Below are positions 1-40,949 of a stretch of DNA of 40,949 nucleotides, in pieces; the stretch's first letter is position 1, and every line of letters starts with the position of its first letter. The translations under genes and the position numbers were made by a program. This DNA is from a virus: positions 1 to 40,949 of the IMG/VR virus record IMGVR_UViG_3300025151_000099, one strand, 5' to 3'. A model generated the notes under the pieces. That model ran no database searches. It was not told the origin of the DNA and worked only from the letters and a program-made list of their open reading frames with translations.

Positions 1-225
1 GTTACTTCAGAAATACAAAGGTCTAATCAATATCTAGCTCAATTAGTACAATTAACAGCACAAATGGTTACAGGGCAAGGTAGTAATGCAACTCCTGTTC
101 CTGTAATGAATTCAGCCCCATCAACTGATATGCCAGGTTCTATGGAAGGACCTGTATATAGAGACAGTAGAAGTAATTTTTATAATTCACCATATAGTAT
201 GCACACACCTGGAGTCCTCGAATAA
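1..225 (+). CDS. C-terminal end of a virion or tail protein (partial)
   Basis: An open frame enters from the left edge and stops at TAA 223-225, giving the last 74 residues of a protein whose start lies outside the window. The first part (about residues 1-25) is Gln/Leu-rich and likely helical; the rest is Pro/Ser/Met-rich and probably disordered, ending in TPGVLE. It lies directly upstream of a tail-tube-cap-like gene, the place where T4 has the tape-measure gene 29, so it may be the end of a tape-measure protein. That is inferred from position and helical character only. Its stop codon lies inside the late promoter of the next gene. Confidence 0.6.
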   Translation, partial: VTSEIQRSNQYLAQLVQLTAQMVTGQGSNATPVPVMNSAPSTDMPGSMEGPVYRDSRSNFYNSPYSMHTPGVLE

Positions 226-228
226 ATA
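221..228 (+). promoter_or_regulatory. T4-type late promoter AATAAATA, leaderless position
   Basis: AATAAATA is followed by 5 bases (ttatc) and then ATG at 234. In T4 the late octamer spans -13 to -6, so +1 falls on the A of the ATG. The TAA of the octamer is also the stop of the preceding gene. It would drive the 234-4646 tail/hub block. Confidence 0.7.
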
Positions 229-233
229 TTATC

Positions 234-1493
234 ATGGCAAGAAAAGATCCATATGCAGATATAATGAATGGTCCGGAAACCCCGGGCTCTTTTGATATCA
301 TAAAAGAATATGATTGGACTTCTGTACCAAGAAATGCGCCTCTACGCGCTGAAGCTCCTTCTGCGTATGTAACCGCTTATGGAATGCAGCATTCTCAACT
401 TAGGCAGTTTATAGACGGTTATATGAATATCTTTTCTCCTAACAATAGTTCGACCTCATACGGGCAAAGTCAAAATCCTGGGTTAGATTTTTATAAGGGT
501 TTGTATAGTGTTAATAAGACTCCTATAGCTCGTTTCAACTTTCCTTTCTTTAATGATAATATGAGGTCTTTTAGTTCTGAATTTGCAGATACTTTTTCAC
601 CTATAAGTCAAAGAGGAGCTCAAATGCTTTTTGGAAATGAGATACAAGGTGCAGGGCAGATGATGGAAAGTCTTGGAGGTGGTGCAGTAGCTACGGGAAG
701 AGCTCTAGGTAGCTTAAATTTTGGAGGCACATCAGTAGCAGATAAAGTAGGTAAACTCTCTGAAAAAGCTGCTCCTTTTGCTAAACAATTTGGCATTACT
801 TTAAATGGTGGTATGCAAACTATAGGTGCTCCAGGTACCTTTATAGAAACACCTAAGTTTTATCAGTACAGTAATACCGATAACGGGGTGCAAGTAGGTT
901 TTACTTTGTCTAATACACTCGAGGATGATGGGTTTGATAAAAATTATGACTTTATAACTAAATTTATTAGATTGAATAGACCGTTTAGAACAGGTCCTAT
1001 TGGAATGACCTTTCCTGCTATTTACAATATAGTAATACCTGGTGTGAGATATATACAGTGGGCTTCATTAGAAGATTTTAATATTAATTTATTAGGAAAT
1101 AGGAGAAAAATATATAAAGAAGGATCAGGTGAAATAATAGTACCTGAAGCGTATACTTGCGAGTTTACTTTTAAGTCACTTACCCTGGAGCCTTCAAACT
1201 TCGTTGATCCTATTTCTAAGTTTTCAGATGGATTTGAAGGGTATAGCGCTGACAGGAGACTTAACGAAAATTTCGCTGCTCAGATAAAGGAAGACATTAA
1301 GAAGGAGCAAGAGGCTAAACAGCGAGAAAATTATCAACAACGCCAGACGAGACAGACACATAAAGAAAATGTAGAAAAGTATGAAGCAGGGAGGCCGGAT
1401 CGTTTTGATTTTATACAAATAACGCCCGAACAAAGACAGGCTGGGTTAGATGCAGCAGAAAATGAACTTGAAAACTTACCAACCCTAAAATAA
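234..1493 (+). CDS. gp48: Tail tube cap / baseplate protein, gp48/gp54-like
   Basis: Likely baseplate protein at the interface with the tail tube, where T4 gp48 and gp54 cap the hub and start tube polymerisation. The 419 residues have a low-complexity Gly/Ala middle (about 130-190) and a conserved-looking C-terminal half with GPIGMTFPAIYNIVIPGVRY, the N-L-L-G-N-R-R-K stretch and VPEAYTCEFTFKSL, the pattern I associate with gp48-type caps in marine T4-like phages. The last 80 residues are a charged E/K/R/Q-rich tail absent from T4 gp48 (364 aa). It precedes gp53 and a gp27-like hub gene with a TAATG junction, which supports a baseplate role. gp54 is the alternative. The start follows a late promoter at leaderless spacing and no Shine-Dalgarno is visible. 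Confidence 0.62.
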   Translation: MARKDPYADIMNGPETPGSFDIIKEYDWTSVPRNAPLRAEAPSAYVTAYGMQHSQLRQFIDGYMNIFSPNNSSTSYGQSQNPGLDFYKGLYSVNKTPIARFNFPFFNDNMRSFSSEFADTFSPISQRGAQMLFGNEIQGAGQMMESLGGGAVATGRALGSLNFGGTSVADKVGKLSEKAAPFAKQFGITLNGGMQTIGAPGTFIETPKFYQYSNTDNGVQVGFTLSNTLEDDGFDKNYDFITKFIRLNRPFRTGPIGMTFPAIYNIVIPGVRYIQWASLEDFNINLLGNRRKIYKEGSGEIIVPEAYTCEFTFKSLTLEPSNFVDPISKFSDGFEGYSADRRLNENFAAQIKEDIKKEQEAKQRENYQQRQTRQTHKENVEKYEAGRPDRFDFIQITPEQRQAGLDAAENELENLPTLK

Positions 1494-1900
1494 TGAGCTT
1501 AACAGGAAAGACAGGAAAATATCAAGATGAAGTACCTGGGTTACCCGGGTTACCGGTGAATCGTTATGAGCGTATATTTAAAGTATATACAGAAAAAAAT
1601 AATGGTAAAGAGTTTTATTTTTACAATATACTTAACAAGATCGAAATGCCTTCTAACATAGATAGCTCTTTACTAGAAACATATACAGTCAAAGGTAATG
1701 AAGCTTTAACTACTACATCTTACAATATTTACGGTGATATTCATAGTTGGTGGATTATATATTTGTTAAACAAAGAAACGATAGGCAATAGTTTTTTTGC
1801 TAAGGGAGGACAAGAACTTAGTTATATTTTACCAGAAATGAGAGGTGTCCTTTACCAGCAAATGACAGACGCTACTGTCTTTAGCAACAAGCACTTCTAA
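1493..1900 (+). CDS. gp53: Baseplate wedge protein gp53
   Basis: Small baseplate protein of the gp53 family (135 aa; T4 gp53 is 196 aa). In T4, gp53 clamps neighbouring wedges around the hub and has a LysM-like fold. The signature is residues 77-93, YNIYGDIHSWWIIYLLN, the Tyr-x-x-x-Gly-Asp-x-x-x-Trp-Trp-x-Ile core typical of gp53. The N-terminal Y-E-R-I-F segment and the F-Y-F-Y-N-I-L-N segment also fit the family. Its start overlaps the stop of the upstream gene (TAATG) and its own stop overlaps the next start the same way, so it is probably translated by reinitiation in a gp48-gp53-hub operon. The C-terminus is shorter than in T4, so this may be the minimal wedge-clamping domain. Confidence 0.8.
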   Translation: MSLTGKTGKYQDEVPGLPGLPVNRYERIFKVYTEKNNGKEFYFYNILNKIEMPSNIDSSLLETYTVKGNEALTTTSYNIYGDIHSWWIIYLLNKETIGNSFFAKGGQELSYILPEMRGVLYQQMTDATVFSNKHF

Positions 1901-3465
1901 TGGCATCAATGGTTAAAAAACGTGACGAAGAATCCTTTAAGTTTAAAATTAATGGAGCTGAGTTTTGGTGTAACTTTTTAATTAGTAGAAATGAAAATGC
2001 TGAAAACGCCTACTCTAATGAAGACGGGCTCATGCTTACTCAAAGTTCAATAGTAAGCTTAGATATACACGAATCATTATTTGAACCCTTTGTAAGTGGT
2101 AGTATAACAATTAATAACCCCTACGACTATTTTGATGAAAAACATGATGTTTCTGGAGCTGGTGAGGATTATCTACATATAAGATTCTATGATTACACTG
2201 ATCAGGAAAATCCTAATCTAGATTTAATTAAACTTGAATATAGTTTTGTAATAACTGCAGAAAGTAATAGTGTATCGAAAACTGATAGATCGAATAACTT
2301 TAAATCATTTTCTTTAATAGATAAAAATTACTTTAAGTTAAATAAATTAGTACCTTATAACACATCTTTTCCTAGACAAGATAGAGTTAATAGTAAAGGA
2401 GAAAAGATATACGCTAAAAAGTCAATAGGTGATATCATAAAAGATGATATACTTATTCCTGTTTTAGGTGAAGATATAATAGATGATGATAATTGGGATT
2501 CAGGGTTACATATAATAGATAAGGCCGTGGGTACAGATCTTTCATCCTACTTAGAGCGAATACACCCCGGGGTTCATTGGAGATATTCTGATCTTTTAAA
2601 ATATCTGTTAAGATTTAATTATGCTCAAACTCAAAATGGGTTACCTGTACAAACTTTTTTACAGTTTGATAGATCTAAAAATAAATATACTCTTAAACCT
2701 TTAAATGAGTACTTTAAAAATAATGATAGATATGTGCAAGAAGCATTTGCTATAGGTGATTTAACTCCCGTGCCATCTGAATACGAAAGATCACAAACTA
2801 ATACATATTCAAGTAATAAAAATAATCCTTACTCTAACGAGGATATACCTTTCAATTTGTATCAAGGTACTATAAAGAATGCTGATTTAAGCACTCCGTA
2901 TACCTTTTATACAAATGAATTTTTTGTTAATTATGTAGTATCTGATTATAATCCTTTTATAGGTAGCAACTTAATTACTAAGATAACAGTAGAAGATACA
3001 AAAAGATTATGGGAAGAAGATTTCATTAAATCGTTTAAACTTCTAGGAGGTACTCCTAATGCATTTTTAAATTTTACATCTGTTGAAAATAGACCTATAA
3101 AACCTTTTTCGCTACCTAAATTTGAGCATCAAGATTGTGTTAATATAACTAAAGCTCAAATGGTTTCAAATTTAACCTTTTTTAATTTACAATTAACTTT
3201 AGATAATTTAGGCGATACAGGTAGAAAGCCTGGTAGGTTTGTCGATGTAGTAAAATTTATAGAAGAAGAAGATTTGGTAGACAAAAAGCTTTTAGGTAGA
3301 TGGTTTGTAACTAATGTTCATCATAGATTTTTTAAGACTAGTTACCAGACATTAATACAATGTATAAAGCCATACGTAGGCCCAGCTAAAGATGTAAGAG
3401 TTGATGATGCAGGATTAGCACCTAGTATTAATAATCTTTTAACAACTAACCAACAATACGCGTAA
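1900..3465 (+). CDS. gp27: Baseplate hub protein, gp27-like
   Basis: Probable central hub subunit (521 aa; T4 gp27 is 391 aa), which forms the trimeric ring joining tube and spike. Family-like features are the N-terminal pattern SLDIHESLFEPFVSGSITI with D-Y-F following (residues about 50-80), typical of hub proteins in which an early beta-barrel segment reads I-x-E-x-x-x-x-P-x-x-S-G-x-I-x-I, and the C-terminal W-F-V-T-N-V-H-H-x-F motif followed by K-P-Y-V-G (about 465-495). The extra length relative to T4 is mostly in the middle. It lies immediately after gp53 (TAATG overlap) and is followed by another TAATG overlap. No lysozyme-type gp5 domain is fused to it and none is visible elsewhere in the window. 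Confidence 0.65.
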   Translation: MASMVKKRDEESFKFKINGAEFWCNFLISRNENAENAYSNEDGLMLTQSSIVSLDIHESLFEPFVSGSITINNPYDYFDEKHDVSGAGEDYLHIRFYDYTDQENPNLDLIKLEYSFVITAESNSVSKTDRSNNFKSFSLIDKNYFKLNKLVPYNTSFPRQDRVNSKGEKIYAKKSIGDIIKDDILIPVLGEDIIDDDNWDSGLHIIDKAVGTDLSSYLERIHPGVHWRYSDLLKYLLRFNYAQTQNGLPVQTFLQFDRSKNKYTLKPLNEYFKNNDRYVQEAFAIGDLTPVPSEYERSQTNTYSSNKNNPYSNEDIPFNLYQGTIKNADLSTPYTFYTNEFFVNYVVSDYNPFIGSNLITKITVEDTKRLWEEDFIKSFKLLGGTPNAFLNFTSVENRPIKPFSLPKFEHQDCVNITKAQMVSNLTFFNLQLTLDNLGDTGRKPGRFVDVVKFIEEEDLVDKKLLGRWFVTNVHHRFFKTSYQTLIQCIKPYVGPAKDVRVDDAGLAPSINNLLTTNQQYA

Positions 3466-4646
3466 TGTCAGCTTGTGTAGATAAATTAGTAAACGAATTA
3501 GTAGATGATGTAAATGGCTTTTTTAATATAAAAGCTCAAATATTAAGATCTCTTTTTATTAATAAGAAGCAATTTGAAAACTTAATAGTAAGAGACTGTA
3601 ATGGTAATTTGCAAGGTGATTTCATGCATAACTTTTCTGAATCAGAACTTGACTTTATGGAAAACTTTTTACAAGTTTTTGAATTGGGTTTAGATCAACT
3701 AGAAAAATTTATGGGTATGTTAGCTTCAGCAGAAGGTCTACTTAAATTAGATGAATGTACTATTTTATACTATTTGAGACAAATTTTAAATGGGCCTTTT
3801 TCTTGTGCAGCTTATGACCTATCTAGAATAATATCAGGTCAAGATTTAAATCTTTTAGCATCTGTTAACGATGGTATAGGTACTCTAGGTAACACTGTTC
3901 GCTCTAATGCAGCAACTACAGTTTATGGTTTAGAACCTTTTAACGCAGCATTAGATCTTTATAACAAGCTTCCTCCTTTTATGCAAAAAAATATTAGTGA
4001 TGGAACTAGAACATCAACTAATGTATTTAATTACAATTTTGAACAACAAATCTACAATGATAATACTTTACCATATATAGATAAGTTTCCTCAGCTTAGA
4101 GTTAATAATGAGTACTCACAAGGGTTTACTAATTTTGCTACGGGTAGCTTAATGACAAAAGATATACCTTTCTTTAACAAGCTTAAAAGTATCTCTAATG
4201 ATATATTTGGTTCAATAAAAGAGATTTTAGGCCCAGCTGCTAATAAACTTTTTGAATATAGAAAATTTGTTAATGTCTTTTATGTTAAAGGGAGCCAAGC
4301 TTTTGGTGTATTAAATGGAGTTAACAGACTTCTTATATCTTTAGATAGAACAGAGTACGCAGTTAATAATAAAATAATTAAGGAAAAATGTGAAAATGCG
4401 CTTACTAATATTTTAGGATTCCCTATAGAAAATGATAAGACTTACGAACTTCAAATGCAAGTAGGTGATGGTGTATATGATATATACACTTTGAATGGGT
4501 TATTTGGAGGCCCTGCCGGTAGAACAGATAAGAGACCTGAAATTGTAGATCAAGTTACTGAACAACAACTTGAACAATTAGATGTTTCTGTAGTAAAGAA
4601 AGAGTTATGTGAAAGTGAAGACGATTGTAAAGAATTTAATTTTTAA
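3465..4646 (+). CDS. Unrecognised late protein with Cys-X5-Cys C-terminal tail
   Basis: 393 residues of no family I recognise. The N-terminal 130 residues look helical and hold four cysteines (4, 45, 98, 113 approximately); the middle is mixed. The C-terminus reads KKELCESEDDCKEFNF, an acidic Cys-X5-Cys loop followed by a terminal Phe, and closely matches the C-terminus of the 1813-residue protein ending at 34450. It is the last gene of the first rightward block and its start overlaps the hub stop (TAATG), so it is probably a virion or assembly protein. Its stop codon overlaps by four bases the stop of the convergent DUF6899-like gene, the same layout as at the other protein carrying this tail. 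Confidence 0.75.
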   Translation: MSACVDKLVNELVDDVNGFFNIKAQILRSLFINKKQFENLIVRDCNGNLQGDFMHNFSESELDFMENFLQVFELGLDQLEKFMGMLASAEGLLKLDECTILYYLRQILNGPFSCAAYDLSRIISGQDLNLLASVNDGIGTLGNTVRSNAATTVYGLEPFNAALDLYNKLPPFMQKNISDGTRTSTNVFNYNFEQQIYNDNTLPYIDKFPQLRVNNEYSQGFTNFATGSLMTKDIPFFNKLKSISNDIFGSIKEILGPAANKLFEYRKFVNVFYVKGSQAFGVLNGVNRLLISLDRTEYAVNNKIIKEKCENALTNILGFPIENDKTYELQMQVGDGVYDIYTLNGLFGGPAGRTDKRPEIVDQVTEQQLEQLDVSVVKKELCESEDDCKEFNF

Positions 4647-4903
4647 ACATCTCCATTTTCTTCAATTTTTATATCTTCATAAGGACCAACTACTGCTCTA
4701 TAATATTCTTGCTTACAGCATTCCAATGCTCCTATCATTTCATTTAGGTTAGCATAATTCTTACCATAAGCTCTAATAAAGTTATCAATAAAAACAGTTA
4801 TAACATAATTAAGTTCACCAGCATTTTTAGGAACATAATTAAGACCCGCTACATTAAGTTTATCTTCTACTTCTTCTCTTTGGTTTGGTTGTATGTAAGG
4901 CAT
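4643..4903 (-). CDS. DUF6899-like conserved phage protein
   Basis: 86 residues starting MPYIQPNQRE and ending in an acidic ENGDV. The pattern MPYI, then GELNYVIT, then IGALECCKQEYYRA and PYEDIKIEENGD matches what I remember of the DUF6899 family, a small protein of unknown function common in phages. It is the last gene of the leftward dUTPase-gp44 unit and overlaps by 37 bases the small membrane protein gene upstream. The function is unknown; I do not infer one from position. Its stop overlaps that of the convergent gene ending at 4646. Confidence 0.78.
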   Translation of the reverse strand: MPYIQPNQREEVEDKLNVAGLNYVPKNAGELNYVITVFIDNFIRAYGKNYANLNEMIGALECCKQEYYRAVVGPYEDIKIEENGDV

Positions 4904-5022
4904 TTTATTTTAACATTTTTGTTGAGAATTAAATTAACTAAAGCTAATATAAATAATCCAAATAAATATTTTTCTGTTATAATTATATAGAGAGAAAATA
5001 ATATTAAAAAAATTAAAATCAT
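4867..5022 (-). CDS. Small hydrophobic membrane protein (51 aa)
   Basis: A short gene: ATG at 5022-5020, stop TAG at 4869-4867. The start overlaps the gp44 stop as ATGA, the usual sign of coupled translation. The first 33 residues (MILIFLILFSLYIIITEKYL, then FGLFILALVNLIL) are almost entirely hydrophobic with a charged T-E-K break at 16-18, so they could form a two-helix membrane hairpin. The last 18 residues are Lys-rich and polar, suggesting a cytoplasmic tail by the positive-inside rule. It fills the otherwise empty 115 bases between gp44 and the DUF6899-like gene and overlaps the latter by 37 bases. AT-rich DNA can produce hydrophobic frames by chance, which is the main doubt. Confidence 0.55.
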   Translation of the reverse strand: MILIFLILFSLYIIITEKYLFGLFILALVNLILNKNVKIKCLTYNQTKEKK

Positions 5023-5942
5023 AGAGTTTTCTCTAAATTAACTAAGCACGCAAAAGCGTTTATTTCTTTATCTACTACAAAGGCACTCTTATATAAATGA
5101 TCAGCAATAGTAGCTATAAACGTTTTTTTCTTAGTATCATCTAAGTTACTATTATATATAAAATTTAAAAAGTTAGTTAGTAAAGTATCATAGTCACCTT
5201 GAAATCTATCTTCATTTTCAATTAGATATTTTCTAGCTTCTAGAACTTTTAACCCTGTTACTTTTTTATAAACCGTTTCGAGAAGCTCGTTATCGCTATT
5301 AATGTTAGCAATGCACAACTCTGAATCAATAACGTTCTTTTGTAGTTCATTGATCGCTTTCCGTAGATCGGGGAAGTGACGCTTGACGAGTTGTATAAAT
5401 TTAATCTTTTGTTCATCTGATACTTTAACATTTTCTTTCTTTAGTATATGATAGCAGCGCTTTACTCCAAGCTCTACTACCGGTTTAATATCTAAAGCTT
5501 GACAGCGCGATTGCAAGGCAGGAATAATCTTATGCTTGTAATTAGCGGTAAGAATAAATCTGCAATATTTAGCAAAAGTCTCCATAGTATTACGAAGAGC
5601 TGCTTGCGCTTGAGGTGTAAGACCATCAGCCTCATCCAAGATAACTACTTTAACTCCACCATCAAATGACTTAGTTTGAGCAAAATTTGTAATATTATGT
5701 CGAATAGTATCAATACCTGATTCATCAGAAGCGTTAATATAGAGATAATTACAACCTAAGATATCATTTACTATAACTCTTGCTAAGGTAGTTTTACCCG
5801 TACCCGGGCTACCCACAAAGAGTAAGTTAGGTATCTCATCTTTAAACTCTCTTACTACCTTAAGAGTTCTTTCATCTAAAATAATATCATCAAGCTTAGC
5901 AGGACGATATTTTTCAACCCAAATTTTATCAAAATCAATCAT
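5019..5942 (-). CDS. gp44: Sliding clamp loader large subunit (gp44-like AAA+ ATPase)
   Basis: AAA+ ATPase that opens and loads the gp45 clamp on primed DNA. The 307 residues (T4 gp44 is 319) begin with the family's WVEKYRP motif (8-14). Walker A is GSPGTGKT (44-51), Walker B VVILDEAD (99-106), sensor 1 LTAN (131-134), and the SRC motif that contributes the arginine finger is at 145-147. The rest is the expected helical lid and collar. The small subunit gp62, which partners gp44 in T4, is not visible in the window. The gene lies 2 bases downstream of dUTPase and its stop overlaps the next ATG, so the four genes form one leftward unit. It is far from gp45, unlike the 45-44-62 cluster of T4. 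Confidence 0.95.
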   Translation of the reverse strand: MIDFDKIWVEKYRPAKLDDIILDERTLKVVREFKDEIPNLLFVGSPGTGKTTLARVIVNDILGCNYLYINASDESGIDTIRHNITNFAQTKSFDGGVKVVILDEADGLTPQAQAALRNTMETFAKYCRFILTANYKHKIIPALQSRCQALDIKPVVELGVKRCYHILKKENVKVSDEQKIKFIQLVKRHFPDLRKAINELQKNVIDSELCIANINSDNELLETVYKKVTGLKVLEARKYLIENEDRFQGDYDTLLTNFLNFIYNSNLDDTKKKTFIATIADHLYKSAFVVDKEINAFACLVNLEKTL

Positions 5943-5944
5943 AA

Positions 5945-6376
5945 TTATTTACCAGAAGAACCAAAGCCTTTGCCGCCTCGTTCTGTTTCCATTATTTCTC
6001 CTTCACTAACATCAATGCTAAAGTTTCTATAAACTACAAATTGAGCTATTCTATCTCCAGCTTTAACTTCATAATCAACGTCAGTATTATTATACAATTT
6101 AATCCCAGCATCTCCACGGTAACCTTGATCAATAATACCAGGGTGAGGACAAATACCATGCTTAAATCCTAAGCCTGATCGACCTTCGACCTTAACCCAG
6201 AACCCATGATCAATATAAGCGAACATTAATCCTACATCTACAACAGCAGAACCTCTAGCAGGAATAACTTTATCTTCAACGGAAGTCACATCTAAACCTG
6301 TATCATCAGCATGATTTTTAGATGGAATAACAGCATTTTCATTAGTTTTTTTAAATTTTATTGCGACAGTAGCCAT
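5945..6376 (-). CDS. dut: dUTPase (trimeric dUTP diphosphatase)
   Basis: Hydrolyses dUTP to dUMP and pyrophosphate, which keeps uracil out of DNA and feeds dTMP synthesis. With 143 residues it has all five trimeric dUTPase motifs in order: DTGLDV (25-30), GRSGLGFKHG (65-74), GIIDQGYRGDAGIKL (80-94, with catalytic Asp83 and the base-stacking Tyr86), GDRIAQF (107-113) and the C-terminal P-loop-like RGGKGFGSSG (133-142). I chose ATG at 6376 (MATVAIKFK), because the longer frame needs a TTG and adds residues not seen in the family, and because a sigma70-like promoter lies directly upstream of this ATG. It is the first gene of the leftward unit with gp44. Confidence 0.95.
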   Translation of the reverse strand: MATVAIKFKKTNENAVIPSKNHADDTGLDVTSVEDKVIPARGSAVVDVGLMFAYIDHGFWVKVEGRSGLGFKHGICPHPGIIDQGYRGDAGIKLYNNTDVDYEVKAGDRIAQFVVYRNFSIDVSEGEIMETERGGKGFGSSGK

Positions 6377-6381
6377 ACCAT

Positions 6382-6409
6382 ATAATAAGATACTTTGCAA
6401 AATATTCAA
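6382..6409 (-). promoter_or_regulatory. Sigma70-like promoter for dut-gp44 unit
   Basis: Reading leftward: TTGAAT (6409-6404), 16 bases, TATTAT (6387-6382), 5 bases, then ATG at 6376. A start site 6-7 bases after the -10 would fall on or just inside the ATG, so this mRNA may be leaderless. The sequence of both hexamers is reasonable, but AT-rich DNA gives such matches easily. Confidence 0.45.
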
Positions 6410-6415
6410 GAGTAG

Positions 6416-6423
6416 ATTAAATA
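6416..6423 (+). promoter_or_regulatory. Late-type octamer ATTAAATA before terminase-like gene
   Basis: ATTAAATA followed by 7 bases and ATG at 6431. It shares the TAAATA core of the other late promoters but has the loosest spacing of the set, so it is the weakest member. Confidence 0.45.
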
Positions 6424-6430
6424 TATGTAA

Positions 6431-6871
6431 ATGGCCGAAGAATTAGATGAAGCTGTAAACGATATTATAAGCCAACTAAAGCAAAATAATAAAGTTGCAA
6501 GAACTCCAATAGAAGAAAGTGTTCTAGATAAAGAAGACTTAGAAGATTTTCTTATCCAAAATTCAGGTAAGCTTATAAAAAAATCTCTTAGTATAGTAGA
6601 TAACGTTAACGATTATATTTCTTCTGCTCCGGAAAATAGAGATGTAGCAGCATTAGCTGAACTTATTAAAGCTTCCTCATCAGCTATAGAGACTCTAAAC
6701 AAACTTCATGTAGCTAAAGAAAGAAATGAGACACAGCTTGAAGTTAAGAAGATAGACGTACAAAGTAAGGAGCGTATCAATATTGCAGACAATCAAGCTA
6801 AGATTCTTCTTTCAAGAGAAGATATAATGAACGCTCTTTTAGATGACGATAAGGACGTTATTGACGTTTAA
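6431..6871 (+). CDS. gp16: Probable small terminase subunit (gp16-like)
   Basis: 146 residues, mostly helical and highly charged, similar in length to T4 gp16 (164 aa), which recognises DNA and regulates the gp17 packaging motor. The features I rely on are a central helical stretch with AALAELIKASSSAIETLNKL (about 74-93), typical of gp16-like proteins of marine T4-like phages, and a C-terminal ILLSREDIMNALL (128-140) that resembles the S/T-R-E-E-x-x-x-x-L ending of that family. No large terminase is in the window, so context does not confirm the call. It is a single-gene rightward unit between two leftward blocks, with a late-type octamer upstream as expected for packaging genes. Confidence 0.55.
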   Translation: MAEELDEAVNDIISQLKQNNKVARTPIEESVLDKEDLEDFLIQNSGKLIKKSLSIVDNVNDYISSAPENRDVAALAELIKASSSAIETLNKLHVAKERNETQLEVKKIDVQSKERINIADNQAKILLSREDIMNALLDDDKDVIDV

Positions 6872-6880
6872 AAATTTATT

Positions 6881-7411
6881 CTAGGTAACTGCAGCACCTA
6901 ATCCTTTATTATCTTTATAACGAGTTTCATACTGAGCAAGTGGACCATCTCTAGTGCCTTTAACTTCTACGTCTTCTACATTCTTAAGATTGTCAGTTAT
7001 GGTATCTATTAACTCTTGTATAAATTCATCTTCGGTAATCTCTAAATCCATTCCAAGCTTTTTAAGATCGTTAGCAATAGTTTTAGCTGAATTATTAATG
7101 TACGATCTATATTTAGCTTCCTGACTTGATCTAATACCTGCTGCAGTATCTTCTTTTCCGCTTTTAGTCAGCTCTGCTCCTTTTTTAGCTAGACCTCCTT
7201 TTGAAGCATCTACACCTAAGGCTTTTCCTCCAAGCTCAGCAGTTTTACTTAAAACATCACCTGCTACGCCTTTTGCTGCACCTGTTACTCTATCTTTTAC
7301 TCCTTTTACAGCACCAGCAGCTTGGCTCGCTCTAGCTTTAATTCTATCAACAAGTCCTTCATTAACTTTAGTATAAGCTTCTGCAATTAAAATTTGATCG
7401 TTTTTAGTCAT
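6881..7411 (-). CDS. Unrecognised Ala/Gly/Lys-rich protein
   Basis: 176 residues, no family recognised. It opens with MTKNDQILIAEAYTKVNEGL, a short amphipathic N-terminus of a type I have seen on other phage proteins. It continues with an Ala/Gly/Lys/Val repeat-like stretch (about 25-90) with AAGAVKGVKDR and AAKGVAG, probably an amphipathic helix, and ends in an acidic helical domain (about 110-160). Amphipathic Ala/Lys stretches can bind membranes or nucleic acid, but nothing here decides. It follows the 7419-8015 gene by 7 bases, has no promoter of its own that I can see, and ends 9 bases from the convergent terminase-like gene without an obvious hairpin between them. Confidence 0.8.
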   Translation of the reverse strand: MTKNDQILIAEAYTKVNEGLVDRIKARASQAAGAVKGVKDRVTGAAKGVAGDVLSKTAELGGKALGVDASKGGLAKKGAELTKSGKEDTAAGIRSSQEAKYRSYINNSAKTIANDLKKLGMDLEITEDEFIQELIDTITDNLKNVEDVEVKGTRDGPLAQYETRYKDNKGLGAAVT

Positions 7412-7418
7412 TTTATTA

Positions 7419-8015
7419 TTAAACTGAACTTGGACCAGGAGTTAGATCACTTAAGTATTGCTGTGTATATGAAGTAGCAGCAGGTGACGGAGTAACAGCG
7501 TCAGACGGAATATCTGTATTACTATCTGGAAGTGTTCTTTCTGTATCTTCTAAACTGTCATTACCTCTATCAGTCTTATTAGCAATGTTATCATACTTTT
7601 CTACCTCTTCAGGTTTAATATTGACATCGCTTTTTCTTCTTTGAGCATCCGGAATAGGAGGTAGGTTAGGATAAAACTCAACTGACTGACCTAGAGTACT
7701 AGGAATTGAAACGTGATGTGTATATCTTCCGCCGCCAGAATCTAATGCTAAGTCTAGCACTACATCTAAAGTAGTAGTATCAGAATTCGCAGGATATCGA
7801 GCAGATGTAGTATCTTTAATTCCTACTACTCTTACATTAAGACCAGAGTCAATCATCTGCTGAAGTAACTCTTGCGTATTCGATCCAAGAGCTTTAAATT
7901 CGTCTGTGCTCTTAAAATTATCGTTAAATTTAAAACAATCCCCTACTAGGAATCCTCCACGCTCGTATCTTCTCATATAGGATTCGTGTAGATTAATAAA
8001 CTTTTTATCAGCCAT
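7419..8015 (-). CDS. Unrecognised late protein
   Basis: 198 residues from the ATG at 8015 (MADKKFINLHESY). An upstream in-frame start exists at 8039, but a CATAAATA late promoter ends 5 bases before 8015, so the longer form would not be transcribed from it. The N-terminal half is a compact mixed alpha/beta region with a Gly-Gly-Gly turn; the C-terminal third (about 130-198) is Pro/Ser/Asp/Thr-rich and likely disordered. A late promoter suggests a virion or assembly role, though it lies on the strand opposite to most structural genes. I do not recognise the family. Together with the next gene (7 bases away) it forms a two-gene leftward late unit. Confidence 0.8.
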   Translation of the reverse strand: MADKKFINLHESYMRRYERGGFLVGDCFKFNDNFKSTDEFKALGSNTQELLQQMIDSGLNVRVVGIKDTTSARYPANSDTTTLDVVLDLALDSGGGRYTHHVSIPSTLGQSVEFYPNLPPIPDAQRRKSDVNIKPEEVEKYDNIANKTDRGNDSLEDTERTLPDSNTDIPSDAVTPSPAATSYTQQYLSDLTPGPSSV

Positions 8016-8020
8016 ATTAT

Positions 8021-8028
8021 TATTTATG
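8021..8028 (-). promoter_or_regulatory. T4-type late promoter CATAAATA, leaderless position
   Basis: On the minus strand CATAAATA is followed by 5 bases (ataat) and ATG at 8015. The octamer sits inside the longer reading frame and argues for the downstream start. Confidence 0.65.
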
Positions 8029-8060
8029 CAACCCTGCAAAGAATCATACAGTTCGAGTTA

Positions 8061-8327
8061 TTAATCTTTAAGAAACTCTGCTAAAGTATGATATGCTGTA
8101 AATACTTCAATTTGATCTTGAGTAGCCTCTCCTAAATCCTCGTCTATTTCAAAAGAATGCGAAGTGGCTACAACCTTCTTTATTACCCATCTATTATTTT
8201 TTAAGTACACATCTCCAAATAACATTGAAGGCAGTTCTAATTTTTCATAAACTGCGTTCTTTACTGCATCTGCTAATTCTGAATTAGAGATATCTACACT
8301 TATACTAGCTTTACCATTAACGACCAT
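8061..8327 (-). CDS. Unrecognised small protein
   Basis: 88 residues starting MVVNGKASISVDI, no family recognised. The sequence suggests a small mixed fold: a short beta strand, a helix (SELADAVKNAVYEKL), strands around WVIKKVVA, and an acidic C-terminal helix. It is preceded by an early-type TATAAT exactly 6 bases from the ATG and by an 18-base sequence shared with the start of the gene at 34680. That suggests early transcription, unlike the late gene downstream. It is divergent from gp25, whose late promoter lies only 40 bases away, so this short gap holds opposed early and late promoters. Confidence 0.75.
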   Translation of the reverse strand: MVVNGKASISVDISNSELADAVKNAVYEKLELPSMLFGDVYLKNNRWVIKKVVATSHSFEIDEDLGEATQDQIEVFTAYHTLAEFLKD

Positions 8328-8331
8328 AATC

Positions 8332-8349
8332 TAATTATATTATAGTTCC
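8332..8349 (-). promoter_or_regulatory. Early-type promoter element, copy 1 of a shared 18-mer
   Basis: On the minus strand GGAACTATAATATAATTA contains two overlapping TATAAT boxes; the second (8339-8334) is 6 bases from the ATG at 8327, placing +1 on the start codon. The same 18 bases occur upstream of the gene starting at 34680. No good -35 TTGACA is seen. Confidence 0.6.
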
Positions 8350-8367
8350 TTTATCCTGATATGCTAC

Positions 8368-8375
8368 ATTAAATA
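8368..8375 (+). promoter_or_regulatory. Late-type octamer ATTAAATA before gp25
   Basis: ATTAAATA, 6 bases, ATG at 8382. First promoter of the large rightward baseplate/fibre block. Confidence 0.6.
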
Positions 8376-8381
8376 TAATAA

Positions 8382-8870
8382 ATGGCTCTCATTAAACTAA
8401 CAGATATTGCAGCTAGTGATTTAGATAATTCTTCATTAGAGAGAGGTTATTTGTATAAAGATTTATTTTTAGATTTAAAGACTACAGTCTACTACAATAA
8501 ACAACTTAATAAAAACTCAGTACTTAAGGATGTTCAAGCGTCTTTTGATGAAAATGCTATTCGTAATAGTATAACTAACATCTTTTTAACTGCTCCAGGA
8601 GAAAAAATACTAAGTCCTGAATTTGGTTTAGATCTTAGAAGATATCTATTTGAGCCTATTTCAGACTTTAATGCATTTGCTATTAAAGACGATATTGATA
8701 ATAGATTACCATTAATGGAGCCGCGAGTTGAGGTAGAAAATGTAGAAGTTGTTCCCTTACCGGATGATAATGAATATATTATCTCTCTACAAATAAACAT
8801 ACCTTCCTTAAATGTGTATGGTTTATCACTAAGATCAACATTAAATAACAATGGGTATTTTATATTTTAA
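8382..8870 (+). CDS. gp25: Baseplate wedge subunit gp25
   Basis: Baseplate wedge/sheath-initiator protein of the gp25 family (162 aa; T4 gp25 is 132 aa), which seeds sheath polymerisation on the baseplate. The conserved core is clear: NAIRNSITNIFLTAPGEKIL, then P-E-F-G-L-D-L-R-R-Y-L-F-E-P (about 60-95), the Pro-x-Phe-Gly and Leu-Phe-Glu motifs typical of gp25, and EPRVEVENVEVVP near 107-120. The N-terminus is longer than in T4. It is followed 5 bases later by gp6, the same order as in many T4-like phages, and starts the long virion block behind a late promoter. Confidence 0.9.
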   Translation: MALIKLTDIAASDLDNSSLERGYLYKDLFLDLKTTVYYNKQLNKNSVLKDVQASFDENAIRNSITNIFLTAPGEKILSPEFGLDLRRYLFEPISDFNAFAIKDDIDNRLPLMEPRVEVENVEVVPLPDDNEYIISLQINIPSLNVYGLSLRSTLNNNGYFIF

Positions 8871-8875
8871 TTATT

Positions 8876-10714
8876 ATGGCAACTTCATCAGATAAAGATA
8901 ACGAATTTTTAGACTTTAGCTTACCGCAAAATGCATATGCAGCTTTTGATGCAGTAAGCTTAAAAGATTATATAGTCAATAGACTGAATACAAATGAAAA
9001 GTTTACAGATCAAAACTATGATGGCAGTAACTTGGCAGCAGTAATTGATATTATAGCTTATTCTTACCATGTATTGTTATTTTATTTAAATAATACAGCA
9101 TCTGAGGTTAATTTTGATCAAGCTTCAATCTATGAAAACATGAATAAGATTGTAAAGCTTATAGGGTATAAACCTGCTGGAAAGCAAACTTCAATAGTTC
9201 CTATAAATGCAGTAGGCTCTTCTTCTATGGCTATAGGTAATTATACTATTAGAAAAAATTCTTATTTTCTAGCTGATGGCATACAATATAATTTTATCAA
9301 AGACTATTCATTTAATAAAACTACTAGTAGTTCTGAGACTATTAAGACTTTAAATGATACAGTTGTTCTTTACCAAGGATCAATAAAAGAATATCCTGAT
9401 TATAATGCGCAAGGTGAAGAGTTTGAAACTTTACCGATAGTTGTAAAAAATATTGTTGATAATAATACTCAAAAATTTATAGCAGATAATACTATAGATG
9501 TATATGTAAAAGAAGTATCAAATAATACATACTACCTTTACAAAGAAGTTGAAAGCTTATACTTATCAAGTTCTAATGATAGAGTATATGAAAGAAGATT
9601 AAATGAAAATGGATTTTACGAAATAAAATTTGGTAGTGGAGTTTTTGGAAAAAAATTAGCTGAGGGTGATATTGTTTCAGTAAATTATATTCAATCAGAT
9701 AATACGGAAGGTATTATAAGCAAGAATGTTATTAATGGTAATAAGCTATTTGTTTATGATTCTTTAAGACAAAGACAAATCTTTAATGATACCTTTGCTA
9801 ATAAGGACGAAACTACCTTTATAGATATAACAAACAGTTCTTTATTAACGGTTAATAATCCTCAAAATTCAACTTCACTATCAGATGAAGAAACGGTTGA
9901 TCAAATTAGAAAAAATGCTCCAAAAGCTTTTGCTTCGCAACTTAGATTAGTTACTGAATCAGACTATGAAGCATTTATAGCAAAAAATTTAGCAAATGTA
10001 GTTAACAGTGTAAAAGTAGCTAATAATGATTCATACATAAATGAATATATTCAATATTTTTATAATATTTGTATTGATCCTAATAAAGTAAACAGAGTCT
10101 TAATTAACCAAATTAATTTTGCTGATGCGTGTGATTTTAACAATATAAATGTTTTCTGTGCTCCTACTTTTACTATTTCGCAAGATAAATCTTTTCCACC
10201 TTATCTATCTGAATCTTTTAAAAATTTGCTTGTAGAGACATGTAACGAACGTAAGATGGTTTCAAATACAGTTGTTCCACGCGATCCAGTTTATATGGCT
10301 TTCGGATTAGGTTTTACTAATTCAGCAGATTTAACTTTAGATCTATTAGATGAAACATCACTGTACATAGTGAGAGAGGTTAATAATAAAATAAACAAAG
10401 ATACATTAAAATCAAGAGTTGGAAATCTTATTAAAGCGTTCTTTGATCCAAGTAGTAATGATCTTGGACAAAAATTAAGCTTTAGTGAGCTAACTAATGA
10501 TATATTATCAATTGAAGGAGTAAAAAGAATATTTACAAAGAACGATTCAAACGATAGTAGCATTGATACGGTTTCATTTTTATCGTTTAATCCAGTTTAC
10601 GAAACTAGTGATATTAGTATAGTTAATCAAGACATTACTTTACCTTACTTTAAGTTTCCATATATGTATTCACCACTTTCTATATCTAATCGTATTAAAG
10701 TAATAGATGAGTAA
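8876..10714 (+). CDS. gp6: Baseplate wedge protein gp6
   Basis: Large wedge protein (612 aa; T4 gp6 is 660 aa), which forms the inner ring joining wedges around the hub; relatives are the J protein of P2-type baseplates. Supporting features are the N-terminal YDGSNLAAVIDIIAYSYHVL helix region (about 44-63), then the NMNKIVKLIGYKP segment (about 84-97), the beta-rich core, and the motif E-I-K-F-G-S-G-V-F-G-K-K-L (about 248-260), where gp6/J proteins have F-G-D-G-x-x-G. A later D-E-E-T-V-D-Q-I-R-K-N-A-P-x-x-F-x-S-Q-x-R-x-V-T-x-x-D-Y run (about 340-365) is also typical. It follows gp25 and overlaps the next gene by 8 bases. Confidence 0.92.
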   Translation: MATSSDKDNEFLDFSLPQNAYAAFDAVSLKDYIVNRLNTNEKFTDQNYDGSNLAAVIDIIAYSYHVLLFYLNNTASEVNFDQASIYENMNKIVKLIGYKPAGKQTSIVPINAVGSSSMAIGNYTIRKNSYFLADGIQYNFIKDYSFNKTTSSSETIKTLNDTVVLYQGSIKEYPDYNAQGEEFETLPIVVKNIVDNNTQKFIADNTIDVYVKEVSNNTYYLYKEVESLYLSSSNDRVYERRLNENGFYEIKFGSGVFGKKLAEGDIVSVNYIQSDNTEGIISKNVINGNKLFVYDSLRQRQIFNDTFANKDETTFIDITNSSLLTVNNPQNSTSLSDEETVDQIRKNAPKAFASQLRLVTESDYEAFIAKNLANVVNSVKVANNDSYINEYIQYFYNICIDPNKVNRVLINQINFADACDFNNINVFCAPTFTISQDKSFPPYLSESFKNLLVETCNERKMVSNTVVPRDPVYMAFGLGFTNSADLTLDLLDETSLYIVREVNNKINKDTLKSRVGNLIKAFFDPSSNDLGQKLSFSELTNDILSIEGVKRIFTKNDSNDSSIDTVSFLSFNPVYETSDISIVNQDITLPYFKFPYMYSPLSISNRIKVIDE

Positions 10715-12893
10715 TATTAAAACAGATTATGCTCTTTTTGATGTAGTTGATTATAAAGGGGAGAATAAACTCTCTTCTTATAATCTTGATATTACACCAC
10801 TTACTTTTAAAGCGAGGATACCTGAAGATGATGGTACTGATATACCTTTAAACGATAAGCGTGTTACTTTTGATTTTGGTGATGGTAGTTTTGGTAACAG
10901 TGTTTCAAGCGTACATGCATATGAATATCCAGGTGAGTATACTGTACGAATGATTATAAGAGATTGTAAAAATAATTCAGTTTTAGCTTCTTATAGTACA
11001 CCGGTACAGATTCATGATTATATTATAAACACTTTTGATATAGATATACCTAACAATGCAGATTTTTTAACCCTTTCAGCAGGTCAGTTTTCCGGGCCAT
11101 TAACTGTTACAGCTCAAACACCTTTTTATCAAGATTTCCAAGATATATATTATAGTACATCCGGATGTGATTTTGATAATTATTTCAACTTAGCTAAAAA
11201 TAAATTTAACAGTTTAAAAAAATACTTTTCAATTTACGAAAAAGTATATTTACCTACACTTTCGAGTTATGAGTATATTGAATTAAAAAAATTAAGCTTG
11301 TCTTCTACAGATATATATGCAAGAATAGATTCTAATAATATTGTTTATGGACTAAGCTCTAGTTTGTCTAGCGTATACGCTGGTAGCTCGGGTACTAAGG
11401 ATATATATCTTAAAACTGAAGATCAATCTGATACCTTTAATGTATCATTCTTTAAGGATAGAGAAAATATTTTTGCAAATAGTTTAAAGGGTTATAAGAA
11501 TAACAACTATACTAATAACTTTAATATTTCGATATCAGCATTCGTAGGTGCTACTTCAGGACAAACTTTAAGCTCTATAAAATTTTCTTCAAATGGTATA
11601 TTGGGTGAAGATATAGAAAAAGATCCATTTCCAGTTAGTAAGACTCAATATAAAGGTTTAGAGATACCCTTCATAATTACTCCTGTTAATAATAATAATT
11701 ATACTATGAAGAGCTTAACTGCAGGTACCCCTACTTTTGTAGTGTTATCTGGAGCATCGAGTAATGTTTACAAACTATCTAACATTGTACCATCTTCTTA
11801 TTATACAATATCTGATTTAGCTAACTCGCTCTCATCAGTAGATACTAATTTTTGGTATAGAGGCGTTTTAACTTTTAATGACAATCTTTCTGCAACTGCT
11901 ACAAGAATTACTCTTAGCGCAAGAAATACTTATACATATAATACTAACAGTTCTCTTCTATCAACTGTTAACGGTCAAGTAACTTTAACTGCTTACCCTA
12001 AAAATTATTATGATTTTTACAAACATAATGAAGATTTTGATTTCGAAAGAACAATAAAGGATTTACGTTTCCAGGAAATATTATTAGATAAAAATATATT
12101 CTTCGATGATTTCATAGGCACTATATTTGGTGATGTTAGCAGTAGACATGATATTCTAGGTAAAAAGTTATATGAGAAAGTATTTAACTTTGTTTCTAAT
12201 AATTCAGATATAGATATATGCGATATTAATTCGCTTATTAGTATGGCGAGTATGACTGATGATTATGGTATAGTTTTTGATAGAGCTTTAGCTCAAGAAC
12301 CTGCTGAAGTAAAGAGGTTTTTAGATATACTAAGTGTAAGTTATAATAAGTTTAGAGGAGGTAAAAATAAATTTGATGAAAACTTTGATCCTCAAGGAAC
12401 TACTACAAAAGCTATCTATGGTAAAAATTTAGGTGAACAAATTGACTCACTAACGTATGAGGTTACTGCGGGAAGTGATTTAGTCGCTTATGAGAAATTT
12501 AGTGACACATATCATCGGTTAAATACATTTCAACCTATAAGTGCTTTAAGCGGTATAAACTCAGGTCCTCAATTTGGAGCAAAGAATACAAACACATACA
12601 TGCTTAGTGATTACAGTAATCAATCTAATAACGCGTCGTTAAGTGGGGGTGATAACTGGGGTTGGAGTTTAATCTTACCATCATCTTACAATATTGAAAC
12701 TGTCAATACATTTTACGAGTTTTATAGTCTATCTGCTGTTTATGATGATACAGTATTAAGCGGATTAGTCGATTACAGTAACGGCTTAACTACTGTTGAT
12801 TTTACCTCACCTTTAAGTAGTTTAGAAGGAGAAGATAATATCTTTGATATTGTTATACGAAATTCATTATTTAGTAGTCTATCCCTGTTCTAA
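10707..12893 (+). CDS. Large baseplate-region protein with N-terminal PKD-like domain
   Basis: 728 residues, overlapping the gp6 stop by 8 bases and so probably translated with it. Residues about 25-110 look like a PKD/Ig-like beta sandwich: V-T-F-D-F-G-D-G-S at 48-56, the loop to HAYEYPGEYTVRMIIRD at 71-87, and a closing strand. The middle is Ser/Tyr/Asn-rich beta material; residues about 445-590 are helical and charged. In T4 the genes after gp6 encode gp7 and gp8, the outer wedge, so this may be a functional stand-in, but I see no sequence match to gp7 or gp8. The end carries tandem in-frame stops (TAA, GGA, TAA), the second lying in the next late promoter. Confidence 0.8.
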   Translation: MSNIKTDYALFDVVDYKGENKLSSYNLDITPLTFKARIPEDDGTDIPLNDKRVTFDFGDGSFGNSVSSVHAYEYPGEYTVRMIIRDCKNNSVLASYSTPVQIHDYIINTFDIDIPNNADFLTLSAGQFSGPLTVTAQTPFYQDFQDIYYSTSGCDFDNYFNLAKNKFNSLKKYFSIYEKVYLPTLSSYEYIELKKLSLSSTDIYARIDSNNIVYGLSSSLSSVYAGSSGTKDIYLKTEDQSDTFNVSFFKDRENIFANSLKGYKNNNYTNNFNISISAFVGATSGQTLSSIKFSSNGILGEDIEKDPFPVSKTQYKGLEIPFIITPVNNNNYTMKSLTAGTPTFVVLSGASSNVYKLSNIVPSSYYTISDLANSLSSVDTNFWYRGVLTFNDNLSATATRITLSARNTYTYNTNSSLLSTVNGQVTLTAYPKNYYDFYKHNEDFDFERTIKDLRFQEILLDKNIFFDDFIGTIFGDVSSRHDILGKKLYEKVFNFVSNNSDIDICDINSLISMASMTDDYGIVFDRALAQEPAEVKRFLDILSVSYNKFRGGKNKFDENFDPQGTTTKAIYGKNLGEQIDSLTYEVTAGSDLVAYEKFSDTYHRLNTFQPISALSGINSGPQFGAKNTNTYMLSDYSNQSNNASLSGGDNWGWSLILPSSYNIETVNTFYEFYSLSAVYDDTVLSGLVDYSNGLTTVDFTSPLSSLEGEDNIFDIVIRNSLFSSLSLF

Positions 12894-12894
12894 G

Positions 12895-12902
12895 GATAAA
12901 TA
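12895..12902 (+). promoter_or_regulatory. T4-type late promoter GATAAATA
   Basis: GATAAATA, 6 bases (tgttta), ATG at 12909. Its TAA is in frame with the preceding gene, two codons after that gene's own stop. Confidence 0.6.
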
Positions 12903-12908
12903 TGTTTA

Positions 12909-15752
12909 ATGGATAACATTACTACAGGGTTTCCAAACGTAAATCAATCAATCACTAATCCTAATGTTAATAGTGATGAAGCTTTGGATAAATTTGCTCC
13001 TTATACTTTTCTGCAATTTATTGAAATAGTAAGCGAAAGTTATAAGCCTGAGACTTTAACCGCTTTTTACAATAATTATCTTAATAAATGGAATACAAGA
13101 AACACGGGGTTAGGTAGTGTAAAGACTACTAATATAATAGATAGATATAGAGATTTTTTAAAGGATATAACATTAAATTTTTCTTCTAATGCTGAAAAGA
13201 AATTTTTAACTCAATTAGATTTTACTGACAAATATGATTTGCAAATAGCAATGTCATTTTTTAGTAAAAAAATTAGAAATATAATTAGCTATTATAAAAA
13301 GAAAAGAAATACATTACATTACTCTTTAACTAAGAGCAAAGTAAAAGGTAGTAGTATAGGTGTTGAGCAAGCTTCAAAAGATCTTATTATTGATTTTCTT
13401 GAAAATAGAAGTACGGGTAATATTGATTATAATATTGATAACATAAAAAATAATTTATCTGTATCTATTACTGAATATTACGATAATTTTTCTCAATATT
13501 TTAATAGAGAGCCTGACGTTGAAGTATATGGTGCTAATTTTAAAGAGTATGAACCGGCAGGATTACCAGAAGAATATAATCTATTTTTATCCTTAGAAAG
13601 AGATATTATTGATACAATATTTGCTAACGTTAGTCAGGATATTAGAGAATTAAAAGAAGCTGATAGTATATTAGATTCTAAGAAAAGACAAACTGAAAAA
13701 TTTATTGGAAGTGATTTTTACTACTTATCAACTGATAATAATGGAACACCTGAAGTTGGTATTTTATTTAAAGCTGATAAACCATATGCTAATTTTTTAA
13801 ATCAGGACTATCCTTCTACTGCTTCAATTTTCTCTAATGAAGTAATAAGTGAAAGAGATTTAGGATTTTTTAGATCACATAATTCGGCTATAGTTACTAT
13901 ACAAGGAAAGAGAATAGATTTTTACGAGAAAAAATCTTACAAACCTAATCAACTTTATATATTTCCTGATCCTAACTTATATACTAATAATGATCAAATT
14001 TTAACTTTTATAGTTGATACATCTAGATCAATTAACAATAGAAGTAAAGGGGTAGCTATAAATCAACCTAATGCCGATAAAGAGAGTACTACGTTTATAG
14101 GATATGCATCAGAAATATCGAAAGAAAGAAATTTAAATACTGATCTATCCTACCTTTACGATCAAGGTTATATTGATGATAGTAAAAAGGATATATTTGG
14201 TAACATATTTGGATTAGTAAAAGATAATAATTATTATAGACAAAATTTAATATCGGAATCACCTAAAAATATTTTAAATTTAGTTCTTAATGGATATGTA
14301 TTTTTTGATGATCTTTATGGTGAAGGATATAGTTTTGATTACGATACTTCAGATAGTTCAACCTTTACTGAGACAATTAGATCAGGAATTAGTTCTTTTA
14401 CTAACGGATTAACAGCGGGGGGTGATTTGAAACCAAATATGCCTCTTTCAGCATATCATATATTTGGTAGATATTTTACTCCTTACCAAGAACTCAAGCA
14501 ACCTTCTAATTATCTTGAAGTAGATTATACTAGGCCTGAGTCTATAACCTTTGATGCTGATGTAATAGAAGGCGCTTATTTTAGATTTTCTGACACTGAG
14601 GCATTAACTGACCCTGTTAGATCAGGATTAAGCGCATATTCTGATTCCGCTCTGCAATTTTATTTTTCGGATTTAGTTGAAGGGGGTGTAGGTTATTTTG
14701 ACGGTGACGGTACTATAATAAGAGCATTAAGTGATGACACTGATTCTTGGACAGAGTCTATGTCAGGTAATTTTACCTACAACGTAAGATTATCGGGTGA
14801 TAATGGAGTTAAAAACTATGATGCAAGTAGATTTACTGATAATATTATTTTTAACTACACTCAAGCTGAAGAAGGATTTATATATAAGGATAATGTATTT
14901 GAAACTACTTCTTTTTCTACTGTTCAAACTGCTAGTGAAGAATTATTTAACCGTAAAAATCATATAGGTAAAATTTATGTAAAAAATATTAATCAACACC
15001 CCGATAATCCTTCAGTCAAAGAACTTACTGAAACTTTAGATTATTTGAGTGGTAAATACAACACTACAGTTTGTCATGAACTATCTAATAAAGTAGTAGA
15101 ATTTGATATATTGTATAATACTCTGTTTATCGAAACAAGTTCATTTTTGGTGACTGAAAAAACTGTATATGAAGATAACAAATTTGTTTCGCCAAATACA
15201 TTTACAAATTCAATAGATATAAACACTAATTTCTTTGATAAAGTAAGTAACCGATTAAGAGTTGGGAGTGATGTATTTTTCTGTAAAATGGTAAGAGAAC
15301 AGCTCACTTACAAAAATAACAGATTATATCCTATAATTTATAGATATAGCTATGCTAATGATAAGACTGATCAAATATATCCAACTACTGGTAACCCGGC
15401 TGTATCTTCCTCTTGTTATTTTGATTTATCTACTTTTGATTCAGTTTATATAGAAGCGGGTAAGCCTAATTTGACTTATAGTAGTGATAATGAACAATTT
15501 AATTTAGCCATAATAGTTAAAGATCAAAATAAAGCACCATTACTAGTAAACTACTTATTTGAATATAAAGATGATATTAGATTTTTAGATTCAACTTCAT
15601 TTGATAGTAACAATGGTAGATTTACAGATATATTCTATAATTCTACAACTGATAGTTTAGATTTAACTAATGCAAACTTTATTTTGAAATCAAATAATCC
15701 CACAGTATCAGCTAACTTTACTAACTTATCTTCAACATCATTAATTTTATGA
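12909..15752 (+). CDS. Large unrecognised baseplate-region protein (947 aa)
   Basis: 947 residues of no recognised family. The first 230 are helical and charged, with YTFLQFIEIVSESYKPETL near 32-50 and a Lys-rich helix near 118-150. The rest is beta-rich and full of Asn, Ser, Thr, Tyr and Asp, typical of phage tail and fibre proteins. Size and position (second gene after gp6) are like T4 gp7 (1032 aa), the elongated wedge arm, so a wedge role is a reasonable inference but not shown by motifs. Its stop overlaps the next start as ATGA. It has its own late promoter. Confidence 0.8.
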   Translation: MDNITTGFPNVNQSITNPNVNSDEALDKFAPYTFLQFIEIVSESYKPETLTAFYNNYLNKWNTRNTGLGSVKTTNIIDRYRDFLKDITLNFSSNAEKKFLTQLDFTDKYDLQIAMSFFSKKIRNIISYYKKKRNTLHYSLTKSKVKGSSIGVEQASKDLIIDFLENRSTGNIDYNIDNIKNNLSVSITEYYDNFSQYFNREPDVEVYGANFKEYEPAGLPEEYNLFLSLERDIIDTIFANVSQDIRELKEADSILDSKKRQTEKFIGSDFYYLSTDNNGTPEVGILFKADKPYANFLNQDYPSTASIFSNEVISERDLGFFRSHNSAIVTIQGKRIDFYEKKSYKPNQLYIFPDPNLYTNNDQILTFIVDTSRSINNRSKGVAINQPNADKESTTFIGYASEISKERNLNTDLSYLYDQGYIDDSKKDIFGNIFGLVKDNNYYRQNLISESPKNILNLVLNGYVFFDDLYGEGYSFDYDTSDSSTFTETIRSGISSFTNGLTAGGDLKPNMPLSAYHIFGRYFTPYQELKQPSNYLEVDYTRPESITFDADVIEGAYFRFSDTEALTDPVRSGLSAYSDSALQFYFSDLVEGGVGYFDGDGTIIRALSDDTDSWTESMSGNFTYNVRLSGDNGVKNYDASRFTDNIIFNYTQAEEGFIYKDNVFETTSFSTVQTASEELFNRKNHIGKIYVKNINQHPDNPSVKELTETLDYLSGKYNTTVCHELSNKVVEFDILYNTLFIETSSFLVTEKTVYEDNKFVSPNTFTNSIDINTNFFDKVSNRLRVGSDVFFCKMVREQLTYKNNRLYPIIYRYSYANDKTDQIYPTTGNPAVSSSCYFDLSTFDSVYIEAGKPNLTYSSDNEQFNLAIIVKDQNKAPLLVNYLFEYKDDIRFLDSTSFDSNNGRFTDIFYNSTTDSLDLTNANFILKSNNPTVSANFTNLSSTSLIL

Positions 15753-16291
15753 ACACTTTTACTCTCTCCATATCTTCATCTAATACAGATATAAATAGAC
15801 AGATAGTACAAAAAACTATCAACTTATTTGATTTGACGGAAATGACACTAGATATTTCTAACATATATACTGAAATATTTCCTAGTTATTTAAGTATTGA
15901 TTGGGGAGATGGGAGTCCAACTATTCAACCAGATATAAAAATATATAGAGATTATAAAACTGAATCAATATTTCCTGAACTTCAAAAGGGTGTTACGCCA
16001 GTAACTTTTAGTACTAATTATAAGCATAGATATTTCCCTTCTTCATACGCTTTAAAGAAGTCGTTAATTTTTAAATTAAATGTTGGGTATATTACCGGTG
16101 AAACTATGCAATTGAGTGCACCAGTAGTAGTTCATTCACAAGGTTATTATGAAAATGTAGATGATATAGATATAATTGGTCTAGATCTAATTAACGATGC
16201 TAATAATTCTTCACGTATATCTTTTCTTACTAAAAAAAACAATTATATAGTACAGTTAGATAACAAATCTTATAAAGAGAATAAACAATAA
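15749..16291 (+). CDS. Small PKD-like virion protein
   Basis: 180 residues that look like one PKD/Ig-like beta sandwich: the strand-turn SIDWGDGSPTIQPD (residues about 50-63) is the W-G-D-G motif of PKD domains, and S-T-N-Y-K-H-R-Y-F-P at 88-97 takes the place of the usual H-x-Y-x-x-x-G strand. It follows the 947-residue protein with an ATGA overlap, so the two are probably made together and may form a complex. PKD domains usually mediate protein-protein contact or act as spacers. It is the second PKD-like domain in this baseplate block. The stop TAA lies in the late promoter of the next gene. Confidence 0.75.
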   Translation: MNTFTLSISSSNTDINRQIVQKTINLFDLTEMTLDISNIYTEIFPSYLSIDWGDGSPTIQPDIKIYRDYKTESIFPELQKGVTPVTFSTNYKHRYFPSSYALKKSLIFKLNVGYITGETMQLSAPVVVHSQGYYENVDDIDIIGLDLINDANNSSRISFLTKKNNYIVQLDNKSYKENKQ

Positions 16292-16294
16292 ATA
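16287..16294 (+). promoter_or_regulatory. T4-type late promoter AATAAATA
   Basis: AATAAATA, 6 bases, ATG at 16301. The TAA of its core is the stop codon of the preceding gene. Confidence 0.65.
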
Positions 16295-16300
16295 TATAAA

Positions 16301-18709
16301 ATGGGGTGTTTAGTAAAGTCAAGTTTAAGTGCTTTAAGTTCAGTACAAGGTACTGTATGCCCTACCGACTTATCTTTAGATCAATATAAGCAAACTTTCA
16401 GCGGTGGGTTTAGTTTTAACTTTATATCAGCTCTATCAGGTATACAAGATTTTAAAAAATTAAATCATACCAATTTTTATTTAAGTAATGAATTTTTACT
16501 TGATAATGTAACTTCCTATAATGAAGTTAGTGTAAAGCCCGAATCTTTTTATACGACGCTTAATTTTACTACTTCAAGTGAAAATTATTTAAATTTTAGA
16601 GCTGCTTCATTAAGCTCATTTAAGAATAATGATAATATTTTCGATTCTGAATTTTATGGCAGTACTACATTTACTGAAGTTTTATCTAATGCTAATAACT
16701 TTGAAATAAAATTTATAGATGATTTTACGTGTAGCATAAGTACTATAAACAATAATATAAAATACTTTTTAGTAGTTAGTGATAATATAGAATATAGAAC
16801 TAGTGCTAAACCGCTTTTAGGTGGAGGAACGATAACTTATTCTGACAGCGTAAATAATAAGCGTAAAGTATTATTTGTAGCTGAAAATAAACTTATTGAT
16901 AAGAGCTCGTCTTATCTAGAGTATAGCTTAATAAAATATAAAACTGATAGTTTTATAAATTTATATTCTAGTAAAGAGGATGGTAAATATGCCATAATTG
17001 ATGATGGGGGTATAGTATATGCGGAGTTATTATTAGAAGAAAGTGAGCTTAATCAATTTTATGTGTCTAGTAATTCTATAAAATTAAATCAAGAGGTTAA
17101 CGTTTCCGTACCATCTCCATACAACACTTCATTTGTTACATATGATAATGAAGGAAAAATTGATAATAGTAAAAGCGATTTTCATCTACCTTCAAATTAC
17201 TTATTTTATTCTTCTAGCAATAAAACCGAATTAGATTTTAATTTTTTCAATCTTAAAAATATAACTAATACTCAGGATCAATTTACCTCCTCTAATAATT
17301 TATTATCTACTTCTGAAACAACAATATATAGCCAAAATTTAAGAAAGTATACTTCAATATTTTCTGATATCGATAGCGAAAATAATGAAGTTTTAGCATT
17401 AAACTTTATATATCATAACTATGATTTAACTATAAAGCCTGGTACAACTTTTTTTAAAACACCTTCTTCGATGGAGCCTTTCGATAAACTCAATATTAAT
17501 GATACTAAATTTACTAAATGCGGCGCCTTTGCATTTAAGAGACCTGATCTCTCCGATAGAGTTTATAAGTTAGATGATAATTCAATAAAAGATGAAAATG
17601 TTACTTATCTATGTACTTGGTTATCAGGCGGTATAGGAAAAGAAGGTATCTGGGTAGATAGATACTACTACCCAGATTTAGTTTCAAAAGAAGCAGCTTT
17701 AGCGGCTTCTCCTGTTTATAATGTAACTTATCAACAATCAGTTGAGGATTTAATAATGAATAATTCTACTACTAAAAGTTCAGTAGAGAAGAAATTGTAT
17801 ATAGATAAGAAAAGTGATTTAACTTTTGAGCCCAATAAACGATATAAGTATGTAAGAGTTTCAAAGAATGATTTTATTAGAGAGTCACCTACCAATTTTT
17901 GTAAAACTGCTAGAGTTAACAATCGTGTAAATAATTATTTTAGAACTATAAATGAAAACGGTGGTTTTAGTTTAGGATTTACTCTACAGAATGAAGCGGG
18001 TGACTTTTCTCTAATATCTGATAGTAATGATATTAATGGAGGTATAGACTTTACTAAGCAAGGAGACAGTATAACATTTACATTTAAATTATTTGACAAT
18101 AGCACTGACGGAAAAAGTATTGAACAGAGATTAGCTCAAAACACTTTTACACATAATTTTAGTATTGATAAATTTGATAAAAATAATATATTTCTATCAT
18201 TTAATGCAATTGAAGGAATATGTAATCTATATTTAAATTCCAATATAATATTTACTTTTAATGTAAATGCTTATCAATTATATACCAAGAAAATTTTATT
18301 TGGAGATTTATTTTTGTCGTGGAATGTAAATGATAAAAAATTAAAGAGAGAAATTTTGTACAATGATGCTACATCTAAACTTTTTATAAGTGATTTATAT
18401 TTAACTTTAGATCCTTTAGAAAAGTATCAAGAGTTAGGTTATGTTTTTGGAACTAATATAGATAATATACAGGATTTATCAATTTCTTTACCTTGTGGAA
18501 TGAGAAATTTGACTGATACAATAAGAGCGGTTAATTCTATAAATACAAATTTGAAAAATAAGAGCAATATTATAGATATTAATATTAAAAATTTAAACAT
18601 AAAATCTGAAGTAGCAGATGAAATTAAAGATGTATTATTATCAAATATAATTAAATCTCTACCTAAAACATCAACTATTAACAACGTTAAATTCGTAGAT
18701 TATAAATGA
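16301..18709 (+). CDS. Large unrecognised virion protein (802 aa)
   Basis: 802 residues, no recognised family, dominated by Ser, Asn, Thr, Phe and Asp, as in beta-rich tail proteins. Residues about 550-705 (G-F-S-L-G-F-T-L near 552, then strands with INGGIDFTKQGDSITFTFKL and a G-I-C-N-L-Y-L-N-S strand) could be a jelly-roll or LamG-like sandwich, followed by a helical C-terminus with Ile/Asn/Lys repeats. That fold call is tentative. The N-terminal Cys3 and Cys20 do not make a signal peptide or lipobox. It overlaps the next gene (ATGA) and lies between wedge-like and fibre genes, so it is probably an outer baseplate or fibre-attachment protein. Confidence 0.78.
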   Translation: MGCLVKSSLSALSSVQGTVCPTDLSLDQYKQTFSGGFSFNFISALSGIQDFKKLNHTNFYLSNEFLLDNVTSYNEVSVKPESFYTTLNFTTSSENYLNFRAASLSSFKNNDNIFDSEFYGSTTFTEVLSNANNFEIKFIDDFTCSISTINNNIKYFLVVSDNIEYRTSAKPLLGGGTITYSDSVNNKRKVLFVAENKLIDKSSSYLEYSLIKYKTDSFINLYSSKEDGKYAIIDDGGIVYAELLLEESELNQFYVSSNSIKLNQEVNVSVPSPYNTSFVTYDNEGKIDNSKSDFHLPSNYLFYSSSNKTELDFNFFNLKNITNTQDQFTSSNNLLSTSETTIYSQNLRKYTSIFSDIDSENNEVLALNFIYHNYDLTIKPGTTFFKTPSSMEPFDKLNINDTKFTKCGAFAFKRPDLSDRVYKLDDNSIKDENVTYLCTWLSGGIGKEGIWVDRYYYPDLVSKEAALAASPVYNVTYQQSVEDLIMNNSTTKSSVEKKLYIDKKSDLTFEPNKRYKYVRVSKNDFIRESPTNFCKTARVNNRVNNYFRTINENGGFSLGFTLQNEAGDFSLISDSNDINGGIDFTKQGDSITFTFKLFDNSTDGKSIEQRLAQNTFTHNFSIDKFDKNNIFLSFNAIEGICNLYLNSNIIFTFNVNAYQLYTKKILFGDLFLSWNVNDKKLKREILYNDATSKLFISDLYLTLDPLEKYQELGYVFGTNIDNIQDLSISLPCGMRNLTDTIRAVNSINTNLKNKSNIIDINIKNLNIKSEVADEIKDVLLSNIIKSLPKTSTINNVKFVDYK

Positions 18710-20919
18710 TAGATTATTTTAAATACACAAATGGAGATTCTTTTACGTTAAGTGGAGCAGCTTATACAGGCCTATTTAACATAACTAATGGTAAAGCGTA
18801 TGCAGGTAAGTCATATAATACTAATTCAAAATTACTAAGCGCCAATAATACTTTTCTAGCTGATTGTTTTTTAGATAAATTTGAATTCGATAGAACAGTT
18901 TCTCCAGTAGATGATAATATCTTAAAACAGCCTCTAATATCACCAAGAAACGTTATAGATCAAAATTTTATTGATACTAATTTAGGTATTTTAAATTCGA
19001 ATAATTTAAAAATTTATTCTCAAAATATAATAGCTAATCCAGATCTTTTTGATTTTATAAATTCATCAGAAAGTGGTGATAGTTATTTTCTAGGATTGTC
19101 AAGTGGTAAAAGAGATGTAAGAAATGATGATATTAAACTTTCAAAAACTAATAGTTACCCGTTACAAATTGATCCTTTCAGCTTTACTGAAAAAGTTCCT
19201 GGTATTGATGTTTTAGACGATACTAAAGATAGTATGATTTTTATATATGATGATGAGTCATATTACTATTTTACTACTACAGAAACTAACTCATATACCT
19301 TTTCGGGTTCATTTGTTAACGGAGGAAGTTTAATACGTATTGAAGAAGATATATTTCAAGGAGCTCAAAGATTTTCATACGACAATAACACTGATACCTT
19401 ATATGCTTTAGAACAAACTAATACAAATTTTATATTAAAGCTTTATGATAATAGTTTTGTAGCTCCTTGTAGAGTTTTAAAATTAACTGATCAAATTACC
19501 TTAAATGATAATATTATAGATGATAAAGTAAGCTTAGGTAATAATATTTTAGGTTATAGATACAGAGGAGATGCTGAGGTTACACCAGAAGATAATGTTC
19601 AAGGAAGAAGTACCCAGGGTAGAAGATTTCAACAGCAGCAATCACAGTTTCCAATAAGAATAAAGTTAGTTAATAAGTATACCTTCGATATAATTAATAC
19701 TATTGCTTCTTCAAATCCTAGAGAACAAATTTTAGAGTTTGATATAAGAGACACAGACGATTCTGTCTTAATATTAACATCGTTAGATGGTTATAATGGA
19801 GACGAATATTATTTGTATCATTTAGATATAGATAAGATTAGTTCAAAGCAGGGAGAGTATATTTTACCATTTAATCCTAAATTAGTAACTAGATATAAAC
19901 CTGAAGTTGAGTATAATGTAAAGCCTGGAAAGGTTTATATTTATTTTTCTGGAAATGACTCTAATGTATTTACATTAGATGATGAAGGAGCAGTTTCTAC
20001 TAGATTTATTTCTAATCCTGAAAATGTAGCAGGGTTTCCATCTATAAAAAATTTACTTTATTTAGAAGACATGTATTTTGATGGTACAATAGAAAAATTT
20101 AACTTAATACAGAAAAAATTTAACTCGAATACTTTACCTTCTAATAATTATAATAATCTTAATTTTTTAGTCGCTAAAAATAATACTGATCTATTTTATG
20201 TCTTGCATAATGTAGGTAGAATATACCTTCTTAAAGAAAGTAAGCTTTTATATAAGAGTTTTGTTCCTTTAGATTTAGCAAAACTATACAAACAAATAGT
20301 TAGTTGTGAATCAAGCTTAGGTATATCGGTGAACAGTGAGTTACAAAATTTAATTAAAGATACTGTAAATGTATTTCTTAATGCCAGTGTTATTCCTTTT
20401 GAAGAAATAAGAGATGGTATACCAGTTTTAGGTAAGTATGTATCGTATGAAGGTATAGATATAAACTTTAGAAATTTAGAGTTTCATGAAAACGAAGAAG
20501 TTAATTATGATACAGTTTCTAGGGTATTCAATGAAATATATAAGTTACAAGAATTAATTTTTAATATTATAGTTACAGGTTCAAATCAAGAAGAATTATT
20601 AGAACCATTAGTAGTTCTAGAGGAGGAGGATGTAGCAAGTATTGAAGAAAATTTATATACGTCGGGTAATGAATACATACTAGAGGATACTGGTGAGATA
20701 TATGTGGGATTTTATCATATACACCCTGAAAAGGGAGCTATGGTAGGGCCTCTGCATGTAGACACTCCGCATGCTTATTTGATACCTTATGTTGAAAATG
20801 TAGAATCTACTACTAAGAGACCTACTATTTTTTATCAATCTAACCAAACAACTCAAAATATTACTAGAAGTTCTTCTGGATCTACTTCATCTAGTGGTAC
20901 CACAGGTTCAAGTTATTAA
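18706..20919 (+). CDS. Large virion protein with C-terminal His-rich HxH motif
   Basis: 737 residues, coupled to the upstream gene by ATGA. The body (about 150-520) looks like repeated beta strands with D-D/N turns (for example SMIFIYDDESYYYF and residues around 380-440), perhaps a propeller-like fold, but I cannot assign it. Residues about 664-697 hold a striking motif, V-G-F-Y-H-I-H-P-E-K-G then M-V-G-P-L-H-V-D-T-P-H-A-Y, with four histidines spaced H-x-H, H and H, which could bind a metal; I have seen similar HIHP-type segments in proteins of marine myoviruses. The last 40 residues are Ser/Thr/Gly low complexity. Probably a baseplate or fibre-linking structural protein. Confidence 0.78.
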   Translation: MIDYFKYTNGDSFTLSGAAYTGLFNITNGKAYAGKSYNTNSKLLSANNTFLADCFLDKFEFDRTVSPVDDNILKQPLISPRNVIDQNFIDTNLGILNSNNLKIYSQNIIANPDLFDFINSSESGDSYFLGLSSGKRDVRNDDIKLSKTNSYPLQIDPFSFTEKVPGIDVLDDTKDSMIFIYDDESYYYFTTTETNSYTFSGSFVNGGSLIRIEEDIFQGAQRFSYDNNTDTLYALEQTNTNFILKLYDNSFVAPCRVLKLTDQITLNDNIIDDKVSLGNNILGYRYRGDAEVTPEDNVQGRSTQGRRFQQQQSQFPIRIKLVNKYTFDIINTIASSNPREQILEFDIRDTDDSVLILTSLDGYNGDEYYLYHLDIDKISSKQGEYILPFNPKLVTRYKPEVEYNVKPGKVYIYFSGNDSNVFTLDDEGAVSTRFISNPENVAGFPSIKNLLYLEDMYFDGTIEKFNLIQKKFNSNTLPSNNYNNLNFLVAKNNTDLFYVLHNVGRIYLLKESKLLYKSFVPLDLAKLYKQIVSCESSLGISVNSELQNLIKDTVNVFLNASVIPFEEIRDGIPVLGKYVSYEGIDINFRNLEFHENEEVNYDTVSRVFNEIYKLQELIFNIIVTGSNQEELLEPLVVLEEEDVASIEENLYTSGNEYILEDTGEIYVGFYHIHPEKGAMVGPLHVDTPHAYLIPYVENVESTTKRPTIFYQSNQTTQNITRSSSGSTSSSGTTGSSY

Positions 20920-20922
20920 ATA
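20915..20922 (+). promoter_or_regulatory. Late-type octamer ATTAAATA
   Basis: ATTAAATA, 5 bases (agatt), ATG at 20928. The TAA of its core is the stop codon of the preceding gene. Confidence 0.6.
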
Positions 20923-20927
20923 AGATT

Positions 20928-23315
20928 ATGGCTAACAAAGGAGAAAGTTTAAAGGGATTAAGGATAGCAGATTACTATTCTTCTTTACTACATCTTAGTG
21001 GTGCAAACACTCCTACAGCTACGACCAGTATGACTCTTCAGTTCATTGGCGATGTGGGAGTTCCCGTAACTACACAAACTAGAGAAGGAAATAATTTAAT
21101 TTATGATGGGTTAGGTAATACAACTGGTATCCATATTAGTAGTAATAACGATAGAGTTACATTTAATAACTATATCATGCCGGCAGCTACTGATGATGAA
21201 ATTAATTATTTCATCGCTCAAGAATTTTATACTACTAGTTGGTCGCCGACTAGATTCATTCTCGGGGATGTTATTCGTGAAGCTGTATCAGGAAACGCTA
21301 TAGAATTTTTAGAAGCATTTTACCCTATAAATAGCATTATTTTAACTGCAACTAACGATAACCCTACAAATAGAATAGCAGGTACGAAATGGGTTCTTGA
21401 ATCAGGTGGAAGATTTACGGTTGGAGCGGGGGGTGAAGAAAAAACTTTTTCTCCCGGGTATGGGGGGTTTTCTTCTGGAGATATAGCAGGTGAATACGAG
21501 GTTAAATTAGATAGTAATAATTTACCAGCTCACACACATGACGTTAATGTAAGGACGTTAGAAATTGGTAATACTATTTTTAAAAATATATTTTGTTATT
21601 ATTTTGGACCTACAGTTAATCCACGTGGATTAACAGAAGAATTAGCTTTTAGTGAAACTTCTGATTTATTGCCTGATGTTTCTGATAACCCTTATTCTTA
21701 TTTTCTCGGTCAGGATGAAATAGAAGCTTTTCAAAATAATACCCTTTTTGAAAACCAAGAAAATTATAGGGATTATTTAATAAAAAAGAGACATGAAGAA
21801 GGTTACCGGTATACAGATACTGATTTTGATCCTAAGTTAGCTAGTTATTCATTAGCTGGGTGGGGTGGGTCAGTTACTGGAGGACCAGGATGGGGAGGGT
21901 TTCTGCAAACTGAGATTCCTAATACTAAAATTTTTATAACTTATAGTCCTAGACCTGTTGGAGTAAGATGGAATTCACAAGGTATAATTTTAGAAGCTGC
22001 AGATTATGATCCACGAGATATAGATAGAGTGCATCCGGGTGTTTTTAGCTCAGAAAATTTAATAAAAGCGCGTAATATAATTATTGATGTATTAGGAGAA
22101 GAGCAAGCAGCTATTGCTTTAGCGGGTGTAAATAGATTACGTGAGTTAGATGAACCTGTAGAGAATGCTTCATTAAATTTTTATGTTAATGAACAGGTTA
22201 AAGGATCTACTTTAGTTCGTTCATCAAATACTGGAACAACAACCAGTCATAATAATATTGTACCTAACTATGGTATATATATGTGGAGAAGAGTTCCTTT
22301 AGATTATATTGAGCCTGAATATGAAGTAGGAGGTAATACTGAAATTATACCTCAAGGTAATATATTTAGAGGTACTATTACTACTAATAAAGAAAATTTA
22401 AGATTAGATGATTGGGCAAGAGATAGAGGATGGAATGGTATAGATCCTGCTGAAATTACAATAAATGCTGGAGTTTATATATTTTCTGATGATACTGATA
22501 TACCAGCTTTAACTACTGGAAATTGGGAAAACGGTTTAACATTAACTAATAACGGGTTTATAATGGGAAGAGGTGGCGATGGTGGATCTTTGGCGGCAGT
22601 TAGAAGATTAGATGTAGCTCCCCCTGAAGGTAAAAGTGAATGGTCTGGTTATGATGGTGGAGATGCTATATTTGTAAATACACCTGATCGTGTTAATATT
22701 ATTAACACCAATGGAGCTATAGCAGGAGGTGGCGGTGGTGGCGCAGGAAGCGGTACAGGTAACTTTGGTGGAGGTGGCGGTGGCGCTGGAGGCGGTAATG
22801 GTGGTCTAGGTGCTGGTCCAAATCAAAATGAAGCTGGTGGTAAAGGAGGCGCGCCTGGTGAACCTGGTGGTGATGGGGGAAATTGGAAAAATCTTACTAC
22901 TGATAGAGTGTATGCGAGAAGAAGAGCCTTTTTGCAGGGTAGGGGCGGACAAGCAGGCGGCGGTGGTTCGGGTGGATTTAAAGCTAAGGGTAATGATCCA
23001 CACGGCGGGGGTGGTGGAGGAGGGAGAATTCTTACTATAGATTCTTCAGGGGGTAGAGGTGGAGATTATGGAGGAGGAGATGGAGGTTCTTCTAATCGAA
23101 AAGGTGTAACTGTAAATTCACGTGAAAATGTCCCATGGGGTAATGCTGCAGGAGGAGGTGGGTGGGGTGCCGATGGAGGTGATTGTTTAAGAAAAAGATC
23201 TGTTAGTGGCGTTTCTGGTTTACCTGTTGGTGGTAAGGGTGGAAAAGCTATAACGTCAATAGAAAATTCTCAATACACTATAACCGGTGGTATTATATAC
23301 GGTGCACAAGAGTAG
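20928..23315 (+). CDS. Tail fibre/adhesin with glycine-rich receptor-binding region
   Basis: 795 residues. The N-terminal 70 residues carry DYYSSLLHLSGA, shared with the next gene, perhaps an attachment segment. Residues about 129-210 form a collar-type domain: F-Y-P-I-N-S-I-I-L-T, R-I-A-G-T-K-W-V-L-E-S-G-G-R-F, then LPAHTHDVNV with the His-x-His typical of trimeric short fibres, where it can coordinate metal. A W-R-R-V-P segment near 445-450 ends that module. From about 545 to 790 the sequence is packed with Gly runs separated by short hydrophobic or charged stretches, like the glycine-rich polyproline-II adhesins of T4-like phages (gp38 of S16/T2 type). This is the most likely host-receptor-binding protein. 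Confidence 0.8.
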   Translation: MANKGESLKGLRIADYYSSLLHLSGANTPTATTSMTLQFIGDVGVPVTTQTREGNNLIYDGLGNTTGIHISSNNDRVTFNNYIMPAATDDEINYFIAQEFYTTSWSPTRFILGDVIREAVSGNAIEFLEAFYPINSIILTATNDNPTNRIAGTKWVLESGGRFTVGAGGEEKTFSPGYGGFSSGDIAGEYEVKLDSNNLPAHTHDVNVRTLEIGNTIFKNIFCYYFGPTVNPRGLTEELAFSETSDLLPDVSDNPYSYFLGQDEIEAFQNNTLFENQENYRDYLIKKRHEEGYRYTDTDFDPKLASYSLAGWGGSVTGGPGWGGFLQTEIPNTKIFITYSPRPVGVRWNSQGIILEAADYDPRDIDRVHPGVFSSENLIKARNIIIDVLGEEQAAIALAGVNRLRELDEPVENASLNFYVNEQVKGSTLVRSSNTGTTTSHNNIVPNYGIYMWRRVPLDYIEPEYEVGGNTEIIPQGNIFRGTITTNKENLRLDDWARDRGWNGIDPAEITINAGVYIFSDDTDIPALTTGNWENGLTLTNNGFIMGRGGDGGSLAAVRRLDVAPPEGKSEWSGYDGGDAIFVNTPDRVNIINTNGAIAGGGGGGAGSGTGNFGGGGGGAGGGNGGLGAGPNQNEAGGKGGAPGEPGGDGGNWKNLTTDRVYARRRAFLQGRGGQAGGGGSGGFKAKGNDPHGGGGGGGRILTIDSSGGRGGDYGGGDGGSSNRKGVTVNSRENVPWGNAAGGGGWGADGGDCLRKRSVSGVSGLPVGGKGGKAITSIENSQYTITGGIIYGAQE

Positions 23316-23334
23316 TAGTATTTAAAGATTTTAA

Positions 23335-23342
23335 CATAAATA
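23335..23342 (+). promoter_or_regulatory. T4-type late promoter CATAAATA
   Basis: CATAAATA, 5 bases (atagt), ATG at 23348. It lies in the 32-base gap after the adhesin gene. Confidence 0.7.
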
Positions 23343-23347
23343 ATAGT

Positions 23348-24502
23348 ATGCCTGAAAGTTTAGAGAATCAATTTATATCTGATTTATATACTTCTCTTTT
23401 ACATTTAAGTGGAGCTTCATTAGGTGAAAAAGGACCTCTTAATAGAGTTTATGATGGTGTAGGTAATCAAACTGGTTTAGCGTTAAGTGGTGATAGAGTA
23501 GTAGTAAGTAATTATATATACCCACGGGGATTTACTTCTAGAGAACCACTTGAATGGTTAGATAGTTTTTACCCAGTAGGGAGTATTCAATTAACACTTG
23601 ACAATAATAATCCTACAGATAGAATTGCAGGTACTGTATGGGAACAAGTAGCTAAAGGTAGATTTCTAGTAGGTACGGGAACCTTTACAGATAAAAATGG
23701 AACTACAAGAGAGTTTTGCCCCGGGGGCGAAGAGGAAGAAGCTGCAGGTAATCGTGGAGGTAACGGAGATACAGCAGGTGAATATTTAACAGAATTAATA
23801 CAAGACAACCTCCCAGCCCATACGCATGATGTAAATATTGGAGCTTTAGATGTCCAGATACCCAACCCTGCAGGTATAAGTACTTCATTCCAGGCTCCAA
23901 ATGTAGGTATTACTGATGCTACGTTAACGTTTAGAGAACAACAAAGAGCTAGATTATCTTTAGGTACTAAAGTATATGCCTTTCCGGGTGATTATGAAAA
24001 TCAGTATTTAATTAATTATAGAGATTCTGCATTTGTTGATGAATGGCAATCCTATCCGTGGTTATATGCATTGGATTTTGGATTTGAAAGAGGTTCAGCT
24101 GCTAATTATTCACAATCAGTTAGAGCTTTGTATACGACTAATTGGGGAGTTAATTATCAATTTAAAGAAATGATAGGTATATGGAATGGTGAAACGAGAT
24201 TTGTTTCTGATACTCGAGTTAGAGTTGGTACTGTAGCAGGAGGTAGAAGAGGAGAAATAGTATTAGCTAAATCACCATACGAGTATGCAAAAGAGCTTGG
24301 AGCTGTAGATATCGGTGAAGCAACTGCAGGAGATTTTTTAACAAGAAATAATAACGTACCTATTACTACTGCTCCATCAGATATAATAAATAGAAATGAG
24401 AGTGCAAATAATACTCGTGTATCAGCTGCAGTAGGTAATAATTTAGCACATAATAATATACCACCTTCTTATGGGGTATATGTTTGGAAAAGAATAGCAT
24501 AA
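23348..24502 (+). CDS. Collar-type tail fibre protein, paralogue of the adhesin
   Basis: 384 residues with the same plan as the N-terminal 450 residues of the upstream adhesin: DLYTSLLHLSGAS near the start, an N-R-V-Y-D-G-V-G-N-Q-T-G segment, FYPVGSIQLT (about 73-82), R-I-A-G-T-V-W-E-Q-V-A-K-G-R-F-L-V-G, LPAHTHDVNI (about 155-164) and an ending Y-G-V-Y-V-W-K-R-I. It lacks the long glycine-rich tail, so the pair looks like a duplication in which one copy gained or lost the receptor-binding tip. Probably a trimeric short fibre or baseplate spike. A charged insert E-E-E-E-A-A-G-N-R precedes the His motif. Confidence 0.8.
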   Translation: MPESLENQFISDLYTSLLHLSGASLGEKGPLNRVYDGVGNQTGLALSGDRVVVSNYIYPRGFTSREPLEWLDSFYPVGSIQLTLDNNNPTDRIAGTVWEQVAKGRFLVGTGTFTDKNGTTREFCPGGEEEEAAGNRGGNGDTAGEYLTELIQDNLPAHTHDVNIGALDVQIPNPAGISTSFQAPNVGITDATLTFREQQRARLSLGTKVYAFPGDYENQYLINYRDSAFVDEWQSYPWLYALDFGFERGSAANYSQSVRALYTTNWGVNYQFKEMIGIWNGETRFVSDTRVRVGTVAGGRRGEIVLAKSPYEYAKELGAVDIGEATAGDFLTRNNNVPITTAPSDIINRNESANNTRVSAAVGNNLAHNNIPPSYGVYVWKRIA

Positions 24503-24506
24503 ATTT

Positions 24507-26003
24507 ATGGCAAATGTAACTATAGTAAAATTAAAGGTAAGGCGAGGATCAGACGCTCAACGTAAAACTATTGTCTTAGATCAAGGAGAAATTGGTTATA
24601 CATTAGATACTAGACGTTTATTTGTAGGTGATGGATCAACATTTGGTGGTAGGTCAGTGGGTACAAAGAATATTGGCCCGTTTACTGCAGTGGGTGATTT
24701 AGGTCCAGATAGTTCACCAGGTATGCAGATAGGTGATATAGGTTATGCAGATAGTAAGTTATATATGCTAACTTCAACTAATTATGATAATGCATTATCC
24801 GGATATGCTTACATAGGTAATTTACCTGATGATAGTTTTTTACAGTTTGATGATAATAATAAATTAACTATAAAACCCGGTGCAATGGATGCTAGCTATT
24901 TCACACCAGGATTTTTTAGTACAGGCCTACTATCCTCGTGGAATGGTACTAATAATGTAGTTTCAGTAAATACTAACTCAGCTTATTTTGAGCTTTCAGC
25001 TAATACCATTACTCCAATAGCTAATTCAATAACTGAAAGAGAAATTAAAACTACTGCTCTTTCTTCAGGTTTGATAGGAGGAGATAATGTACCTTTAAAA
25101 CTTAACATTAACTCTGATCAATTCGAGTTTGATATCGACCAAAAATTATCTTTTAAATCAGTTGGTACTAGAACTATACCAACATCAAGCTGGGCCGGAG
25201 CTGAAGGAAGTAACTTAGCGGGCGGTGGTTTATCTTTAAACGCCTCGCAAAATCTGCAAGCAGACTTAAGAACAGTAAATAATAATACATTTTCAGTAAC
25301 TGATGGTCAAATATCATTATTTGGAGCTACTTCATCAGCTCAAGAGTTTCCTTTTTTAACTACAAGAGATGGATTAATTAAACAAATTCAATCTTCTATT
25401 TTTGATGTTGTAACTGGCATCTCGTTATCAGGTCAAAATACTAGTAGTCAAATACCTATAGGTGCTATACTACCGCATGCTAAAGCTTGGGAAAATTCAA
25501 TACCTGCTGGCTTCTTATTGTGTAATGGAGGTAGTTATTCACGAACTGAATATGCTGATTTATTCAAAGTAATAGACACAAGTTATGGTAGCGGTGATGG
25601 AAGTGGTAATACATTTAGTGTGCCTTGCTTAACAGGTGGTGGCATGGAGAGCGTATTATACGGTAATGCAGGAGAAGCACCAGGTAACGTAGCAGGTGAT
25701 AGTAAATTCTTAACTGGTGATGCATCTTCCTCTGGTGCACTACTTAGTGCACTTGGAGTAAATTATATTATAAAGTATAAAGAAGACCCCCTACTAGGAA
25801 TATTTAACGGTGCTCCTAACTCTGTTTCTAACGGTCTTATAGGGAGTCAAAATAATCAAGTTTATAATGGTTTAAATAGTGATGGAGCAGCAGTTTCATT
25901 AAGTTCAGCAGGATTTATAACTTTTGCTTTATCAGGTGAAGTACGTAATCCGGATAGTGAAGAGACTTTTGATAAATTTGCAATACCAATTTTTAACTAC
26001 TAA
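24507..26003 (+). CDS. Tail fibre with Mtd_N-like N-terminus and collar domain
   Basis: 498 residues. The N-terminus (about 5-55) has L-K-V-R-R-G-S-D-A-Q-R-K-T-I-V-L-D-Q-G-E-I-G-Y-T, then L-F-V-G-D-G-S-T-F-G-G, the pattern of the major-tropism-determinant N-terminal domain seen on many fibres. The middle is Ser/Asn-rich beta material. Residues about 315-390 are a phage tail collar domain: IPIGAILPHAKAW, P-A-G-F-L-L-C-N-G-G-S-Y-S-R-T-E-Y-A-D-L-F, S-G-N-T-F-S-V-P. The C-terminal 110 residues are a possible tip. It shares this plan with the next gene. It starts 4 bases after the previous stop without its own clear promoter. Confidence 0.82.
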   Translation: MANVTIVKLKVRRGSDAQRKTIVLDQGEIGYTLDTRRLFVGDGSTFGGRSVGTKNIGPFTAVGDLGPDSSPGMQIGDIGYADSKLYMLTSTNYDNALSGYAYIGNLPDDSFLQFDDNNKLTIKPGAMDASYFTPGFFSTGLLSSWNGTNNVVSVNTNSAYFELSANTITPIANSITEREIKTTALSSGLIGGDNVPLKLNINSDQFEFDIDQKLSFKSVGTRTIPTSSWAGAEGSNLAGGGLSLNASQNLQADLRTVNNNTFSVTDGQISLFGATSSAQEFPFLTTRDGLIKQIQSSIFDVVTGISLSGQNTSSQIPIGAILPHAKAWENSIPAGFLLCNGGSYSRTEYADLFKVIDTSYGSGDGSGNTFSVPCLTGGGMESVLYGNAGEAPGNVAGDSKFLTGDASSSGALLSALGVNYIIKYKEDPLLGIFNGAPNSVSNGLIGSQNNQVYNGLNSDGAAVSLSSAGFITFALSGEVRNPDSEETFDKFAIPIFNY

Positions 26004-26006
26004 ATA
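25999..26006 (+). promoter_or_regulatory. Late-type octamer ACTAAATA
   Basis: ACTAAATA, 6 bases (ttaaca), ATG at 26013. The TAA of the core is the preceding stop codon. Confidence 0.5.
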
Positions 26007-26012
26007 TTAACA

Positions 26013-27713
26013 ATGTCAATAGAAATTTTAGAAAATACTTTAATTAAACTCTTAGTTAGAAGAGGAACTAACAATGATAGAAAAAACATTACTCTAGAGA
26101 GTGGTGAATTAGGGTTTACTACCGATACACAAAACTTATTTATAGGTGATGGTAGTACAAAGGGTGGTTTAATTGTTGGTAATAAATTTAAAGGAACGAA
26201 TGCTGATGTTACAAATCTCGCCCCATGCTTAACTGGTGATTATGGATTTGAAACTAGTACTAATACTTTAAAAGTTTTAGTTGGAGGGTCCGGATCTGAG
26301 GCAACAGATTGGTTAGAGGTTTCTAATCTTTTAAGTTCGAGAGATGGTACTATAGAAATAAATGATCAAAATCAAATTACGGTTTCTGTACTATCTTCAG
26401 GTAATTTATCACCAGATTGTTTAGGTAAATCCTTACAATTAGTTGCAGATCAAGTATCCCTGAGTTCTGATATTGAGATAGATGTTATAAGACGAGCCAC
26501 TACAGAATCAGATAGTTATTTGTCTCTCCCTACGCAATTAAAAATAAGTAATATTAATTATAACTTCCCGGGAGTTGCTCCTTCTAACAATTCTTTTTTA
26601 GGCTCAGATACTTCTGGTAATTTAAATTGGTCAGTACCAAGTATTATAAGTACTGGAGTAGCTCCTACAACAGCAAGTGTCTTACCTGTAGGTACTATTG
26701 TACCTTTTGCTTCTGCGAGTAATGGTGTACCTTATGGTTGGTTAGAATGTGATGGAGCAGAGTATGCTAGTAATTCTGAGTATTCAGATCTTTCAGCTGT
26801 TATAGGTACCGATTATAATACAGGTGGTGAAACTGCTGATCATTTTAGAGTGCCTAATTTATTATCAAAAGCACTTTATGGTGTACCTAATGGGGTTCCA
26901 GCTGGAAGTACGGTATACCCTGTAACAACAGGGTCTCATACAGCACCTAGTCTCTCAGCTACTGGAATGAATTTCTTAATTAAAGCAATAGGTGGTATTA
27001 CTGCACCTACCTTAACTATAAGTAAGAATTTATCTGCTACATTAACTAATCCTGCAGGAACAGCATCTGTTAGCAAAACAGGGGTTACATTTAACCCGTT
27101 AAGTGGTTCTATTACTATTGAAAGACCTGCTCCGGGTCAAGAAGTCTTTACTAATGCTGGTGATACAGTATTTACTGTACCGGATGGTATACATTATATT
27201 AAATATACTGTTACTGGTACAGGTACTAAAGGTGGTGCATCACCTGGAGGTGCTGGTGCTACTGCCATGGGATACCTTTCTGCTTCACCTGGTATTACAT
27301 TTACTGTAACTGTAGGTGAAGGATTTCAACAAACAGATGCGCCAACAGATGGTCGTGCTTCTTCAATAAAAATTGGTACAGGTGCTGGTGCTACTGCTAT
27401 AGTAACAGCTGATGGAGGCATTTACGAAGGAGGAAATGGTCAGAGTGCAGCAGAGGGTAATAATCGTCAAACACCCAGTGCAACTGCTGGTGGTACTATC
27501 GATACGTCTAGTCCGTATATATTAAATGGTCATGTTATTAATGGTGGATCAGGCTTACAAGATACGTCAGGAGGTAAAGGTAAAGAAGAATCATTAGGAG
27601 CAGCTTCATATTTTGGAACTTCCCCTGCTCCTGGAGGAGGTCAAGCCTCACATTCAACTAATCCTATAGGTCCTCCACCTTCGAATGGTATTGTTATCTT
27701 AGAGTGGTCATAG
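26013..27713 (+). CDS. Tail fibre with Mtd_N-like N-terminus, collar domain and Gly-rich tip
   Basis: 566 residues, paralogous to the upstream fibre: VRRGTNNDRKNITLESGELG and L-F-I-G-D-G-S-T-K-G-G near residues 14-55, then a collar domain at about 224-300 (LPVGTIVPFA, P-Y-G-W-L-E-C-D-G-A-E-Y, D-H-F-R-V-P-N-L). It differs in the C-terminal 200 residues, which start with an Ig-like Thr/Ser stretch (about 330-372) and end in a Gly/Ala/Ser-rich beta region with G-S-G-L-Q-D-T-S-G-G-K-G and a closing I-V-I-L-E-W-S. That ending resembles Gly-rich adhesin tips of other fibres (a Gly-rich domain ending in a hydrophobic strand). Probably a second host-recognition protein. Confidence 0.82.
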   Translation: MSIEILENTLIKLLVRRGTNNDRKNITLESGELGFTTDTQNLFIGDGSTKGGLIVGNKFKGTNADVTNLAPCLTGDYGFETSTNTLKVLVGGSGSEATDWLEVSNLLSSRDGTIEINDQNQITVSVLSSGNLSPDCLGKSLQLVADQVSLSSDIEIDVIRRATTESDSYLSLPTQLKISNINYNFPGVAPSNNSFLGSDTSGNLNWSVPSIISTGVAPTTASVLPVGTIVPFASASNGVPYGWLECDGAEYASNSEYSDLSAVIGTDYNTGGETADHFRVPNLLSKALYGVPNGVPAGSTVYPVTTGSHTAPSLSATGMNFLIKAIGGITAPTLTISKNLSATLTNPAGTASVSKTGVTFNPLSGSITIERPAPGQEVFTNAGDTVFTVPDGIHYIKYTVTGTGTKGGASPGGAGATAMGYLSASPGITFTVTVGEGFQQTDAPTDGRASSIKIGTGAGATAIVTADGGIYEGGNGQSAAEGNNRQTPSATAGGTIDTSSPYILNGHVINGGSGLQDTSGGKGKEESLGAASYFGTSPAPGGGQASHSTNPIGPPPSNGIVILEWS

Positions 27714-27745
27714 TGGCTTTTATATATATTTGAATTAACTAAAAT

Positions 27746-27910
27746 ATGGAAGAAGTAATCGTTGAAGGGTTAGACTACGAAGATTTTAAAACTTTAAAAG
27801 AAATTTTGTGTAACAATACAACTTTTAAATTTTCTGATAGTAGTTTATTTGCTAATAATATTGTTCTGATAGAGAAGATAGAAAAGATTATTCAAGTATT
27901 TGAAGAATAA
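27746..27910 (+). CDS. Small unrecognised protein (54 aa)
   Basis: ATG at 27746 to TAA at 27908-27910 encodes 54 residues starting MEEVIVEGLDYEDFKTLKEI and ending I-I-Q-V-F-E-E. It is acidic and looks helical. It lies 32 bases after the fibre gene in an AT-rich gap; no promoter at the standard spacing is visible, so it is probably read from the promoter at 25999. Its stop codon is part of the next late promoter, as for several other genuine genes here, which supports it being real. A role such as fibre-assembly chaperone is possible from position only. Confidence 0.6.
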   Translation: MEEVIVEGLDYEDFKTLKEILCNNTTFKFSDSSLFANNIVLIEKIEKIIQVFEE

Positions 27911-27913
27911 ATA
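27906..27913 (+). promoter_or_regulatory. T4-type late promoter AATAAATA
   Basis: AATAAATA, 5 bases (cttgt), ATG at 27919. The core TAA is the stop of the 54-residue gene. Confidence 0.68.
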
Positions 27914-27918
27914 CTTGT

Positions 27919-28131
27919 ATGAATGCAAGTGTCTGGAAAGGTAGTTCTTTATGTGAAGAATTTTCAGATTACGTATTGTATGATGAACTAAATGATAGTA
28001 TTTTAGTTAATGTACATGAAGATTATCTTAAGACTATTAGAAAGGAATTAGTTAAAATTGGTTATTATTTAGTATTTAAGACTAAACTTGAGATAACTAA
28101 TTCCTATACCTGTACTTTTATAAAGGGTTGA
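27919..28131 (+). CDS. Small unrecognised late protein (70 aa)
   Basis: 70 residues starting MNASVWKGSSLCEEFSDYVL, with two cysteines (12 and 65), a mixed alpha/beta pattern and a C-terminal strand Y-T-C-T-F-I-K-G. No family recognised. It has its own late promoter at leaderless spacing and sits between fibre genes and the possible beta-sandwich protein. T4 keeps small fibre chaperones (gp57A, gp38) among its fibre genes, so such a role is conceivable, but no sequence feature supports it directly. Confidence 0.7.
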   Translation: MNASVWKGSSLCEEFSDYVLYDELNDSILVNVHEDYLKTIRKELVKIGYYLVFKTKLEITNSYTCTFIKG

Positions 28132-28134
28132 GTA

Positions 28135-28142
28135 ATTAAATA
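28135..28142 (+). promoter_or_regulatory. Late-type octamer ATTAAATA
   Basis: ATTAAATA, 6 bases (taatta), ATG at 28149. It would drive the possible beta-sandwich gene and the giant protein gene. Confidence 0.58.
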
Positions 28143-28148
28143 TAATTA

Positions 28149-29012
28149 ATGGGCTTTCCAGTTGACATAAAATTACCTTCAAATGCTAGATATTATAAAT
28201 TTATAGAAACTAGTAAACGTTTTAATTCAAATTATGACATAACATGGTCATTTGAATATAAGCTACCTAATAGTAATATTCCAGATAGTGACAATTATCA
28301 ATTAGGATTTTCAACTTTTATAACTAATTTATCTGCTCCACTATCATCTTTACCGGGTCAATTTTTAGGTGATCAAGACTCTGCAATTAGCTTATCAGGT
28401 GTTTCATTACTTACAGAGACTCCTGCTTCTTTATTAACTGAAGGTGGAAATACTATATTGGTTCAAGGAGGTTCCTTAAGTGGTGAAATAGTTAAAATAG
28501 CTTTTGATTCTACAGGTATGTATGCTCTATCTGGAAGAGATGAAAGACCGGGTGTAGGGCCTCATTTAATAAATAGAGAGAGCTTAGTAGTTAGAGATGT
28601 TTTACATAATGTAAGAGCTAATTCTCCTCTTTCGACTATTTCAAATGTTTTTAGCTCTATACCTACTGATACTTTTAGAACTTTAAGATTTAGGTATGTG
28701 AATTTAGGTCAAAAGATACATATTGATTTTAGAGATAGTAATACAACTCAATTTACATTGTTAACTACTATTAATATTGAACCAAGATTAGAAGCTTTTG
28801 ATAATCTTAATAATATGTATTGTGGATTTTCTTTATCAACCCCTGTTTCAACGTTAGATACAGGTTTATCTGCAAAGGACTTTTTTCTACGTAATTTTAA
28901 TGTTGAAGGTTTTGTAGGGGATGAAATATTAACTGAAACAGTTATTACACCTCCTCTTTCAGTTAATCCCAACACACCATATACAACTGTAACTAATATA
29001 ACTGCTGCATGA
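28149..29012 (+). CDS. Possible beta-sandwich virion protein coupled to the giant fibre gene
   Basis: 287 residues. The pattern of alternating strands, with Y-D-I-T-W-S-F-E-Y-K-L near 30-40, a long Ser/Leu-rich middle, then TLRFRYVNLGQKIHIDFRD (about 178-196) and L-N-N-M-Y-C-G-F-S-L (about 218-227), suggests a concanavalin/LamG-like jelly roll in which the last strands re-form the sheet. That would suit a surface-binding or capping protein. I cannot name a family. It ends with ATGA overlapping the start of the 1813-residue gene, so the two are made together, possibly as subunits of one appendage. Confidence 0.7.
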   Translation: MGFPVDIKLPSNARYYKFIETSKRFNSNYDITWSFEYKLPNSNIPDSDNYQLGFSTFITNLSAPLSSLPGQFLGDQDSAISLSGVSLLTETPASLLTEGGNTILVQGGSLSGEIVKIAFDSTGMYALSGRDERPGVGPHLINRESLVVRDVLHNVRANSPLSTISNVFSSIPTDTFRTLRFRYVNLGQKIHIDFRDSNTTQFTLLTTINIEPRLEAFDNLNNMYCGFSLSTPVSTLDTGLSAKDFFLRNFNVEGFVGDEILTETVITPPLSVNPNTPYTTVTNITAA

Positions 29013-32000
29013 ACATAACAGATTTAAATATCCTTGGAACTAACCATAGAGTTCTTAGTTACCCTGAATTGGGAGGAGGTGGTGTACCGAATTCATATGC
29101 AGAGTCAGTAGGATCAGTTGCTGTATTATCAATTGAAGTTGATAGGCCTTTCGAAAAAGAATTGAGCTATGATATATTTGATGCAAATGGTGAAAAAGAT
29201 GCATTTAATGATCCTTTAGTGATTGATAGCGGTTTTACTTATGTAACTAATATACAAGGAAAGTTATTTATAATATTAGAAAAAAATTTAAATGGTAAAG
29301 CTGACCCCACTACTGGGGTAATGAACTTTATTTTTCAGTTTCGTAACGCAGAAGAGGACTTTGGATTAACTTTAGATACTAATCTTATCACATTACCAGC
29401 TCCACGACGTACTATAAAAGTTACTACTAACGATGGTTGTATGATGAATCAATGCGCTACCCAGCCTTCAACATTATGTACACCTCAACCAAATTTTAGG
29501 AGTAGTATATATGCTGATTCATCTACTTGTATTAATCCTATAACAGTTAATAACTGTCCTATAGTAACAAATAATACTCCTGTAACTTGTGTAATAAATT
29601 CAATCAATCCTAATGACAAAGTACAACCACTTTCATATTGTCCAACACCTCCTCCCACAACCTGCACCATAGGTACATGTAATTGTTCAGGCACTTGTGG
29701 TTGCTTTGAAGAGCCAGGGGCTGGTTGCCAGCTGCCAATAAACCAGGTACCAGTTGAAAGATGTGGAGATTGCGATTCTATTGGAGCTCGTCAACCCGAT
29801 CCTGTTGAAATAACAGAGGAATCAACAGCTACCACGGAAGAGGAGTATTTAGGTATAACGCCACTAGAGGTAACTGAGGAGTCAACAGCTACCACAGAAG
29901 AGGAATATTTAGGCATAACAACTGATACACAAGAACGACCAGAAATAGTTACTGTTGTGGTTGATGAAGTTGTTAGTACTTGTGTAGACGTTGAAGAGGA
30001 AAGAGCACGTATACTTGAAGAGCAAAGAAGAATAGAAGAAGAAGCTGCTAGAAGAATTATTGAAGCTCAAAAGGCGCAAAAAATTGAAGAAGAGAGAAAA
30101 AGAATACTTGAAGAGCAAAGAAGAATAGAAGAAGAAGCTGCTAGAAAAATTATTGAAGCTCAAGAGGCACGAGAAATTCAAGATCGATTATTAAGAGAAC
30201 AGAAAGAGAGAGAAGAGGAAGCTGCTAGAAAAATAATTGAAGCTAATAAAGCACGAGAGATTGAAGAGCAAAGAAAACGATTACTAGAGGAGCAGAAAAG
30301 ATTAGAAGAAGAAGCGGCTAGAAAAATAATTGAAGCGAATGAGGAACGTGAAAGACTTGAAGAGATACAAAGACAGATATTAGAAGATCAAAAAAAATTA
30401 GAAGAAGAAGCTGCTAGAAGAATTATTGAAGCAAATGAAGAACGTGATCGTCTACTAAGTATTAATAACGAAGTTGAAGAAGAAACAGAAGAGTCAACAG
30501 CTACTACGGAAGAAGAGTATTTAGGTATAACAACTGATACTATTGCTGAAGAAAGAGAGGAAATTGTTACTGAGGTAGAGGAAGTAGTCACGCAAGAGCC
30601 TTCAATAAACATTGCAAATTCTATTAAATCTTTAGATTCAAGCAATCGAGAAATTGAGAGATTTAATCTTATTGAGGGGTGGAATAAGGTTTCGTTTAGT
30701 ATTAAAGCTGAAAATATGACGCCTGATATTTTACTAGCTTCAATATTGCAAAATGTTCTCATAGCTAAAAATAATACTTTATCGTACTCTCCAAATAATC
30801 CTCCTTTTCTTAATACTTTAAAAACTTTTAATGTAGAGGAAGAATATTTTATTGAAGTTAATAAAGATGTTAGTTTAACTGTAGTTGGACAAGTACAGGA
30901 AACATTTAGACCACCATTTATTATGGTAACTAGTGGTGATGAATTAAAATTTGCTTTAGGTAAGAGTGATGCTATTAATATTATAGGAAATATTACCCTG
31001 GATGAATTTTTATATATACCTGGTAATACTACTATAAGAGGTATTAATAACCCAACTATAGAATCAACAGCAGCTGCTGCTTTTAATATAAGAGAAGATA
31101 ATATTACATTAGTAGGGTTTACTTTAAAAAACGCGGAAGGTAATAACGGGTACGGTATAGAGGTAGGTAGAAAAAATAGTAGAAATAATTTAGAAGCTCC
31201 TAAGAACATTACAATTGACAGTATAACTTTTGATGGTATAGCGGGTAAAACAGATAAAGCTGCAGCAATAAATGTTTCAGGTTATCAATTTATAAACACT
31301 TTAATTGAACCAATAAAACAAGTACCTGGGTTAATTGAGGGAGCTAGCTTAATAAAAAATGTCACTATAACTAATAATGTTTTTAAGAATATACCTAATA
31401 CAGCTCTAGAGATATGGAATGTACAAGACTTAACAGTAAGTTCTAATATTTTTGAAACTACACGTGGTACGCATGTAACCCGTGGTAACGCTATTAGAGC
31501 TAATTCGTTATTAAATGCAAAATTTACTAGTAACACCTTTAGAGATATAGGTAGATCGGTTATAGAGGTTACCGGTAATGGTACAGAAGGGGTATTAGTA
31601 GAAAATAATAAAATAGAAAGTTTTGGAAGACAGCCATTGCAATTATTAGCTGGACAATTTGTTAGTGGAGTTACTATAGTACAGGGAGCTAATAAAATAA
31701 CGATTAAAGATAATATTATATCAGGTAATGGTTTAGGTGGTGGAGTTGAAATGGCTCAAAATTCATCTGATTTTTTAATAGAAAATAATACTATATCAAA
31801 TGTTAGTATAGGAGTATCTATTGCTGCATTTTCTGATACATTTAATGTTAAAGATAATACTATAGATTATTTAAGATACGGGATACAAACTTATCAAATA
31901 TGGAATGGTAGTATTAGTAATAATAATATTACTCAGCCTGAAAATGTTGAAGAAGCAAATCCCGCTATATCTATAGAACAAAGTAACGGAGTAGTAGTTA

Positions 32001-34450
32001 GTAGTAACCAAATTAATGGTAATTTTTACTCAACTAACAAAGAAAAAGCTATATGGGTGTATGGTTCTTTTCCAAAACAAGCTGATAGGTTATTGTATGC
32101 AGGAGCTAATAACCAAGCAAGGGAGCAAATGCTATTGTATGCATACGGTAGAGAAAGTATTTATAATAGAGTTTATAAACCACCTGCTTCTTTAGTTACT
32201 GATAGAGAACATAATGTTTTAAGAAATAATAGATTAAACGGTGAAGGTGTTATATTTGGATCTCAAAGCGCCAAGGTTTTTCTACCTGAGGGGGTAGCTG
32301 GTACTGGAGGTACTATATTAGATAGTGACGTAGTTGAAGAAGATACTATAGAATTAGTAGAGAATACTTTTGATAAGGTTGTAGGTAGTAATGATGGATT
32401 AGAGACTATTGAAGATGAGATAAAAAAAAACCAAACTGATTCATCGCCCGTAGTAGATAGCGGCTCAACTGCTATAATTGAAGATAATGAAGATGGTACA
32501 GTTACTATAACTACTATTGATGATGAAGAGACTATAGATAAAGAAGATTTAAATATTATTACTATTGACACTGACCCTGACGTAGGGTATGAGGATGAAG
32601 AAGATGGAGAATTACCTAATGTTAATGATATAAATGATTTAATAAATGTTAATAATAATTCTACTAATATTTCAAATGTAGCAGAAATCACTACTAGTAC
32701 GTGCACCACTACAATTATTACTTCAGAAGATGAGTATTTAGGTATAATTGAAGATGAACCTTCTATTGATACTACAGAAGTAACAGAGGAATCTACTGCA
32801 ACTACAGAAGATGAGTATTTTGGTACAACTATTGATACTGGTACAACTACTCAAGAAGAAAGAGAAATAGAAATTATTACTAATGTAGAGGAAGTAGTAA
32901 GTAAAAATACAGACGGTACTTTAAATGAAGTAATTGATACAAATATTGAAGAAATAACTACTATTAATAACAATACTGGTACTTCATCACAAGTAGAAGA
33001 TGAAGAGGAACAAGCACGTATACTTGAAGAGCGAAGAAGAAAAGAAGAAGAAGCTGCTAGAAAGATTATTGAAGCTCAAAAGGCACGAGAAACTCAAGAA
33101 AGGTTATTAAGAGAGCAGAAAGAAAAAGAAGAAGAAGCTGCTAGAAAAATAATTGAAGCTAATAAAGCGCGTGAAGCTGAAAAGCGAAGAAGGTTACAAG
33201 AAGAAGCGGCTAGATTAGCACGAGAAGCTGAAGAAGAAAAGGCTCGTATACTTGAACTTGAAGAGCAAAGAAGATTAGAAGAAGAAGCACAAGAGCTTTT
33301 AGAGTCGACTAGTACTACAACTACTACTGCAACAAATCCTAATATAGGTGGAGTTGGACCAACAACAACTACTACAACTACTACTACAACTCCTGTTGAT
33401 AATACAACAATTATCATTGTTGATCCTAAGGATGGTATGTTTGGTACTACAAATACAACTCCTGCTTGCATTCCCGGTCCTAAGGTTCCTGTTATACCAG
33501 TAGATTATACATATAATTTATACGGTCCAAGATTATTAAAAGGCGGTATAACAGGTACTTACACTGCAAATACTAATGATAAAGATGGTACCTATTACTA
33601 TAGAGTCCAGCCTTCCGGAGTTATGTCTTCTGATGGAGGCAGTTTTCGTATATCTAATGGAGCAGGTAGATTTGAACTTACAGCAAAAACATTAAATGTA
33701 GAAAACTTACTAGTTAATATAGAATTTTTAACTTCTGGTACAACAGGCTCTCCAAGTGTAGCTGACAATACTTATACAACAATAAATAATCCTCCGGTTC
33801 CTACAGAGCCGGCTGTTGATCCTACAGATACAACTGATACTACAGATACAACTGATACTACAGATACAACTGATACAACTGATACTACAGATACAACTGA
33901 TACTACAGATACAACTGATACAACTGATACTACAGATACAACTGAAGTTACTGATATAGTTGATGTAACCACAATACCTGGTATAGTTACAGGAACAGAA
34001 GAAAATATATTTATACCTACTACTTTTACACCTACAACCACAACCAGTATACCGGAACCGCCACCAGGAGTTGATCCACCCCCGCCATATATTTTTATAC
34101 CTCCTCAAATATCTCCTCCATTTATTCCAGCTAAATGCGGAAAGCCTCCAATACCTAGAGTGGGTATTGATCCTGGAGAAGACCCGGATAACCCAGTTAT
34201 ACCTGATCAACCTACCGAAGTAGTAGTAGAGCAGGATATTTTAATATACCCAGCACCAGTTCTACCCTTTACTTTACCTTTTTTAAGTAAGATTAATTTT
34301 GACACTAATGTTACTAAAAAAGAGCCTACTCCTTATTCTTTTGAAGAAGAATCTGAAGTAAGCTTTGAGGAAGTAAGTGTATCTTCTACTTTACAAACTA
34401 AACAAAACTTATGCGATGAAGAAGAAGATTGTAATAAATTAGGTTTTTAG
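29009..34450 (+). CDS. Giant modular fibre-like protein: coiled coils, beta-helix, DTT repeats
   Basis: 1813 residues, the largest gene here. In order: N-terminal beta domain (1-140); Cys-rich region of about 110 residues (143-252) with CTIGTCNCSGTCGC; an acidic module EESTATTEEEYLGIT twice (270-310); first charged coiled coil (about 330-485) with five copies of EEEAARxIIEA; the module again (494); a linker; a right-handed parallel beta-helix (about 630-1085) with N-N-x-I/V rungs as in pectate-lyase-fold tailspikes; acidic region with two more module copies; second coiled coil (about 1330-1430); poly-Thr linker; beta domain (1480-1590); 13 Asp-Thr-Thr repeats (1607-1645); Pro-rich region; acidic C-terminus with Cys-X5-Cys. 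Likely a virion fibre or host-attachment protein. No catalytic residues could be assigned in the helix. Confidence 0.85.
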   Translation: MNITDLNILGTNHRVLSYPELGGGGVPNSYAESVGSVAVLSIEVDRPFEKELSYDIFDANGEKDAFNDPLVIDSGFTYVTNIQGKLFIILEKNLNGKADPTTGVMNFIFQFRNAEEDFGLTLDTNLITLPAPRRTIKVTTNDGCMMNQCATQPSTLCTPQPNFRSSIYADSSTCINPITVNNCPIVTNNTPVTCVINSINPNDKVQPLSYCPTPPPTTCTIGTCNCSGTCGCFEEPGAGCQLPINQVPVERCGDCDSIGARQPDPVEITEESTATTEEEYLGITPLEVTEESTATTEEEYLGITTDTQERPEIVTVVVDEVVSTCVDVEEERARILEEQRRIEEEAARRIIEAQKAQKIEEERKRILEEQRRIEEEAARKIIEAQEAREIQDRLLREQKEREEEAARKIIEANKAREIEEQRKRLLEEQKRLEEEAARKIIEANEERERLEEIQRQILEDQKKLEEEAARRIIEANEERDRLLSINNEVEEETEESTATTEEEYLGITTDTIAEEREEIVTEVEEVVTQEPSINIANSIKSLDSSNREIERFNLIEGWNKVSFSIKAENMTPDILLASILQNVLIAKNNTLSYSPNNPPFLNTLKTFNVEEEYFIEVNKDVSLTVVGQVQETFRPPFIMVTSGDELKFALGKSDAINIIGNITLDEFLYIPGNTTIRGINNPTIESTAAAAFNIREDNITLVGFTLKNAEGNNGYGIEVGRKNSRNNLEAPKNITIDSITFDGIAGKTDKAAAINVSGYQFINTLIEPIKQVPGLIEGASLIKNVTITNNVFKNIPNTALEIWNVQDLTVSSNIFETTRGTHVTRGNAIRANSLLNAKFTSNTFRDIGRSVIEVTGNGTEGVLVENNKIESFGRQPLQLLAGQFVSGVTIVQGANKITIKDNIISGNGLGGGVEMAQNSSDFLIENNTISNVSIGVSIAAFSDTFNVKDNTIDYLRYGIQTYQIWNGSISNNNITQPENVEEANPAISIEQSNGVVVSSNQINGNFYSTNKEKAIWVYGSFPKQADRLLYAGANNQAREQMLLYAYGRESIYNRVYKPPASLVTDREHNVLRNNRLNGEGVIFGSQSAKVFLPEGVAGTGGTILDSDVVEEDTIELVENTFDKVVGSNDGLETIEDEIKKNQTDSSPVVDSGSTAIIEDNEDGTVTITTIDDEETIDKEDLNIITIDTDPDVGYEDEEDGELPNVNDINDLINVNNNSTNISNVAEITTSTCTTTIITSEDEYLGIIEDEPSIDTTEVTEESTATTEDEYFGTTIDTGTTTQEEREIEIITNVEEVVSKNTDGTLNEVIDTNIEEITTINNNTGTSSQVEDEEEQARILEERRRKEEEAARKIIEAQKARETQERLLREQKEKEEEAARKIIEANKAREAEKRRRLQEEAARLAREAEEEKARILELEEQRRLEEEAQELLESTSTTTTTATNPNIGGVGPTTTTTTTTTTPVDNTTIIIVDPKDGMFGTTNTTPACIPGPKVPVIPVDYTYNLYGPRLLKGGITGTYTANTNDKDGTYYYRVQPSGVMSSDGGSFRISNGAGRFELTAKTLNVENLLVNIEFLTSGTTGSPSVADNTYTTINNPPVPTEPAVDPTDTTDTTDTTDTTDTTDTTDTTDTTDTTDTTDTTDTTDTTEVTDIVDVTTIPGIVTGTEENIFIPTTFTPTTTTSIPEPPPGVDPPPPYIFIPPQISPPFIPAKCGKPPIPRVGIDPGEDPDNPVIPDQPTEVVVEQDILIYPAPVLPFTLPFLSKINFDTNVTKKEPTPYSFEEESEVSFEEVSVSSTLQTKQNLCDEEEDCNKLGF
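29816..32830 (+). repeat. EESTATTEEEYLGIT module, 4 good copies plus 1 degenerate
   Basis: Within the giant gene, 45-base copies at 29816-29860, 29876-29920, 30488-30532 and 32786-32830 encode EESTATTEEEYLGIT or near variants; 32720-32746 encodes a shortened TSEDEYLGI. The module recurs beside both coiled coils, suggesting duplication of a module-plus-coil block around the beta-helix. Confidence 0.85.
29999..30463 (+). repeat. Coiled-coil repeat block 1 (EEEAARxIIEA, 5 copies)
   Basis: Five imperfect repeats of about 28-32 codons, each with EEEAAR(K/R)IIEA followed by a Glu/Arg/Gln/Lys-rich stretch. Heptad-like spacing of Ile/Leu/Ala suggests a long rod. Confidence 0.85.
33000..33300 (+). 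repeat. Coiled-coil repeat block 2, homologous to block 1
   Basis: Encodes the same A-R-I-L-E-E-x-R-R and EEEAARKIIEA units (two good copies and degenerate ones) about 3 kb downstream of block 1, in the same frame, followed by a poly-Thr linker. Confidence 0.8.
33827..33943 (+). repeat. 13 tandem 9-base repeats encoding Asp-Thr-Thr
   Basis: Exactly 13 units of GAT-ACA-ACT or GAT-ACT-ACA in frame (117 bases), coding residues 1607-1645. The two Thr codon orders alternate in a pattern that implies duplication of 18- and 27-base units. Copy number is likely to vary between isolates. Confidence 0.95.
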
Positions 34451-34680
34451 ATATTACCCATAGTGGCTTCTACTTTTAAGTCATGTTTCATTGAATGAAA
34501 TCTTTCATCAATGTATTTTTGAAAAGCTAGAGGCTTAACCCACTTATCATTATCAGTATTTACATCTTGTTTATCTACAACTTCAAGAGCTTCTACTAAA
34601 CAACACCACCTAACTAACTCATCGAACTCCATAGTTTTAGTAGTACCGTCTTTTAAGTTAAAATTATATTCTTTATTCAT
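34447..34680 (-). CDS. Unrecognised small early protein (77 aa)
   Basis: 77 residues starting MNKEYNFNLKDGTTKTMEFD, with a Cys-Cys pair at about 26-27, no family recognised. The first 20 residues look like a beta hairpin and the rest is helical and charged. It has an early-type TATAAT 6 bases from its ATG, in an 18-base sequence identical to the one upstream of the gene starting at 8327. Its stop overlaps by four bases the stop of the giant gene. The promoter lies at the 3' end of the upstream membrane-protein gene. Confidence 0.72.
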   Translation of the reverse strand: MNKEYNFNLKDGTTKTMEFDELVRWCCLVEALEVVDKQDVNTDNDKWVKPLAFQKYIDERFHSMKHDLKVEATMGNI

Positions 34681-34684
34681 AATA

Positions 34685-34702
34685 TAATTATATTATAGTT
34701 CC
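34685..34702 (-). promoter_or_regulatory. Early-type promoter element, copy 2 of the shared 18-mer
   Basis: On the minus strand GGAACTATAATATAATTA; the second TATAAT (34692-34687) is 6 bases from the ATG at 34680. The match to 8332-8349 continues (one mismatch) to the start codon: TA[G/T]ATT then ATG. Confidence 0.62.
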
Positions 34703-35142
34703 GTTCCCGGCTTATAGTCGGATGTTATTTCAACGTCTTCTACTTTCTCCTCTTTTAAGTAGTTAAAATCTTGCTCTGTATAAACCGGTTGTGTTAAAAG
34801 AGTAGGGGTAGCTGAGAACTCTATTCTGAACTCATTGCCACACTCTTCACATACGTATGTTTCTTCTATATTATAAAATAGATTAGTTGTATACGTATAG
34901 TTACCACAAGGGCAGGGAATCTTAGCTTCACTTAAGCTTAATAGTTGCTCTAACTCGTTTTGAAAATCGGCAGTAAGAACTTGTACTTTGTTAATCTTTT
35001 TAGAATTGTAAATAAAACCTATTATAAACTGTATAACAATAGAAAGAGAAAAGGTTTCCCAAAAACCTAGTAAATTTTTTAATCCGAAAGCAAATCCTAG
35101 AGATACTAATATAGTAATAACTACCGACCTTAATAGAGTCAT
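34693..35142 (-). CDS. Membrane protein with zinc-ribbon-like Cys motif
   Basis: 149 residues with two hydrophobic helices at about 5-22 and 31-47 joined by a short loop, then a soluble domain. The domain has CPCG at 77-80 and CEECG at 98-102, four cysteines as C-x-C and C-x-x-C about 18 residues apart, resembling a small zinc ribbon with a non-standard first pair. The C-terminus is acidic. A membrane hairpin with a cytosolic zinc ribbon suggests a membrane-anchored binding or adaptor protein in the host envelope, but I do not know the family. The start overlaps the upstream gene's stop as ATGA. It is downstream of a late promoter, so it is probably made late. Confidence 0.75.
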   Translation of the reverse strand: MTLLRSVVITILVSLGFAFGLKNLLGFWETFSLSIVIQFIIGFIYNSKKINKVQVLTADFQNELEQLLSLSEAKIPCPCGNYTYTTNLFYNIEETYVCEECGNEFRIEFSATPTLLTQPVYTEQDFNYLKEEKVEDVEITSDYKPGTEL

Positions 35143-35495
35143 ATAGCTATTTTAGCTAAATCTTCTGGAATATCAAGGATAAGTTCGTTTATTTTATCTA
35201 TTTTATTATTAATATTATCTATAGCTCCTTTATTAATACCTTTATATGGTAGTTGAGTAGGACCTTCTTCTGGTTGATTTTTAACACGGGATAGCATGTT
35301 TCTTAATTCTGCAAGAGAAACAAATACATTACCAAGCATTTCGTTCATTTCGTTTAAATCATAAGGTAGTATAGGCGGTGCCTTTTGATGCTTTTCGTCA
35401 TCTTTATACTTTGATTCTTGACCACTAGTAGTCATTTTAAAATTAATTGGTGTATCATCTGGATTAACACTATAAGGAAATTCTGCTCCATTCAT
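35139..35495 (-). CDS. Unrecognised late protein (118 aa)
   Basis: 118 residues with a polar N-terminal 45 (Asp/Lys/Gln-rich, probably flexible) and a helical second half, L-N-E-M-N-E-M-L-G-N-V-F-V-S-L-A-E-L-R-N-M-L then N-I-N-N-K-I-D-K-I-N-E-L-I-L-D-I, which looks like a short helical hairpin or coiled coil. No family recognised. A CATAAATA late promoter ends 5 bases before the ATG, divergent from the promoter of the 35528 gene only 6 bases away. It is the first gene of a leftward pair with the membrane zinc-ribbon protein (ATGA overlap). Confidence 0.78.
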   Translation of the reverse strand: MNGAEFPYSVNPDDTPINFKMTTSGQESKYKDDEKHQKAPPILPYDLNEMNEMLGNVFVSLAELRNMLSRVKNQPEEGPTQLPYKGINKGAIDNINNKIDKINELILDIPEDLAKIAI

Positions 35496-35500
35496 ATATT

Positions 35501-35508
35501 TATTTATG
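35501..35508 (-). promoter_or_regulatory. T4-type late promoter CATAAATA (leftward)
   Basis: CATAAATA on the minus strand, 5 bases (aatat), ATG at 35495. Confidence 0.66.
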
Positions 35509-35514
35509 CTAGAG

Positions 35515-35522
35515 AATAAATA
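35515..35522 (+). promoter_or_regulatory. T4-type late promoter AATAAATA (rightward)
   Basis: AATAAATA, 5 bases (atttt), ATG at 35528. Divergent from 35501-35508 within 32 bases between the two start codons. Confidence 0.68.
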
Positions 35523-35527
35523 ATTTT

Positions 35528-35971
35528 ATGACCAAATTCGAAAGACGATTTTTTAAGAAGCTAAACAATATTAACGAAGATGTTGAAGAGAGAGAAGCAT
35601 TTGAAGCTGAACTTGATGATAACACAGATGCTGGAGATTTTGATGTAGATCTTGAGGTTGATCAAACTGCAGTAGAAGAAGATCCGAGTGTTAAAGCAGC
35701 CCAAGCTGTAAATGAGCGTAACGAATCAATGAAAGAGGAGCTTAGAGGTTGGATTGGAAAAATGGAAGAGTTTTTAGATTATCTTAACGGTGAAGAGTCT
35801 AATTCTATTCAGCAGCAGTTAGCTAATGCTGAACCAGATACTATTTTTGATAGAATGAAAGCTTCAGAACAGAGAAAGCTAGCAAGAGTTGCAACAGAGT
35901 TAGCTGGAGTTACTGAGTCTTTTAAAGGATACTTAGCGCAGACAGGAAATTCTCAGTTTAAGTATGTTTGA
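35528..35971 (+). CDS. Unrecognised acidic late protein (147 aa)
   Basis: 147 residues. The N-terminus is basic (MTKFERRFFKKLNNI) and is followed by a very acidic stretch (about 18-58), then a helical domain (about 60-140) with W-I-G-K-M-E-E-F-L-D-Y-L and R-K-L-A-R-V-A-T-E-L. No family recognised; small acidic helical late proteins can be virion or scaffold components, but nothing decides. It is a single-gene unit: a late promoter at leaderless spacing upstream and an intrinsic terminator 34 bases after the stop. Its 3' end overlaps the convergent primase gene by 19 bases. Confidence 0.8.
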   Translation: MTKFERRFFKKLNNINEDVEEREAFEAELDDNTDAGDFDVDLEVDQTAVEEDPSVKAAQAVNERNESMKEELRGWIGKMEEFLDYLNGEESNSIQQQLANAEPDTIFDRMKASEQRKLARVATELAGVTESFKGYLAQTGNSQFKYV

Positions 35972-37014
35972 TTTCTATACTTTTTAATTTCTGATAATTT
36001 AACAATACCTTCGAGACCTTCGAAGGTATTTTTTTGTATAAAATCCCAACTTATTTCATCTATCTTACAAGCTATAGCTATATCATTAAAGTCCTTAAAA
36101 CGCTTACCAAACTTTTCAGGCCATATAAATACTTTTTCGTTTTGCTTTAATAATACTTCTGATTTAACTAACGAAGCTTGATCAACCCATTGGGAGTCTA
36201 ATATCCAGACTTTATCATACCACTTTAAAGTATTGTTAAGCTGCTCTTCTTGACGTTGAGTAAAAGATTTACCTCTCTCAGTGATACCTGCAACTGCGAT
36301 AGAGTTTTTAGTAAAGAAAGCATTAATAGGTCCTTCGAAAATATACACTTTATCATGATCACTACTAACTTTATCTATATTAAACAGAGTTTTTTCTGCA
36401 TTAACTTTACCAAGATACTTTGGTTTAGTTTTATTATCTCTATTTAACACTGTTCTAGTTTGATAAAATTCAATAACTCCAGCTTCATTAATAAACGGTA
36501 CTACTAAACGATTTTTGTGCACATTATCAACTAAAGATACATATAAATTATCGGGTTTATTTACTGCAGTATCTAATCTACGCTCTTTAATAAGATATCT
36601 AACAGCTGTAACAACAGAGTTGCTATTATAATAGTCAAGCTGAAACTTATCAGACAAATTGATACTATCTTTAGGTAAGGTTTCGACTTGAATAGTTGGT
36701 CGATTTTCTTCTCTATTAACAATAACATCTTCCGCATCAGGTACATACTCCTTAAGTTCCTTAATTATATCATTATCACTACATTTCGATACTTCTTTAA
36801 TCCATTTAAACGGCTTTCCTGACCAACCACAGTTATGACAAAATATGTTCTCGTTTTTAGGTATGTAATAACATCTTCTTTTTTTACCTAATGACTTACC
36901 TTCTCTGCAGATAGGGCAACTGCATTGATAAACATTATTAAATTTATTATACTTCGGGTAAAACCCTAATTCATAGAATTTAAGTATAACAAAATCATCA
37001 GGAAGCGATATCAT
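35953..37014 (-). CDS. gp61: DNA primase (gp61-like)
   Basis: Primase that makes RNA primers for lagging-strand synthesis with the gp41 helicase (353 aa; T4 gp61 is 342 aa). The N-terminal zinc-binding domain has C-S-C-P-I-C at 31-36 and F-C-H-N-C-G-W at 58-64. The TOPRIM domain has VYIFEGPINAFF (223-234, with the catalytic-type Glu227) and V-W-I-L-D-S-Q-W-V-D (269-278), the metal-binding acidic motif. The start overlaps the exonuclease gene by 17 bases, so the two are co-translated. Its final 15 or so codons coincide with an intrinsic terminator that acts on the opposite strand. The gp41 helicase is not in the window. Confidence 0.9.
   Translation of the reverse strand: MISLPDDFVILKFYELGFYPKYNKFNNVYQCSCPICREGKSLGKKRRCYYIPKNENIFCHNCGWSGKPFKWIKEVSKCSDNDIIKELKEYVPDAEDVIVNREENRPTIQVETLPKDSINLSDKFQLDYYNSNSVVTAVRYLIKERRLDTAVNKPDNLYVSLVDNVHKNRLVVPFINEAGVIEFYQTRTVLNRDNKTKPKYLGKVNAEKTLFNIDKVSSDHDKVYIFEGPINAFFTKNSIAVAGITERGKSFTQRQEEQLNNTLKWYDKVWILDSQWVDQASLVKSEVLLKQNEKVFIWPEKFGKRFKDFNDIAIACKIDEISWDFIQKNTFEGLEGIVKLSEIKKYRNQTYLN
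36005..36035 (+). terminator. Intrinsic terminator after the 35528-35971 gene
   Basis: Perfect 10-bp stem ATACCTTCGA / TCGAAGGTAT (36005-36014 and 36020-36029), 5-base loop, then a T run (36029-36035). The T run is on the plus strand, so it ends rightward transcription 34 bases after the stop at 35971. It lies wholly inside the primase gene of the other strand. Confidence 0.85.
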
Positions 37015-37882
37015 TTAACTTATTATATAATGACTTCATAAAAAATAAATTGTGCCAATCTTCTTTTTTATCTAAAATTCGTTTGAACGAATATTCATTA
37101 CAATAATCTAAAAATTTCTTATAATTAGCGTCTATTTTAACTTCAAGTTGCTCTTTATAATAACTAGCTTCTTCGGGTATTGATTGATACTTATCAAGAC
37201 AAAATATGTCTGCATTTCGTTGAAATATTTTTTGTTGGGACTCATCTAAAATAAATCCTGGATCATTTAAATATTTTTTAACTGAAGCTTCACCAAATCT
37301 TGGTATACCTGGTACGTTATCAGATTTATCACCAGTTAAACATTTAGCAGTATACCATTGATCAACATCTTTATATCCAGTTTCTTCCTCAAACGTTCTC
37401 AATTCAAAATGCTTTTTTCTTATAGGATCGTAAAGCATACAATCCTCACTTATGAGTTGTAAAAAATCTCTATCGACTGAAATAATTACTTTACTACCTT
37501 CGATTTCTCTACATATATAAGCTACTACATCATCAGCTTCTAATTGACTAGGAAAAATAGAATTAATACCCATCGATTTTAGAATAGATTTAATAGTCTC
37601 ATTATTTTGATGTGGGGAGATATCTTTAGATCTATTACCCTTATATGATTCAAGCATATCCTTTCGTATATTCTTTTTATATACGGGCTTTTCATCCCAT
37701 ACAAATATAGTATTATCAGGAACAAATTGCTTCACGTAGGAGCTAACAGCATTAAGCGTAAAGTATATATGTAGGTTATTAACCTGGTCGTTAGAGTGTT
37801 TATCAGTTTTTTTCGACTGACTTTTCGCTGTATAATATGTTCGGTGTATTAAATTGTTTCCGTCTACTATCAGGGTCTTCAT
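36998..37882 (-). CDS. rnh: 5'-3' exonuclease / RNase H (flap endonuclease family)
   Basis: T4 RNase H-type enzyme (294 aa; T4 Rnh is 305 aa) that removes RNA primers and nearby DNA during lagging-strand maturation. It is a FEN/PIN-family nuclease: LIVDGNNLIHR (4-14, Asp7 metal ligand), F-V-W-D (60-63), EADDVVAYI (115-123), ISVDRDFLQLI (134-144), and the helix-hairpin-helix-type GDKSDNVPGIPRFGE (184-198) that binds duplex DNA. These include the acidic metal ligands of the family. It overlaps genes on both sides (80 bases upstream, 17 bases with primase) in the replication block, as expected for Okazaki-fragment processing. It is probably transcribed at least in part from the late promoter at 38430. 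Confidence 0.92.
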   Translation of the reverse strand: MKTLIVDGNNLIHRTYYTAKSQSKKTDKHSNDQVNNLHIYFTLNAVSSYVKQFVPDNTIFVWDEKPVYKKNIRKDMLESYKGNRSKDISPHQNNETIKSILKSMGINSIFPSQLEADDVVAYICREIEGSKVIISVDRDFLQLISEDCMLYDPIRKKHFELRTFEEETGYKDVDQWYTAKCLTGDKSDNVPGIPRFGEASVKKYLNDPGFILDESQQKIFQRNADIFCLDKYQSIPEEASYYKEQLEVKIDANYKKFLDYCNEYSFKRILDKKEDWHNLFFMKSLYNKLNDIAS

Positions 37883-38117
37883 TTTTATTATATTGAGCTT
37901 CTACTACTTTAAATATATCTTTAGGGAGTTCTTCTACTAATTTAATTATATCATTGTTCCTTCCGGAATTAAACGATTCTACTGGAATTTTAACATTCTC
38001 CATTTTAGGTATGGAGAGACAACCTATAAAATCTTTTTCTATTTCAACAACCGCGAACATTTGACCGACATAATCTCCTGTTTCAACAGCAAATATCTGG
38101 TTTTTAGAGCAATTCAT
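37803..38117 (-). CDS. Unrecognised replication-block protein (104 aa)
   Basis: 104 residues from ATG at 38117 (MNCSKNQIFAVETGDYVGQM). A longer frame from 38135 would need a non-ATG start and more overlap with the upstream gene. The first 55 residues look like a small beta barrel (Q-I-F-A-V-E, G-Q-M-F-A-V-V-E-I, F-I-G-C-L-S-I-P); the C-terminus is helical then polar. Similar small proteins sit beside replication genes in other T4-like phages, but I do not know a function. It overlaps the upstream gene by 14 bases and the exonuclease gene by 80 bases, an unusually long overlap in two frames. Confidence 0.72.
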   Translation of the reverse strand: MNCSKNQIFAVETGDYVGQMFAVVEIEKDFIGCLSIPKMENVKIPVESFNSGRNNDIIKLVEELPKDIFKVVEAQYNKNEDPDSRRKQFNTPNILYSEKSVEKN

Positions 38118-38424
38118 CAGTGTCTGGATTAACACCCTTTATTGTTTGAATTTCTGTTGCGAAATATTTCATTAAGAAAGAGTTTAATGCTTCTTTTTGT
38201 TGAGGTGTTTTTGCAGCTTTTATATCTAAATGTTTGCCACTAAAATCATACCCTAACAATATGTAACTATCTAAATATTCACATAAAATAGTTCCTAATC
38301 TATTAGCTAACTCCTTACGGCTTTTAAAAGATTTACGTTCTTTAATATTATCTTTAAGAGCACGTTCGACTAACTCCCTAAGCTCTTCATCTTCCTCATG
38401 AGAGTTGTCTTCATTTTCATCCAT
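38104..38424 (-). CDS. Unrecognised helical protein with own late promoter (106 aa)
   Basis: 106 residues. The N-terminal 20 are strongly acidic (MDENEDNSHEEDEELRELVE); the rest is helix-strand with S-R-K-E-L-A-N-R-L-G-T-I-L, Y-I-L-L-G-Y-D-F-S-G-K-H (a conserved-looking strand-turn) and K-T-P-Q-Q-K-E-A-L-N. It ends D-E-L-L, faintly like the clamp-binding tail of T4 gp33 (112 aa), but the rest does not match gp33, so I do not make that call. A late promoter ends 5 bases before its ATG although it lies inside the replication block, so it and the genes after it may also be expressed late. Confidence 0.75.
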   Translation of the reverse strand: MDENEDNSHEEDEELRELVERALKDNIKERKSFKSRKELANRLGTILCEYLDSYILLGYDFSGKHLDIKAAKTPQQKEALNSFLMKYFATEIQTIKGVNPDTDELL

Positions 38425-38428
38425 AAAA

Positions 38429-38764
38429 TTATTTATTCAAAAAATCACTTTCAAACTTTTGTCTTACCCCACTCTTTAAGAGCTTTTGAACAACAACTTC
38501 TATCGAATCAGTCTTTAAGCTGAGATTATTTTTAAATAATTGATTACCATCATTAAATTGAAATAAGTATTCGCCCTTAAACGGTGTATTTTCAAAACAA
38601 GTAACAAATACAGAAGATCCTGAAGGATCAATTAAAACAGTCCATCTTCTAGGGTCTGATTCACTATACTTATTAAAGATACGCAAGGTTACAAAATCAT
38701 TATCCTTAAGTCTCTTTATAAAATAGCCAGGGGTTTTTAGTTTATTCTTTTTTTGATTGATCAT
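38429..38764 (-). CDS. Unrecognised replication-block protein (111 aa)
   Basis: 111 residues starting MINQKKNKLKTPGYFIKRLK. Residues about 12-75 are beta-rich: D-F-V-T-L-R-I-F-N-K-Y, R-R-W-T-V-L-I-D, S-S-V-F-V-T-C-F, G-E-Y-L-F-Q-F-N-D. The C-terminal helix ends F-E-S-D-F-L-N-K. The Pro-Gly-Tyr-Phe-Ile-Lys-Arg-Leu-Lys opening and the R-W-T-V-x-I-D-P motif look like a conserved phage family that I cannot name. It directly follows gp45 with a one-base TAATG junction, so it may work with the clamp. Its stop codon forms part of the late promoter of the next gene. Confidence 0.75.
   Translation of the reverse strand: MINQKKNKLKTPGYFIKRLKDNDFVTLRIFNKYSESDPRRWTVLIDPSGSSVFVTCFENTPFKGEYLFQFNDGNQLFKNNLSLKTDSIEVVVQKLLKSGVRQKFESDFLNK
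38430..38437 (-). promoter_or_regulatory. T4-type late promoter AATAAATA inside the replication block
   Basis: On the minus strand AATAAATA, 5 bases (atttt), ATG at 38424. It overlaps the last codons and stop (AAT AAA TAA) of the preceding gene. Confidence 0.65.
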
Positions 38765-39486
38765 TATTGTGTAAGAGCTGAAATTATATATCTTAATTTA
38801 ATATTGCTTTCTTCAATATCAAATACAACGACACCAAATTCAGTATTAATTTTAACTCTTATATCATCATTCAATAATGAAAGCAATCTAACGTTATCTA
38901 AATTAATTGATATAGGCTCAAGCTCAAAATCAACCTCTCCTAAGCTTAAAGTAAAATTATCAGTATTATGTCTAGCGCGATCAGTAAGCTCTGCCATTAA
39001 AGCTTTACCATCGGTATAAAAGTAAATTTTATTAGTTTCACTAGCGAAAGTACTACCTTTAAACAATCTCTGTATAGTAGCTTTATTTAAATTAAATTTA
39101 ACATCAAATTTAAACTTATTAATCTTATCAATATTAATGCTAGGCTTAGTAATAAACCCCTCTTCATAAAGATGATACTTAAACTTTACACCATTACCTT
39201 TATATTGAAGATTGTTACTATTAACTTCAATATCAACTGACTCTTCTTCAATAGTATCTAATACATGTCTTAATTTTTTAACATCAGGTATATTTAAAGT
39301 ATCTGAAAAGCTAAAGTCAGATTTATATTCACTATGTAATATTAAAGTACTATCAAGACTAGAAGCTAAGCTTACTAACTTATCCTCTTTAACATCAAAG
39401 ATAACACCAGTATCAATAATTTTTGAAACAGTATCTAAGTATTTTAGATATTCAGTCTTGCTTTTTAGTTTTAAAGTTTTTGCCAT
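38764..39486 (-). CDS. gp45: DNA polymerase sliding clamp (gp45)
   Basis: Trimeric ring that tethers the gp43 polymerase to DNA and, in T4, also activates late transcription with gp33 and gp55 (240 aa; T4 gp45 is 228 aa). The sequence has the two-domain clamp pattern with repeated beta strands: N-terminal T-E-Y-L-K-Y-L-D-T-V-S-K-I-I-D, L-S-D/V-S-L-A-S-S-L-D, then G-V-K-F-K-Y-H-L-Y-E-E-G-F-I and F-K-F-D-V-K-F-N-L-N-K, ending E-F-G-V-V-V-F-D-I-E-E-S and a closing R-Y-I-I-S-A-L. It overlaps the previous gene by 35 bases and sits two genes downstream of gp32 in one unit. The many late promoters here agree with a clamp-dependent late transcription system. Confidence 0.88.
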   Translation of the reverse strand: MAKTLKLKSKTEYLKYLDTVSKIIDTGVIFDVKEDKLVSLASSLDSTLILHSEYKSDFSFSDTLNIPDVKKLRHVLDTIEEESVDIEVNSNNLQYKGNGVKFKYHLYEEGFITKPSINIDKINKFKFDVKFNLNKATIQRLFKGSTFASETNKIYFYTDGKALMAELTDRARHNTDNFTLSLGEVDFELEPISINLDNVRLLSLLNDDIRVKINTEFGVVVFDIEESNIKLRYIISALTQ

Positions 39487-39931
39487 TATCTAATTTTAAA
39501 CTAATATCTTCTAAAATCAAATTTTGCTTTTTGATAAGCTTTAACAATTCATCTAATTTAGTAGGTTCAGATAAATTAAATTCCATTTGATTAGGATCAA
39601 CTTCATTAGCAGTTGAAGGTTGTTCTGTCCTAATAGTACGTTGAGCTGCAATTTCTTGAGCTGCTTGCTCAGGTGTAACAGTAGATACTGGTTCAGCTGA
39701 TTGCTGTACTTCAGGTGCAGGAGAATTAGGGACTACTTGTTGTGTTTGTCGAGTAGTTGGTATTTGAGCTGTTTGCTCAAATACTTGTTTCATTTGATTT
39801 GATGTTGGTGATAGATTACTAGAATCTCCAACAATCATTTGATCCTGTTTATGCATCTGACCATATGTTTGACCCATAAGCTGCATTACTGCAGCTTTCT
39901 CTTCTGGGGTCATTCCTTGTTGAGGTTCCAT
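39452..39931 (-). CDS. Unrecognised Gln/Pro-rich protein between gp32 and gp45
   Basis: 159 residues starting MEPQQGMTPEEKAAVMQLMG. Residues 1-30 are helical; about 35-110 is a Gln/Pro/Thr/Ser/Ala-rich, probably disordered linker; the C-terminus (about 115-150) is a helix with K-L-D-E-L-L-K-L-I-K-K-Q-N-L-I-L-E-D-I-S-L-K-L-D, a likely short coiled coil. No family recognised. It starts one base after the gp32 stop and overlaps the gp45 start by 35 bases, so it is co-expressed with both and could be an adaptor in replication or transcription; that is inference from position and the linker-plus-helix plan. Confidence 0.72.
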   Translation of the reverse strand: MEPQQGMTPEEKAAVMQLMGQTYGQMHKQDQMIVGDSSNLSPTSNQMKQVFEQTAQIPTTRQTQQVVPNSPAPEVQQSAEPVSTVTPEQAAQEIAAQRTIRTEQPSTANEVDPNQMEFNLSEPTKLDELLKLIKKQNLILEDISLKLDNGKNFKTKKQD

Positions 39932-39932
39932 A

Positions 39933-40769
39933 TTAAAGATCTTTTAGTAGTTCGTCAATATCCTCTTCTACAGTATCATTAGATACTACAGCAGGCTCAG
40001 GCTCAGCAGGCGTTTCTACCGGTACCGGAGCTGAAGTTGTAGGAGTAGCTGCAGGCTCTTCCGTTCTACAATAATAATGCTCATTAAGCATATCTTTTAG
40101 CTCATCATATGACTTAATAGTAAACACTTCAGTTAAGTCATGAGCGCCTTCATAGATACCTTTTTGCTCATCTTCAGAAAGATCAATTTTACCAGCAGGA
40201 GTAAATCTAGAAGATACATAAGTAGGATAATCACCTTGCTGCTCTACTTTAATCTTAAAGTTAACACCGTCAGGACCTAGATCAAAAATACGAGCACCAA
40301 ACTCTTCTGCATCTTCACCTTCAATAGCTTCAGTAATAATTTTATGAAGCTGCTTACCATATCGAAGTATCTTTACATTACCGTTATTATCAGGATTAGA
40401 AGGGTCATCAATAACATAAACGTTAACTAACCACTTCTCTAGACGACGTACAGCGCTCATTTTATCTTTTTCTTCTTCACTGCCAGTTCTAAGAACCTTA
40501 AATCGTTCTTCAGCGATAGGATCACGCTCACCGAACGTTTGAGGGCTAAGAGCTTGAACGTATTGACCAGTAGCAAAAGAAGTCCATCCATGATTATAAT
40601 AATGGAAGAAAGTCTTGCTCGGATCCTTAGCAAAAGGTAAAAGTCTTACCGTGTATGTATTACCTGCCTTAGTAGGCATAATTTCGTTAAACTTAGCTGA
40701 CCCCTTACTATCAGAAGTAGCTAACGCATCTTTTATTGATTGAAACATTGAACTGTCAAAAGTACTCAT
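39933..40769 (-). CDS. gp32: Single-stranded DNA-binding protein (gp32), lacking the zinc cysteines
   Basis: Coats single-stranded DNA and coordinates replication, recombination and repair (278 aa; T4 gp32 is 301 aa). Family features are N-terminal F-x-S-I-K-D-A-L followed by K-x-G-N-T-Y-T-V-R-L-L-P-F (35-46), then H-Y-Y-N-H-G-W, a central OB-fold core with K-W-L-V-N-V-Y-V-I-D-D-P and G-K-Q-L-H-K-I-I, and an acidic C-terminal tail D-T-V-E-E-D-I-D-E-L-L-K-D-L for partner binding after a Pro/Ala linker. T4 gp32 holds a zinc with one His and three Cys; here the matching region (about 56-90) has no cysteine, so the zinc site appears lost. The start has a good promoter. Confidence 0.92.
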   Translation of the reverse strand: MSTFDSSMFQSIKDALATSDSKGSAKFNEIMPTKAGNTYTVRLLPFAKDPSKTFFHYYNHGWTSFATGQYVQALSPQTFGERDPIAEERFKVLRTGSEEEKDKMSAVRRLEKWLVNVYVIDDPSNPDNNGNVKILRYGKQLHKIITEAIEGEDAEEFGARIFDLGPDGVNFKIKVEQQGDYPTYVSSRFTPAGKIDLSEDEQKGIYEGAHDLTEVFTIKSYDELKDMLNEHYYCRTEEPAATPTTSAPVPVETPAEPEPAVVSNDTVEEDIDELLKDL

Positions 40770-40775
40770 GCTATA

Positions 40776-40803
40776 ATTATACTGACTATGAGCTAAACTT
40801 CAA
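40776..40803 (-). promoter_or_regulatory. Sigma70-like promoter for gp32, leaderless position
   Basis: On the minus strand TTGAAG (40803-40798), 16 bases, TATAAT (40781-40776), then 6 bases (tatagc) and ATG at 40769. A start site 7 bases after the -10 falls on the A of the ATG. Confidence 0.68.
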
Positions 40804-40949
40804 GAGCTTTTGTTCTATTATTTTAAGACCTTTTTTAGCTTTGTCTTTTAATACTTTAGAACTAAGGAACTTTGCTCTTGTTTGAGCATATAGGTCGTAG
40901 AAATCTTGAATAATCCAAGTTAACGTACCTTGTTGTTCCTTTATAACTT
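40786..40949 (-). CDS. C-terminal end of an unrecognised protein (partial)
   Basis: A leftward frame enters from the right edge (codons from 40947) and stops at TAG 40788-40786, giving the last 53 residues. It is basic and helical: W-I-I-Q-D-F-Y-D-L-Y-A-Q-T-R-A-K-F-L then a Lys-rich stretch K-D-K-A-K-K-G-L-K-I-I-E-Q-K. In T4 the gene before 32 is 59 (helicase loader), but the visible part is too short to match. Its 3' end overlaps the gp32 promoter, so gp32 can be read from its own start or by read-through. Confidence 0.6.
   Translation of the reverse strand, partial: VIKEQQGTLTWIIQDFYDLYAQTRAKFLSSKVLKDKAKKGLKIIEQKLLKFSS

Follow-up and report, generated by a model that had tools for sequence, protein, structure and literature searches.

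Does a T4-like phage begin its late messages at the start codon itself? T4 late transcription is the textbook case of mRNAs with leaders and ribosome-binding sites. In the window (the whole stretch of DNA analysed, a 40,949-base IMG/VR fragment of an uncultured marine T4-like myovirus), the first-pass annotation had proposed leaderless late mRNAs, on the ground that fourteen genes carry an octamer ending in TAAATA at a near-fixed distance before the ATG. Recognisable genes in the window included those for the gp44 clamp loader, the gp25 and gp6 baseplate wedges, primase gp61, an RNase H/exonuclease-type protein, a gp32-like single-stranded DNA-binding protein (SSB), and the gp45 clamp. The clamp loader was at most 41% identical to named phages among the matches listed (e.g., Pelagibacter phage Mosig), and the fragment was thus taken as distant from them; when the segment 16301-20900 of the window was compared with named phages at the nucleotide level, there were zero matches. 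Many close relatives were present in IMG/VR, of which 80 were retained for comparison. Two of them were judged near-complete from their length: G1 (G001; 170,908 bases) and G3 (G003; 196,877 bases).

Octamer spacing in the window and its relatives

All 14 octamers were recovered at the positions and spacings claimed, with the types AA (5), AT (4), CA (3), GA (1), and AC (1). The gap between TAAATA and ATG was 5 bases at eight sites, 6 at five, and 7 at one. The sites are as follows:

221..236, + strand: late octamer AATAAATA, gap 5, ATG 234 (419 aa); gap 5 or 6 kept in 7/7 distinct orthologues
6416..6433, + strand: late octamer ATTAAATA, gap 7, ATG 6431 (146 aa); divergent from 6376(-)
8013..8028, - strand: late octamer CATAAATA, gap 5, ATG 8015 (198 aa); gap 5 in 42/42 orthologues
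8368..8384, + strand: late octamer ATTAAATA, gap 6, ATG 8382 (gp25-like baseplate wedge, 162 aa)
12895..12911, + strand: late octamer GATAAATA, gap 6, ATG 12909 (947 aa); gap 6 in 23/23 orthologues
16287..16303, + strand: late octamer AATAAATA, gap 6, ATG 16301 (802 aa); gap 6 in 11/11 orthologues
20915..20930, + strand: late octamer ATTAAATA, gap 5, ATG 20928 (795 aa, tail fibre-like); kept in relative L090
23335..23350, + strand: late octamer CATAAATA, gap 5, ATG 23348 (384 aa); gap 5 and gap 6 in two relatives
25999..26015, + strand: late octamer ACTAAATA, gap 6, ATG 26013 (566 aa, tail collar-like); gap 6 in L090, longer gap in L101
27906..27921, + strand: late octamer AATAAATA, gap 5, ATG 27919 (70 aa); gap 5 in L090
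28135..28151, + strand: late octamer ATTAAATA, gap 6, ATG 28149 (287 aa); gap 6 in L090
35493..35508, - strand: late octamer CATAAATA, gap 5, ATG 35495 (118 aa); gap 5 and gap 7 in two relatives
35515..35530, + strand: late octamer AATAAATA, gap 5, ATG 35528 (147 aa); gap 5 in both relatives
38422..38437, - strand: late octamer AATAAATA, gap 5, ATG 38424 (106 aa); gap 5 in L102

The spacing was measured without annotation, from TAAATA to any ATG opening an ORF of at least 60 codons, over gaps 0-40. Outside gaps 5-7, the window histogram contained single matches at gaps 1, 3, 28, and 35, and zero at all others. When the upstream 50 nt of the 39 called window genes were dinucleotide-shuffled in 2,000 trials, matches averaged 0.36 and never exceeded 4, against the 14 observed. 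The spike recurred in the relatives: 49 called genes in G1 (1.6 expected) and 47 in G3 (1.9 expected) had the motif at gaps 5-7, and ORF-level counts at gaps 5/6/7 were 36/16/3 and 37/10/8, respectively, over a background of about 1-2 per position. Its lower edge was sharp, with few or no matches at gaps 0-4 and then a jump at gap 5. In T4 and the cyanophages, the peak was farther upstream, near 20-29 bases, and their genes have Shine-Dalgarno sites.

Conservation among orthologues extended to further sites of the list. The octamer before 6431 was kept in 32/33 orthologues (gap 5, n = 22; gap 7, n = 9; gap 8, n = 1), and that before 8382 lay at gaps 5-8 in 43/43, 38 of which had gap 6. Since changes in codons 2-12 of the orthologues were mostly at third positions, these ATGs are considered real translation starts. 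Window genes lacking the octamer mostly lacked it in the relatives too. Another TAAATA, at gap 3 before the clamp-loader start 5942(-), was taken as chance, as gaps 5-7 were not conserved there in 40 orthologues. The 35495(-) site includes two overlapping TAAATA copies, at gaps 5 and 1.

The octamer was never found at starts overlapping the preceding gene (0/54, 0/51, 0/13). TAAATA was not enriched elsewhere in intergenic DNA (10 vs. 10.4; 12 vs. 13.1), which suggests that few leadered late promoters exist. Ten of the 14 octamer genes sit 3' of a co-directional gene, and read-through, leadered mRNAs may therefore also carry them.

The statement that few genes have a convincing Shine-Dalgarno (SD) sequence likewise held. 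A 4-mer SD was found at 3% of window starts (downstream control, 12%) and at 8 and 7% of starts in the two relatives (controls, 3 and 6%); SDs in this clade were judged not to exceed background. The contrast drawn with T4 was borne out as well: T4 had a 4-mer SD at 55% of starts (control, 3%), its octamers peaked at gaps 24-29, and none was found at gaps 5-7 (1.4 expected).

Late promoter motif and predicted transcription start

All 14 window sites match NNTAAATA, i.e., an 8-bp TATA box of the TATAAATA kind, and strict TATAAATA was absent from these 14 starts. AATAAATA, the commonest form in the window, is a minority variant in T4. Base counts over the 25 bases upstream of TAAATA gave no -35-like consensus. 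The starts 35495(-) and 35528 form a divergent pair with two promoters within a 32-bp intergenic region; their TAAATA cores are 10 bp apart (35501-35522), which leaves no room for a -35 element there.

T4 late promoters depend on gp55, gp33, and gp45, the last being the activator of late transcription. Homologues of gp55 were identified in the relatives (145 aa in G1, 151 aa in G3), and that of G1 matched PDB 7d7c (E 7e-8); the window fragment itself contained no gp55. gp33, a short and diverged protein, was not found by iterated search. The clamp is encoded in the window:

38764..39486, - strand: gp45 sliding-clamp homologue (iterated jackhmmer from HTVC008M gp45, E 4e-67)

In G1, the octamer was present at 7 of 13 recognised late genes (gp3-like, gp13, gp18, gp19, gp20, gp21, and gp25) and at none of 13 replication genes (gp32, gp41, gp43, gp44, gp46, gp47, gp55, gp61, uvsX, uvsW, rnh, phoH, and nrdA). 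The arrangement thus resembles T4 in its TATAAATA-like octamer, the lack of a -35 element, the gp55 and gp45 homologues, and the structural genes on both strands, and differs in that T4 has SD-bearing leaders and the window has gaps of 5-7 bases and no SD. The octamer motif fits T4 late promoters, while promoter activity and timing are inferred from sequence.

The T4 late octamer is numbered from -13 (PMC2988020), which would place +1 at the sixth base after TAAATA. This base was a purine in 17/22 sites of T4, 13/13 of Melnitz, and 30/37 of Syn9, and Mosig was also purine-rich. In the window it was A in 14/14. At gap 5 the A is forced by the ATG; it is free at gaps 6 and 7, yet was A in 6/6 such sites. 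At 6431 the gap is 7 in the window and 5 in most relatives, with the A at position 6 constant. The preceding base was T or C in 79/81 gap-5 sites of the window, G1, and G3, whereas genes without the octamer had a pyrimidine at -1 only about half the time. In one relative, only 5/10 gap-6 sites had A at position 6, and the exact +1 can therefore shift by one base.

Thus, the octamers are very probably gp55-dependent late promoters, with a predicted +1 at the ATG or 1-2 bases before it. Grounds pointing to leaderless messages are the spacing spike, its edge at 5, the conservation across many divergent relatives, the A at the putative +1, the lack of SDs, the different pattern of T4 and the cyanophages, and the confinement of the octamer to operon heads and recognised late genes. 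With such a +1, the mRNAs would be leaderless or have a leader of just 1-2 nt; as no 5' end has been mapped, leaderlessness remains an inference.

Other promoter types and the gp23 exception

Promoters of other types showed the same geometry. TTGA-N17..21-TATAAT was enriched upstream of genes without the octamer (7 vs. 0.17; 9 vs. 0.20), and these sigma-70-like promoters mostly end 5-7 nt before the ATG, as in gp32, uvsX, uvsY, and gp55 of G1. TATAAT at gaps 5-8 occurred 20 times in G1 (2.5 expected), 24 times in G3 (2.4 expected), and 0 times in T4 (1.6 expected). A third type consists of AAGGAAC directly 5' of TATAAT, and its placement is likewise often close to the ATG. The window contains the following examples:

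40767..40803, - strand: gp32-like SSB start, TTGAAG-N16-TATAAT-N6-ATG 40769, sigma-70-like promoter with leaderless geometry
8325..8351, - strand: AAGGAAC-TATAATATAAT-N6-ATG 8327 (88 aa), GGAAC-type promoter
34678..34702, - strand: GGAAC-TATAATATAAT-N6-ATG 34680 (77 aa), another promoter of the GGAAC type, placed in the same way

At the gp32-like start, TTGA and TATAAT at gap 6 were kept in both relatives, and 40/40 orthologues of 8327(-) retained GGAAC with TATAAT or TATACT at gaps 5-8. Because the sigma-70-like and GGAAC/TATAAT promoters share the geometry, leaderlessness would not be limited to late genes. The proposal of leaderless late mRNAs, supported by all in silico tests with +1 inferred, was therefore too narrow in naming the late class alone: transcripts of every class are probably mostly leaderless, again without a mapped 5' end.

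The clearest exception is the capsid gene gp23, which lies outside the window. In G1 and G3 it is preceded by a long leader and an SD-like AAAGGAAA site, a pattern present in 77 contigs, and its promoter, CA(C/T)AAATA, shares bases with the 3' end of the upstream ORF. The leader is about 60-75 nt with two hairpins, the second of which showed changes on both sides at three pairs. Rfam gave zero matches for this leader and thermodynamic folding alone gave no signal (z 0.73); support for the structure comes from covariation. With this leader at gp23, the phage is not wholly leaderless.

In the proposed mechanism, 70S ribosomes would bind the 5'-terminal AUG of such mRNAs, a translation mode inferred from what is generally known about leaderless mRNAs (PMC9031893). 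Cistrons inside an operon, which in many cases overlap their predecessor, would be reached via translational coupling, and the fused arrangement would serve most operons of all classes. A broader reading, that the whole clade moved nearly all its promoters, whatever their temporal class, onto ATGs, lost SDs and the translational repressor RegA, and kept a structured leader mainly at gp23, is somewhat favoured but considerably less secure than the promoter assignment.

Competing readings, known systems and implications

TAAATA could instead be a translation-initiation element in longer mRNAs, i.e., a Kozak-like or A/U-rich ribosome contact and no promoter. SDs are missing in this clade, and in Flavobacterium and E. 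coli an A at -3 and -6 replaces the SD or acts alongside it (PMC6847099). However, among the octamer genes position -3 was T in 59 and 45% and A in only 24 and 32%, so they lack the A at -3 that marks well-translated starts in the Kozak-like initiation of Flavobacterium. Such an element would also have to be missing from every start that overlaps an upstream gene and from the 13 recognised replication genes of G1, and to coincide with the T4 late motif, which lies 20-29 bases out in T4 and the cyanophages. The strongest argument for leaderless transcripts over a translation element is that dissimilar, unrelated promoter motifs obey one rule, with the predicted +1 on or beside the AUG. We regard the translation element as very unlikely.

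No more credit is due to the possibility that these are true late promoters from which initiation occurs several bases farther upstream, giving leaders of about 3-8 nt. A few G3 sites at gaps 7-9 would accommodate it, and the +1 position is itself inferred from T4; against this, the lower edge falls exactly at gap 5, spacer positions 5 (pyrimidine) and 6 (A) resemble a typical YR start, and the sigma-70-like promoters, with a spacing rule of their own, also put +1 on or beside the ATG. Composition remains, as the window is 68% AT with 97 TAAATA copies, and AT-rich DNA could place the motif before ATGs by chance. This explanation can be virtually discarded, being already refuted by the shuffles and by conservation in every orthologue examined for four genes; other anagrams of the hexamer showed no comparable spike, except in registers overlapping TAAATA. 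The late-promoter reading with +1 at or next to the ATG is thus preferred.

Among T4-like phages, the cyanophages S-PM2 and Syn9 had an octamer-ATG peak at about 20-28. No gap-5 excess over a reversed-pattern control was found in Rhodothermus phage RM378 or in the T4-like phages phiM9, ACP17, KVP40, DLP_6, and XG4. Pelagibacter phage HTVC008M resembled the window clade in having 13 genes with TAAATA at gaps 5-7 (1.2 expected); 12/14 of its gap-5 sites were at starts annotated independently, including 18916(-), 18943, 19456, and 31132 (the ORF-level count at gap 5 was 12). It differed in that SDs occurred at nearly half of its genes (46%), the fused octamer was restricted to a minority, and sigma-70-like promoters were not fused to starts. 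HTVC008M is therefore intermediate.

In Thermus phage phiYS40, most middle and late mRNAs were shown experimentally to be leaderless (PMC3594737), so the kind itself is known; that phage belongs to another lineage and host, whereas the window clade has T4-type late promoters, and its early-type transcripts are seemingly leaderless too. In Deinococcus-Thermus, a -10 motif a few bp from the ATG is fused to ORFs and yields leaderless mRNA (PMC12340547), but with a bacterial sigma factor rather than three phage promoter types. The TATG motif of phiKZ late promoters overlaps the start site (PMC7598289); that promoter is unrelated and is read by a phage-encoded multisubunit RNA polymerase. Our literature search found no description of leaderless transcripts for T4-like phages. 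What is new is that T4-type promoters are combined with leaderless mRNA, as inferred here, in several temporal classes.

A Bacteroidota host, suggested by the missing SDs, was considered and rejected: TAnnTTTG, the promoter of that group, was not clearly enriched (4 vs. 2.8; 9 vs. 4.2) and its paired form was at background, whereas TTGA-N17..21-TATAAT was enriched. A genome scan for the host gave only distant matches (26-29% identity), and a Polaribacter MAG contig lacked the fused-promoter pattern. The idea of translation factors encoded by the phage was dropped as well, since the three relatives examined had no bS21 or IF3 domain.

Under the preferred reading, the host should be able to start translation without SDs, and start sites in these phages could be annotated by simple rules. 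HTVC008M is cultured and carries a partial version of the pattern, which makes the idea testable now. If the reading is true, both where promoters sit and how messages are translated can be re-engineered jointly across a large genome, and a common marine branch of the T4 family begins its messages at the AUG.

Leader RNA of the major capsid gene

The region 5' of gp23, the major capsid gene, was identified from sequence as a conserved structured leader RNA (L196:8672-8816 in a relative's contig; near 120196 in G001:C1), and it was conserved in L196 and 76 other contigs. Its predicted layout comprised two hairpins, followed by AUGAAAGGAAACGUC and then the start codon, with covarying pairs in the second hairpin. 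No family matching the leader was found in Rfam.

Other motifs and RNA genes

The following features were identified in the window and in relatives' contigs L096 and L097:
window 8345-8351 (-), AAGGAAC (or GGAAC) box, few bases upstream of TATAAT
window 34698-34702 (-), AAGGAAC (or GGAAC) box, few bases upstream of TATAAT
window 29009-34450 (+), 1813-aa ORF
L096:4252-4661 (-), tmRNA gene (RF00023, about 133 bits)
L097:15777-16193 (-), tmRNA gene (RF00023, about 133 bits)

The box upstream of TATAAT also occurred at many sites in G001 and G003, the near-complete relatives; it possibly represents, with TATAAT, a phage-specific promoter class, early or middle, without a known factor. The 1813-aa ORF contained repeated sequence blocks, seen on the opposite strand as ATACC-TAAATA-YTC repeats (near 29851, 30523, and 32740). 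tmRNA genes were present in both near-complete relatives, and the predicted tag peptides of the L096 and L097 tmRNAs were unusually long.

RegA repressor

T4 and the cultured Pelagibacter phage HTVC008M have the translational repressor RegA (PF01818), whereas none was detected in three relatives (G001, G002, and G003), which is consistent with the loss of leader-borne ribosome-binding sites.
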